This document shows, in pieces, positions 1 to 64,000 of a DNA stretch of 64,000 nucleotides. How positions within the stretch are numbered: position 1 is the first letter of the stretch; each line of letters opens with the position of its first letter. The DNA lies in contig JADDOH010010915.1 in assembly GCA_016648135.1 (NCBI GenBank), forward strand, positions 1 through 64,000, in the 5' to 3' direction. The DNA comes from Agrypnia vestita. Its lineage: Eukaryota > Arthropoda > Insecta > Trichoptera > Phryganeidae. A program made the translations under genes and the position numbers. The notes under the pieces were generated by a model. It made no database searches and was not told where the DNA came from. It saw only the letters and a program-made list of their open reading frames with translations.

Positions 1-749
1 AAGAAAAGTGAAAAAAAATCGAATAAAATGATAAAAACCACGCAAAAATGGAAAATAGAATTTATTTACAAGGTTTTTATTATTTTATTTGAGTTGAATT
101 GAAGCGAATGAATTTTTCATAATCTTAAACATTGAAAGTAATAACTTTCAAAATGCATATCTCCTTAACCATTGATTATCGACTCATTATCAAGGCAGGA
201 ATCTACCTTTAGAGTTCTGCTAATAGCTAGACACCCTGTAATAGTGTTAAACACTGCATCGATAAAACACGCCAGAAAACACTAAAGGCAATTAAAAGCT
301 CAGATCGTTCTTGAAGTTGGAATAGTCTGCTAGCGCCGAATATACTTCCATCAATGGAGAGAGTCACAAGGACATACATTTATTTATCTTTAATATTTTA
401 TTCCGTACGTTTGTACTCACCCAGTAGTGTAATATGTACTTGCGCCTTGTGTGAGCCCCCAGTTTAAGTCGTAGTTTTCGCTTAGGCATTCTGAAAGGAA
501 AAGTTTGCGTATAGGTGTTTGCATTTTGTAGTAGAGAAAAGAGTATAGGGGCTAAAAAGTCAACTGACCACCTCCCTGAGGATATTCTATGACGCCTAAA
601 ATATTGTGGAGTTTTTATCACTGAGGGAAAACGTGTTTCAAAAAAATTCGAAATTGCAATACATTTTTTTAGTTACACTTTCATCCTTTATATATAAATA
701 ATAAGTATTTTTTCATTTGATTCAGCAATATTGTGGATAGACATTTAAA

Positions 750-1056
750 AAAATATTGATTATGATATTTTATAAATCTACTTATATTATGTGATAAATC
801 TCACCTACATTTTCGAAAATACCTTTCCATTCTATGAATTGTATAAAAATTGGTTAGTTATTTAAAAAAAAATTATTTTTAAAATTTTATCAATTAATTC
901 TGTATTGTATCCATTATTAAATGCTATTTGTTTTATTGTATTTAATTCAATTTGAAAATTAGAGTGAGACAAAGGTATTTCCGAAACCTGTAGGTGAAAT
1001 TTATCAAATAATATAAGTAGATTTATACTGTATTCTGTATACTGTAATCAATATTT
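750..1056. repeat. foldback with two decayed subfamily E hammerhead-like motifs
   Basis: Arms of about 85 bp begin AAATATTGATTA at the left and end with its inverse near 1,056. Remnant cores lie at 806-832 (-) and 963-992 (+). Both keep a GAAA(A/C) box and a UGUAGGUG 3' flank, but the CTGATGA box is lost. Confidence 0.6.
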
Positions 1057-1450
1057 AAAAAATAATAAGTGAAAAGTTAAGAATGAAATAAAACTCGTAA
1101 TAATGGCTGTGGAATTGGTTTTATTGGAAAGATAATTTGATGTCATAGTGTTGAAAAATAGGATATTATTTTTTCGAGTTGGAAGTTTTCCTGTGACAGC
1201 CAATGGTATCGTGATCATATTTAAACACCGATAGCATAAAAATTTCTATAAAACAATATTTTTACCATAATTTCAGAAGAAAAACGTTGAACTCATACTT
1301 AAATGTATGATTTATATTTTGATGAAAATTGACAATTCAGTGCGATATAATGCATTAATTTTTTTATAATTTTACGTGCCTACAGAATTTAACTGTAACT
1401 GGTTGCAGATATTTTAAACGAAACGTACGTTTTTTCGAGAAACGATTCTC

Positions 1451-1485
1451 GACGTTTCGTTGAATGCTTATTCAACGTCTTTAGG
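1451..1485 (-). ncRNA. hammerhead-like motif, subfamily B
   Basis: On the minus strand, CTAAAGA (a decayed CTGATGA) precedes a near-perfect stem II (GTTGAAT/ATTCAAC with loop AAGC) and GAAACGTC. Stem I can form five pairs, UUCUC/GAGAA. Confidence 0.5.
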
Positions 1486-1489
1486 AGAA

Positions 1490-3260
1490 AGTTAAAGTTT
1501 TATGTACATAAGTATGTTAGAAATAATTTGGTAATAATAATAAAATACATTTAAAAATATCAGAACTTACAATTATTGCAATTTTGAAATAAATTAACTT
1601 GACAATTAAAAAAATGTTGAAATAAATTGCCATGAGATGGAAACATTCCGGATGAATAATGTAAGTCTATGTTGGAGAAGTCCTCAATTCAACGAGCCTT
1701 ATCACAGAACTAAAATAATAGTGGCTAACATATCGCAAAAGTTCTTTAAATGGGTAAGCATTGGCGGAAGAAAAGATTATATTATAAAGAAAGAACTTGG
1801 TAGGCAGCTAGGTCTATGTATATTATTTAAATAATTATAATAAATAAGTCGTATTATTAAATAATTTATTTTTCTAAAACAGATAAACTTCTAAATAAAG
1901 AAATCAGATTTTTTTCGACGATCACTTTCAAGGTACACTTAAAAAATTTTTTAGTTGTTAGCAATAGTCATGCTTAGTAAAGAAAATTGTTTATTATTAT
2001 TAAAATGGTAATAGCAAAGATGATTATCATGGAATATGCTATATTGCTCTAAATCCAGTCATCTATAAGCTATTATAAGTTCACAAATTCTGAGAAATAT
2101 TAGACCATTTGGTGATAATTTTACTGCTACAAACTCGCTATGTTCTACATGGGGCGTGATCCGAAGAAACCAGCGTAAAGTTCTCTTTTGCCGAAAATTT
2201 CCCAAAATATGGCATGGAATGAATTTTTAATACAGGAGATATTTGGTGACAAACTTTCCCCATGATACTGCCAATTTTTCTAAAAAGTTGTTGACAAATG
2301 AAAAGAAAATGTTTTAGAACTTAGTTTTAGAGATGTAAAAGTTATATTGTCACAAGTGTTGATTCTATCAGAATTATCCCTTTGTTTTTCTCAATGAATT
2401 TTACCCCTCAGGAATGCTCGTGCATACGTTAAACATGAAAATCAGAGCAATATGCTCTTTTGTAATTTGAATACCAAATGAGACCTTTGTAAGGGTACTT
2501 GATTGGTTTTTAAATTATTTAAATTAAATATTACCGATCCTTAGTTTTGGTGTGGTGCGGGCACACAACATCAAAACCAAGAATTGATATTGTACCCACC
2601 AGTACAAACCTGTTTTTTACACATGGCATTAAGCAGTTTCCTTGTGAAGTTGACCTTTGCAATGATAATTTCCATGTCTTATGGAATTCAGTCAAATATT
2701 TTACAAATTAACGTAAAGTTACGTTCATTTTTCATAACATTGATAAAAAATTTAAGATTTAAGATTTTTTTGAATTAAAAGTCTATGGCAAAGATTGTTT
2801 GAGTGGAAAATTAACAACAGTAAAATGAATAAATATTATATGTAAATATGAAGTCCGCAACACTTAAATGTCTAAAGTGTACATGGATTAGGTTTTCAAT
2901 CATGAAGTTTTCACAGTAAAAATTTAAATTGTTTAAATAATGTATATAATTTGAAAATAAATCCTGAAATACCAATAGTCAATATTTTTATTCAAATAAA
3001 TTATCAATCTTATTGTGACTATTTGTGTTCATATGTTCATCCAATCGGTTTCAGTCGTATTATTTGTCAAGGTAAAAAAAAAATAAATGAATTATTATAA
3101 GGTATTTGCAACAAATATTACAAAAAATACGTTAAGTTTGTTCGATAAACAGATTCATGTAGTATTTATTCGTTTTAATTCCATTAAATTTATTTAAATA
3201 AAACAGTAATGTGGCACAGAAAGTGATTAAATATGTATCGCTAGGTAAATATTGTAAATA
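1490..3260. other. AT-rich, no gene seen
   Basis: Only short random ORFs. A small hairpin (CTTAGTTTTGGTGT...ACATCAAAACCAAG) lies at about 2,540-2,583. Confidence 0.6.
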
Positions 3261-3269
3261 AAAACAATT

Positions 3270-3690
3270 TGGCAACAGAAAGAATCACGCTTTCTCTATC
3301 GTAAGTGACACCCCGACATATTCACCCTGATACAGGGCTTAAAATGTAGAGGAAAATCACATCTCTCCCATGTACAGCTCGTGGATCATTATATTTTAAC
3401 CACAGCATACGCAAGAATGGATCTATAATTGATTTGTCCCTTTTTCTAACCCTATTTTACGAAAAACTTTTCTTCCAGCCATCGCTTCCTGCCCGGGCTT
3501 TTACCCTTCTGCGTAAGCATTTTCCAACATTCTAGCTCCCTCCCTTTGACCAGTTACCCTTCAAACTTACCCCTATTTATCCCACATTTTTCCGTTGACA
3601 TCTCACCCATATAGCGATGTTTCGGCATCCCCTTTTAAGAATCGAATAGATTACATCCAATATAAGCGAAAAACACGGAACGGTTCTTCG
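3270..3690. other. C-rich unique segment without ORF
   Basis: Pyrimidine-rich plus strand (CTTCCTGCCCGGGCTTTTAC near 3,486-3,505). It is distinct from the AT-rich flanks. Function unknown. Confidence 0.3.
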
Positions 3691-4639
3691 AAAATAGTAT
3701 AATATATCTACTAAGTATGTAAAATACGTTAGAGTTCAATCTAAATATTCAAATAATGTATCAGAGGGATGGAAATTAAATATGTATTCGTAAATCAAAT
3801 TCAGATAAAAAAAGATGAATAAACATCAAACTTATTATTTGTTTGCTGAACATAATATTGCGGATAATTAAACTCAGTACCTGCAAAAGATTTATCATTT
3901 AAAAAGTAAAACCTTACATTTTCTGATATGGGTATATAATTTAAATGAAGAACTGTCCTGAAGAAATGTTTTAATTTTTTTCGGTCGGAAATAATATTAT
4001 CTAGAGATGGTAAGGTTGACAAAGGTATAGGAGAATAACTTAGGGATGTAAAGCGAATGGTTTTCGTAAAACCATGCATGGTGGAGATCTAGTGCCAGTA
4101 TTAAATACATTGCCTTTTGCTTTTTCTACTTAGTCAGTACAATGGGTGGGGGATCTTTTTTTTCCTTTCCGTGATTTTTTTCCTTTGATGTGGTACATTA
4201 CAAAAACTTCTACAAGCTAACTTATCTTCTCACAAGATGTCCGAAAAATTGATAGATTTAAATAGGCAAATTGAGTCTAAATACTACTAATATCGTCATC
4301 GTTGCTGGGCATTATGGTCGAGAACCCTCTCACCTTCCATTTATTTTTTAAACAGAGGGCAAAGCTACGCAATTTTTTTAAAGGTGGTTAAGTTGTTGGC
4401 ATACCGGGGTTAAGCAATCAGAGTAGGTACTACAGAGGGTTGGATGCCAATTAGGAAAAGAGTTGGAAGTATTGGGATTAAAAGTATTGTAGTGGATGGG
4501 AAAATGGGTACGAAGGATGTATTAAGAGATGCGGGAAAGGAAAGGAGATTTGGATGAGAATCTCTTTTCTTTTACCCGTGCTTGGGACCGGTACCGCAGT
4601 TAGGAGTGGAGGCGGGTTCCTAATAATATATAAATTTCT

Positions 4640-4960
4640 TTCTTTACAAAGATAAGTGTGTAAATAATGTGTAAGTGGATAAGTATTATCACGTGTCATA
4701 GCTGCGGGAAGCATATGAAAACACTGGAAATTAATTATCGATTTCTTAATTAATGATCAATTAATTATTCAATGTAAAAAGTCACTCAACACGAATTAAA
4801 CTTAACACTATTCTTTAATATACTTTTCGAATTTTGTAGATCACTCTAGATTGCTACAGGTCTTTCTCGATCCTTCGATAGTATTATGACATATTACAAG
4901 AAATTCTGTATGTAATCTTTGTTGCTATTTCGTTACAATATTTTCTATGCGTAGGTACAC
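4640..4960. repeat. dispersed repeat family R1, copy 1
   Basis: The anchors GCTGCGGGA, AAGTCACTCAACACGAATTA and TCTCGATCCTTCGATAGT recur in this order, wholly or partly, in the copies near 24.4-25.0 kb and 35.8-36.4 kb. It could be a solo LTR. No protein was seen. Confidence 0.55.
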
Positions 4961-5253
4961 ATTTTTTAAGCAGAATTACATATTTTGTAAATGTAAGAGA
5001 TGTAAATTTACAATACAACTAATTTTAAATGTAATATTTACGTAAATCTAACAGTCATATTTTCAAGCAAATACATACGTAGTTTAACATGACCCCATTC
5101 TAAACCCTCTGCTATTTATCATTGCTGAAGGCATGTGTAATTAACAGCCTAAGATCGTAGTGAATATTTAAGGGAGAAAATGAGTTCGTAGGGCGACCAT
5201 CTCCACACACACCCCTAAGTTGGCACACGAGCTTTCCAGCTAGTGTTGTATTG

Positions 5254-5292
5254 CCACGTATGCATATACTTGATCAGTATATGCATACGTGG
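5254..5292. repeat. perfect 17 bp-arm palindrome
   Basis: CCACGTATGCATATACT and its inverse flank a TGATC loop. There are no coding neighbours. Confidence 0.8.
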
Positions 5293-5829
5293 TATATAAT
5301 ACATCAGTACATAACCTCAACATTTTTTGGTATCCGACACGTGTATGGATTACGTAAAAGTTTTGTACACGACCCACTTGTTGGAAAACAAATGAGTCAT
5401 CGTGTTTTTTTGTTTTCAAACATTTTCCGGCAGAATTAAAAATTACCATTTTTATACCGAGAAGAGTTATTTACATTTTTGACAAATTAATGAACAGAAA
5501 ATATTAATGTGAATTTTTCGCAGACTCGTATTTCTGAAAATTTTTCACATGCTTATTCCTTTGTACAAGGCAATGAACTTATATTTAGAAGCTTATGAAT
5601 AGCTAATTTTGTGTGAAATATTTTATCACATATTGGATTCTCGAGATAGTCCTGTCAAATTTCGGTATACGTACTAGGTTGATACGTATTATTTTGTTTA
5701 TATGTTGTATAATTTAAAAGAGCTTAATAAGTTATCTTCTTCAATTACAGTAAAACAACTTTATGATAACATTTTTTTATATTAATAAAAAGAAAACAAT
5801 TCGCATAAAAATACTATTTTTGAACTATC

Positions 5830-5862
5830 GACACTTTTCGGGGCCAATGGTCATTTCATCAT
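5830..5862 (-). ncRNA. hammerhead-like motif, subfamily C
   Basis: The minus strand reads ATGATGA, a hairpin with a GGCCCC arm, then GAAAAGTGTC. Stem I can form from UAUC/GAUA. The flanks, about 5,750-5,930, are homologous to 60,980-61,140. Confidence 0.5.
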
Positions 5863-5869
5863 GATACAA

Positions 5870-8090
5870 CGAATATCAAAGATTAATTAATACTCGAAGT
5901 ATAGATTAACAAAAATAAAAAACAAAAATACGGGTGTATAATAACTAATTAGGAACGAAGATGAAAACAAATTTAAAACGATAAGTTTTTGCAAAAAGGA
6001 TTTGGTTAAATAAGTAAGTAAATAAAAATATTTTTAGGTATATTATTGAATTTGTTTCAAGTCCTCGCACTGTGATCAATTTCAATGTCGTATAAAGAAA
6101 ATTTTTTATTTGCATATAGATAGAATTCTAACACAACTGTTATTGCAATAGTAGTTCAAGTATGTGAAAGATATTTATTTTAGATTACTGGTGTTTCTGT
6201 AATTTTAGAAATTAAAACAAAATCTTTCAGTTCATTTATACATTTTGTTATTTTTTCTTAATGTAATAATAAATTTAAAAAAAATTACTAATGTATGCAA
6301 AAAATAAGGTAGAAACATAAACATAAAATTTTATTCACCCTATACATTAGGTTCTTTATATAATAAAACATGATTAGCTTTTAAGAAAGCACGTTTAGAT
6401 GTGAAACATTTTAAATGCAAGTAGTAAAGAAAATTTTCTAAATAATTTAAAATATTTTTGTAAAAAACAGACGTTGTTTTTTAAAATAAATTAAAATTTT
6501 GATGTTTTATCAAGCATTCACGTATTTCAAAGTGTTAACTTCTATATGTTTTTGTAAAGTTATCTTCAACGATTATATCTATACTTAGGAATTAAACTAG
6601 TTTATAACGTCCCTCCTGTCTTTAGCAAAAACGTTTGACATAAGCATCCGACCGGAAACTGCAACCATTTTGAAATGTTGCCATATTTACATGGCGGTGA
6701 ACACACACACATTAATATTCATGTTTTAAAATGTGGTATGTTTTTAAGAATATCACGTACATTTGAAAGAGAATTGACAAAATTTTATCATTTTGTCTAG
6801 TTAACGTTAGTACTAGATCACAGTGCGTCGGAACTTTGGTATACACAGTGAGGGATTTTGTATGTAGATGTATTAGTCTTTAACGCAGGCCGGTCCTTAA
6901 AGGCTGCGATATATTTTGTATCGCAGTTTCCTTGTGGAACGCATTCCATTTTATAAAATATAATATATATGTATATATATAATAATAATAATAAAATATG
7001 TCAGTAACTCGTGAATTTTATCGTGGATCTCAGCTAAGGTTTTGCTCCTAAAAATTTAAGTCCTTGATCCATAAATGGGTACGTAATCTGCATATGTTAT
7101 ATACATATTTTTACAACCCTATGTTTAGGACGGGTCGTAACTTCTCATCGAGTTTGTTACTATTCTACGCGTTGAACTTATTTTTTACCACAACTTACGT
7201 TCTTTTCTCTTCTCTTCTCAGATACTTTATAGAAACTGGGCCAAAAAAGACGTAGGACTGTTAATTTTTCAGATTTTTTTTCAGTCATTTTTTCATCATC
7301 ATCAATCAGATATTTTTATTAATTGAAATGAATTATAGAAGTCACAAAGACGAAGCTATTTATATGGGAAACAAGTATGCAAGTCTTAATAGAGTGGCCC
7401 AGGGCTCACGACCTGTATTAGTTCACTTAACTGATCACTCTACACAATGTAACGTTCAGCAATTCCACCGCAAGAACATCCACACATTACCATATGTTTG
7501 AAAGTTGTATATATGTTCTAAATCAGTTTCTTTCATATACAAATGGACTATACTGGATATATCTATGATCCTTCCCATATCATAGTTATACATAGATTTT
7601 GCAGTTGGTAATGATACCTATATATTCTTAAAGTGGAATTTTAAGCAATATTATTTTTAATATACCTATAATATGAGGTAAATTTCTATTATTTTAACAT
7701 TTTTAACTTTAAAAATAAAATTATGTAATCAGTTTATTCGGTTAATTGACAAGTTTATGAAAACGTAGACACATCGTACATAACACATGCAGGCATGAGA
7801 GTTAATTAAGGATGGTTTAGTATGGGCATACAAACATAGACACATAGTATACCGCAATACATCTTGCACTAATTTTGCGACGATAATTTTGGACTGGGAA
7901 AAAAGGTAGATATGACAAGGTAGAGGCGGTCAAAGCCAACAAAATATATTGATTTACGGCCATAAAGTCTATATCCACACAACGAATTGGTAAATACTTC
8001 ACTAGCAACTTCAATTTGTTTGTTTTACAATTAAAATAAACATATTATTTGAAATAATTGTCTTTCTGCCCATTGAACCAAATTGTTGTT
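5870..8090. other. AT-rich, no gene seen
   Basis: A MITE end occurs at 7,336-7,430 (relative of 50,776-51,150), and a short hairpin (GCTGCGATATATTTTGTATCGCAG) at about 6,903-6,926. Nothing else was recognised. Confidence 0.6.
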
Positions 8091-8096
8091 GAACAG

Positions 8097-8890
8097 ATAA
8101 ACTTTGAAATAAAATAAAACATATCAACTTTGTATGAAACCACGAATTTATTAAGTAATTACGCCAAACGGTTTCGCTCTATCAAGCTTCGTTGGGGCAT
8201 AATTAACAATTAAACAATAAATACAAAGTATTGCACGTATATAAACATAGTGAGAGAAATATAATGTAAATAACATAGAAAGAAAGAGACAAAGTATACA
8301 AGTACATGAGGAAGAAACATAATACAAAATTGAGAAAGAGTCAGAATATCTCAAGAATTACTTAAGAAAGAAAACGATAATACATAAACATAGAGGTAAA
8401 TTTTCTGCATAAAAATGGTTTTAGCCATCTCGAAATAAAAAAAGCGACTACTTAAGGCGACATTAGTAACCTGTTAATTTTATTCGTTAGTCCTATAAAT
8501 ATTTTTTCGTTCGTATTTTTCAACTTATATCCACCAACCCTGTAATCTCTCTTCGATTCTCTCCTTTCCCCGGTGTTCAGACTATTGTCTTAATTTGTCT
8601 CTTTCTATTTCATAATTTGTCTATCTTTTTCATTCTTGAGTAATTTGATATTCTGAAATTTTCTTAATTTTAAATTACGTCTCTTCCTTATGTACTTGTA
8701 AACTTTGTCTTTTTCTTTCTATGTAATTAATATTCTGTCTCCCTCATCGTGTTTATATAAGCCCGCTATTTAGTATTTATTGTTTAGTTGTTAATTACGC
8801 CCTAACATAGCTTGAGTCAAGCGAAACCAGTTGGAGTTAGTAATTAATAAATTCGTGGTTTCATACAAAGTTAACGTCTTTTATTTTATT
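8097..8890. mobile_element. 790 bp long inverted-repeat (foldback) element
   Basis: The outer arms (about 8,097-8,400 and 8,590-8,890) are inverse copies over about 300 bp each. Shared anchors are AACTTTGTATGAAACCACG, the GTTTCGCT region and a TAATTAACAA/TTGTTAATTA word. The spacer is about 190 bp. No ORF of interest was seen. Confidence 0.75.
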
Positions 8891-10049
8891 TCAATACTAG
8901 CTGTGCCCGCAGCTTCAATTGTTTTTTCTTCTTGGAATTCAGTTAGAGATTGTAAGAGTTACAGTGAAAAATCAATATAATCTCAGCTACTCGTCCAAAT
9001 AATGTTGTGTAAAAGGCAATTTTTATCTTCATTAAATTTTACTAACGGTAAGAATTTTTATTTTGATAAGAATTCTATACAACCTACATAAATTACCCCC
9101 GACAGATTAAAATTAATTTTAAATATTTATTTTATTCATAATTTATCAATTTGTGAATTAATCTTAACATAAATAAATATATATGCTGTTATGGACTTTT
9201 CATAGGCATTTTTGAGTTCTATAAATTCTCTTTAGGAAGCATTTATTTATCTCGTACTCTTAAGGTAGCGTTTGTAAGAAACGACCGTTTTTCGTCGATT
9301 TTTAAAAAGGTCACCACGATAAGCTCTTTGTTTTAATTGGATAATATATAATCTATAACCACTCTGAAAGTCCATGTTTAAATAGTGGTGAAAGAATTTT
9401 TTAAATCGGATGAGTGTTTTCTACATACATCTAAACTTACAAACTTTACCTCTTTATATATAAGTATAGTTGTCAAACCACAAATTATTTGCTTTCTAGC
9501 AAAAGATAAACTTTGTTTTAAAAACAATAATTTTCATGACTTTCAATGTTGACATTATGCAAGCCTAAATTTACTAAATAATTAATTGATTTTGCAATTT
9601 CTGAATCGCAAAAATATTCCTGTTCGACATTGGGGCCGATGTAATAAGAATTCAAGAATTCATTAAAGATGCCCAATTTAAAACCTCCATTTAAAAGAGT
9701 TTTCGTGACCCTTCTAATTTCAAAATTCCAAGCCAGCTTCGGTTGTTACTTTGAGTAATACAACTTGTTACAGAATTAATGTATTCCTATAGCGTGGCAT
9801 AGATTCAATACGAACACAAATTGCTTTACATTAGTCTCTGTGTTCTATGCGTGAGGGGGCTGACGGGGGGGAAGGGGTTGGAGCTTGAGACAATCCCTTA
9901 TTAGACGAATGAAAGCTTTCTGTGACCATAATATGGTTTGCTCTTAGCGGGACTTCGAAGAAGGTTTTGAATAAATAATCATCTTAAATGTATGCGTACT
10001 TACTCGAGAATTAATATAAAAAAAATGGCTAATTAACCACCTTCGCGTA

Positions 10050-10290
10050 ATGTCGCGTAAAAAAACGAAATTAAACGGCCGGAGATGGGGCTTGAACCCC
10101 GCGCCTGCAAACCCGAACAAACCGCAACTTAGGAATGTTTCTATCGCCAAGCCTGCGTTACCGGTCAAAAATTCAGTATATATAGCACTTACTAAAGATT
10201 CGAACCATTTAATGTTCTGCCCAGCGCTGTCGACAGGGTTTAAAATAGTACCGTTAAAAGCCGGCAGAGGAAATATAAAAAAAAATGTTC
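10050..10290 (-). repeat. tRNA-derived SINE-like repeat, copy 1
   Basis: The minus strand has a polymerase III B-box-like GGTTCAAGCCCC (10,087-10,098) and a weak A-box region near 10,135. The sequence and flanks align with 30,140-30,310. Confidence 0.6.
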
Positions 10291-10859
10291 AAATATTTTG
10301 ATAAAATTCGTTATTACAAATTCATGGATGTCGGCTATGAATAAGCAAATATTTATTCATGATGTACAAATTAGACTGCTCAATTTTTTTTTACGAAATC
10401 ATAAAAATAACAAACGAAATGAGAAAAAAGTTTTTCAAAGGTAATCAGTTTTCACCCCATTTTTTGGAAATACTACTTTATGAATAAATGAGAATAATTT
10501 TTTATACTCTTATATTCATAAAGTGCGCGCACTCTAAAAATCCTCCCCAATTCTACCCCGAAACGTCATTGGTTTTCCCTGATCAATGGTTCAATTAGAG
10601 GATCGACGCGAGATTTGTTTTGATTGAATATTTGTTCTTGGCACCTTTGAGGCCTAGTATAGCTGACGGCCCTGGGAGTTTCCAAATCTTCGTGATAAGG
10701 ATCGGACTCAACGATTTTCAAACTTATAATTAAAAAATTTTTTTGTTTGACACTTCTGTGCTCCTTTTAAGGTGTACGGAAGAAAGGATTAAGGAGAATA
10801 TCTACGATTTTGTTCATGGTGTAAGCATTCACCTTGATTTTAGATATAAGAATAAAGCG

Positions 10860-11640
10860 AACAGTGAATAAAGTGCAGTGACAATATTATATTTAATCAC
10901 AGTTTATTTATAATTTAATGTTTATTTATAATTTATAATAACAGCTAAGTTATATTGTCACGGGATTGTGGCTACGTTAGAAAAATGAAACACTAAAAAT
11001 GAATTATTGTTTTAATAATTACACAATGTTACTGGACATGAATTTAATAAGAGCATTGTTCTTAAGTTCATTCTAAATGTTTCTAAAATATTACACACAC
11101 TGATTCACAAAATTTGTACTAGAATCTTCACCGAACTTATTATCCTGAATTACTTGTCTCTCATATATAGATGCTATTTACTTAAATTGCCCAGGTTTGC
11201 ACTACAAAACTTCTCGCTTGTCGATAGGTACCTACACTTTCTTGATTTACTGTCACTGGAGTCACGCTGTACAGTTTCGCTTTCTTTGATGTTAGTCCGT
11301 TGTCAACTCTAACGCAAACTTAGTGCGGAGTAGCCGGTCTATCTCTTTTTACAGGTGATGTCACATTCTCGATGTTTCTGATCTGATTCTACCATCTTGA
11401 ACAATATTATGGAACCCAATTTGAAATACCACAACCTAATTTTATCGTGGAGATCTATGAGAAGCTCTTTGGACTATGGCGAGTGGAATGGCAAAGAAGC
11501 CCGAAGACGCCGATGTGCACGGCCGTTCGCTCGGTGCTAGCAGGCACGCCATTCGTCACAGTGAAAAGTTGACACGTGCTCGCACAGATGCCGACCTGTG
11601 TTCATTCCACCCTAATATATTAATGAATTATATAAAATAA
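10860..11640. other. GC-richer block, possible repeat
   Basis: AT-rich start, then GC-richer sequence (CACGGCCGTTCGCTCGGTGC, about 11,519-11,538). A GTCACGGGATTGTGGC start resembles R1 weakly. No ORF was found. Confidence 0.3.
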
Positions 11641-13050
11641 TTACTAGATTTTGTTTTTCATAATTACGGTCAGATTTATATGTAAGTATCTGTAAAATAA
11701 TGACTTGAAATAAATCCTCGCGCAAAATTAAAAGAAAAAATATTTTTAATAATTTAGTATTAAAAGGTAATTATTAATTATTAAAACATAAATAAAATTT
11801 ATACAGTTTTCAACCTTCTTTCTCTATACTTGATCCACAAGTATCTGTATTGTTTTATTATTTTCAATAAATGGAGGAGTGCGTACTCATGTACGCGCGA
11901 TAGAAGTTATATTTCTTTGGCGTGATTGTGTTAATTTTTATTTACATTTTGATTAAAAATGTATATTAATACAAAAATACTATGTATAGGGAAATGATTA
12001 ATATAATTGATAATATTTTAATGCAATGAAATTATAAATATTTGAATTTATCCATTTTTATAATCAAAACTTGATAAGAAGTAAGTACACAATGTACAAC
12101 TTGGTTAAAAAAACTAATTATTCGTCTACCCTCTGCTACAAATAAACAGAGTTTGCTTGAAAATTTGATTACCTTAATATAATATGTTGCTCGTTAAACG
12201 ACTTTCAAGTTGTCACTTTGTTTGGATGAGTGTCACAATTAATGGTCGACTCACCTCTCTAATCCAAATATTACCGATTGTTTTTAAATTTTTGGGATAT
12301 TTAAATTTTGATATACTTTCCAACATTGTATTGACTAGTTTAGGGCCAAGGTGTTTAAAGTTTATTTGTCGATAAGTGATTCGAAAATATAGATACACAC
12401 ATAAAAAATATATATATTTTTTTACCGGTTATAACATTTTTGTACGGTATGTACATGTTTGGATATCTAAAAAGAAAATATTGATATTAAAATGTTTCAT
12501 TTTTTCCCCAAAAAAGTCACCCCTTCACCATTACAAAAATCCATCCCTGCTTTTAATCGCGGCCCTAATTGGATTGGCCCACGAAACGCTGCCGCCTTTA
12601 CAATCAATTTTTAAATGATACGCATTGGGAGGGATCTCAAGATGTATTCGATATTTTTTAAGACGGAGTGCATTCAATCAGGCATCCCTCATTTTATTTT
12701 GGAATCTTGAAAGTATTATATTTTAAAAATTCGAAGCACTCGAGTGAGAGAGCAGAATGAATTAGAATTTCATAAATATTTGAAAAATGTGTCGCTCACC
12801 ATCATTAATATTTCTCTTTCTGTATTAGCCCACGTCCATGGATGAGATTTTTATAAATTGAAACAATAACATAGATTTTTCGTCTCATCTGTAGACGACT
12901 CATAGTTTAGATTACCGCCAGGTTATTTTTTTGTTTCCTGCCTTACTTTAGGCTTGCTGTATGTCAAATGACAATTCAATATTCGATGACATTCCGTTCA
13001 TCCTTTGGGTGCCTTTGAATATTCCCTGCAGCGTTTAATATAGAATAATT
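11640..13050. other. AT-rich, no gene seen
   Basis: A 120 bp GC-richer patch at 12,530-12,650 contains CTAATTGGATTGG. The rest is AT-rich with no coding signal. Confidence 0.55.
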
Positions 13051-13057
13051 TTTTAAA

Positions 13058-13250
13058 ACTGTAAATAGTTACGGATACGGATATTTTATACGAACCGTAT
13101 GTTTTTCCGGGAAACGATTCTCGACGTTTCGTTGAATTCGTCATCAGGAGGACGACCTGTACCAGCGGAGGCACAGGACGGACTGATTAATGCTTCCAGA
13201 GGCGTAAGGCGTAAAAAATATCCGTAACCATTTACAGTTAAAAATGTCTA
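13058..13250 (-). repeat. Penelope-type repeat with inverted ends and a hammerhead-like core (subfamily B)
   Basis: ACTGTAAATAGTTACGGATA at the left and its inverse near 13,215-13,245 bound the unit. A minus-strand core lies at 13,123-13,147, with CTGATGA, a short GAATTC-containing hairpin and GAAACGTC. Stem I can form from CUC/GAG. The left part is homologous to 1,390-1,460. Confidence 0.6.
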
Positions 13251-13259
13251 ACGACCCTA

Positions 13260-14876
13260 ATAACAAACTTAACTCTTTAATACAGAAAAAGTAAGTATTT
13301 TACTGTCTCCTGGATTTTTAGGGTTAATAATTGGAGAAATGGGTGGTTTAAAGATGATTGTCTTAGCTAAGTATCTCATCATGTACTATTTCATGGACAT
13401 GGATCATATATCTTCTTCCCTATTTTTATATTTAAGTATTTTTGTTTTTCGACGCAACCTATTCTTCCCTATCAAAGGTAATATTTTTTGAACCCATTTT
13501 CATTGAAAGTTTACCATTTACACACAATGTCGTGTCAAAATGCACAGTATTCTACGGCCTGTTTTGCTGTTGAATTTAATTTTATTGTGTGTGATGTTAA
13601 TCAGCGATAAAAAATGGAATGAATGAATAGATGAGAAGATGAGAAGATGCAAGAATCCTAAATGTGTTTCATTTAATGATGATGAAAGTGACTGCTTCTC
13701 TCGAATCAATAGTAGTAATAATATAACTCAACGTGTGTTTATTACAAAGCTTATTGTAGTGTCAATTCAAATATATTACATTTATATTTTAATTAATTAA
13801 ATCAGATGATATAAATACGTAATTATTTTAATTTAATTATTTTTACCTGTATTTTAAAGCCAAGTCTCAGGTCCCTTGCTATTGTGGCCAGTAAATATAG
13901 TCGAATGCAAGAGTTGTTAAATATGTGCCTGTCTAAATGCCAAGGTCGCAAAAATGACAGAAACAAAACGGTTAAACTTTTAAGTTTTTAACCATCACTG
14001 AATAGAAAGTGAACGGATCAGAGTATTTTACATGAAATTTTCATGAACATCTCAGGAACATTTTTTAAAACTAATTTCTTAATAAAACACCATGTAATAG
14101 GACTCAACACAAGCATGGAAATATTTTTGTGTGTTAGTGTCAAAGAGATGGAATATATAATTAGAGAATCACTTTCAATATAAAACTGTAGCTTGGTGTA
14201 GTGTAGTGATAACTAACTTTCCTCCTACTTTGTTTTCATTAATGTTTTTTTGACAATTTTTTAATAAAAATGAATACCAATTTCTTCAAAAGACTTCTGG
14301 AACGAGGCTCGAATTCCCGTCTTCTAAGGTCCGGTTTTATAAAGGTCTGTTAGTAAAATTTCAGAACAAATAAATAGCAATTTACTACAAACGTCAATTT
14401 TTTCGTTTTATAAAGATTCGTTACTTAAATTTAAATAAAATTTTACCAAGGGCCTGTACCGACGGTCGAACCATCAGTTAACTGTCCGTCGGTTAAATGG
14501 TATGACAATTTGACGTATTATTTTTTTAAGGTTTTGTCAATTATCAATTTGTATTCATGCTGTATGCGTTAAATTTATTGTTTATTTATTATGCTGCTGT
14601 ATTTTCAAAGAAAAATGTTTGTAAATAGTTATGTCGAGCTATTTTTGTATTCAAGTTCATTGGATGAAGAACATGAGAAAAATTTATTAGCTATGTTTCG
14701 TCTCTGACAGTTCTAAACCTACAGAAGAGAAAAGTAAAATATTACGATACTTATGGACGGGTAAAAAAGATATATAATATGAGTTTTGGAAATATTTATT
14801 ATATATTATAATAATTGTCGATATACTAAAGAATATTTGATCTTTCGTTTATAAGATCGGCCCTTAATGACTAAAG
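13260..14876. other. AT-rich left flank of the BEL element, no gene seen
   Basis: A GGCTCGAATTCCC word near 14,312 may be a degraded SINE B-box on the minus strand. No gene was recognised. Confidence 0.5.
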
Positions 14877-14882
14877 GTATAC

Positions 14883-16195
14883 TGTTCCGGACGGGAACGC
14901 GCAAAAATATGGGGTGATTCCACCGCCTTACGGTCAGGTCAACCTGATGGCACCGATATCGCAGATTCTCAGACGAAAGCGAGATCGTATAAAAATTCGC
15001 TGAGAATCTTAGAGCGGTCCAAAGGCTGAAGCAGGAGTCGAGTAGAGAAGAAGAGAAAGTCGCAAGTAGATCTGGAGGTGAACGCAGGAGCAGAACTGAA
15101 TTCTGGGTTCCTGCGCCACGTAATTTATTTCATCAAAAAATCAGGGCCCGCACGCCCAGGCGCATTTTCAACGACCAGTCAGAGGTCGGCATTTCGGAAA
15201 CCGACGACACCGACCTCTGTCTGACGGCGGGATCACTACTCATAATTCGAGTCGCAGCTCTATGAGCAGTGGTCCCGTATTCAAAATATTAATAAACATG
15301 TAACTAAACATTCTACTATAGTTCTAACATACTATTTTTACACATTTATATTATATCTTTCTTTTGTTTTCAATAACAAATGTCTCTCAGGTTCATCCTT
15401 CATGGAGATAATCGGTAAAAAGGGGGCCAGACTCGCCAAGCTGGGTGCAATAATTTCGTATATTTGGTCTCTCTGGCGAGCCTGGCTACACAAATTCAAT
15501 ATTTTTTCTACATAAAATTATGTAAAGCCATATACAAGTGATTGCGAACAAAATCATATTAATTTTTACATTTTATAATTTTTGTATAAAAATGGCGACT
15601 TCGGCACGGTACCGATGTCGCAAGAGGGTACTGAATTGTGTTTGATAAAAATGGCGACTTTGGCACGGTACCGATAAAATGGCGACTTCGGCACGGTACT
15701 GATGTCGCTAGAGGGTAAAACCGATGCCCCCGGACTGTGGCGATACCGTACTGCAGTCGCCCAATATTACGATTTGGGAAGATTAAAATCTTTTTCAAGA
15801 ATCAAATCATGCCGCCGCGATTTCTTCTTACATCGCTTACAACATACACAAAAACATTTTTAACAACAAAATTAATCCGATAACGACCTCCCAGTGATGT
15901 CAAAAATAAACTTTAAAAAACATACATACAAAAATTACAATAAATAACTTCGGTTATTTTTAATAAAAAATGCGTCGAGCGCGCTAGGCATACCCAAAGG
16001 GTTTTATTTATTCTTGCCCATCTGCGCGCTCGCGCTCACAATTCATGTGATAAAAAATGCAATAATTAATTCTAAAAAATCAAAATACAAAAAAATCACT
16101 TTTTTCTTTAATAAAATGTTCATCAGTGCCAACATTTGGAGATTGGTAAAAAAGGCCCGATTAAGGGCCACCGGTTTTTTTTCTTGTCCGACACA
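14883..16195 (-). repeat. 3' LTR of the BEL/Pao element
   Basis: This is a near-identical partner of the 5' LTR and two bases longer. On the plus strand it runs from tgttccggac to ccgacaca. It carries the same three-fold block (about 15,591-15,710) and the same 79-codon ORF (15,559-15,798) with one visible residue change. Confidence 0.92.
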
Positions 16196-16206
16196 CTCCC
16201 CTCGTG
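16196..16206 (-). promoter_or_regulatory. polypurine tract of the BEL/Pao element
   Basis: Directly upstream of the 3' LTR in element sense the minus strand reads CACGAGGGGAG. This is a short purine run where plus-strand DNA priming would occur. It follows the integrase stop by about 50 bp. Confidence 0.6.
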
Positions 16207-16251
16207 CAGCTTGCCTGTGCTACCGGGAGGACAAGATATCTCGTCATAACT

Positions 16252-17718
16252 TTACTCTGTCGCAATCTTGGACAATGTCACGATCCTGGTGGCGGGCCGG
16301 GTGTAGTCACCGGCGGCGGTCCGTACACGAACGACCCGAACTTGACCGTCCGGTGCCGGCTTCGCCTCCATTATTATTCCTCTGGGCCACGTGTTTCGGG
16401 GAAGTGCGGGATCAACGATCACCGCTATTTCGCCTTCCTTGATGGCGGGAGCAGATTCCTGCCATTTATGCCCTCGGGCAAGCGTGGGCAGATACTCGCG
16501 CATCCATCTACGCCAAAAAAGGTCGGCCAGCTGTTGGCTCACTCGCCACTGCCTTTTCAGGCACACGTTCTCGTCAAGGGCGCCGTAGATGGCCAAATGC
16601 GAGTTGTGGCCTGCCATCCCCAATAAAAGATGGTTGAGGGTGAGGGGGGCATCATCTTTCGGGTCCACTGACACATGGGTCAGTGGACGGCTGTTCACGG
16701 TGTGCTCGGCTTCGGCCAGCACCGTTCTCAACATTTCTTCTCGTGGCGCTCTTTCTTTTAGTGTGGCTTCCAATGCCCTTTTTACGGCGCGTACTAAACT
16801 TTCCCACGCGCCGCCCATGTGCGGGGCGAGGGGAGGGTTGAAGTGCCACTCCACCCCGCTCCCCGCTAGATGCTCCTGCATTCTTTTATCTTCGGACAAT
16901 TCGGCCAATGCCCTGGCCATTTCTTTTTCGGCTCCTCTAAAATTTGTTCCATTATCCGAGTAGATGAAACGAGGATGACCGCGGCGTGCTGCCATTCTTC
17001 TAATGGCGAGTATGGCTGAGTCAGTTGTCAGCGACTCAGCCAGCTCCAGGTGTACGGCGCGTGTTGTTAGGCACGTGAACAACGCGCCGTACCGTTTTTC
17101 TTTTCGTCGGCCGATGGTAATCATCATCGGCCCAAAATAATCCAATCCACATCGGTGGAAGGCCGGCGTGTGATGCTCCAGCCGGCAGACCGGGATTTGC
17201 CCCATCAACGGAGGGCGCGGCTGGCTTCTCTGGACTCGGCACGCTTGGCACTCAAACTTGATACGTCGCACTGTCGGTCTTAGTCGTAGTATGAAAAAGT
17301 TTTCACGTAAATCAGACACGGTTCGTTCGGTGCCCGGGTGATTTCCTTTTTCGTGATAATGTTTTACCATTATTCTTGTGTATGGGTGGGCGCCGTCCAA
17401 AATGACGGGCGCCCTCAATCCTGGTGGTATATCTGTCACCGTGGTTTCTGCCAGCCGTGATCCCATCAGAATGACTCCGAAATCATCTAGCAGTGGCGTC
17501 AAGTGGTGGATTCGGCTATTTTTGGCCAGGAGTCCTCCTTTCTGGAGAGTCCTGATTTCGGGCCCAAAGGCGTCTGCCTGGGCTTGTAAGACCCAGGCAC
17601 GCTCGGCTTCAATTCTTTCAGCCGAGGTTATATCTCGACCGGGCTGGTCTCTGTGTGGCGACGACAATTCGCCACAAAACGCCTCACCCAAGCGGTGGCG
17701 CGGACCAGCCGGGTCCAC
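16252..17718 (-). CDS. BEL/Pao integrase
   Basis: This frame of 488 codons inserts the cDNA into the host genome. An N-terminal HHCC zinc finger is visible (HYHEKGNHPG at 120-129, CQAC at 157-160). It is followed by the catalytic DDE triad: Asp193 in GLDYFGP, Asp255 in YSDNGTNF and Glu306 in MGGAWESL. The last two are 50 residues apart. The C-terminal domain has the QLADLFWRRW segment typical of BEL elements. It ends about 50 bp before the polypurine tract. The first 20 or so residues are read across a frameshift from the RNase H frame, so the listed start is not a true start. Confidence 0.88.
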   Translation of the reverse strand: MDPAGPRHRLGEAFCGELSSPHRDQPGRDITSAERIEAERAWVLQAQADAFGPEIRTLQKGGLLAKNSRIHHLTPLLDDFGVILMGSRLAETTVTDIPPGLRAPVILDGAHPYTRIMVKHYHEKGNHPGTERTVSDLRENFFILRLRPTVRRIKFECQACRVQRSQPRPPLMGQIPVCRLEHHTPAFHRCGLDYFGPMMITIGRRKEKRYGALFTCLTTRAVHLELAESLTTDSAILAIRRMAARRGHPRFIYSDNGTNFRGAEKEMARALAELSEDKRMQEHLAGSGVEWHFNPPLAPHMGGAWESLVRAVKRALEATLKERAPREEMLRTVLAEAEHTVNSRPLTHVSVDPKDDAPLTLNHLLLGMAGHNSHLAIYGALDENVCLKRQWRVSQQLADLFWRRWMREYLPTLARGHKWQESAPAIKEGEIAVIVDPALPRNTWPRGIIMEAKPAPDGQVRVVRVRTAAGDYTRPATRIVTLSKIATE

Positions 17719-18644
17719 GACGAGAAGCGCGTTATGTCAGGCAGCGCTCCCCCCGTATTTGCATGCCGGACCACCAGTACGGTCGCGGGTTTCATCTCCA
17801 ACATGCTTTCTGATGGTTGTAGTCGGCAGGCCTCTCGTGGCCAAGCCGATTCTCCTCTTCGGAGGAAGTCAGGACCGCCAAACCACATACCGTCCGCTGA
17901 CAGGTTTTGAGGATCGCCATCCCTGGTGCCGATATCCGCCGGGTTATGACGCGTAGGGACCCATTTCCAGTCCGTGACTTCGGTCAGCTCGTCAATCTCC
18001 CCCAGACGGTTCGCTACGAACGCTGAATATGATCGAGGATCGGTTCGTATCCAGCACAGGACCGTTGTAGAGTCGGTCCAATACTGAGTTTTGACAATTT
18101 CACATCGGTGTTCTCTTTTTATGGTGGCCGCTAATCGTGCGGCCAGAAGTGCCGCTTGAAGTTCCATACGTGGAATGGACAAGGGTTTCAAAGGCGCCAC
18201 CTTGCATTTTGCCGATATGAAGGCTACGTCCGAGCCGCCCTCTCCTTGCTCGGCAAAATACGCAATGGCACAGCATGCTTTTTCCGAAGCATCACTAAAA
18301 ACATGTAAAACAACTTTGCTGTCTCGACGCGAAAGACATGGTCGAGCGATCACACACACTGTTTCTTTAATTAATTGGTACCACGCGCGCCATTTTTCGT
18401 TTCGATTGTTCATCACCAGCTGGGGTGGTAGAGCGAGTCGTCGCACGGTGCTCGCTCGCAACGGGTGGTCGGCCCCGTTGCCCCGAACTGTCACATTCAC
18501 AAGTTGAGACCGGTCGTCCGACGAACACATCCCGTTGGCGCCGTGGTTACGTAATCCACGGACCGGTCCTTGGGCCCCGACAGCGCTGGCCACACCGGCC
18601 TCGATGAGGGTAACCGTCGACCCCTCATCGAGTAACGCGTGCAC
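17628..18644 (-). pseudogene. BEL/Pao pol fragment: protease fused to RNase H, no reverse transcriptase
   Basis: This open frame of 338 codons begins in the protease active site, ALLDEGST (Asp6), the usual BEL variant of the retropepsin DSG motif. After an LPPQ motif near residue 74 it jumps to NEKWRAW, which normally lies after the reverse transcriptase palm. The central RT domain is absent. RNase H follows with its acidic set at Asp118 (HVFSDASEKA), Glu161 (PRMELQAAL), Asp191 (YWTDSTTVL) and Asp237 (HNPADIGT). It overlaps the integrase frame by 91 bases in another frame, which marks a frameshift. I see no YxDD box on this strand in the element. Confidence 0.85.
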
Positions 18645-19707
18645 TTTGAATTGCCCTAGGACTCACGATCACCGGAAGCACTTTTAAAAACACTGTTTGC
18701 TGGTACTCCCGGCCTCCCGTGAGGCCCACTGTGTCCCCATTCGGAGGGACCGCGTTCGATGCCCCGCGCGATGGCATATTCGATGGAGCACCCGAGTCTC
18801 CCGCGCGCGGCGCACTATGTAGCGTGCGGTGGTGTAGCGCGCGACAACCGCTTACACCACACCGCTTGCTTCTACACTGTTGGGACCGGTGTCCCTTCAC
18901 CAAACAATTGAAGCAAATGGCCATTTCTTTCACTATGGCCCATCGGTCGGCCACTGGTTTTCGCGAATACACTCCGCACTCAGACACGGGGTGTTCCGCC
19001 ACTTTGCAGATACTGCACAAAATTTCTGGTGACTTCCGATTCACTGTTTCACTGTCGCTTGTCATATTCACATGTCCGCTTCGGCGAACTGCAATTTTCT
19101 TTGATCGACATCCGGCATAAGGGGCCATCTCGGTTTGGCGGTTTCTTCGGATGGCTTCTTCAATCCAAGAAGTCACCATTTCTTCAGGGTCGGGTTGGTT
19201 CAAAACCCAATCTCGGGTGAACGCACTCGCTCCTGGGCACCGCTCCGGCAGTGCTGATGGGTTGGAAGAGGCGTGTAGGGCCTCTTCCCTTGCGGCTTCA
19301 GCCGCATCTCGGATGGTACGCCTGGCCGCGGCGTCCACAGAAGGTGCCTTGTTCGGGGCACCAGGTGGTTGCTGCTCAATACTCACCAGGCCCTTTTCAG
19401 GGCTACCAGACGTGTCGATTCTCGTCGCAGCTCCGGCTGCGCTCATCCTGGGAATCGTCGTCTGGCTGGCAGTACACACGCGGATTAGCGCATCCGCGTG
19501 CTCTCGTTGGAGATCTCTTGCGTGTTGTTGCTGTCGACGGAGCTCCGCCCTCAAATGGCGGATGGTGTCCTCCGTCGTCACGGAATCCCGTGTCTCCCTC
19601 GTGGAGTCACGTTCTCCGTCGGAACCGGCCTGTTCCGACTCATCTCGATGAAGTTCTTCCTCCTCTCGGTCACGGGCATGACCCGATCGTAGTCCTGATC
19701 GTGACAT
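18625..19707 (-). CDS. BEL/Pao Gag protein and start of protease linker
   Basis: An open frame of 360 codons starts about 40 bases after the primer site. Gag forms the capsid-like particle that packages the element RNA. The N-terminus is rich in Arg and Glu and probably coiled (residues 5-80). A CCHC zinc knuckle, CFNCLVKGHRSQQC, lies at about 265-278 and is followed by a second Cys/His cluster ending in HH. The last 20 residues before the stop resemble the N-terminal edge of BEL protease (FLKVLPVIV). The frame then slips by one base and stops at 18,625. Gag looks shorter than typical BEL Gag, so an internal deletion is possible. Confidence 0.8.
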   Translation of the reverse strand: MSRSGLRSGHARDREEEELHRDESEQAGSDGERDSTRETRDSVTTEDTIRHLRAELRRQQQHARDLQREHADALIRVCTASQTTIPRMSAAGAATRIDTSGSPEKGLVSIEQQPPGAPNKAPSVDAAARRTIRDAAEAAREEALHASSNPSALPERCPGASAFTRDWVLNQPDPEEMVTSWIEEAIRRNRQTEMAPYAGCRSKKIAVRRSGHVNMTSDSETVNRKSPEILCSICKVAEHPVSECGVYSRKPVADRWAIVKEMAICFNCLVKGHRSQQCRSKRCGVSGCRALHHRTLHSAPRAGDSGAPSNMPSRGASNAVPPNGDTVGLTGGREYQQTVFLKVLPVIVSPRAIQSARVTR

Positions 19708-19745
19708 TGTCGCTGGTGACGTGTAGCTGACGCGTAGAACGGAGA

Positions 19746-19762
19746 TCCGGCTCGAAGGACCA
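19746..19762 (-). promoter_or_regulatory. tRNA primer-binding site of the BEL/Pao element
   Basis: Two bases inside the 5' LTR, the minus strand reads TGGTCCTTCGAGCCGGA. It starts with the TGG complementary to a tRNA CCA end and looks like a tRNA acceptor and T-arm complement. An arginine tRNA is a guess. Confidence 0.75.
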
Positions 19763-19764
19763 GC

Positions 19765-21075
19765 TGTTCCGGACGGGAACGCGCAAAAAAATGGGGTGAT
19801 TCCACCGCCTTACGGTCAGGTCAACCTGATGGCACCGATATCGCAGATTCTCAGACGAAAGCGAGATCGTATAAAAATTCGCTGAGAATCTTAGAGCGGT
19901 CCAAAGGCTGAAGCAGGAGTCGAGTAGAGAAGAAGAGAAAGTCGCAAGTAGATCTGGAGGTGAACGCAGGAGCAGAACTGAATTCTGGGTTCCTGCGCCA
20001 CGTAATTTATTTCATCAAAAAATCAGGGCCCGCACGCCCAGGCGCATTTTCAACGACCAGTCAGAGGTCGGCATTTCGGAAACCGACGACACCGACCTCT
20101 GTCTGACGGCGGGATCACTACTCATAATTCGAGTCGCAGCTCTATGAGCAGTGGTCCCGTATTCAAAATATTAATAAACATGTAACTAAACATTCTACTA
20201 TAGTTATAACATACTATTTTTACACATTTATATTATATCTTTCTTTTGTTTCAATAACAAATGTCTCTCAGGTTCATCCTTCATGGAGATAATCGGTAAA
20301 AAGGGGGCCAGACTCGCCAAGCTGGGTGCAATAATTTCGTATATTTGGTCTCTCTGGCGAGCCTGGCTACACAAATTCAATATTTTTTCTACATAAAATT
20401 ATGTAAAGCCATATACAAGTGATTGCGAACAAAATCATATTAATTTTTACATTTTATAATTTTTGTATAAAAATGGCGACTTCGGCACGGTACCGATGTC
20501 GCAAGAGGGTACTGAATTGTGTTTGATAAAAATGGCGACTTTGGCACGGTATCGATAAAATGGCGACTTCGGCACGGTACTGATGTCGCTAGAGGGTAAA
20601 ACCGATGCCCCCGGACTGTGGCGATACCGTACTGCAGTCGCCCAATATTACGATTTGGGAAGATTAAAATCTTTTTCAAGAATCAGATCATGCCGCCGCG
20701 ATTAGTTCTTACATCGCTTACAACATACACAAAAACATTTTTAACAACAAAATTAATCCGATAACGACCTCCCAGCGATGTCAAAAATAAACTTTAAAAA
20801 ACATACATACAAAAATTACAATAAATAACTTCGGTTATTTTTAATAAAAAATGCGTCGAGCGCGCTTGGCATACCCAAAGGGTTTTATTTATTCTTGCCC
20901 ATCTGCGCGCTCGCGCTCACAATTCATGTGATAAAAAATGCAATAATTAATTCTAAAAAATCAAAATACAAAAAAATCACTTTTTTTCTTTAATAAAATG
21001 TTCATCAGTGCCAACATTTGGAGATTGGTAAAAAAGGCCCGATTAAGGGCCACCGGTTTTTTCTTGTCCGACACA
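19765..21075 (-). repeat. 5' LTR of the BEL/Pao element
   Basis: This LTR lies at the 5' side in element sense. Its outer end reads ccgacaca|gtatac on the plus strand and its inner end abuts the primer site. It contains three copies of an ATGGCGACTTyGGCACGGTA block (about 20,471-20,590) and a minus-strand ORF of 79 codons (20,440-20,679). Confidence 0.92.
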
Positions 21076-21081
21076 GTATAC

Positions 21082-21260
21082 ACTTGCTTATTAGTGGCAT
21101 GCCACTTAGTGGCATGCTCATAAATCAACCGGCGGTTGTATGGCTAAATGGCATGCTCATTACTAGCAATGTGCGTACACACATGCCACTAATAAGCAAG
21201 GCCTAAAGAAGGTCGATACTGCGCATGCTCACATGCCACTAAATAAGCATGTGTATCAAC
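21082..21260. repeat. foldback repeat abutting the BEL insertion
   Basis: CTTGCTTATTAGTGGCAT at the left and its inverse at 21,182-21,203 enclose several GCATGCTCA words. A second half ends near 21,255. The BEL element sits at its left edge. Confidence 0.6.
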
Positions 21261-21269
21261 GCCTTAAAT

Positions 21270-21950
21270 GATGTTTTAACCACTAGAGCAACTAGCTACT
21301 CTTTAACTGCGCAATTAATAATGACGTTATTATTTTACACTTTTCGGTAGATGTGCACGGCGCCCGATCATATATGCCTGTATTCAAGGAAAGCGCTCCT
21401 GGTCACTATATCTATAGGTTTTCGTACATTAATACGCTCCTTTGATATTTATTTAATTTCTTAGTTTAATTAAATATTTAAATAATTTTAAGTCACTCAA
21501 AACTATTATTGTTTGAACAATAAAACATATTTAGAAAAACAGACCAGATGCACTTATGGCAGCAGTATAGAAAACGCAGGGCATTGTCAACGAAGGTGAA
21601 TTGGTAAACAAGAGCCATTAAACTGGTTCGCTCATTACCTGCATTTTGCGCACTAGTTCAATCACATTCTGCACTCAGAAAGTAAACTATCGATGAATGA
21701 GGTACTAGAGGTACTACTAGCAATACACCTGAGTGAAGACTCACAAAATATAATCACAGTAAAAGGTCTGGATTTATTTGTCTCTATTTTGAAGTAAAAA
21801 GTAAAGTATCACGATAACCTTTAATGAGAAAATTTTATTTACACTAACATAAATTAAAATTTTACTGATAATTATTATTTTTTGTCGAGATCTAACGAAA
21901 ATAGCAATTATTTGATCCAATAACATATTACGTATAATAAAGATGTGGCT
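21270..21950. other. no gene seen
   Basis: AT-rich right flank of the BEL element. No ORF or repeat was recognised. Confidence 0.55.
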
Positions 21951-22029
21951 ATTTTAGGCCTTCACGATCGCTTAGAATCGTTCGGTTATTATGGGGTATT
22001 TTACCGCGTGTGTGAGATATTTTTTGGCC

Positions 22030-22057
22030 GACGTTTTGGATCATGAGGTCCATCATC
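22030..22057 (-). ncRNA. decayed hammerhead-like motif, subfamily A
   Basis: The boxes read TTGATGA and AAAACGTC around GGACC/GATCC. Upstream words match the 59.8 kb repeat. Probably inactive. Confidence 0.45.
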
Positions 22058-23198
22058 AAATTTATTTGAGATGAAAAATATAAAAAAGTAAAATTACCAG
22101 TTCCAATTACAAAAAAATGAAGAAAGCTTATTTAAAAAAATCAAATAATCTCAGTTTTTATATGTAAAAATCGCGCGCACTGAATTGAACTGTTCGGAGT
22201 ATAACTACCAAAGATCAATTTGAATTTTAAACACGCTGTACAACCTATTGCTAGCTACAAACGATTTTGCGTGATCTCTTCTACGCTGGTAGCTATAAAT
22301 ATGCACAAGAAACTCTGACAATACTTTCATGTTATCTTTGAAAATTCACATTCACTTATTTTGAATGCGTTGTTTGTGCTATCTTTGCTTGTGTAGGTAA
22401 GTAGAAATTGCAAAAGGAATGTATTTATTTTGCAGATCGTTTATTAACCAAACGGTCGATATTTCTCACTTCTTCGGCAGCGCGGGGCCTATCGAGGCAA
22501 TTTAATCAGAGTTCAATCAAATTAGAAATGTGAATAAATAAATAATTCACGTTGATACACGGTCTTCATTATAGCATTCGGCGTAATGGCCTGGGGTGGT
22601 CGTTAAAAAGCGATATTGGTTCAAGAAACCCCACTTTATTTATTGGAGGCTTACGGAATTTTTTGGCTACCCAAATACTGAGATCAAATCGGAGAGGGTA
22701 CTTTAAATAGGAAACCTAAACACCATATTGGAAGACCTCCCCGGGGATGTCATTAATTTATTCGGCTTCACTGCCTTTAAAATTCTCCTCATCACACTTT
22801 TCCCTATCGATCCGCCATCCCTTCGGCCCGACATCTTTATTTTCCTGAACGGATTCCAACTTTTGAGTTGTTCATTTACATTTGATATTTTTAAGTGATT
22901 TATATTTTGAGAATTAAAATTTATAATATTATGCTTTGTGATAATCACCTGAGTTTATTTATTTAAACCAATCGGTTTTGGAAACTGTTATTTCAAACAA
23001 CATAAAATCAATATCCCATATAAACAAATTTATTAAACTTTGTTATTCTAGTACTTAATTATCGTATGTGTATTATTATATTCTAGTTGTAACCCTTCAA
23101 AAATGATAGTACTTTTACATATCATTTTATTAAAACCAAATATTTCGGAAAAAAAAATTCTTGTTGGAGAGAGGATCTTGTTGATGATTATTATTTTA

Positions 23199-23863
23199 TA
23201 GTGATGAAACGAATAATACTTTCACGAATACGAATATCAAACCTACTTTTCGGCGAATACGAATACGAATAATTAAACAAGGTAATAAATAATACACTAA
23301 CTTTTTTTTTTACTTAGAGATTTAATAATTAAAATTTACCACCAGCAAATTTTTGTTCAAAAAGCACAACATTTGTACATTTCCAGTGGTCGAAAATAAT
23401 CTTTCTGAAGCTAAAGCATACGGTGTTAATGAAAAATACTTCTGGACCAGTATTTTTGCCATGTTATTAGATATAACTTGAAATTATTTTAACACTTTTA
23501 TGTAACGATAAAATGGAACGAACAATACGTGTTACAAATCAAAAACTACATGAAATGAGCACCAGTCTTATCAAAAACCCAACGAAACTAGATGAAAGAA
23601 ATCAGTTATGCCGTGAAATAAATACAATTGACAACTTGAGAACTCAACAAATCCGTTGATTCAATGTTAGGGGAATTCCCGATAATAGAGTGCGTAGGTG
23701 TGTTCGGATACACGGTGCACAGCCAAACCGCAATTTGCATTGCATTCAAATAAAAATAGTTTGTTTTTAATATTCGTGATGATATTTGGCAAATACGAAT
23801 ATTCAGTAAATATCTACTATTCGGCGAATACGAATATTCGTATTCGTATTCGTTGCATCACTT
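23199..23863. mobile_element. hAT-type MITE, same family as 53,113-53,596
   Basis: The ends TAGTGATGAAACGAAT and ATTCGTTGCATCACTT are flanked by TTATTTTA on the left and CTATTTTA on the right, an 8 bp duplication with one mismatch. The interior shares long stretches with the 53 kb copy. Subterminal CGAATACGAAT words are repeated. Confidence 0.82.
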
Positions 23864-24394
23864 CTATTTTATCTACAGAATCTCGAAATGGAATGTGGGT
23901 TTCCAGAACCATCACTGTAGATAATCCATCCAGCATATTCACATCTTCTGTGGTGTCTTCTAGCAATTTTGACTTGACGATGGACGTGACATTTTTCTGG
24001 AAGTATTGACGATGGCTGTTGATGATTGACAACGTATCAAGAGATGTATCGACCAAAGCTGATGATGACGATATATGAATTTGTTTGTGCTCAATTTGAT
24101 GTAGGCATGCTTTGAATATCTACTATTGACTCGAACCTATAGTAGTAATAAATAACTCATATGATGTAAAAATAATAGTAAAAAATAACTCAAATGTGTA
24201 TGAAGTATAAAGTTTATATAAAAATTATAATTGAATGAAAATATATTCCTGTTCTTTTATACTGATTGAGTCATGGATATCAAAAGTGAACTATATTTAA
24301 AAACATTTATTTAGGTTTATATCTTCTACAGAAATTAATGAGCATTTTGTACGTTCTGAAAAAGCGGGCCATGAATAAAGTTTGTTAATAATAT

Positions 24395-24990
24395 AAAGTC
24401 ACGGGTCGTTGCTGCGGGAGACAAATGAAAAGATTGGAAATAAATTTAATTTTTTTTTTATTCGTGATAAATTATTTTATTTAAGTCACTAAACACGAAA
24501 TAATTTTAACACTAGTCTCGAATTCATACTATATTGAAATTTATCAATCGCCTATGAAAACTTTTTTTATGGCTGGGTAACACTTTCGAGATAATGCTTC
24601 CGTTCAATTATCATACGTTATTTGAATCGCTAGCTCTCTCTATTAATGCCGCTGGTATTTGTCGCTTCGAGATCCACGACTGACCACCGCGGCCGTCGTT
24701 TCACAGCTGACTATCGCAACGATAGAAATGACTAAAACTGCTCAGCTTTTCGTTCCGCTTTAAATACACAACACGTTAGAATTCTGTATTCTTTTTTCAT
24801 AGTGTTAACGATAATTCGTAGTATTCTAGATGTTTGTAGATGTTTTCCGAATGTTAAAGATAATACCAGAGTGAAGTAGTGTGTCCTAGAAGACACTAGA
24901 AATTTCGTGCTTGTTATCGTCATCGACATACTTCGAGGAATTTTGTACAATATTGTGAAAAAATCTAACAACAATAAAACTTTATTCATA
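24395..24990. repeat. dispersed repeat family R1, copy 2
   Basis: It shares GTTGCTGCGGGAGACAAATG and AAGTCACTAAACACGAA with copy 1 and ends near an AATAAAACTTTATT motif. The middle is GC-richer (CCACCGCGGCCGTCG). Confidence 0.5.
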
Positions 24991-25794
24991 ATTATGTATC
25001 ATAACCCACCATTGAAATTAGCGGTTCAATTAAGATTGGATATTAAATAAAAAATAATATACTTAAAAAAGTAAGTTATTATATTTCTTTAAAAATTCCG
25101 CAATGCAGGTTTATATAACTTAATATGAATTCATGGTAAAATGACAAATATTAGAATATTCACACAAGATAAGTAAAATATATGGGGCAATAATTTCCAC
25201 ACACTCCCGGGATACGGCCGAATAAGCCAACACATTTGCTTTATATATTATTTGATTAAATCTAATGAATACATTACTCCTTTACCAAATGCACCTCGCA
25301 CAATGCCGCCCTGAATATCAGGTATAAACAATATCATCTTTTTATTATGATTGATTACCGACAAGGGTAGGGGGATATGCTTCAATAGGTTCGTGTTCTG
25401 AATTTACATATTTTAACAGTACGCGTGGGTAAACTATGGTGTCTTAGCCACCTGAGTGTAATATTAGTAATTAATTTATCATTTTTTACCAACTTAATAA
25501 ATACCTTGAATTCAATGCTGCCATTTATATCTGACATCTGCTATTATTAGTTACTAAGAAGATATTCAATTTATTATTATAAAGGACAGAAGTATTTGTT
25601 GGTTGAATAGACTTTGAAAGTAATAATAGAGATCCGCTCACGGACTAGGCGACACATCAATATTAATACTATTTACAAACTTTCCTTAACTTATTTCAAT
25701 TTAAACTAAATAAAAATAATCATGTTGCATCACAAAATAACTGCCATATCAATTAATAAGAGTAGGTAATTTTTTTTGCTACAATACGACTAAC

Positions 25795-25885
25795 TTGTTG
25801 GTCTCGCGGAATTTGTTTAAAATCCCGAAAAACTAGATTACTAGGCATGTGACTTACCACTGAACTAACAAGCATGTCATCACGC
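25795..25885 (-). repeat. tRNA-like SINE relic
   Basis: The minus strand has CTTGTTAGTTCAGTGGTAAG (A-box type) and a degraded B-box GGGATTTTAAAC. It begins like the 54 kb copy. Confidence 0.45.
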
Positions 25886-26996
25886 ACTGAGTCTACCATA
25901 TCAGTTTATTTTGAAGCAGCAAAAACTCTAGAACGGTGCACTCTAGAGTAGTGATATTTATAAAGTTTATTCTGCCAAAAAGCTCCAAAAGGTCATTGCG
26001 ACTATTTTCTACTTGCAACAACATTAGTCTTTATTTATATAATAGATCCATATTTCAATTTCTTAATAAAAGTAATTTTCTTTCAACAGATTCAGAAAAT
26101 TATGCCACTGGAGATCTTTATTATCGCATGAGGTGTGAAAATAAAATCTTGCGTCATTTTCGACCATCCCTTTATGGCTGTCATAAAACAACCCCAAAGG
26201 TTACAATGCAAATTTTAAAGGCAGGGTAGGTGACCTGCCCTTTAATTATGTGGGAGAAGACCCTCCACGCATACAGTCAAAGAGATGTATAGACTTATAT
26301 GCGTGAAAGGGAGCAGGGTAGGTTGAAGGCATTATGTTGCGGCAGTGAAAGATAATCATACAATTATTAAGGTTTTTAGGTTTTCACAGAATCTTTAGAA
26401 AGTAGTATTTTCTGGGACATTCTTCCGTGTGTCATGGCTTCGTTCAATTTAAATAACATGCTTGAATGGTGAATCTATAGTCCAGGATGTGAAAATAATT
26501 TACTTCCAGTGTAAGAATTCAAAAGATAGATTTCGGATCCTTTTCCGAATGTTCGCTGTCAGCGCAAGTTAGTATCCTATTTTTAAATTCTCACGATCAA
26601 GGATTATAAATCAAATTTTAAATTCTATGACACAATTCATTGTATGCAAAGCAAACGGAACATGGAAGAATTTGGACATCTTTTGTGTACTTTGTGAAAA
26701 TATCGTATTTTCCGAAACATTTCAGGAATCTATCAAACAAACTTATAAATGATGGCATGATTTTCGAACGATTACTCAATATTCAAATATACTAACAAAT
26801 TTTAACAACATATGTATTCTTCTTTTCAAAAATTGAATCAGACAATTTTTCAAATTTCTTATCTCATCTATCATACACGCTTGAAACTTGTCATAAATTC
26901 TAATTTTATTTATTCGCTTAAAATTAAATCACCTTTGAATAATATTTGTTTGGCTTCTTATTTCTAGAATTAAATATAAACAAAGTCTTCCATGGA

Positions 26997-27024
26997 TAAG
27001 TAAGTAAGTAAGTAAGTAAGTAAG
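26997..27024. repeat. (AAGT)n microsatellite
   Basis: Seven perfect tetranucleotide units. The same tetramer recurs mixed with AAT at 28,036-28,190. Confidence 0.95.
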
Positions 27025-27199
27025 GTAAGGCGGACATGGTATATAAAAAATATAAATTGCAAAATCATAATGATGTATTATTAAAGTATATAATTTACAA
27101 TAGTATAAATGTATACGCTAGAAGATCGATTTTAAATTATGATAAAAAAAGGATTTAATTTCTCAACAAAGTCATCATTGAGGGATGTACACTTGTTTT

Positions 27200-27850
27200 A
27201 GTATGTTTTTTTATTTTTTTATTCCGACGAAAAAGTAGTATTTGAGAATGGTTGCAAAATATGCTTTAACGACGGTGATGACAACCTCATTCAACACTAA
27301 TTTCTTAGTACCCAATGAGGTTAAATACAGAAAATGGGGTAGATGGAAAATCAATTCGATATCTAATTTGTGCAATTTTGTCATGGCGATGGTCCATAAG
27401 GGACGGCGCGTTGTCTTGGCGAAATAATACATTTTCTTGCACCAATCTTGGCCGTTATTGTCTTAGTCATTGCCTTCTTTGGCGCACTTTCTATATTTGG
27501 TCTACAATCATGAACCGATATAAAAAATTCTGTGAATTGCGGTGAAACATCACCAAACCCGGTATTGAAATGTGCTTTGCGCACTTTCATTCAGTGGTCT
27601 TTCATAACGATTCTACGATTTTTTCAACGACATCCCTCATGGTGACTTCAATAGGTCGTCCAGAATGCATTTCAGAGTCCCTCTGAACTCACGTAAGACC
27701 GCTTTTATCTGGGCGGCCTTCCACTTTTAACAATGTTTTATCACTGAATGGAACTTGGTTCTTTTTGTTGCAACTGCCGCAATGCTAACTTCAAACTTAT
27801 ATAGAAAGAATACAGTTTGGCTGAAATTTGAGATTTTAAATTTTTATTTA
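27200..27850 (-). pseudogene. heavily decayed mariner transposase relic
   Basis: Minus-strand pieces resemble a mariner transposase C-terminus. One reads AMTKLHKLDIELIFHLPHF, which matches the KLHEL..ELIPHPPYSPDL region. Another reads AYFATILKYYFFVGIKK, which matches the AYFAELDKSYYLDGIKK end. An upstream piece contains HSGRP and a run resembling the linker. Stops and shifts are numerous and no TIRs were found. Confidence 0.6.
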
Positions 27851-28035
27851 TTTAAATTATTTTTTTTTAATACATTTTTTTTTTACAAGGTTATGAATGG
27901 ATGTTTCTCTACTACATGAGTGTCATAAACTCGTGTGTAGGAGAGGAGTATCATTACATTATACATTTACAAAGAATTATGTGATAAAATTTACATATTC
28001 TTCAGGTAATAAGTTTATGTGTAGACAATCAAGTA

Positions 28036-28190
28036 ATAATAAGTAAGTAATAGGTGCATGTATATAATAATAAGTAAGTTATAAGTAGGTATTAAAAATT
28101 AATAAAAAGTAATAAGTAAGTAATAATAATAAGTAAGTAATAATAATAAGTAAGTAATAATAATAAGTAAGTAATAGACACGTATATAAT
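28036..28190. repeat. AAT/AAGT compound microsatellite
   Basis: Repeated AATAATAATAAGTAAGT blocks, several in tandem near the end of an antisense LINE fragment. Confidence 0.9.
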
Positions 28191-28520
28191 AAAAATAAAA
28201 ATTGAATCATTTGTGAAGGTATTTTTTCACGTTTTTTTAAATGATTCATAATTTTCCTCAGTCCTCATTTCAACAGGCAATTCGTTTAACCATTTCACAC
28301 CTCTGAATGTGTAGTGATGCTGAACAGTTGTGGTTTGTATCACAGGAATATGTAATTTACCAAGTGTTATATTTCTGCTACTTGACACTCTATGATGATG
28401 ATGAGCTAGTTTAAAGAGAGACAAGCTCACCAGATGAATCGTGGCGTAATTTCTTAAACATTTACAAAACTTATTAATCCGTCTACGTATTAATATCTAC
28501 TGTATGCATTTGCGGTAGAC
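28190..28520 (-). pseudogene. LINE C-terminal fragment
   Basis: The minus frame ends FRGVKWLNELPVEMRTEENY and ESFKKT. It resembles the RGxKLWNSLPxEIR...FKK end of Jockey/CR1-type ORF2. The (TAAT/AAGT)n tract beside its 3' end fits a LINE tail. Confidence 0.6.
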
Positions 28521-28784
28521 CCACTTCTTCAGTTCTTTAATAGTTGCTAGAATCAAATTTTTTTAAATAAATGAAATTGTATTTTTTATTTGGATGAGCA
28601 AAGGTATTCGGACATGATGATCGTGGACGACCACGTAATGCTGACCGTGGTTGATGACCGTTAGAAAAAACACGAAATGCATGGCATAGTTTTTCTTAAT
28701 GCAAATATATTATACTAAAACTTCATAAAAAGTTAGTATTTAGAAAATGGAAATATTCTTTTTATAGGCTTTTACTTTTTTACT

Positions 28785-29150
28785 TACTTTTACAGAGACG
28801 CGAGCTGACACTGTCCACACCAAAGGACTCCTCAGAACATCTGCAATGAAGGTGCTGAGTTCCATTACTGGAAAAACTCTACGTGACCGTGTCCGAAATG
28901 TAGACATAAGGAAAACTTGCAAAATAGAGGACAGCACGTTGGAGTAGATCCGGAAGGAGATTCTGGAGGGATCACGTAGCCAGAATGGACAGTGACAGAC
29001 TCCTGCATACTGCAGCGAATGAAATCCCCTCTGGACGGCGCCCACCGGGAAGACCACCGAAAAGATGGTGGGATAGCTGGACCTCGTCATCCCAGGAGGC
29101 GTATTTTTCTGTATCACTGATCAACAGATCTACTAAATGAAAAAGAAGAA
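28785..29150 (+). pseudogene. RTE-like LINE C-terminal fragment
   Basis: The plus strand reads RADTVHTKGLLRTSAMKVLS, then GKTLRDRVRNVDIRKTCKI, then degraded frames, ending in an AAAAAGAAGAAG tail. It is related to 41,650-42,020. Confidence 0.65.
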
Positions 29151-30139
29151 GATATGCTTTTATTTAACCTTCTTTGTGTGTTTGTTTGTTGTGGTGGAAT
29201 CTCATAATTGATTTTTTACCAACTTCCCGACTAGCTAGAGCTCTGAAACTTTCAAAATTTATATAAAATGAATGACTTAATATTATTTTTGACATGAATT
29301 TGTCATTATTTTGATTAAAATTGAAATCAATTTCTATTATTACTGAACATTAAATACCTACGTAGCTTCATTTGAAGAGATTCATTAATATTAGTATGAA
29401 AAAATGTTCCGATTTCAAATTGAATAATTTTAGTCGATAGATTCAACTTTGACATTAGGCGTTGGAATAAAATATCATATCTTCATTTTATATTGGAACA
29501 ATATATAATGTATATATAATATATATAACAATATATAATATATATAATAAGTATAATGGTTTAATGAATCAGGTTTTAAAAAAAAATAAAATAAAGAAAA
29601 AACAATTTTTTTAAACTTTATAATAACGTGTTTAATATTTGGCTACTGCATGGGTGATATTAAAAAATCTATTACGAATATTTGCAAAGAAAGTATAAAA
29701 AACCGTGTCTCAAATTTTTTATGATTTACTTGTATAAATTTGTTTTATCCTTGTATTAAAAAATATATATTTATTATCTCTGTCTGCCCTCGGCTCGTAA
29801 AGTACTGTTCGCTGTACGAGTACAAATTGCTCTACCAAGATAATTATTTTGGAGAGTGCTAGTGGAATTGTCTACCACACTTTTAAATTCAGTCCGTACG
29901 TTGTTATTTAGAGCCACGTAGATGTTATCAGAACCAAGGTGTAAAGTGGTAGTCTCGTGTATGTACGTTTGTGTTAATTTAAATTAAAATAAAACTCCAA
30001 TGGCACGCTCACTGATTTTGTGAAAGCTTTAATGATAATATATCCTACGTTATTAATGAAGTACATATTAACATCAAACGCAATAATTTAGTTATCTGTC
30101 CGTTTGTCTGTTCGTCCGTCTGTAACTTCGTGTAACGTC

Positions 30140-30310
30140 CGTATAACGACTAAAAAGGACAATTAAACGGCCGGATATGGGGCTTGAACCCCGGGCCAGC
30201 AAACCCAAACCAGCTGCTCCATGCATGTTGCTACGGCCGCCTTTCCGTGGACCGTCAAAAATATACTATGAATATATACAAAGACGCGAACCAATTTTCC
30301 GTCATTTTTG
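30140..30310 (-). repeat. tRNA-derived SINE-like repeat, copy 2
   Basis: It shares AATTAAACGGCCGGA(g/t)ATGG, the CTTGAACCCC box and a distal GACGCGAACCA word with copy 1. The acceptor stem does not pair, so it is not a tRNA gene. Confidence 0.6.
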
Positions 30311-30395
30311 AAGGGTAACAGATATTATACATATAAAATTGAATGAATGTCTATCAGTCATTGACCGATCTGAACCAAATTTTGCATAGTTACGT

Positions 30396-30570
30396 ATAAG
30401 GACTGCGTAAAACATGGATGCTCTTTCCCTTGAAGTGTTTTATATAAATTTTGCATTGTTACTTTCAAAGATTCTGCCTAAAACATGGATGCCCTTTTCC
30501 CTTACACATTTTATATAAATGTGTTAATCTTACTTTTTAGGACCCTGCATAAAACATGGATACACCCCTC
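30396..30570. repeat. three tandem units of about 70 bp
   Basis: The word TAAAACATGGAT recurs near 30,408, 30,479 and 30,551, with similar TTTTATATAAAT spacers. It follows the SINE-like repeat. Confidence 0.75.
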
Positions 30571-31339
30571 TTCCCCTTTGTCGTCCCAAAGTCACCACCT
30601 GATGTATTAATATGTATTATTTTGAATGACATCAGCTCAGAATTTTGGTTAGCTGCAGTCAAGGACCCCGAGGAAAAGTGATACGCATATTCAATAAATT
30701 GATTTATATTTATTAAGAGTTATTAATGGAATCATGTTTACTACGTTTCAAAATATTTTATTTTTTATTTATTTATACATGATTATGCTATATATTATGA
30801 TTAATATTCATTTTATGTTTAATTTTATTTTGCCTGACTCATTAGAAAACTCTGTTTTGAGAGAGAAAAAGTTTAAAATGAGAAATAAACAAAATACTAA
30901 ATACAAATTGGTTAAAAAATGTGATTATTCGTCATCAACTCTCTGCCACAAATAAAAAATGAATTCTTGGAAACCTGTAGTACGCTTGGAAAAAAGTATA
31001 CTATACTATTTTTATTATTTTTATTAAATATCTGATTAGTGGGTACTTCGCCAATACAAATATTGTACATGGAAAACAGTGAACTGTCCGTTTGCTATTA
31101 GTTTAATTATTTTAACAGGCTTGAGAAAATCGTGTAAGTGACTCCGGGGCCGCCATATATATTGTATTAATTTCCACAGACGAACATACTCAATCATGGT
31201 CTCTTGAATATCTTGTAATCTTAAAAAATCTATATTCAATGTGTGAAATATAAAATTTGAACCGGATGTGAAAAAACACTTTTCCGCGATCAAAAGTTGG
31301 AAATCTCCCATAAGCTAGAAATCAGCATCAAAAGAAGAC

Positions 31340-31740
31340 AGTTCTTCATTCCGCGCACACGCCGATCGGCGAAATATCAAGTAAATACGTACGGACGCGT
31401 TTTATTAAAATAACACGCCCTGCCGCTGCAAAACGGGGTGAAAAAACGCCCTTAATCGCGTGATTCAATAATAAATCTCTCATTTGGATTCCGCACCACG
31501 ACGTCTTAGGTAAATTTAAATAAATTCGCAACTCGCCGAGATCAGTTCGCACAGGCCCGCAGATTCACACGTGTCAAAGCGGATTCCGAAACTTCTGCAT
31601 CATATTTCAATGATTTTCCCCCGGCATCGAGGCTTCTCCGTTTTCCGCCCGCGGAGGGCGGGTTCGCCCCCCCTGAGGGTGAAGGGTGGCTTGCGGCCTG
31701 GCAACGGACTAACAATGTAGGTTTTCTTCGCAAAGTGTAA
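31340..31740. other. GC-rich island without convincing ORF
   Basis: It contrasts with AT-rich flanks and includes CCGCCCGCGGAGGGCGGGTT near 31,650. A short minus frame (63 codons) is Arg/Ser-rich and unconvincing. It could be a regulatory element or promoter. Confidence 0.4.
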
Positions 31741-31744
31741 TTGT

Positions 31745-32985
31745 TCGTATGGTTTCGCCCTGTACATTTGTGGAAATCATTTAGGGGATGATTTGGCTTA
31801 TTGGGAGAGAATACGATATGTTTAAAAGGATAGTATATAACCTTTTCCGAAAATAAAAATAACTAATGGAGAGCGGAGTGTAGGAAAGAAGTTTATTCCT
31901 TCATTTAAGAGATTCTAAAACTATTCACGAATTTAATTTCATCACAGCATTGAAATATGTTTTTTCTGATATAATTAATCACCCTTTGAGTTCTACCTAG
32001 TTCATAAAATATCGTATATCATCTAATTGGGGGTATGTGTCTATTAATATTATTTTTTTACCGTAACTCGTAATTACAGTTATAAAATGTAGAATAATAA
32101 TTAATGCGGTAAATATCGTAGGCTTAACACGTAAAACAAATTAAATATATAATTAATTCCCAAAAAATATTGGATATGTAAAGTAATAACCTGATGTTCC
32201 CTATCATTATAAACTAATTTAACAGAAATTTTAATAACTTTGTTTTCAACTACACGAGCAATTTTCAATCGTATTTATCAAATTATCGTAAAATAATTAT
32301 TTAACTTGAGAATAAATATTGAAATACATATGATAATAGATATGTGGAAATGACTTTAATGATTCGAAATTATTTAGAATAGACGGTTAAACTTATTTGG
32401 TTAATTTACTTTCTTACAATTCAAATATGTCAATTTATTGCTAAAATTATTAAGTTGTTAAATATATATACCCATTTTTTGTGATCATTTTCTATAAATG
32501 ATAATGATAAATAAGTGAATCGAATATCTACATATTTTTGATAAATGGTTTACTATAATTTTATTCTTTCACATACATGATCTTTTAGTGTGTCATAAAG
32601 TGAAAATAATATTTTAAATTACAGTCATGGTTGAGAAATCGGAAAGATTGTCCAAAATACATGCGTTTACTAATGTTTATGTAAAGAGATATAAAATCAT
32701 CTCGCATGTGTAGAGTACGTGGTTTTCAAGGTCAACGAACATTACGGATACGTGACACGCGGTAACATAACAGAACACTCAATGGTAAGCGTATAATTAT
32801 ACGAACAAATGACTGTTAATTATACATGCATTAAAATTGATTATACGTGTAAATTGTATGCGTAAATCAGTTTTGTCAATCAATCATTACTGCATATATT
32901 CAATATTTCTTGATTGAAATATTTGAGAATGTGTTATTGCAATTAAGTATTCGTTTACATAAATTAAATATGTTGAAAGTGGACT
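31745..32985. other. AT-rich, no gene seen
   Basis: Very AT-rich with only tiny ORFs. Confidence 0.6.
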
Positions 32986-32989
32986 GAAT

Positions 32990-33373
32990 GCGGTGGAAAT
33001 GTGGTCACTAAGGCGCCTGTGTGGAAAATCTTTGGTCGATAGAGTGAGAAATGAACAAAGTAGATGTGAATATTATGCTGGCTGTGGTATGATAGGCAGA
33101 ATAAAGAAAGGCGTGCTGAGATGGTTTAGTCATATAGAACGTATGAGCAAGGAAAGAAAGGTTAAGAAAATATATGGGGCTAGTGGTGAAGGTGACAGGA
33201 ATAGAGAGCGTCCGCGAAAGACCTGGCATGATCAAATACGACAAATATTGAAGGAAGGCTCTGTTAAAATCCTCAACAACCGTAGAGCTTGCATGAGAAG
33301 ATGTATGGATGTAGCCGAAGCAAAAGCGGTGTGCCCAGTTAAATTGTTGGGCGTGCAATACACAAATAAGTAA
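32990..33373 (+). pseudogene. RTE-like LINE C-terminal fragment
   Basis: An open frame of 126 codons reads like the end of an RTE-type LINE ORF2. It has a WSLRRLCGKSLVDRVRNE motif, then RIKKGVLRWFSHIERM, then RPRKTWHDQI and NRRACMRRCMDVAEAK. The upstream RT core is absent, so it is a 5'-truncated relic. Confidence 0.75.
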
Positions 33374-33376
33374 AAC

Positions 33377-34070
33377 TGTCAGTGCATGCTTTTATCAACT
33401 GAGACAGATTAAAAGTATTCGGAGATACCTTCCCCCTGAAGCCGCCCGTTTAGTCATAAATGCTTTTGTGGTGTCACGTGTGGACTACTGTAATAGCATT
33501 TATGCTGGACTTCCAAAATTCCAGTTGGATAGACTACAGTCAATTCTTAATGCGGCAGCAAGTATAGTATACGGAGCATCAAAATTCTCGCATATAACAT
33601 CCCTTTTGCGTGAACTACATTGGCTTCGTTTTCCTCAAATAGTCGAGTTTAAGTTGTGTTGGTTAATGTACTAGGCGGCGCATAATATGGCGCCTCTGTA
33701 TCTTCAAGAACTGTGCATCCCAGACGACTTAAATAGTAGACGCCAAACTCTGAGGTCAGCCAGTACTTCAGCTGCAGGAAGGGCTCTAGAACCGACCATC
33801 CACAACCAGAAGACTAAGTTTAGTGAACGGGCATTTGCGGTGGCAGGCCCAAAAGCGTGGAACTCTCTTCCCTCTGTAATACGGAACAGTGCATCAGAAA
33901 TAGTTTTTAAAAAAGGACTTAAAACGCACCTTTTTTGTAAAATCCTTTCCATCAAATTAAATACTAGTATAGGACTAAACGATGTTAGTGTAAAGCGCCC
34001 TTGAGGTGATTTTTTTTACGAAAATGGCGCTATAGAAATTATCCATTATTATTATTATTATTATTATTAT
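33377..34070 (+). pseudogene. CR1/L2-like LINE C-terminal fragment with ATT tail
   Basis: Two in-line frames (about 33,390-33,674 and 33,687-34,004) are separated by a TAG stop at 33,672. Motifs are FVVSRVDYCNSIYAGLP, ELHWLRFPQIVEFKL, APLYLQEL, and RAFAVAGPKAWNSLPSVIR, followed by FKKGLKTHLF. These form the conserved C-terminus of CR1/L2-type ORF2. The 3' end runs through GGCGCTATAGAAATT into an (ATT)n tail at 34,043-34,070. Confidence 0.8.
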
Positions 34071-34380
34071 AAGGTAGAAGAATATGGCGTCCTATCATCC
34101 CTACTAAAAACGTCATGATAGTTAGTTAGTTAGTTAGCTAAATATGTTGATAAGACAATTCAGAAAACTTACTTATTGTCACCACGTCTTGTGATTGCAC
34201 CTGCGCTGAATATGAACAATATATGACCAAGGTAGAAGAATATGGCGTCCTATGCTCTCTAATAAAAACGGCATGATGGTTAGTTAGTTAGTTAGTTAAA
34301 AGTAATTGTCATATGTTGATGTGACAATTCAGAAAACTTACTTATCGTCACCACGTCTTGTGATTGCACCTGCGCTGAAA
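34071..34380. repeat. 158 bp tandem duplication with TAGT microsatellite
   Basis: Two copies start AAGGTAGAAGAATATGGCGT at 34,071 and 34,229. Each ends with the CACGTCTTGTGATTGCACCT region and holds a (TAGT)n stretch. Copy 1 directly follows the (ATT)n tail of a LINE. Confidence 0.85.
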
Positions 34381-34384
34381 GTAA

Positions 34385-34850
34385 AAATAATTAAATTACG
34401 CGGCAGAAAAGAGGTTCTCACATTGCAAAGTACCTGGAGTGCGGTATTCCGAACATTCTTGTTTCGGATATCGCCCCTCCCCTCCCCTCCCCCACCCCCG
34501 CGGCTCCAGAGGCGAAGTTTACCCGAGCCGGCGGTGTAAACTAGTAAATATGTATGTGAGGTGCGCTGCGGCGATACGTCTTTTTCCTTATATATTTGAC
34601 TCCGGATCATTTGGCTTATAGGATTTTCGTGTTCGCTTTTCTATGCCCTATGGCATATCGCTTTTAAGCGCTCGATTCCTTCTTACCGCTGAAACACCCG
34701 GGAAATTCTGATAGGGGAGCAGCGCGGGAAAAAGGAAAATTCGTAATTTACGTTCACTAGTTCATTTTAAAATATGGCCGCCGTAAATATAAAACCTCCC
34801 GCGAGCGAAACGCATTCCGGTTGATCGGGATTTTTTTTTATGTTTTGTAA
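34385..34850. other. GC-rich island without convincing ORF
   Basis: It contains a CCCCTCCCCTCCCCTCCCCC tract (about 34,473-34,495), GCCGGCGG and a unique-looking stretch near 34,770-34,830. No repeat relation to the rest of the window was seen. Confidence 0.4.
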
Positions 34851-35509
34851 ACAGATTAGTTTACTTTTATCCATCGCTAGTATGAATCAAACTTGATTGG
34901 CTTTTTGCTAATCTGCGACGTTACATGTAAAAATGGTTGATAAAATCTTCCAAGTACAGGTGTTCCCCTAGAAGGCAAGTTGCAGTAATAAATAATTGTT
35001 GATCATTAAATTGGGTGTAAAATATAACCTATGTTTGTTATCTCTACGTGAGTTTGATTACGACTTCATATTTTACTACTCGAGTTTAGCGAGTATCAGA
35101 AACTCATAAACAGGTAAAGTATATAATATCTTTATTAAGATTGCGCTCAAAACGCATCGAGTAGCTTTTCCATTGCCAGTTTCAAAAAATAACCGAATAG
35201 TTACGAGGTGCACAGATTATTTTGAAATACATTTAGATATTATTAATGTGGAAATATTATATACATTTAGTTTACGAGTTACTTCAATAAAGACATTTAA
35301 TGAAAGATATAATGAATCTAATTTATTAAATTTTTTTTTTTTATTTATCTTAATTAATGATTGTCCTCCTCTGTGGACAAAATCCAGTAATTGTGTTCTT
35401 AGAATATACATACTAAATATTATTATTTATTTATTTGTTTAACACTAGTCATAAACCAGTGAAATATCCTGGGACAAAATATTTAATAAAAACGACGTTT
35501 TGCCATTAA

Positions 35510-35702
35510 CCTTTTGTCGTGGACCTTATGTCGTGGGCCTTTGTTGTGGTCCTTTTGTCGTTGACTTTTTCTCGTGTACCTTTAGTCGTGGACCTCTTGT
35601 CGGGACCTTTTGTCGTGGACCCTTTGTCGGTACACCAAATGTCCGTGGACCTGTTGTCGTGGACCAAATGTCCGTGTACCTTTGTCGTGGACCTTTTGTC
35701 AT
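35510..35702. repeat. minisatellite of about 13-15 bp units
   Basis: Around 14 degenerate units of the type CCTTTTGTCGTGGA, some in a CCAAATGTCCGTGGA variant. It yields overlapping ORFs in two frames that are repeat artefacts. Confidence 0.85.
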
Positions 35703-35750
35703 TCTGAAAAAAATTATAAAAGAAATTACGGACGTTAGACGAATTTAGGG

Positions 35751-35787
35751 AGACAGACAGACAGACGGACGGACGGACAGACGGACA
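35751..35787. repeat. (GACA/GACG)n microsatellite
   Basis: A short tetranucleotide run just after the minisatellite. Confidence 0.9.
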
Positions 35788-35829
35788 AACAACGAAATTA
35801 TTATAATTGGGATACTATAAATACATATA

Positions 35830-36400
35830 TGTTTATGCTCTGGAAATCGCTTACAAAGTCACTTAACACAAATTAAACGTAACATTATTAATTAAATTAC
35901 ACTATTTCGCAATATATCACTCGCAATTGAACACTGAATCACTAAAACTCGTAGTTTTCGCTCGTAGAAAATTCAGTTCTCGCGCATAGAAGTTGTTCAG
36001 GTTTATTTCGCCAACTAAGTACTTCGCTCGATTATTTCGCCTTATTTATCGCTTCGATTGTCTCACGACTGGCCACCCTGGGCGTCGTCTCGCGGCTTGC
36101 GGTCGACTGCGCACCGCACGAACTGAACTCAACTGCGCCACAGCATTGTTCCGTATTTATATCCAAATGCCGGTATTCTCGTACTTTCTAGATTATTCTA
36201 TTAGTGTTTAGGAAAAGATCTTCGTCTCTGTTGCGTTGTTCCAAGCATTTCTCGAATGTTGTAGACCACCCTAGACTGTTATAGGCCGTTCTCGATCCTT
36301 CGATAGTGCGTTCTTTTTGCTTGCAATTATTATAAAAACCGAAATTTTTTTAATAATTGTGTTGTGGTTTATTTCGTAAAAATTTCATTTAAGTACAATT
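35830..36400. repeat. dispersed repeat family R1, copy 3
   Basis: It shares AAGTCACTTAACACAAATTA and TCTCGATCCTTCGATAGT with copy 1. The middle is GC-rich (CTGGCCACCCTGGGCGTCGT), parallel to copy 2. Confidence 0.5.
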
Positions 36401-37231
36401 TTCGTAGTACCTACCAACTACAGGCTGCTGATTACCGATCGTAATGGGTGTGAATTTTTTAACATACCTACATTCATACCTACTTCAACAAATGTTTCTT
36501 GTCTGTTAAATTGGAATTTTTTATTAATAGTGACAACACAGTACATACAACACAGGTACATAAGGACATGGAGGTAGATAAACATATGAAGACATAAAGG
36601 TACATAAGAAGGGCCATACCTGAGCTGAGGAGGGAAGTCGACCGATCTTTGGTCTTCACATATTTTGGCTTCTCAAAATTTTCGATCCCTTTTTGGTATA
36701 ATTTTATTCCTTTCGTCGTATACTCTAAAATTCCTAACATATTTTGTTCCTCATGGATGGATTCCTGATTTTTACGGCATTTCGTTGCTTTTTGGCCCTT
36801 TGGCCGAATTTTTCTGCAATTTTTAACAGCCGTTTCTATGTGACTGTGCACACAGGCCTTTATTTCTTCAGTATTTTTATTTGAGTAGTGAAATAAACTT
36901 GATTATTTCATTATTCACCGAGAAAAATAAAGAATTTTCGGTATGAGTAACAATCATTTATCAATAAGAAAATATCTGTTCTTTCCCCATATTCCCTAAA
37001 TAACAATATTTGTCATGATATTCTAAAGCAACATAAATTGACAAACTTATTTATGTAGGCGTAAATTTTCTATCTGAAAATATGTCAAATGTTACATTTA
37101 CATATTATCATTACAATTGAAATATTGTCATTAATTTCATATTTGGACACTTTGAATGTAGAATTTAGTAGGTGTATGTAAAACAAACTCCTTTTTTTGA
37201 CAATTAGATATTTTGACATTTGTAAAATACC

Positions 37232-37263
37232 CTGACGATGGAAAGGTTTTTCCGAAACATGTA
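37232..37263 (+). ncRNA. minimal hammerhead ribozyme motif, subfamily E
   Basis: CTGACGA, a perfect stem II (GGAAA/TTTCC), then GAAACATGTA, where C-G closes a two-base stem III loop and GUA is a permitted cleavage triplet. Stem I is ACC/GGU. The downstream sequence TAAGTAGATATATAC matches the 750-1,056 foldback. Confidence 0.6.
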
Positions 37264-37784
37264 GGTGTAATTAATAAAAAATTTAAGTAGATATATACAA
37301 ATAATACAATCATTATTTTAACTGTTTTCTACCTGCTTTTAAAATAATATAAGTTAAAATTCTATAAAAGAAGTTTAAAAGCAATGGCAGCACTATCCTA
37401 CTTAGACGTCTCCGAGGTAAATACAAAAAAAAAATAAAAAAATTACGATGCGTATTATATTGTATAATAGTGGTCAAGACATGATTGCTAAAATAACGCA
37501 GGAAAAAGCCCGAGAAAAGTCATTACAATTTTTTTTTCAAAATGATCTCAATGCCTTTAAATTATTATTTTCGTTAATGCAAGTAGTAAATTAATTTATT
37601 TCGCTTTTCAACAGAATTTCCCACACTTTATCGATTTTTGAAAAAAACTTGTTGAAAAACTGAAAAATATGGAACAAATAATATGGCTTCCTATATTTTA
37701 ACAGTTAATTGGATATTTCAAAAATAATACCTCATGATTATTAAAATGAATGGAAAACATAATCATTGTTATCTTTACTTGAGT

Positions 37785-37905
37785 TTAATTATATTTTACT
37801 ATTCAAGTTTCGAGAGTATCGGAATCTCTCATTGGCAGGTGAAATATTAAATGATGAGATTCTGACACTCAAAATTTGAGTAGTAAAATATAACTTATCT
37901 CATCT
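37785..37905. repeat. foldback repeat
   Basis: ATTTTACTATTCAAGTTT...GAATCTC is followed by its inverse GAGATTC...TTGAGTAGTAAAAT. A single related half lies at about 35,065-35,110. Confidence 0.6.
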
Positions 37906-38164
37906 TATAATCATCATAACTTATCAGTAGACATAACATCCATCTTAATGATCATAAATAATTTATACTATGTTAACGTAAAATTTATCAATAATCTAAT
38001 ATCTCACGAGGAAATGACGTCGTGTGCTGAAAATATTTACATTGCGCTAGAAATTGTAAGAGTTTTGGATGCTTCGCACAAAAAAACTTTCCTATTCTAT
38101 TCGTGTAGGTAGTATAATTTTAAGACTTGTAGAAGCATTAATTTCTTGAAAAAATAAAACGTCG

Positions 38165-38385
38165 TAGAAACGACGTAAGTACCAATGTCGCAAATCGGTG
38201 ACAGAGTTGACAAATTTTTATCTCTGTAAAGGCATTAGACGGGGCGGTCGGGAAGACCGCAGATTGCAGCTCATTTTTCAAAATATTCGATTGGCCAGCA
38301 GAAATGGCCGTGCGGTGGCGATGATGCCATTTTCAAAGTAATGTGGGCAATCATTTACGACCCACGACTTGTTCATATGCCTCGA
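38165..38385. other. GC-richer unique segment
   Basis: It includes GGGGCGGTCGGGAAGACCGC and GGCCGTGCGGTGGCGATGAT. No ORF. It looks unique in the window. Confidence 0.35.
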
Positions 38386-39384
38386 GCATTATAATCATAC
38401 AAAACACAAGGCTCTTGCAAAAGTTCACATCTTTCATTAAAACGTAGGTATTATTCTGAGTATATCCTTTCATCAAATTTAAAAGGAATGAATTTATGAT
38501 ACTCGTATCCATTCATTTCTATACTTTAATCTATACTTACAGTACATCTTGTATATGCATATACTAGCTAGCCTTGCCATTTTCAATTCCACGTGTCTGC
38601 GACCGTGTGAATTGCATTACAAATTGCAGTCGAATTGCGTATATCAAAAGCGGACATTAAATTTATCACAATAATTTTTAATATGAACTTTTATGTTGAT
38701 CAAATATAAATTTTATGTTGATCAAATCTAAAAAATATAAGTTTTAAAAAAACTGCCAATTCTTGATGTTTATAACGTTAACTTTGTGGTTTGATATAAT
38801 TATTCATTTTAATTAATTTAAAAAAAATTAAACATTTGGAGTAATTTTACATCTACCGGTTTTGATGCCACTGTATCATCTAACTATCCATTATTAATTT
38901 TGGTAAGCAAATTAATAAATTCAAAAATTTTAATTTAACAAGTTAAGTTAAACAAAATAAGTAATCGAAAATTAGTAATGCGTTCTACCTAAACTGTAGT
39001 CCATGAGGTTCATACTAAGTTTTTTATTAAATAAATGAACAAAATTACCTACTTATCACAGTATGTAAGTAGGTACACTGTACATATCGTCAACCATCGA
39101 AATCCATAGATTAAAGTAAAAGTGTGTTATATACACCAGCCATTTTTCTGATGAACCATAATATGAGCAAATCAATTAACTTAATTTTTCGATTAACGAT
39201 TGTTAATCGTCTTATTGAACAATAGTAATAATTTCAGACAATGCCATGACCCTCAAACACTGGTATAAAAAGTAAATAAAGCAAGTAACAAGTAAAGCCT
39301 GAGATGCACACTCGCAAAACCAAATTGTTAATAGCCTAAAAAGATCACTTACAAATAAAACCATTAAAAACAAACCAATAAGAA

Positions 39385-39960
39385 GAGCCACGCAGTACAA
39401 ATACTTAGGTGCACAGGCGAACGGGAACTGGGATCCATCTCAAGAAGTAAAAGCTCGAATAGAGATGGGAAGAAGTGCGATTCTCAGAATGAGATCGTTA
39501 TTTTCTAACCCTAACCTAAGTCTGTAACAGTTGCGTATGGTCCGATGTTATATTTTTGCCATTCTTTTGTATGGGGTGGACACTAAGTAACGACTCTGCA
39601 AAGTCAGGGCTTTTGAAATGTGGCTCTATAGACGCATATTGAAAGTTTCCTGGTTGGATAGAGCGACAAATATTGAAGTTCTCCGGCGTATGGAAAAAGA
39701 CTGAGAAGTATATTAATAAGTATAAGACTATCATCACAATCTTGAGCAAAGCTTGAGTATCTTGGACATATTATGAGAGGGGAAATAAGTAGAAGAAGAA
39801 GCGTAGGAAGACGCCGCATCTCATCGCTGCGTAACTTGAGGGTCTTGTATAAGTGTAATTCGACTTCGTTGTTCCGTGCGGTGGTAAATAAAGCCGTAAT
39901 CGCCAGAATAATCACCGACCTCCGATAAGAGATGACACCATAAGAAGAGGAACAATTTCG
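39385..39960 (+). pseudogene. RTE-like LINE ORF2 C-terminal relic
   Basis: The plus strand reads QYKYLGAQANGNWDPSQEVK, then RIEMGRSAILRMRSLF, FEMWLYRRILKVSWLDRATN and a decayed GRRRISSLRNLR block. This order matches RTE-like ORF2 after the RT domain. Several stops are present. Confidence 0.7.
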
Positions 39961-40849
39961 GATGACGAGACAATGTCAATACTTTAACACCTGCAAGAGA
40001 TAGGCGAGAGTGCAGACTGAACCACGAGAGGCGTGTTAACTGATGGATGGCTGCGGTTATAGATTTTGTGGTCCTATAGAGCCGTTGAAAAAATAAGAAT
40101 TTTTAATTACGCAGCTGTTTAAATGCAGGTACATGTTTGTAAGAACTTTTAAGACTTTCGATTTAACAAACATTGAGGTAGAAATATTTTTCAAATAATT
40201 ATTCAATATCTATGAACGAAAACACACTGTGACTTACTCTTATTTATGCTGTTAGATTTTTAATAATTTAATTTGTTTGATCCTATTTTTGCAAAGTATA
40301 TCTATTTATGTAGATACATTTTTTGTTTCTTCAAAGCAATTTTTAATACTGTTGTGTTGTTATTTTTAATAACCTGTATCAATTTTTCATTATTTTTTAT
40401 TACAGATAATTAAAATATTCAATACTCATGAAAATGTCCATTGAGATTGTTGTTTTGCATTGATTTTCACTTTATTTTCATTTTGTTTTTCATTAAAATT
40501 TCAATATTTAAGTCTACAACAGGTAAGGTTACTATAGCGAAATACATCACAAAAAACTTAGGTTTGAGAAAATTACATTCATCTATTGTGACTTCACCAT
40601 GAATTGCATCTGGAACCCCAAGTATGAAAAGTCAGTGTCATACCCAATGGCCTACGGGGCGCTCACTTTTCTATCAGACCATTTCTAAATAATTTTCAGG
40701 ATTATTTTAATTTTGAAATTTTTATCATGAATATTATTATCAAAATTATTCTGATTAATAATAATTGAATAACTGATTAGTATCTTAAATTATTTACTCA
40801 AAATTCACATTTGATTGCGTAAATTTTTGGCAATTAGTTAAACAATAAC

Positions 40850-41075
40850 CAAACAACTGTGCCTTCAGGAATTCCGCATCCATTCAGTTTTCCTTTCCAG
40901 TGTAAAAATAAGCTTGGTTCGGACGTGCCGATCGGCCCTGGCTGGCGAATGAGCCTGCCGTGCGGAACAATTCCAACGTTGTCAATTTTTCTCAAAGAAA
41001 ACACGAATGAGTCAGCAATACCAACAATCGACATTGCCATTCGGCTGCTCCTAGCGGATCGATTCGAACGTGGCT
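40850..41075. other. GC-richer unique segment, both strands open
   Basis: Both strands are open for about 200 bp without family resemblance. A TGAGTCAGCA word at about 41,008 matches the Maf/NF-E2-type site. A non-coding conserved element seems more likely than an exon. Confidence 0.35.
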
Positions 41076-41344
41076 AAATATTAGAAAAATGTTTTTTTAA
41101 TATGTGTAATATAACACCAATTAGTGGATTTAGTCCACAGAGGGATAATCATTATAACGAAAAGTTGAAGAGTAAAAGTTCTAACTAATCTAATATAAGG
41201 CAATATGAGGAAATATATATATGAGGCAAATAAATAACATATATACATACTGTTGTATTTTGCTATAACTTTGTGGTTTTTCATTATGAATATAATTAAA
41301 CTAATTAACTTTATTTACACCACTAAAATTTATTTGGTAAAACC

Positions 41345-41376
41345 AACCGGTTTCGGAAACGACGTTCATTCGTCAG
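41345..41376 (-). ncRNA. minimal hammerhead ribozyme motif, subfamily D
   Basis: The minus strand reads CTGACGA, a hairpin with GAAC/GTTT, then GAAACCGGTT. Stem III is a loopless palindrome, CCGG, which suggests dimeric folding. Stem I is ACC/GGU. A related decayed copy lies at about 22,966-22,997 (-). Confidence 0.6.
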
Positions 41377-41417
41377 GGTATACTTAATACTATTATATAG
41401 TATACCCAGTATTAAGT

Positions 41418-41449
41418 ATGATGAAGAAACGTCATTTCCGAAACCGGTT
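41418..41449 (+). ncRNA. hammerhead-like motif, subfamily D
   Basis: ATGATGA, a hairpin GAAA/TTTC, then GAAACCGGTT. This arm has one box change, and stem I is weaker than in its mirror partner. Confidence 0.5.
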
Positions 41450-41649
41450 GGTTTTATCAAATAAATTTTAGTGGTGTAAATAAAGTTAATTAGTTTAATT
41501 ATAAACATATATACAACTTTAGAAAATTTAATAGATGCGTGGTTGGTCTTGGGTGGAATCGGTGAAATAAAGACTTCCATACATACTTTCCCATATAAAC
41601 AGCTTCATTTCTATGTGACACCTATTAATTTATCTTAAATTTTGAAAAA

Positions 41650-42020
41650 ACTATAGACCTCGTGAGAACTAAACATCTTCTCAGAACTACGGGCGAGAAC
41701 TATACACCTTCTCAGAACCACCGAGATGAAGACCATAAGACCCATTGTGGGCAAGACCCTTAGAGACCCAATGCGGAAATCTGTAGAACCTACGACATAC
41801 AAGACATTGTGGATGGAGCAGGCAGAGAAGGCAGGTCGAGGGACCATGTCGAGAGAATGGACCAGACAAGACTTCCCAGAGTATGATGCGTGGGATTCCA
41901 GAGGGGCGCCGACCACCAGGAAGACCAACAAAGAGATGGAGAGAGAGCTGGACCTTCTCAAATGAACAGGACTGAACTGTAATACAGATAAAGGATCTAA
42001 TAAAAGAAGAAAAAAAAATT
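41650..42020 (+). pseudogene. LINE C-terminal fragment, same family as 28,785-29,150
   Basis: Words TKHLLRTT, MKTIRPIVGKTLRDPMRKS and a PTTRKTNKEMERELDLL end are visible across two frames. The tail is AAGGATCTAATAAAAGAAG. Confidence 0.6.
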
Positions 42021-42599
42021 TTTTGAAAAATATAATCAAACCTCTAGTGCTGTACCACTTGCCGCCGTTAAACGCTCGGCATAAAGGTGATCAAGGAATA
42101 TTGATTTGTATACCGCGTTCAAAACATTTGTCCCAGTTTTGACTAAAAGGTTTTCCCACTTTTTACCTCATTCCAGCCAGAACTGGCGTCTAGGGATTTC
42201 CACGCCCTTATTTTGAGATCCACAATTCTGTTTTTCTGCGATTTTCAAACCGTGGGTCAGACATTATTTCTTCAATATCTAACATAATTAATGAAAGAGT
42301 TTTAAGATGGTCAAATATCAATAAATATCCTGTATTTTTAATCATCTTTTCGAAACAAATCATTCATTTGATAATATGGGTTTAGAAATTTTACAAACAT
42401 AGAATTACACTTGGTTTAATTAAAAATTAGAAAAAGTGTTAATAGTAAATTAATTATTATAAATTTCCAAATAGGTTTTGCAAATAACATCCTTTTAGAA
42501 TTGTTTTCACATAAATTCTTAATTAGTTATTCAACTTTCATCTATTTATTTTTGTTAATTTCTATACTCCGAATTAAATTTTTTAATACACGTTTTATC

Positions 42600-42632
42600 C
42601 TGCTGAAGGGGTCATTGGCCCCGAATCATGTT
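42600..42632 (+). ncRNA. hammerhead-like motif, subfamily C
   Basis: CTGCTGA, then a GGGG/CCCC hairpin, then GAATCATGTT. Stem I is UAUC/GAUA. The core has two changes from consensus, so activity is doubtful. Confidence 0.45.
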
Positions 42633-42769
42633 GATAATTCAATTGATACAAACAGATATTATTACAAAATAAATATAAAAATTAATATATAAAAAAACAA
42701 AAAATTTTAGACTTAAAAATTTTTTAAATTTATTTTAATTTAAAATACAATATAGAAAAAAAATTACAC

Positions 42770-44530
42770 ATATTTTTGTTTATTTTTTTTTGCACTTATT
42801 TTTGTTTAGCGTCTTTACAAAAACTATATAATAATGTATACGAAAATATGATTTATGAATACGGATTTTAACACCTTATTACGGACGTAACGGGGGGACG
42901 AAATTACCAAAGGAAAAAACGTCCATAGTTGCGTAGACCACATTGTGGAGGGAAACCTTAAAGCCATAATGCATTAAAAATATAATACCAGTTTGTACAA
43001 TGATTTGGACATACTTAAAACATTGTGTGAATTATTTGAATGATAAAAAAAGTAGGAATATTATTTATAGATTTCAAAAAACATTTGACACACGAGATTT
43101 TACTAATAGTAATCGATGGATGTGTAATTCGAAGATTACTAAAATAATGGCTAAAAAATTACATGACAAACATAAAACTTACACTCTGTGATTGAATCTG
43201 TCTATGGTTGATATAAAAATTCATTATAAAACCATAGAAATCGCCGGTTTTAAAATGACAGGAGTTTGACTTTTTTTCGCACGTATTTCAAGATGTTCAA
43301 AAATACCAATTTTTTAAAATCAAATCCCTGATAATGAATGTGTTTCGGGCCGCATATAAAAGCTTGGCGGGCCGCAGGTTGAATATGGCTGGTCTAGAGT
43401 GATCAATCACTTGAGTAAGAAATCATCTAGAAATGGCAACCTTAATATATTCTTCATGACTTTGACTCAGTTCAGAAGCGAAATATTGATAGTCGATCGA
43501 GCGTGTAATACATACAATTTACCATAGACGAAACTCTACATTCCAATAACTTTTGCATTGTCCCAATAACTTGAAAACCGTGTTCTTAACACTTGCGAAG
43601 CAATATTGTGTTAGGCGATTTGTCCATCTTCAACACATTTTCAATTATATTTTTTGGTTTACGACACTTTTAATTTTGCTTTGAACATTAGCTATAACTT
43701 CATTATCATGAAAAGTGAATTGTGAAATTACGTTATCTTCAAAATTTTCGTAAAATATTTAAACTTTCTACTCCAATGTAATACAAGAAGCATCTATCAG
43801 GGTCAATAATGACCTATTTTCGATCTGTTAAACCAAGATTTTAACAACATTAGAAATAGCCCATGAAAATTACATTGTTATAAATACTCAATTTTTCATC
43901 AAACATTTTTGAAGTCAAGAAGATTTTGGAGGTAAAATCGATTCCGCTACCCGCTACCGCTATTCAGCTTGCTCTTTCCTCACGTTGGCTTAATTTCCAA
44001 ATTATTTTTCGATAACATAATGCTGCTAACGTCTTTGAACTATAAAATATTTTATTTATTAAGAATAATATAATAATGATATTTACACACGTGAATGAAT
44101 CAATTATAAATTTAAAAAATACGTGTAAAAATACACATCGAAATTAAAAGATATTTTTTTATTTAAAAATGCCTGTAGATATTACAAATTTGAGTAAAAT
44201 ATATTTTTTTAGTAATCCACGCTATACGTAAAATTTATTAAATTTAATGTGTACCATGCAGGTGTGCTAGGAAAAAATATCAGTATAATGCCTCATCGCC
44301 AAAGTTCGAGTGAATTTTTTAGAAGATTAAAAAAACAATAACAGGTATTATCACCGTAACAAAAAATGAGATTTCGTATAAGAAAAAGAATCTTAGAGCA
44401 CACAGACTAACAAGGAAAAATCAATCAAATAATTCGTAGATAATCTTCATTAAAAAGGTGTGAAAAAAATTTCCACTATGTGTGGTGCCACATAAATAAC
44501 ACATACATAAAAAGGTATTCTCTAATGAAT
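42770..44530. other. AT-rich, no gene seen
   Basis: Only a transposon end at 43,340-43,400 stands out. Confidence 0.55.
43340..43400. repeat. transposon end, hAT-like
   Basis: GGCGGGCCGCAGGTTGAATA followed by TGGCTGGTCTAGAGTG resembles the terminal region of hAT-type elements. The partner end was not found. Confidence 0.35.
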
Positions 44531-44539
44531 ATTCAATTA

Positions 44540-45530
44540 ATAATATAACATTATCTACCAAATCCGAAAGCAAAGACCTTGGGGTGATACTTGACAGTAA
44601 ATTAAATTTTAACAAACATATCGATTACATTGTCACTAACGCATCATCAACGCATCATCTATGCTTGGTTTTGTCATACGCACATGTAAACATTTCAAAA
44701 ATATCAGTACCCTCAAGACACTTTATTTCTCATACGTTCGTAGTATTTTAGAATATGCATCTCAGGTGTGGAATCCAGGTTATGCAGTACACGAAAATAG
44801 AATTGAAAGCGTCCAAAACAGATTCCTAAGATACCTAGACCTCCGTTCATTTAGATCTCATATAAGCAATGAAGACTCTGCGAAGTTTTTTTAACATGCA
44901 GACCCTAACTCGTCGAAGAAACATAGCTGACGCGGTGATGCTATTCAAAATAACACACAATCTAGTTGATAGTCCGAAACTTCTTCAACGAATATCTTAC
45001 CACATCCCAACTCGCAATAACAGACATTCACCTACTTTTCATCTCCCCTTTTGTAAGACCAACTCAAAACAAAACTCCTTTATGTACAGATCCACAAATT
45101 CATTTAACACAAACTATCACCACATTGACATTTTCAACGCAACAATAAGAAACATAAAACAAACAATATCTACACTACCGCACCCAAACTACTTTGTACA
45201 TTATATCTTCCCTTCTACTCCCGTCCCACATTCCCCTCCATTCGCTATTAATGTATGTTAAATTAAATTTTTAAATTCAGTGGAAAATTTTTAAGATTGT
45301 TTTGCTGTTAACTTTTCCCAAAACAAAATAAATAAATAAACACACAAATACACACACTCACACAAACTCACTATTGGACATGTTTTTTCTTATTTTTTAT
45401 CGATTGTATATATGTGTTTTCTTGTAATTGGCCCAAAACTCTGTACATCAATTATTGTTTTTTTCAAGATTGATTAATTATATGGCTGTAAGAAAACCAA
45501 TAAATGAAAATAAAATAAAAAAATAAAATA
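44540..45530 (+). pseudogene. Jockey-like LINE 3' fragment
   Basis: A frame reads DLGVILDSKLNFNKHIDYIV. A second reads MLGFVIRTCKHF and SYVRSILEYASQVWNPGY (44,661-44,894). A third reads TLTRRRNIADAVMLFKITHN, then SFNTNYHHIDIFNATIRNIK (44,869-45,261). This order is the C-terminal half of Jockey-clade ORF2. Two frameshifts break it. The 3' end has an AATAAA-rich tail. Confidence 0.75.
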
Positions 45531-45539
45531 TATAATAAG

Positions 45540-45730
45540 GAACCCGTGTTTCCCTACCCGCCAAGTTTTCTTCACAACCACCCACCGGTGGTTATGGTTG
45601 TGGATAGCCCTTGGTGTCACATCGAAAATATGCGAGTTAATTGGGGGTGGCTGTGCGTGGGTGGGAGTGGGTGACGAAAATGTTCTTTCTACGTGTACGA
45701 AGCCGCGCGGGCACAGCTAGTTATAATTAT
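45540..45730. repeat. repeat end with GCGGGCACAGCTAGT word
   Basis: GCCGCGCGGGCACAGCTAGTT also occurs inverted at 8,896-8,915 (ACTAGCTGTGCCCGCAGCTTC). It is a common type of insect repeat terminus. Class not determined. Confidence 0.4.
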
Positions 45731-46219
45731 ATTCAACTAGCTGTTATTCAATAAAGATTTATATTAAAAAACAAAAAATTAAAAAACAGTTTTTATGAAA
45801 AATTCTTTTCATAAAAAAAAATACGTAAAAAAATTATTAACAGACAACGAAAATATTATAATTGGGATAGGCGAGTTAACAAAAAAATATTTATGTATAT
45901 TCTCGTACACGGAGTTATTATTACCAACGGATTTATAAATAAAAGACGCATGCGCTCAATTTTTTTCATTTCTGTAAACGCAATTATGATTATGCTTAAG
46001 AGTTTTAGGCGATAGGCGAAGATCTAAAATTAAATTATTGAAAAGACGCATTTGCCGCAACTCACAAGTTAAAAATTTTTTCTTTTGATTGAATCGATAG
46101 ATATACTATCATAGAATATGCTTGTAAAATTATGGAGCGAAAATCGAAATTAGAACAAATAAATTGCCGCGGCAGCGGTTACGTCCATCTCAAGTGCTTC
46201 GCTAGGCAGCAAGAGTCAT

Positions 46220-46620
46220 GCGCTAATGTCACTAACGTGTGATCGCTGTCGGCCATTTTGCGAGCTCTGCCGAAGTTGTCCCAATGTGTGCAGGGCTCAT
46301 AAAGCTTCGCGCAAGGATGTATTTGTGTGTGGGGGGGACTTTATTGAAAATTTGAGATGATTTGACCAAAAATGGGGAAAGTCCGTATTGAGCTGTCAAA
46401 GGAGTTGACAGCTCTGAGCGGCCTGATAACTTCAATTTTTGGTGACAGCTGACTGTGACGCATCTAGTGCAAGTGATCCGTGTTTTTGGTCTATGTTCTG
46501 TGGATCCGCGTATATTTTTGAAGTTTTGTCGAGAGACGCGGTCAGAAGACAATTCGTGATAAACACCAGGAATCCGGAACAAAGAGAATAAGTTTCGAAA
46601 AGTTGAAGGTTGGTATGTGC
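46220..46620 (+). promoter_or_regulatory. possible promoter and 5' UTR exon of the DXO-like gene
   Basis: This balanced-GC island lies 2.7 kb before the coding start. It has a GGCCATTTTG word (46,251-46,260) and ends near donor-like GAAG|GTTGGT and GGTTG|GTATGT sites (about 46,607-46,616). Exon 1 has an acceptor just before its ATG, so an upstream non-coding exon is expected. This assignment is inference. Confidence 0.3.
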
Positions 46621-46814
46621 ATGTCTCAGACTTTTTCGGGAGAATTGAATGCTCTTATTTAAAAATAATATATATGGCGACTTCGCAAATGTTTAAAAAG
46701 ATGTACAAGTAGACATTTTAAATGTTTCACAAGCTGTTTATTAGTTGCTATCGTGCTGAAATATTACATATTATTTAGAATAATTTATTTATTTTGGAAT
46801 TATTATGAAAAATA

Positions 46815-47415
46815 AATTTAGCTAGTAATATTAATGGAAACCTGATAAAAGATGAAAACGGTATCTTGGAAAGGTGGAAGCAGTACTTCGAAGACTCGCT
46901 GATCGTGCCAGGAATTCACGTATTGAGGACTAATCACCCTAATAGGGAGGAAGCTTTAAACATAACACTTGCGGAAGTGACAGCGATGGTTCAGTTGGCA
47001 AAAAACAGGAAGGCAGCCGGAACAGACGAGTTAAGATGATTAAGGCTCTCAGTCAAACCGGACTACGGTGGCTAACCCGGATAATGAACATCGCATGGAC
47101 AAGCAGTAGTACTCCTGTGGACTGGCAAATGGATGAAAAGAAAGGAGATAAAAAGGAATTTGGAAACTATTGTGGAATCACGCTGCTAAGCCAACCAGGA
47201 AAAATATTTGCTAGAATCCTCGAGAAAAAATGTTGTAGCATCACAGAGGGAAAAATACAGGAAGAGCAATGTGGCTTCAGGAGCGGAAGCGGGACAACAG
47301 ACCAGTTATTCATCCTGCAGCAAGCTATCGAAAACCCACGGGAGATTGCTAAGCTGATAAACACAGCATATCTAGATTTAGAAAAGGCTTATGTTATAAT
47401 TCCACGTCAGTCATA
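46815..47415 (+). pseudogene. LINE reverse-transcriptase N-terminal fragment
   Basis: The plus strand reads LIKDENGILERWKQYFED, then LAKNRKAAGTDELR. The 47,036-47,416 frame then has DWQMDEKKGDKKEFGNYCGI, EEQCGFRSGSGTTDQLFILQ and YLDLEKAYV, the RT motif A region. It ends abruptly at 47,415 where unrelated sequence starts. Confidence 0.75.
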
Positions 47416-47860
47416 GGTTGACCAACGTAAATTGGGGTGAGGCGATTTTTGAACTAAAACCCGCGCCGCCCGCACCCCGCGGTAACCCCTCGCCCTGTCA
47501 TTCAGTTCCATTTTGTATGCAGGCGCGAAATAATGTGAGCTCTGACATCTTAATTTCCAATATACACTGAATTATTGTGTCCAAAACATCCAAAACAGTC
47601 TGTGGTAGTGCAAGAACAATTGCCAATGTAGTATTAAAGTTTTGGGAAGCTGAAAAAGCAAATTATGGACCAATATTATACCCCTTGACAGGTCTCTACA
47701 CAGAGCGGCAGCCATTACTGTTTTTATTAAACTGAAATTTAGTGTTGCTCAATCAAATTTCTATTATAATATCATAACGTTGCTATATATATAATTAATC
47801 CTATGTGACGTTCTAGTAGATGCTGAGATAAACGAATAAAACTGTTTTAAAAAAGTAATT
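47416..47860. other. unclassified segment between two LINE pieces
   Basis: This 445 bp segment separates two LINE fragments. It opens with a GC-rich stretch (CCCGCGCCGCCCGCACCCCG at about 47,461-47,480) and becomes AT-rich. I found no clear inverted ends and no ORF. Confidence 0.4.
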
Positions 47861-48450
47861 GCACAAACTAGATTTATAAACAGAGATGGCGCAGGAAAAA
47901 TTCAAAGAAGAGATGCCGCAAAAGAAACAGAAATGGATGACAGATGAAATACTAAACCTATCAGAATAGCAGGTTGAGAGTCGAGCGAATTTACCATCAA
48001 AACATGACTCAGATAAGAATGTCCAATGTCGCCTTTACTATTCACAGTATTTATGGACAAGATCAGCCGAAACAGCATTGCTCATAATGGGGTGAGCATC
48101 AGGGAAGTAGAGGTGGGGAGACCGTTATTTGCAGACGATGTCACCTTACTGGCAAAATGACCAGAGGAGTTACAAATAGCTTTCGTCATATTTGATAATG
48201 AAACAAATCTCGCAGGGATGAGGCTGAGTGCTGATAAATCCGAAATCATAGTGATTGGCAGAAGCGAAGAGCAACGTAACATAACGTGCCAGAACAGACG
48301 TCTAAACCAGGTGAACAGTTTCAAAAACCTGAGGTGAGTTTGCAAGTAGATTGGGCTGACGCGGAGAGCGAAGCTTGAGACAGGAAAAGTTGGACAGGCA
48401 CCCCGACCCAATAGGATAAGCGGAATATTAAAAACTATCACGACACTACT
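47861..48450 (+). pseudogene. LINE RT fragment with FADD motif, rearranged
   Basis: An ORF2 linker-like piece (QKKQKWMTDEILNLSE) comes first. It is followed by PLLFTVFMDKISRNSIAHNG and RPLFADDVTLLAK, with the FADD catalytic box. Next is LAGMRLSADKSEIIVIGRSE. The linker should precede the RT start, so order is disturbed relative to 46,815-47,415. Stops occur after FADD. Confidence 0.7.
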
Positions 48451-48937
48451 TACACGGTTAACCTTTATTCAACCCTAGAAAGTAATAACGCGTCAAATTG
48501 GCGCATGGGTTAAAAAAGTCTATTTTATATATTTAAAATCTACGCGAACAAAACAAACGGATATTATTTTTTTAACCAGTCGGGTGCTGAAGTGCTGATC
48601 TGCGCTCCCTAGACATGTATGCAAATTCAGCCTATTTTACCTGTGTTTATGAGTTTTTAAAGCTTATCATTGGTTGTATCTCAAATTTTTTAATGAATAA
48701 ACGAGTTCTATTTGTCAAGTAACCTTATTTGCCGTGCAAACTGGACAAAAAATCATTCCAAAAGTCGTCTTTGAAGCGCGCATTGTGTTATTTATCTGTT
48801 AAATTTTTTTATTTTAAATAAAAAAAAATGTTCATTAAAAAGTGTACAAAAAGTCGTTCATAATTGAGCTCCAGTAGGATATTTCAAGATGTTTTTGATT
48901 TATTGTACTGTGAACTTGTGAATACTCAAAAAAAAAT

Positions 48938-48997
48938 TATATTTCAATAATTGCTTGTACAATAAGTATTTATTGTACAAGCAATTATTGAAATATA
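48938..48997. repeat. perfect 27 bp hairpin upstream of the DXO gene
   Basis: Left arm 48,938-48,964 and right arm 48,971-48,997 are exact inverse copies around a 6-base loop. It lies about 330 bp before the ATG and could be a MITE remnant. Confidence 0.8.
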
Positions 48998-49303
48998 AGT
49001 AATTATTGAAGTTTGTATATTGAGAAACCAGAAACTGCAACTTCTTAGTAATTATTATTGATTCTTACATGAATATAACCATCACGAAAATGTGTCTTAA
49101 AAACAACAATTGTGCGCGAAATTGTGCAACGGACAGGGTACATTCCGCGATACGCACGGCTGGCATCCATTAATTGTACATAAATGAAACAAAGAATATA
49201 ATATTATACTTTTGTTTTAAATATTCTTCTACAACTTTCTTTAGACTCACATTCCTCTTGTGATGTAAAGGTATTTAATGTCCTCAATTTATTCACTTTT
49301 ACA

Positions 49304-49955
49304 GACACAGGGACAGCATCATCGTAACAAATGGAACTACCGACCAATCCAAGGACTATTTTAGGAAGCAGTTTCCCTTTCTTCTCCAGACCAAAAGTGA
49401 TCGGCTTCTACAGTGTTGATGAAGAGGCAAGATGTACAAAGGACTTCTCGCAGTTGCGCTATTTAAACCAGATCCCTTCTGGAAAAGTTGACTTTGATTT
49501 GAACCACAATATTTTGAAAGACTTCAACATTGATTCCACCAACGTTAATGACAATGTTGAGTTATGCAATCAGCCTTTGGAAATCCTGTCCGGGAACGAA
49601 GATGGCAGCAGTGATATTGAAGGGAATGAAACAGAAGAATTCACCATTGAAGAGAAAATGAAAAACATGATAAATCATTTAAAGGATCACCAAGAAACAT
49701 TTGATCTGTTTGATGAAAGTGAAATATCTTTAAAGGATGTGCCTTTCCTATGTGTCAGAGGGTTTCTGAGCGACGTGAGCGCCTTACCTTACAGAAACCT
49801 GAATTCCTTCAGGTTTTCAGTCTGCTTGTTCCGCGGGGTCATGTACCTGTACCACCTTGTAACGCTAGAAGATATAGCCTCAGCGGAAAAGCTTTCAGAA
49901 AGAGATGTGGCCATGACTCTTTGGGGGTACAAGTTTGAACAGTTTTTGGTCTCAG
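49304..49955 (+). CDS. DXO/Rai1-family decapping exonuclease, first coding exon
   Basis: This exon begins the only host protein-coding gene I can support. DXO/Rai1 proteins are nuclear or cytoplasmic enzymes that remove incomplete or non-canonical 5' caps from RNA and degrade the body 5' to 3'. The ATG is at 49,331. A good acceptor (ttttacag) ends at 49,303, so the exon probably carries 27 bases of 5' UTR. It encodes 208 residues plus one base. Family landmarks in order are an N-terminal IGFYSVD segment (24-30), an FLCVRGFLS segment with the conserved Arg143, LFRG (166-169), and WGYKFE (198-203) containing catalytic Glu203. The donor at 49,955/49,956 (CAG|GTAATA) leaves phase 1, which matches exon 2. 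The usual Trp before Arg143 is Val here. Without splicing, the frame stops at 49,987. Insect relatives include Rai1 and the Drosophila paralogue cutoff. I did not assign a symbol because orthology cannot be settled by eye. Confidence 0.85.
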
Positions 49956-50027
49956 GTAATATTATATTAGAACTAAAAACATTTTAGATAGTAATAGAAC
50001 ATAACAATTTGTTGATAAAATCATCAT

Positions 50028-50700
50028 CGTTATCACTCTTGGCTCTACCAACCCCTGGTGGGTCTTGGCCTTCTCAAAAGAGTTTATCCAAGCTCCGATG
50101 CAGAAATATCTTTGAGGACATTGTCGCTCCATTTTAATTTTGGCCTTTCTAAGCTCCTACGCCCTATTGGCCTTGAGTTCAGCAGGGACTTTGGTGCTTG
50201 ATGCTCGGTCATTTTCCCAGTTTTATAAATTCTGTGACGTTTAGCTCCTTAAACAGAGTGTGGAGCTCATTGTTGTAACGTCTGCGCCAAAGTTCATTTT
50301 CTAGAACTGGTCCGAAGATATGCCTCAAAATTTTCCTTTCAAAAACGTCCAGTGCTCGCTCATTCCTCTTAGTTAGTACCATGTCTCTGCTGCGTACGTG
50401 AGAACTGGCCTAATAAGCATTTTGTACACTAATGTCTTGGTGTTTCTGGACAGCAGTCTGGATTTTATCTCGTTTTGTAGGCGGAAAAAACAGTGATTTG
50501 CGCTCACTATGCGCTTCTGGATCTCCTTTGTTATCGTTTGCTATCAGGGATCCTAGGTATGTAAATGATGGTACTGTTTTAAAATTTTGAATTCCACATG
50601 AGAGAGTTGGTATTTGTTGGGTGCCTCCTACTGCCATGTATTTGGTGGTTGTTTCTGCTTTCGCTATTGATAAAATACAAAACATTTAATAATTATCCTT
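50028..50700 (-). mobile_element. RTE-like LINE 3' fragment, antisense in the DXO intron
   Basis: Read on the minus strand, the segment contains a degraded reverse-transcriptase C-terminal region. It begins near a TKYMAVGG motif, then FTYLGSLIANDN, then a stretch resembling the finger and thumb end of RTE/BovB-like LINEs. It runs out into a GATGATGA-type 3' tail near 50,028. Frames are broken, so it is a relic. It is antisense to the host gene. Confidence 0.7.
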
Positions 50701-50775
50701 ATCATATTTTTGTAGAGTTCAGTTACTGGATTTGTGTCCTCAGAAAGATTGTGATTAATCAGGATATATTATAGA

Positions 50776-51150
50776 TGTCTCATAGAGGCAAAGCTATTTA
50801 TATGGGAAAGTGGGTATGGAAGTGTCGGCGTAAACAGGGTTTACGACTTGTCATACTCAAAAATATCGTAAATATAAAAAGGAATTTAAAAAAATGAGTG
50901 AGTCTTATAGTAGTCCCAAATGTGTAACATCTTTTCTCAGTAATGATTCGTTCGTATCTCATTAACTACTCTTCCAAACTACTGTAAGTACCAGCAACCA
51001 ATTTTTCTTTACAACTTTTTTCTTTTTATTCCTTTACAACCAATTTTTTTTTGTCCAAATCAATAAAATATGTATAATTTTTTTAACATTATTTTTTGTC
51101 AAATAGTTTTTTCTGCTTTCCCATATAAATAGCTTCATTTCGGAGAGACA
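50776..51150. mobile_element. 375 bp TIR element (MITE) next to exon 2
   Basis: The ends are inverted copies of about 33 bp. Both contain a motif of the type AAGCTATTTATATGGGAAA and begin TGTCTC. Its right end is only 29 bp from the exon 2 acceptor. Related ends lie at 7,336-7,430 and 41,583-41,625, so this is a repeat family. No coding capacity was seen. I could not fix a target duplication. Confidence 0.65.
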
Positions 51151-51179
51151 TTTATAAAATATTGTCATTACTCTTGCAG

Positions 51180-51447
51180 ACGACCCACACGGCATCCCAG
51201 ATATTGAGACTCCACTGAGCGATGTGCGCCAGTTCGCTTGCATGCATGAGAGCCGTCTGAATGGACACCGCCTTATATATGCAACCGAGATGGATGGAAT
51301 TTTGGCAGAAGAATGCTCGCTGACAGAAAAATTTCAATCTGACACACATTCCCCGGAACACATCCTTCGGGAGCTTGGAAAATGTCGGTTTGTAGAACTT
51401 AAAACCAGAAGGCTTATTGAGGAAGTAAGGCATGAAAATACATTCAG
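51180..51447 (+). CDS. DXO/Rai1-family decapping exonuclease, second coding exon
   Basis: The acceptor cttgcag ends at 51,179. Joining this exon in phase 1 gives an uninterrupted frame. It encodes residues 209-298, including ATEMDGI with Glu245 and Asp247 and FVELKT with Glu281 and Lys283. These are the EMD/EVD and ELK metal-binding motifs of the family, so the acidic active site is complete across both exons. The best donor is CAG|GTTGGT at 51,447/51,448 in phase 2. It falls where relatives read an Arg-Arg-Phe-Lys run followed by a Lys-Trp-Trp motif. That C-terminal block (about 80-100 residues by family length) is not recognisable in the remaining 12.5 kb. Either the last exon lies beyond the window or this copy is truncated. 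An unspliced reading would stop at 51,460 after four foreign residues. The gene is split by a transposon-filled intron. Confidence 0.83.
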
Positions 51448-51616
51448 GTTGGTATCATAACAGTATAAACCTCGGTTAATATTGCAATTCGGTTCCTGAA
51501 TGAACCTGCTTACATATATGGTATCTGTGTAAAATGATCACAGTAATAATGGAAGATCATTACCGTAATGCATGCGAAGTACATACATGTAACATACATA
51601 TAACATTATTGTATTA

Positions 51617-52031
51617 CAGTAAAACCCCGTTAATTTGAAAATCGCCATTAAGTCCCAAAATGCTAATTTCATAGTAGATTAACCCCGATAATTCGAAATA
51701 ATTTCTAGCCTCTTGCGCCATAATCAGTACGTTTTAGTTCACATAATTCAAATTATTTTTAAATTTTACGAAATTTAAAAAAATATTTTGATTTTTTTGG
51801 CAAGTGAGAACAACAAATAAATATATACTTTAGTAATATAAATATCATGGTCTTCGTGTTACTATAATAAATATTGCATTTTCAAAATGACTTCTTGAAA
51901 TATATAAGAATGCAGACGTTTTTCACTATAATGACTTTTCACAAGTTTTACGATTTTTGGCAAATTTCGCAATTGTGTTGTGATTTTAAATTTTTTTGTA
52001 CCTTGAATTTCGAATTAACAAGGTTTTACTG
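51617..52031. mobile_element. pogo/Tigger-type MITE, 415 bp, TA target
   Basis: Ends are CAGTAAAACCCCGTTAATTT and the inverse of AATTAACAAGGTTTTACTG, each flanked by TA. These resemble pogo-clade TIRs. It lies 170 bp after the second DXO exon and has no ORF. Confidence 0.8.
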
Positions 52032-52184
52032 TATTCCAAAAACACAATTTAATCCAGAATTCCTATATTGTACCCTGTTTCAGACCATCAGTAGTTAATA
52101 TTAATCACTTCTTTAATCAGTGTAAGATCCAATGGGCTCTCTCTGTCTACCTCACAGAGTTCATCAGTCATGATCTATATTGAC

Positions 52185-52307
52185 GGTGGAAAGGAAAAAA
52201 TGACCAAGCGATAATTTGGCCGAAATTGAGTTATATATAACTCAACTATATACATATATAACTCAATTTCGGCCAAATTGTCGCTTGGTCATTTTTTCCT
52301 TTCAACC
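52185..52307. mobile_element. short palindromic MITE
   Basis: Two arms of about 52 bp are near-perfect inverse copies (GGTGGAAAGGAAAAAATGAC at the left, its inverse at the right). They are separated by a short AT-rich loop with ATATATAACTCA words. Transcripts would fold into one long hairpin. Confidence 0.7.
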
Positions 52308-52851
52308 TTCGATATCGTTAAACAAAACTAAAATAAGGAAAAAACGCTATAGATTGACTTTTGACATTCAAGCCAAATAAATATATATATAGTCTTTATG
52401 TAAATTATATTTATATTTCTATATATATATTGAAAACAAAGATTTCAGAATGAATTTACTTGGAACAACTTGAAATTAATAAACGCACAAATGATCCAAA
52501 TATGTATAACTATTGAATAGTCAACAAAAAATTATCTTGTCCCACTTCTTAATATGTTGAAGAAACCCAAAACCAAGGCATAAAAAAGGCATTAAAATAA
52601 TATTAAATGTAATAATCTCATGAGCGTAAATAAAATAACAACTAAATAGAGGCACTTCCAAAGTGACTCAGTTAATCACCTACAGAAAATGGGGAATTTC
52701 AATAACTAAGCGTAACATAGAATTTTATAAACCGGGAATCTAATAATAAGTGTCTAGGAATAAAGAATCTTAATGTAGGGCTTCACGAAACACCTAATTA
52801 TCTAAAAGGGAAGTAGTAACATAAATCTTATAAATAAGTCGTTACGTGTGG

Positions 52852-52985
52852 TTTATCCACTGTTGATAATGGCCTACAAGTTAAAATAGCTGTCACATTT
52901 AAAATAATGCTTAATTTATATTTATCCACTGTTGATAATGGCCTACAAGTTGAAATAGCTGTCACATTTAAATAATGCAGAATTA
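52852..52985. repeat. 69 bp tandem duplication
   Basis: TTTATCCACTGTTGATAATG occurs at 52,852 and 52,921. The rest of the unit is nearly identical. Confidence 0.9.
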
Positions 52986-53112
52986 ATAATAATATAAATA
53001 TGTGTTTATTAAAATTGAAACTCTTAGATGTTTTTTATAAAATTATTATCATTTAGTAATATTAGAATTAAAAATTTGCATAATGCGTTCATACCACATG
53101 GATGTTTTTAAC

Positions 53113-53596
53113 TAGTGATGCAACCAATATGAATATTCGTATTTGCTGAATATCATCACGAATATTAAAAACAAGCTATTTATAAGTGAACGCAACGCAA
53201 ATTACAGTTTGACTGTGCACCGTGAATCTTACGAACTATATTATCGGGGATTCCCCTAACATTGAATGAATGGATTTGCTAAGTTCTCAAGTTGTCAATT
53301 CTTGTTTCACAACATAACATAAGTTCTTTCATCTAGTTTCATTGTATTATTAATATTGGTTATATGCTCATTTCATGTAGTTTTTGTTTTGTAATACGTA
53401 TTGTTCGTTCCAATTTATTTCGATAAGAAATCTGATAAGTTAAATTTAAATATGCCGGTGGTAAATTTTAATTATTAAATCTCTTAGTAAAAAAATAACA
53501 GTGGTGTGTTATTTATTACCTTGGTAAATTATTCGTATTCGCCGAATAGTAGGTTTGATATTCGTTTTCATGAAAGTAGGATTCGTTGCATCACTA
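53113..53596. mobile_element. hAT-type MITE, TSD TTTTTAAC
   Basis: Perfect 8 bp duplications lie at 53,105-53,112 and 53,597-53,604. The inverted ends are TAGTGATGCAAC and GTTGCATCACTA, followed by GAATATTCGTATT-rich subterminal repeats. It is homologous to 23,199-23,863 in the opposite orientation. Non-coding. Confidence 0.85.
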
Positions 53597-54183
53597 TTTT
53601 TAACACATATTTTTTGCCAAGGATTTATAAATCTGAAGCCACAGAAAACAATCAAACCTTTTTTTATTTACTTTAAGGTTTAATTTAAAGGTGATGTGGG
53701 TTAGAAACATTTTAAATTTTTAAAAAAACTATAGGACTTTTAGAACTCGGATGTTTTTAGCAGACATAAAGGTATCGTATTGATGTGTCCGATCATATCT
53801 GATCATCCGAGCTGTCAGGTATATAACTAATTTATAGCATTTTGTGGACTGGACACTTTCTGTATAAATCGGGGTTTGAAAAAATCCAATTTTTATACAA
53901 AAAATCAGATCAAAAATTGAGTATATACCTAAACTTTTTTTCTCCCTTTTTGCACACGTCGATTGATATAAACTAGAAATAATTAGGAAATTAATTTTTT
54001 TATTTTGGACATGAATTATTTATTAAATAAATGAATTTCATATTGAAAAAAGTTAATATTAGTTTCTTATTCGTTTACGTTTAAACGCGGCACAATTTAT
54101 TTACGCTCGGGGAATCCCCGCCCTTCATAATTTCATTCCGAACACGGAATACGTGTCGCATCAGTATTCTTACTAGGATTAAA

Positions 54184-54270
54184 TTGCTGGTGTACTGGAA
54201 TGGGGCTCGAACCACCGACCGCCAGATCACTAGGCGAGCGCCATGACCACTACACTAACAAGCTGCTCAT
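54184..54270 (-). repeat. tRNA-derived SINE-like repeat with clear A and B boxes
   Basis: The minus strand reads TAGTGTAGTGG (54,257-54,247) and GGTTCGAGCCCC (54,213-54,202), at normal tRNA spacing. The acceptor and T stems do not pair, which argues for a SINE head rather than a working tRNA. Confidence 0.6.
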
Positions 54271-54504
54271 ATAATAATCTGAACGTAATATTTTTTTTTT
54301 ACTTTTTTACGCCCATTACAAGCTTTTACATAAAAAATAATAATACATAAAATCAAAAAATATATACATTAAACAATATCGTAAATAAGCAGTAAAATAT
54401 AAAATATATGAATATAAAGTACATGCATAAAAAGCAATAAAAGGCATAAGCAGTGAAAGTATCAGGTATAAGCATTAAAATATGAGTATAAAAAATATAT
54501 ATTA

Positions 54505-55783
54505 GGTCCTTACATATGAAATTGGCGTTTAGTATGGGAGGAACATAAAGCCGATTTTTTTTTATTATAATGTATTTGTTTAATCAAAGTATGTACCATT
54601 GCTATCTATGCACTTTTGCCATCTCATAGGTAGTTCATCGATCCCTTTACTAAAAAAACCATTCGGACGGGAATCAATAAAATCTTTGAAGGCGGTTTGG
54701 ACTGCGCCATCGGAGTTGAAGTTTTTCCTTTGCAAGAAGTTATCCAAATGTCGAAAAAAATGGTAATCTGTTGGGGCAAGGTCCGGAGAGTACGGTGGAT
54801 GTCTTAGACATTCCAATTGAAGCTCCTCTAATTTGGTAGCCGTCTGTTGTGCAGTGTGTGGTCTAGCGTTATCATGAAGCAGCAGTGGCCTAGAGAGATT
54901 AACCAGCCTCGGTTGTTTAGCAGCTAGCTTTTCCATCATGGTTTACAGTTGCTGACAATAGACATCTGCCGTAATCGTCTGGCCAGATTTAAGAAATCTG
55001 TAGTGAACGACACCAGCACTAGTCCACCAAACGCTCAAAAGTAACTTTTTTGGAGTCAATTTTCGCTTGGGGCATGGTTTGGCTGGTTCGGCAGGGTTCA
55101 GCCATTGCGATGAGCGCTTCCGATTATCGTACAGGATCCACTTTTCATCACAGGTAATGATTCGATTTAAAATCCCTTCATTATTGTGCCGGTTGAGTAA
55201 TGCAACGCAGCAGTCAACGCGCGTTTGTTGATTTGCTTCACTCAATTCGTGAGGGACCCACCTTTCAAGCTTTTTCACCTTACCAATTTGCTTCAAGTGG
55301 ATTAAAACAGTTTTATCACTAACACCGCAGCCTGCAGCTAACTCGGATGTGGTTTGCGATGGATCCGCTTCCACAATAGCCTTCAATTCTTCATTATCAA
55401 CTTTGGGCTCCGGCCGTCCACGGGGCTTGTTCTGCAGGTCGAAATTTCCAGAACGAAAACGTTGGAACCAAAACGCACTGTGTTTTCTTTTGCGGCACCG
55501 TCGCCATACACATCATTAATCCTTCGAGCCGTTTCTGCAGCACTGGTGCCACGGTGGAACTCGTACTCGTAAATAACGCGATATTTCAAGTTTTTCATTT
55601 TGTAAACTGAGTGACGCAAAGAAAAAAACAATTGAGGAAAAAACAAATGAATTATAATTTTCAAAACACAAATACATGAGTAAATAGCTGTATAAATTTG
55701 GATTTGGAATTCCTAACCAAAGAGAAGATATTTGAGATCAAATTTGCCAGTACGGCAAAATGCCAATTTCATATGTAATTACC
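54505..55783 (-). mobile_element. mariner element (cecropia-like), full length
   Basis: A 1,279 bp element flanked by TA on both sides. Its terminal inverted repeats read ggtccttacatatgaaattg on the left and, inverted, ggtaattacatatgaaattg on the right. It carries one transposase gene with a single stop and a single frameshift. Confidence 0.93.
54580..55598 (-). pseudogene. mariner transposase, one frameshift and one premature stop
   Basis: The reading frame spans about 339 codons, the normal length for a mariner cut-and-paste transposase. The start is ATG at 55,598 (MKNLKYRV). The N-terminus holds the HTH pair, and the linker WVPHELSE is visible. The DD34D triad is complete: Asp in ITCDEKW, Asp in LLHDNARPHT and Asp in YSPDLAPTDYHFF. 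The WQKCIDSNGTYFD C-terminus resembles Hsmar1-type (cecropia subfamily) transposases. One T is missing from a T run at 55,470-55,473. An in-frame TAA at 54,943-54,945 splits the protein. This is a lightly damaged, formerly active copy. Confidence 0.9.
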
Positions 55784-55969
55784 TAATATTAGCCCACACA
55801 ACATTATGTGTGGAACTAAATTATTAAGATAATTAAAAAAAATGTTGGAAGACCTCAATTCAGATTTTAATATTATGTTACATAAATAGTAATTACCTCT
55901 ATATTTTTAACGTGGAGTATTATTCAATATTATATACAAATGAAAAAATATGGGACTTGAAAGTGGAGT

Positions 55970-56110
55970 TGTAAAAATAATTTCGCTTCATGCGACGTTC
56001 CAGCGTGTGACGTCACTTGACCTACACGACTCGGCTTGTTACCTGTTGTGCGACAATCTCGGCTAGGTCAAATGACGTTACAGGCGGCACCGGCCACATT
56101 CATTCCCCGC
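55970..56110. repeat. GC-richer inverted repeat with TGACGTCA site
   Basis: GTGACGTCACTTGACCTA near 56,010 has an imperfect inverse (TAGGTCAAATGACGTTAC) near 56,070-56,090. The left arm holds a perfect CRE-type octamer. It may be a MITE. Confidence 0.55.
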
Positions 56111-56525
56111 TAAAATACAAATAATTTATTTCTTAGTCATTTATTGACAGATTTCAATTTTTTTCACCGGTTTATTATTTTTGATATATATTTTAATTCC
56201 TAAGTTAAATATAGTATTATCAAAATCATGTATCTTCTCCATTGGACGACCTTCCCCTACTGTAAATATAATTAATATATGACAGAGAATAAAAGTGGTG
56301 TAGTGTGTACGAATCTAACAAATTACAAGGATGTGTGTGTACCTACAGCAAGATTTATATTATTATTTTTTAGATTTTCGTGTGAAGATTAATGAATCGC
56401 TAAAAAAATATGTATAAAATAGTACACATGAAATTGATACCTTCAGCACACCTACATTTTTTACGAAGCCGTAACAGTTTCTTAGCCAAGCTAGCAATTA
56501 ATTATTTCGGGGTATTACAATATAA

Positions 56526-57301
56526 CAGTGGCGTGCAGTGGGTATAAACTTAGGTTATGCTGTGACCGACTATATACCTATATTAAAAATATATATACGC
56601 ATATACTATAAGGGTATATACATTTAAAAAAAAAATAACTATATATAATGAACTATTTTGAGTAGCTTCAATCCACAAAAATAACTGCACTATAAAAGAA
56701 GTATTGTAAATAATATTTCCTAAATAAATAAATATTTTATATAGGTATAGCTAATACGGCGAAAAATTTCAATATATTTCGAAGACGATTTATAGATAAT
56801 TAAATCGGGAACAATACGAATATCAGATATACGTTTCTTTTCACAAAAATAAATCAAATATTTTATGATATCATTATGATATGACAGATAACAGATGGTA
56901 TTTGTCGTATTCGTATTTACATTTACCATAGAAAAGACATAAAATTTACACCGAAAGTTTTGGGTGGAATTTGTAAAAAATAACATTTCTGCATGACGTG
57001 CGCCTGGCATAGGACCTTTCGAAGAAGGACGCTATTGCACAAAACTCGAAGCATTAAAAATACACGGTTTTTTTCTCGACTTGACCATATCTGTGGAACA
57101 AATTGGTTGGCGAAATAAATGAAGAATTGACATGAAGTTAAGCACAGAAAAGTCGGAAATAAAACTTCTAGCCGTAGGACGAATTACGGCTAGAATTTTA
57201 AATCAACTTTTTCTTAGGATAAGGATTATTTAATTAATATTTGTTTCTCAGAATCTTTACTAATGCACAGCTTTTTTGCTTGTATGCGCTGCACGCCACT
57301 G
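56526..57301. mobile_element. hAT-type non-autonomous element, 776 bp, TSD CAATATAA
   Basis: Perfect 8 bp duplications CAATATAA lie at 56,518-56,525 and 57,302-57,309. The termini are CAGTGGCGTGCAGTG and its near-inverse TGCACGCCACTG. No transposase is visible. A short frame at about 57,125-57,185 (+) resembles a LINE RT scrap (LSTEKSEIKLLAVGR), which may be captured sequence. Confidence 0.85.
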
Positions 57302-58079
57302 CAATATAAATACTATTAGGTAATCTAATATATTTATAAAAAATACAAAAGATATATGAACACGATAACATAACAAAAAAGATTTTAAATAATAGACACG
57401 AAAACTAACATGATTTGATTCATAACTGTATAATGATTACCGGTATTTTTAAAAGCGCAACCAACATTTTTCGTTTAGTAAAAATAAAAAATGCTTTTTC
57501 ATACATTTGTAACAACAAGCATTCCATGATTCACACTTTTGGGCTACACGGCATATGTATATTTTTGCTATACGGCATACGTATGGCTTACATTTATGCT
57601 AAACAGCAAAATGATAAAAATAAAATAATCTTCTAAATTATTATTTTGATGTGTAACATTTTTCCTCTCGCTTTCCTGCAATCTGTGGCAGTGATTTTGT
57701 GAAAAGGGACGGAAATGCGTAACAGGAAATAAGACGCCGGGGAAGCGCGCGCAATTCCATTTGACCAATGTGTTTATAAACAAATCAATGTTCAGCAACA
57801 GATGTCTCTAACATAGTCCTATCAAATAATATACGGAAGGTTCCCAGATTTGTAACAGATATAGAACTTTCAAAAATTTGATAATGTGTGGATGTTCTTA
57901 CGATGGAATGGTGAAAGTTGCATGACGTATAGTGACTTCAATACGTTTCTCATATACTCATATACATAGCTTCGTCTCTGTGAGTATGTCTTCCACAATT
58001 CATCTTCATGAAAAAATAATCATTCAAAATAATATTCTGGATCAACCCTTTTACGGCCGTTACGGGGGGCAGTCCCTAC

Positions 58080-58685
58080 TAGTGATGGGTCCGCTCTGTA
58101 CTCACTACTACAATGTAGTACTACACTACATTGAAGTGCACACTTCGCACGTTTTGAAGTGTAGTACACACTACAAACACCAAAGTTATTGAAAGTATAA
58201 ACTTCAAATAGTACACTTCATTTCAAAGCGAACACCACAAAGTACATACACTTCAAAGTTATCGAAAGTATGAGAAACATATTTTAAATAGTGCATTTTT
58301 TACGTGAATTTTTTGGGAAGTCAATGTAGATATATGAAGAAATCTCTGAAAACTGTAACAATCCCCCCCCCATGGTTTGAAAATTTTTTGGAATCGAATG
58401 AAGAAATCTGGCTGGCGACCTTTTTTTTTTTTTTAGCTCGCCAAATTTTTATCTGGGAAAAAAATATTAACTCACTAGTACTACATTACTTATTTCATTA
58501 CACTTCACTTCATTAATACTACAATTACTTCATTTCATTACTTCACTTCATTAATACTACAATTACTTCATTACATTACTTCACTTCATTAATACTACAA
58601 TTACTTCATTACTTCACTTCATTTCGTACACTTTGTAGTCTTCAAACTGGTGAACGTGTGTGTGTTGTAGTTTTTCCCTTCGCTA
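58080..58685. mobile_element. hAT-type non-autonomous element, 606 bp, TSD GTCCCTAC
   Basis: Perfect 8 bp duplications GTCCCTAC lie at 58,072-58,079 and 58,686-58,693. The ends are TAGTGATGGG and, inverted, TAGCGAAGGG, as in hAT elements. The interior is non-coding and built from short direct repeats of the type CTTCATTAATACTACAATTA (58,500-58,620), with AGTGTAGTACACTAC-like palindromic words to the left. Confidence 0.85.
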
Positions 58686-58719
58686 GTCCCTACTACATAC
58701 AACTACTACAGTTCAAAAT

Positions 58720-59000
58720 TCAAAATGCCCGCGATCAAGTGAGCGACCATTGTACCCTCGTAAAATTGCATAATGCCAACCAATTGGACCCCGACGGAGG
58801 CATCCCGACCTCTGGCGAGCGGAACGTGTCGCCGACGGGTCAAATGGGAATATTAAATTACGACCTCGACGCAATAACATGACGGCAACAATGCCACGGG
58901 ACCATGAAGCCATTAAATGCGGTGTCAATTCCACCGCAGCGTCGCGATGACGAGCAAACGGACCAACCGGCGGCGATTTGCCGTGATTTTTTCGATTTTT
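58720..59000. other. GC-richer unique segment beside a hAT MITE
   Basis: A balanced-GC block with ATTAAATTA and CCATTAAATG words embedded in CG-containing sequence. Both strands have short open frames with no recognisable domain. It could be a conserved regulatory element. Confidence 0.4.
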
Positions 59001-59431
59001 CCCCGCCTTGCTTCCGACGCTTTAGCAAATTGATGCTGATATTCTTGCAGACACCTTATCTTCGTTCAAAAACTCACTCATACACCACATCCATTTTCTA
59101 AACGACGACATGAACCTACAGATCCATTAAATCAATCATTCATTAAATACTAATCGCACTACATTCAAACACAAAACATACAATACGCATAAATGTACAT
59201 GTAAAATATAATTAATTGCAAAAATACATGTTACTAGAGCGTGCCGAAGACACTTGTAATTGGGATAATGGGCATAATCTTCACTATAATGTTTATTATC
59301 AGAGTATCATGTACCTATTATCCTGTTAGTGTCTCTAATAAAAAATAAATAAAAATTTAAAAAAATGGCTATACTGTCCGCTTGCTACCTTTTTAATCAA
59401 CTTCCCGTGCAGGCATACTATGTTTCTTTAA

Positions 59432-59673
59432 CCCTAGAAGGCTTTTGATATTTTCCTAAGCGGCGGCTTTTTATTAGTCGATTAGGCTAACAAGCACATC
59501 GTATTTTGAAAATGGCGATACTTACCATCCTGACATAACCGTTTCTTCCAACGTCCTGTCGGTGACTGCGTTGACACGTAGAATTAACGCGATACACTCA
59601 ATTGTTCGAAAGAGAAAGCAATAAATATTCGCCGAGTTAGTCGAAACGACTAACAGTCTCCTAGCCTCTAGGG
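59432..59673. mobile_element. piggyBac-type MITE, 242 bp, TTAA target
   Basis: TTAA flanks both sides (59,428-59,431 and 59,674-59,677). The ends are CCCTAGAAGG and, inverted, CCCTAGAGG. An inner inverted motif around TAGTCGATTAGGC and GTTAGTCGAAACG is present. No coding sequence. Confidence 0.8.
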
Positions 59674-59905
59674 TTAAGGTACAGAATGTTAAAATAAAAT
59701 AAAATACATAAAAATCCTAGAAATGGCCATGTTGTTTTTATTGGAAAAATAATTTTATGCCATTAGTATTTAAATACAACGATTTTCGAAATAAATTTGC
59801 ATAATTTGCAAATATAAGAATGTTCTTAGGTTTTCACGTCCACTCAGAATCTTCTGGTTTGTGTCTTCTGGGGTATTATGCCGTGTTATTATGAGCTTTC
59901 TGGCC

Positions 59906-59940
59906 GACGTTTCGGATCCCGTTGCAGGGTCCATCATCAG
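59906..59940 (-). ncRNA. minimal hammerhead ribozyme motif, subfamily A
   Basis: Read on the minus strand, the box CTGATGA (59,940-59,934) is followed by a stem II hairpin with GGACCC paired to GGGATCC, then GAAACGTC (59,913-59,906). Bases just outside, GCC before and GGC after, can form stem I. Stem III is reduced to the C-G of GAAACGUC with no loop, as in hammerheads known to cleave as dimers. This is inferred from sequence only. Confidence 0.65.
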
Positions 59941-59972
59941 GGCTGATGTGTTGATGTTGATACATATCAGCC

Positions 59973-60007
59973 CTGATGATAGACCCTGCAATGGGATCCG
60001 AAACGTC
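59973..60007 (+). ncRNA. minimal hammerhead ribozyme motif, subfamily A
   Basis: CTGATGA at 59,973-59,979, a hairpin with GACCC/GGGATC, then GAAACGTC ending at 60,007. Stem I can form from GCC/GGC. Beyond a small internal loop, UAU/AUA pairs again, as in type I hammerheads. It is the mirror partner of the 59,906-59,940 copy. Confidence 0.68.
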
Positions 60008-60275
60008 GGCCATAAAGGTCGTAATAACATGACATAATACTCCAGAAGACACAAACCAGAAGATTTGTAAATTTTTTCTAGCTTAAGTCTATTCATGGTG
60101 AAATGGCAAACCAAATTGAGCACAAATCAGCTATCTGCTGTTAAATTGCTGTCGCTGGAAAAAATGTTGTCAATTTGAAAAATAAACCTCTAAAAAACAC
60201 CCTACATTTAAACACTTATGGCATCAACTGTAAGATATTTGAAATGTACTGCCTCAGTACGGGTCTTTCCATTCA

Positions 60276-60422
60276 AGAAAGACAATCGCATCAGTATGTG
60301 TAAGCCGTACGTACGTCGCACATTGTTCCTTTGTGTTGGTGTTTGCGGGTATAAACGCCAACACAACGAAACAATGTGCCTCGTACGCACGGCACTACAC
60401 ATACTAATTTGATTGCCTTTCT
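60276..60422. mobile_element. 147 bp palindromic element
   Basis: Arms of about 70 bp are inverse copies with about 85% match. They contain GTATGTGTA, CGTACG and CACATTGTT words, with a 4-6 bp loop near 60,348. The GC content is above that of the surroundings. Confidence 0.65.
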
Positions 60423-60479
60423 AAAATGAAAAGAACTCTATGTTTGTATACTTTCCATGTTGAGAAAAATACAAATGGG

Positions 60480-60760
60480 TCATATCTTCATGTTGAAACT
60501 TTCTGCAAGCCCCTGCCACCCGGCAGGTTGGCTCAGCGAGAATTTCGAGACCATCATTAACACCAGCAGATTAATTGGCAAAACACGAGTGGGATGTTCA
60601 CACCAGCAAGTGTGCCGACTACCGATCTGCTCGCCCACGCCACGCGTGTAATCAAGACACAAATATTGATTGCGTCAATATTTTTTGCCCCCCTTATTAT
60701 GGTCCAAAATGTGGCAATTGGCAGACCAGCACCATTGGCGGATTTATTGTGAAAAATATT
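60480..60760. other. GC-richer unique segment
   Basis: Includes CCACCCGGCAGGTTGGCTCA and GATTAATTGGCAAAAC. No repeat relation or coding signal was seen. Confidence 0.35.
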
Positions 60761-60872
60761 GTCAGAGTTGATTTATTGCGAATAATATTGTAAAATTTTT
60801 TAATTGCCCGTTTAGATCTTCTGGTTATATTTTCATGGGGTATTCTGCCGTTTACAAACGACCTTCCCGGCC

Positions 60873-60905
60873 GACGTTTCGGAACCTTTCAGGTTCCTAC
60901 ATTAG
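60873..60905 (-). ncRNA. decayed hammerhead-like motif, subfamily A
   Basis: GAAACGTC and a perfect stem II (GGAACC/GGTTCC) are kept, but the CTGATGA box reads CTAATGT. Stem I pairing is lost. Probably inactive. Confidence 0.5.
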
Positions 60906-61040
60906 CTCTTATGTGGTAGTATGAGTGTTGTACTGTTGAATAAGTGTATATACTCAACTGGTTACATAAACAAAATTGAATTGATTTTATATTAGTAAAA
61001 AGAAAACACTTTGTATATAACCACTTTTTACTGAATTATC

Positions 61041-61073
61041 AACACGTTCTGGGGCCGATGGTCCCTTCATCAG
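61041..61073 (-). ncRNA. hammerhead-like motif, subfamily C, beside a GIY-YIG relic
   Basis: The minus strand reads CTGATGA, then AGGGACC...GGCCCC, then AGAACGTGTT. Stem I is UAUC/GAUA. It lies about 60 bp downstream, in the same sense, of a Penelope-type endonuclease remnant. Confidence 0.55.
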
Positions 61074-61133
61074 GATACAATATAAACTAAAAATTATAAT
61101 TCGAAGTATAACAAAATTTAATATCAAAATAAT

Positions 61134-61420
61134 GATTTGTTTCCAAAGGATGATTAGAAAATCAGAATAGCTATTGCTATTTAAACATCTTAAGCGTTCT
61201 TTAATTCTAATATCAAATTTTTTACAGGTTTACTTACTCGTATAAAAATGATTGCAATCATTACAAATTAAATTAATTTTTAAACCCCCTTTTTTAAATA
61301 TCATATTTCCCTTGTTATTATTAGTATAGGATGCTGGTTGTATAGAATTTGGGATGTTTTTAATAATTGAATAAGAAATACGACTTTTCTCCAATGTTTT
61401 TCAATATCACCTATTGGTGA
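61134..61420 (-). pseudogene. Penelope-like element GIY-YIG endonuclease relic
   Basis: The minus-strand translation contains EKSRISYSIIKNIPNS, then GGLKINLICNDCNHFYTSK, then a TAA stop (61,230-61,232), then KKFDIRIKERL. This resembles the C-terminal end of Penelope-like polyproteins: the CxxC pair, the region corresponding to YIGQTGR, and the R..EH helix of the GIY-YIG nuclease. The nuclease nicks target DNA to prime reverse transcription. The relic has a stop inside the active region and no upstream reverse transcriptase was found. A subfamily C ribozyme motif follows in the same sense, as expected if that motif belongs to the element's terminal repeat. Confidence 0.55.
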
Positions 61421-62004
61421 ATTGATATTAATAAAATTTAAACTTGAAAAACTAAATTCATGAAGAAATTAAAATTACCTATCATTCACTATACACACAC
61501 TCATACACCTACACGTGTCCATGACATTTCACATGGGCCATTAATAAAGATTACTAATTACGAAGAAAAAGAAAACATTTATTGAAATGGTTTGATTTTT
61601 GCGTCAAAAAAAAAATTAACATGAAACATTTAGAGCACTATGGTACTGTGGCAGCTCTTCTAAAATCATAAAAATTCATTGAATATTAATATACCTCTAA
61701 CGATATCCATTCGGGTTATAACAAACTTGATTTCTCGATAAACAATAATTAACTATACGACAAAAAAGCATTGAATTGCATTAATTTTAATATACAATTT
61801 ATAATAATGGGGCAGGGGAGGGGGGATTATCGGGGAAGGGGTAATGGTATATTTTTATATTTTGGATTTAAAAGTATTTAATATAATTTGGTGTGTATTA
61901 CATTTATATCTGGGGGAGCAAGTAGTGTAGTAGTATGCGAAATTTGGGTCACATCGGTATAGATATTCAGAAACAAACGATTCGGCTAGGTTTCCAATTT
62001 TAAA

Positions 62005-62082
62005 TAATAAATAATAATAATAATAAATAATAATACTATAATACAATAATAATAATAATAAGTAATAATAATAATCATAATC

Positions 62083-62115
<33 letters not shown>
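62005..62115. repeat. (AAT)n microsatellite
   Basis: A long, slightly interrupted AAT tract with AATCAT variants. Confidence 0.95.
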
Positions 62116-62116
<1 letters not shown>

Positions 62117-62439
62117 TAATAATTGATTTGTATTTGTTTTGATTGTTGGTTGAGTGAGATAACTAACTGTTACGTAATTTTTTTCTTATATTAAGACTTT
62201 CAAAGCATGTGCTATTGCTTTTCACTCTATATTACTTTTTTGTTTTTGAATTTCTATTATATTATGTCTTTCTTATGCTTCTGCTTGTTACATACTTGCT
62301 TTTTACTTTATATTATTTTTATCTTTATATATTTGTATGTGTATTTTAAGTATTTTCTTTCAACTTTATATCATTTTTTTTTCTTTAAACTATATATTCT
62401 TTTAATGTAAACTTTACTTATCAGTTACTTATGTAAAAG

Positions 62440-62490
62440 CTTTACTTATGTAAAAGCCCTGTAGGGCGTTAATAGATAATAAATTTAAAA
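62440..62490 (+). repeat. LINE 3' end copy
   Basis: TGTAAAAGCCCTGTAGGGCG plus TTAATAGATAATAAA matches the tail at 63,610-63,650. The GCCC...GGGC words can pair as a short 3' hairpin. Confidence 0.5.
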
Positions 62491-62934
62491 AATTAGTCCG
62501 CGCGAACCGCAGCGAACACATAAGGACAATTAGCGTAGCCAACGAATCCCGAACTATGTAACTATAAGGGAAAGAAAGACAACGAAAAGATGAGCAACCG
62601 CCAATGGATCACAAGTGGAGTAATGCAATAGATGACTGAGAGAACTGAGTACATAATCAATACTTCAAGTTTTGGTCGTCAATCTGACAATTCTTCTCGA
62701 AGCATTTTATAGACCTATTATTAAATTCGTGCCTGAAATATGAATATTTGTGGGTGTCCGTCGAAGTAGCGGACTTGTCTGATTATACCTTAACCGGTTC
62801 GGGGTCTGAACCCACGTGCTGTCATGTCCACGCATTTCTATTCACTGACTGTTGGACCACGGAGCACCCATCAGTGGATTAGATAAGTAAAAGCCATTTA
62901 ATTGTTATCACCAGAGTACATCATCGTCACCGAA

Positions 62935-63150
62935 TATGAGTCAAGTAATTACGACGCCCGCGCTAAATATCTCATCTAGACGCTTTCCTATTCCTAAAAT
63001 ATTCATATTTACGTGGGCATAATTCTCATCAAATAAACATCGATGACGAAGTACATGTTCAATCATGATGATCTCAGTTTCTTCACAACGTGGTCCACGG
63101 ATCTCGGTCTTCTTGTGAATCCGTCTAAGGGCCGGTTGTATCAACTTGGA
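62935..63150 (-). pseudogene. possible LINE C-terminal Cys/His fragment
   Basis: A minus frame of 67 codons contains RCEETEIIMIEHVLRHR, which could correspond to the CxxC...ETIEHVL element after the RT domain of some LINEs. The evidence is weak. Confidence 0.3.
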
Positions 63151-63189
63151 TTATAGTAGCCTTTCACCACTGATTATGGTGTTTTTCGC

Positions 63190-63655
63190 CAATCGCCAAT
63201 AATTTGATTGATTACCCCCAGATTATTAGTCTGATCGACTTATATGCCCCATCGAGGTCATCAAGACACAGTGCATTATTCTATTATAGTGGAAATGTCA
63301 GAACTAACGCATTAGCAAACTCTGTAATTCCCAGATTACACTCATTAGGGAATGAACATGCAGAGGCGGCTGACATTTTTGCTGATAGTATAACTGTGTA
63401 TAGGACAAAGCTCATACAATTGTTTACATCTCAACGAAATGGAAATGGACAATAAATTTTTCTATTTTACCTTTAACTATTATTATTTGTACCTTTAACT
63501 ATATTATTATTTTATCTGTCTTATGTTTTTCTGTATTATTATTACTATTACCTTTTAACTGTATTATTATTTTAACTGTCTTGTGTTATTTAAAAAAAAA
63601 TATTCTGTATATTTGTAAAAGCCCATAAGGGCGTTAAATAAATAAATAAATCACA
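63190..63655 (+). pseudogene. LINE ORF2 C-terminus and ATAAATAA tail
   Basis: The frame reads VRTNALANSVIPRLHSLGNE and ADIFADSITVYRTKLIQLF. This is like the RTN...NSxIPRL...DIF end of Jockey-type ORF2. The 3' end AAAGCCCATAAGGGCGTTAA followed by (ATAA)n is shared with 62,440-62,490. Confidence 0.65.
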
Positions 63656-64000
63656 CAACCCAGTATCGTAAAAATCTACGGTTTTTACGAAAGATTACTA
63701 ACATTCATGACAATACAACCGGCCTTAAGTGCCAGGCAATTAAAGTTGGCAGCTCGCAACAGATTTCTTCATTGAAAAATGCAACGCTCTCATCACTATA
63801 CACTTGTGCATATCCTATGGAAAAGTTGTGAAAAATCTAAAATTTGTTCAGGCATTGATGCATTCAATGCATGTCAGTAAAAAAATAATTTTAAATATTC
63901 ACTCCAACTCACAGCAAAATAACAATTAGGCAACTCATTCACCAATATTTAAAATGGACTTTCAGGGTAAAAATAGGCTCTATATGTGGGTTATAAAAGC

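Follow-up and report, generated by a model that had tools for sequence, protein, structure and literature searches.

Minimal type I hammerhead motifs of five families in a 64-kb window of the Agrypnia vestita genome and their probable association with Penelope-like retroelements

The hammerhead-like motifs dispersed over the DNA stretch analysed here (64,000 nucleotides, hereafter the window) are very probably minimal type I hammerheads lodged in the pseudo-LTRs (pLTRs) of Penelope-like retroelements (PLEs) from several families, the pLTRs lying in the window either as short pairs or singly, many of them decayed. As judged from sequence, the motifs belong to the type I hammerheads by their boxes together with covarying stems I and II, and for one family, A, the parent element carrying reverse transcriptase (RT) and GIY-YIG domains was found elsewhere in the genome.

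Detection of the motifs was based mainly on a covariance model, R2, built from 33 genome copies and zero window rows, and run with filters off over all 64,000 bases. Its rows were the first 30 genome places in contig order, unselected for stems, plus L039, L064 and L062. The pattern behind the 30 genome places fixed the boxes and left stem pairing free, so box conservation in the model rows is by construction, and L039 and L064 were taken from a descriptor that demanded stems. R2 matched eight window loci at E < 0.01, and the dispersed hammerhead-like family on both strands that an earlier note on this DNA had described was confirmed by the kind of custom covariance model which that note had proposed. 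The two B copies were weak (E 0.13 and 0.2), level with an unrelated AT-rich site at 27984 (E 0.13). Model R1, with 40 rows (30 genome places chosen by the same rule, L039, L064, L033 and seven window copies), gave ten window loci at E < 0.01, 7 of the 40 rows being themselves from the window. A strict descriptor was much weaker than R2, giving 3 window matches where 40 shuffles averaged 1.05; with a perfect core demanded, the figures were 1 and 0.025. One of the three matches, at 5584, was rejected as lying outside the hammerhead family.

The search with Rfam hammerhead models, likewise proposed in that note, gave zero window matches at E ≤ 10. When run on eight loci at E ≤ 1, the same models again found zero hammerheads; two of the eight, the viral contigs L006 and L012, by eye carry hammerheads with stem III. 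Because these were missed too, the Rfam null is hard to read and was set aside. Three of four pattern scans of viral contigs gave zero matches and the fourth gave 21, of which about a dozen are by eye stem III hammerheads and the remainder look like chance, while a pattern scan of genome contigs gave 12 matches, one of which (L033) was judged a real minimal hammerhead.

The window copies fall into the five sequence families originally claimed, with stem I GCC/GGC (A), CTC/GAG (B), TATC/GATA (C) and ACC/GGT (D and E). Copy A1 (core to cleavage site 59906..59940, minus strand; R2 match 59898-59948, E 1.3e-5) has the family stem I, the spacer ACGT and an intact core, and its inverted partner A2 (59973..60007, plus strand; R2 match 59965-60015, E 6.1e-6) has an intact core with a mismatched stem II base. 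Both lie in a head-to-head pLTR pair (59848..60065) whose 104-nt arms are 91% complementary and 10 nt apart, and a 26-nt PLE “tail” pattern (59822..59847, minus strand), starting 54 nt past the A box, adjoins the A1 arm only. Two further minus-strand A copies are decayed and known by their flanks: A3 (60873..60898), with partial matches to R1 (E 0.76) and R2 (E 0.62), and A4 (about 22030..22059), without an R2 match. In family B, the minus-strand copy B1 (13123..13147; R2 match 13115-13155, E 0.2) keeps an intact core and the family stem I and has lost a stem II arm; terminal inverted arms at 13052-13077 and 13219-13244, 88% complementary, mark a possible B-pair remnant (13052..13244). Stems I and II are intact in B2 (1443..1492, minus strand; R2 E 0.13) and its core is damaged (CTAAAGA).

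The family C stem I is present in C1 (61041..61073, minus strand; R2 match 61033-61081, E 3.6e-9), in which the GAAA box is damaged, and in C2 (42600..42632, plus strand; R2 match 42592-42640, E 4.9e-11), in which position 6 is changed to give the core CTGCTGA; C3 (5830..5862, minus strand; R2 match 5822-5870, E 0.0026) is a decayed copy with position 3 changed. The best-scoring copy, D1 (37232..37263, plus strand; R2 match 37224-37271, E 1.3e-14), looks intact, with the family stem I and the spacer ACATGT, and a decayed D head-to-head pair (771..1027; arms 771-809 and 989-1027, 95% complementary) is known by its flanks, without an R2 match. E1 (41345..41376, minus strand; R2 match 41337-41384, E 5.5e-9) has an intact core, the family stem I and the spacer ACCGGT, and 3 of the 6 model pairs of its stem II are broken. 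Its inverted partner E2 (41410..41457, plus strand; R2 E 8.5e-4) has a damaged core; the pair (41285..41509) has 91-nt arms, 92% complementary and 43 nt apart, and the tail start ATG...CCACAAAG (41269..41284, minus strand) stands beside the E1 arm only.

The boxes CUGANGA and GAAA are thus intact in the window copies A1, A2, B1, D1 and E1, and damaged in B2, C1, C2, C3, E2, the decayed A3 and A4 and both arms of the D pair, i.e., in 9 of 14 copies by our own count. “Ribozyme” is therefore used as a label for the families rather than for every locus. Because of these damaged cores, and because the A pair (59848..60065) folds into one long hairpin (−180.6 kcal/mol), the activity of the window copies is doubtful.

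Compensatory change in the stems, the central argument of the earlier note, was borne out. In the 33 rows of R2, covariation in stems I and II was 0.576 against 0.238 with shuffled partners (sd 0.024; 0 of 500 shuffles as high, kinship among rows being ignored) and at most 0.260 with slid partners, and on 40 rows it was 0.564 against 0.226. Of the five pair measures, two fail to stand clear of the shuffles: pairs changed on both sides showed no excess (9 against 8.6 in shuffles, 299 of 500 as high), and further pair types showed no clear excess (28 against 24.5; 26 of 500 as high, and 4 of 500 on 40 rows). Stem I had at least 3 contiguous pairs in 17 of the 30 stem-unselected genome copies, compared with 0–1 of 30 at any shift of 1–3, and fewer than 3 in the other 13. 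One unpaired nucleotide separated A9 from stem II in 28 of the 30.

The proposed link to Penelope-like elements was established for family A by the genome copy L062, in which a 794-codon RT/GIY-YIG frame lies between two direct A hammerhead motifs 2,563 bp apart. The RVT_1 match of this copy had an E of 2.6e-10; for GIY-YIG, E was 1e-3 in L062 (below the Pfam cut-off), 1.3e-4 in L052 and 1.4e-5 in L047. Families B–E are probably PLE-borne as well. Among the 10 scanned of the 232 window ORFs, no PLE protein was found; the window ORF 46946-47413 gave a below-cut-off RT match. The best candidates for a target-site duplication were 5–6 nt long, came from a free search of the ends, and none was clear.

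The arrangement of the copies, a feature absent from the earlier note, also resembles that of Penelope elements, for which inverted pLTRs arranged head to head, one arm bearing a tail, are a published signature in the accounts of PMC3846280 and PMC11167929. Among the matches listed, 44 of 47 neighbours within 1 kb of each other were head to head and 3 were in another orientation; the four samples, each drawn from about the first 100 matches listed, gave 12/12, 7/8, 17/17 and 8/10. The pairs L042–L054 and L116–L123 had been chosen since their motifs are close neighbours. Of 14 A pairs, among which one has a cut arm, 12 carried the tail on exactly one arm and the other two gave no match to the tail pattern; outside family A, the one-arm tail was seen in 7 of 8 pairs. 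A 15th A pair, L064, with arms 4 kb apart, matched the pattern on both sides. The window A and E pairs agree, with the tail on a single arm, and no tail was seen beside the window B, C and D copies. L063 was rejected as a direct pair, its two motifs being of different families.

The monomer has no stem III and carries a self-complementary spacer in its place, which is what cleavage by dimers would lead one to expect. Such a spacer was present in 23,926 of 27,145 core matches (88%), counting the centres AT (11,281), CG (10,205) and TA (2,440), and in 86 of 100 among the matches listed, and this argues, at the level of sequence, for the dimer action raised in the earlier note. Hammerheads of two direct pLTRs in one transcript, or of two transcripts, would pair through the spacer and form a shared stem III, with cleavage following after GUH. 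Inverted pairs may be by-products of the insertion mechanism of the element, and they are probably inactive in place, since each sense hammerhead folds together with its antisense partner. It is conceivable, though improbable, that the spacer serves as a self-recognition code with the classes ACATGT, ACCGGT and ACTAGT in addition to ACGT, a full stem III forming only between transcripts of one class; if so, each set of PLE families would process or package its own RNA and ignore the others in the same cell.

Three other explanations were weighed and each is considered highly improbable. The motifs could be foldbacks of DNA transposons (MITEs) with terminal inverted repeats that resemble hammerheads by chance, as the short inverted pairs with little between their arms and the want of a PLE frame among the 10 window ORFs (of 232) that were scanned would suggest. 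The asymmetric arms with a tail on one side, the lack of a clear target-site duplication and the hammerhead covariation across families speak against such foldbacks, and for family A they are contradicted by the RT/GIY-YIG frame flanked by direct motif copies. There is equally little probability that the boxes were kept as first codons of an element protein rather than as RNA structure. The family A CTGATGATGG box does open a frame, MMDPA.GSETSA...; traced by hand in L062, it shares the phase of the ORF that follows downstream, one stop lying between the two in that copy. However, the stems covary across families, the D1 frame from ATGG stops at TAG inside the motif, and pairs of other families put a candidate start ATG past the motif, within the downstream tail.

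Nor is it at all likely that the copies are non-autonomous retrozymes, small tandem units with type I hammerheads that spread as circular RNA, although PMC7229834 includes reports of retrozyme-like repeats with type I hammerheads from insects. Those animal retrozymes, as that source presents them, share the type I hammerhead and are tandem repeats, whereas the copies found here are mostly head-to-head pLTRs (the 44 of 47 listed close neighbours cited above), no tandem units of 150–350 bp were found among the matches listed, and the family A pLTRs flank the full frame of a PLE with its own RT and GIY-YIG domains.

Minimal type I hammerheads of PLEs were described by Cervera and de la Pena (2014) and Lunse et al. 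(2017), as related in PMC7761336, PMC6155905 and PMC6466107. With the published motifs, as portrayed there, those of the present study share the core, the missing stem III, the pLTR location, the self-complementary spacer and the dispersal of thousands of copies through an animal genome; they differ in that the families are new, and may differ in the single unpaired position that separates A9 from stem II. The Penelope pLTR pairs covered in PMC3846280 and, for Anolis PAc, PMC11167929 have in common with ours the head-to-head inverted pLTRs, the palindromic junction, the one-arm tail and the RT and GIY-YIG frame, but many copies here, unlike the pairs in those accounts, are short pairs without coding sequence between the arms. 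The motifs are the ends, often decayed, of Penelope-like elements, an element kind that is already known, and the window alone adds no new kind of system, though the families themselves are new.

Genome-wide, one core form was matched exactly at least 27,145 times and the A box at least 11,483 times; five such matches lie in the window, against an average of 1.9. The five families in one 64-kb window stand, but because of this abundance their co-occurrence, called striking in the earlier note, is only weakly so. Numerous families of this one small ribozyme, diverged from each other, coexist in the genome, and comparing them could test the rules of its pairing and its role in Penelope retrotransposition.

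The reading frame of family A, used as sole query, matched no related protein. An insect-repeat peptide matched 2,294 proteins at E ≤ 10; this peptide and the A frame have 17 of 39 residues in common, which is offered as a lead only.

The hammerhead-like motifs reported in the earlier note are present in the window, as established by word searches, a strict descriptor, flank alignment and a covariance model containing no window rows. Families A, B and D were picked up by the word searches and the strict descriptor, and aligning the flanks locally, together with a further inspection, brought in the C copies and the D and E pairs. The covariance model R2, built from 33 genome copies and no window sequence, served as a window-independent test; with filters off, it returned eight window loci with E < 0.01 against nominally 0.01 by chance, these E-values being rough. 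The B copies scored weakly in this search (E 0.13 and 0.2), and their assignment therefore rests on common flanks and stem I. The count of CTGATGA-N4-30-GAAA words in the window (5 vs. 1.19 expected) makes a weaker case than the covariance model. The matches to this word at 16103 and 20985 fall outside the hammerhead family and sit in both copies of one repeat.

Compensatory change in the stems, also claimed previously, was borne out by a covariation score above those of shuffled and slid partners, with two other measures near the shuffles. When the hammerhead structure was imposed on the 33 genome rows, 82.3% of cells were paired, compared to 63.4% with partners shuffled and at most 51.4% with partners slid. 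The covariation score, uncorrected for relatedness, was 0.576, exceeding the 0.238 of shuffled partners and the maximum of 0.260 reached by slid ones. Addition of seven window rows and L033, a locus from a bacterial bin contig, and removal of locus L062 gave a 40-row set with a score, likewise uncorrected, of 0.564 against 0.226 (shuffled) and at most 0.246 (slid). These statistics ignore relatedness, which the slid-partner control retains. Neither the pairs changed on both sides (9 vs. 8.6 in shuffles) nor the further pair types (28 vs. 24.5; 26 of 500 as high) were clear of the shuffles; with 40 rows, the latter reached 30 vs. 24.9 (4 of 500 as high). Both partners showed changes in four of the five pairs of stem I and in five of the six pairs of stem II. 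Among 30 genome copies unselected for stems, 17 had at least three contiguous in-register stem I pairs and 13 did not, compared to 0 or 1 of 30 in shifted registers. In 28 of the 30 copies (L065–L094), the best stem II is separated from A9 by a single unpaired nucleotide. Several viral-contig hammerheads likewise have one unpaired nucleotide there, a form that the search pattern favoured.

The spacer that takes the place of stem III had the centre AT in 11,281, CG in 10,205 and TA in 2,440 of 27,145 genome matches, so that 23,926 (88%) were self-complementary, against 4 of 16 dinucleotides if all were alike; the families share ancestry, and these counts are therefore not independent. Self-complementary centres were found in 86 of 100 listed places, the other 14 being AC (3), TG, GG, CA, GT and TT (2 each) and AA (1). 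According to part of a review, dimeric hammerheads need a palindromic stem III loop and, in eukaryotes, tandem motifs (PMC6466107). In predicted two-strand folds of six copies, the dimer was more stable than two monomers in all six; the double-hammerhead layout appeared in L039 and L100, and the other four folded otherwise.

The proposed link to Penelope-like retroelements (PLEs) was upheld by family A motifs flanking a reverse transcriptase (RT)/GIY-YIG frame and by head-to-head arms with a one-sided tail. In L062, a 794-codon frame that matches RVT_1 (E 2.6e-10) and, weakly, GIY-YIG is flanked by A motifs in direct orientation, separated by 2,563 bp; GIY-YIG pieces adjoin A motifs in L047 and L052, and a weak RT piece does so in L054. 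Neighbours within 1 kb were head to head in 12 of 12 cases for the A box (first 100 places; one belongs to a TTGACAA family) and, among the matches listed, in 7 of 8 for the ACATGT, 17 of 17 for the ACTAGT and 8 of 10 for the ACCGGT spacer families, or 44 of 47 for these four sets pooled. Of 14 head-to-head A pairs, 12 matched a 26-nt tail pattern on a single arm, two on neither and none on both; the 12 include a pair with a cut arm. L043, untailed by this pattern, has a diverged tail by eye. A 15th A pair, L064, lies 4 kb apart and carries the pattern on both sides. Of eight fetched pairs from the other families, seven have a tail on one arm that includes ATG and a stretch resembling CCACAAAG, and in the eighth, L119, a tail missed by the pattern was visible by eye. 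Both the A and the E pair of the window have the tail on the minus arm. Passages of PMC3846280 describe inverted pseudo-LTRs, palindromic junctions, mostly head-to-head orientation, an optional 31-bp tail and target site duplications of 8–10 bp or none for Penelope elements, and passages of PMC11167929 link the tail with reverse transcription that starts internally and mention a hammerhead that overlaps the beginning of the reading frame.

Among the ten clearer window copies, both boxes are kept in A1, A2, B1, D1 and E1; stem II is missing one arm in B1, mismatched at its base in A2 and broken at three of its six model pairs in E1. Core changes are present in B2, C1, C2, C3 and E2, and counting A3, A4 and both arms of the D pair as well brings the damaged copies to 9 of 14. 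The A-pair transcript is predicted to fold as a single hairpin (−180.6 kcal/mol, z −25.7), in which both A motifs would be buried. For an Anolis element, insertion in vitro did not require its ribozyme, according to a part of PMC11167929.

A further family with the core TTGACAA was observed in L041, L050/L115, L053/L114 and L063. In this core, identical in all six copies seen, U3 and A8 replace C3 and G8, a covariation already published for natural hammerheads (PMC3088659, in part). The family includes two head-to-head pairs with the tail on one arm (by eye), and L053 contains an RT frame.

In the 1.32-Gb assembly holding the window, the A box CGAAACGTCGGCC gave 11,483 matches against 9 for the reversed control, and the core pattern with a free spacer centre gave 27,145 against 59. 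Together, these patterns predict 1.9 matches per 64 kb, and the window has five (three A box, two of the other pattern), so that it is somewhat rich without being exceptional; given this abundance, the earlier remark that five subfamilies are striking is weakly supported. Reviews describe, in part, thousands of minimal type I hammerheads in many animal genomes, dispersed or in PLE pseudo-LTRs (PMC7761336), and part of another source reports 16 families, with more than 6,000 type I motifs in total, for one coral (PMC7229834). The hammerhead/PLE finding is sound, and it is an ordinary case of its kind.

A minimal hammerhead with stem I ACTC/GAGT and spacer ACATGT was also observed at L033:54-104, near the end of bacterial bin contig WRIF01000209.1, which is taken to be from termite gut, going by the isolate name; the stretch is possibly host DNA. 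In the window itself, a Bel-Pao-type LTR element (14882-21062) with Peptidase_A17, an integrase zinc domain and DUF5641 has a GC content of 0.549 in its middle and near-identical repeats 4,882 bp apart, and mariner-type transposase remains (Transposase_1 match) lie at 54946-55512. A frame matching a RAI1-like decapping nuclease (49328-49984) might represent a host-gene exon. A dispersed 66-nt repeat with a tRNA-like stretch (10060-10125 and 30152-30217, 83% alike) is, by its resemblance, what we take to be perhaps a SINE. Hairpins at 52206-52286, 48932-49003 and 60309-60388, matched by microRNA models below the gathering score, are perhaps short inverted-repeat elements.
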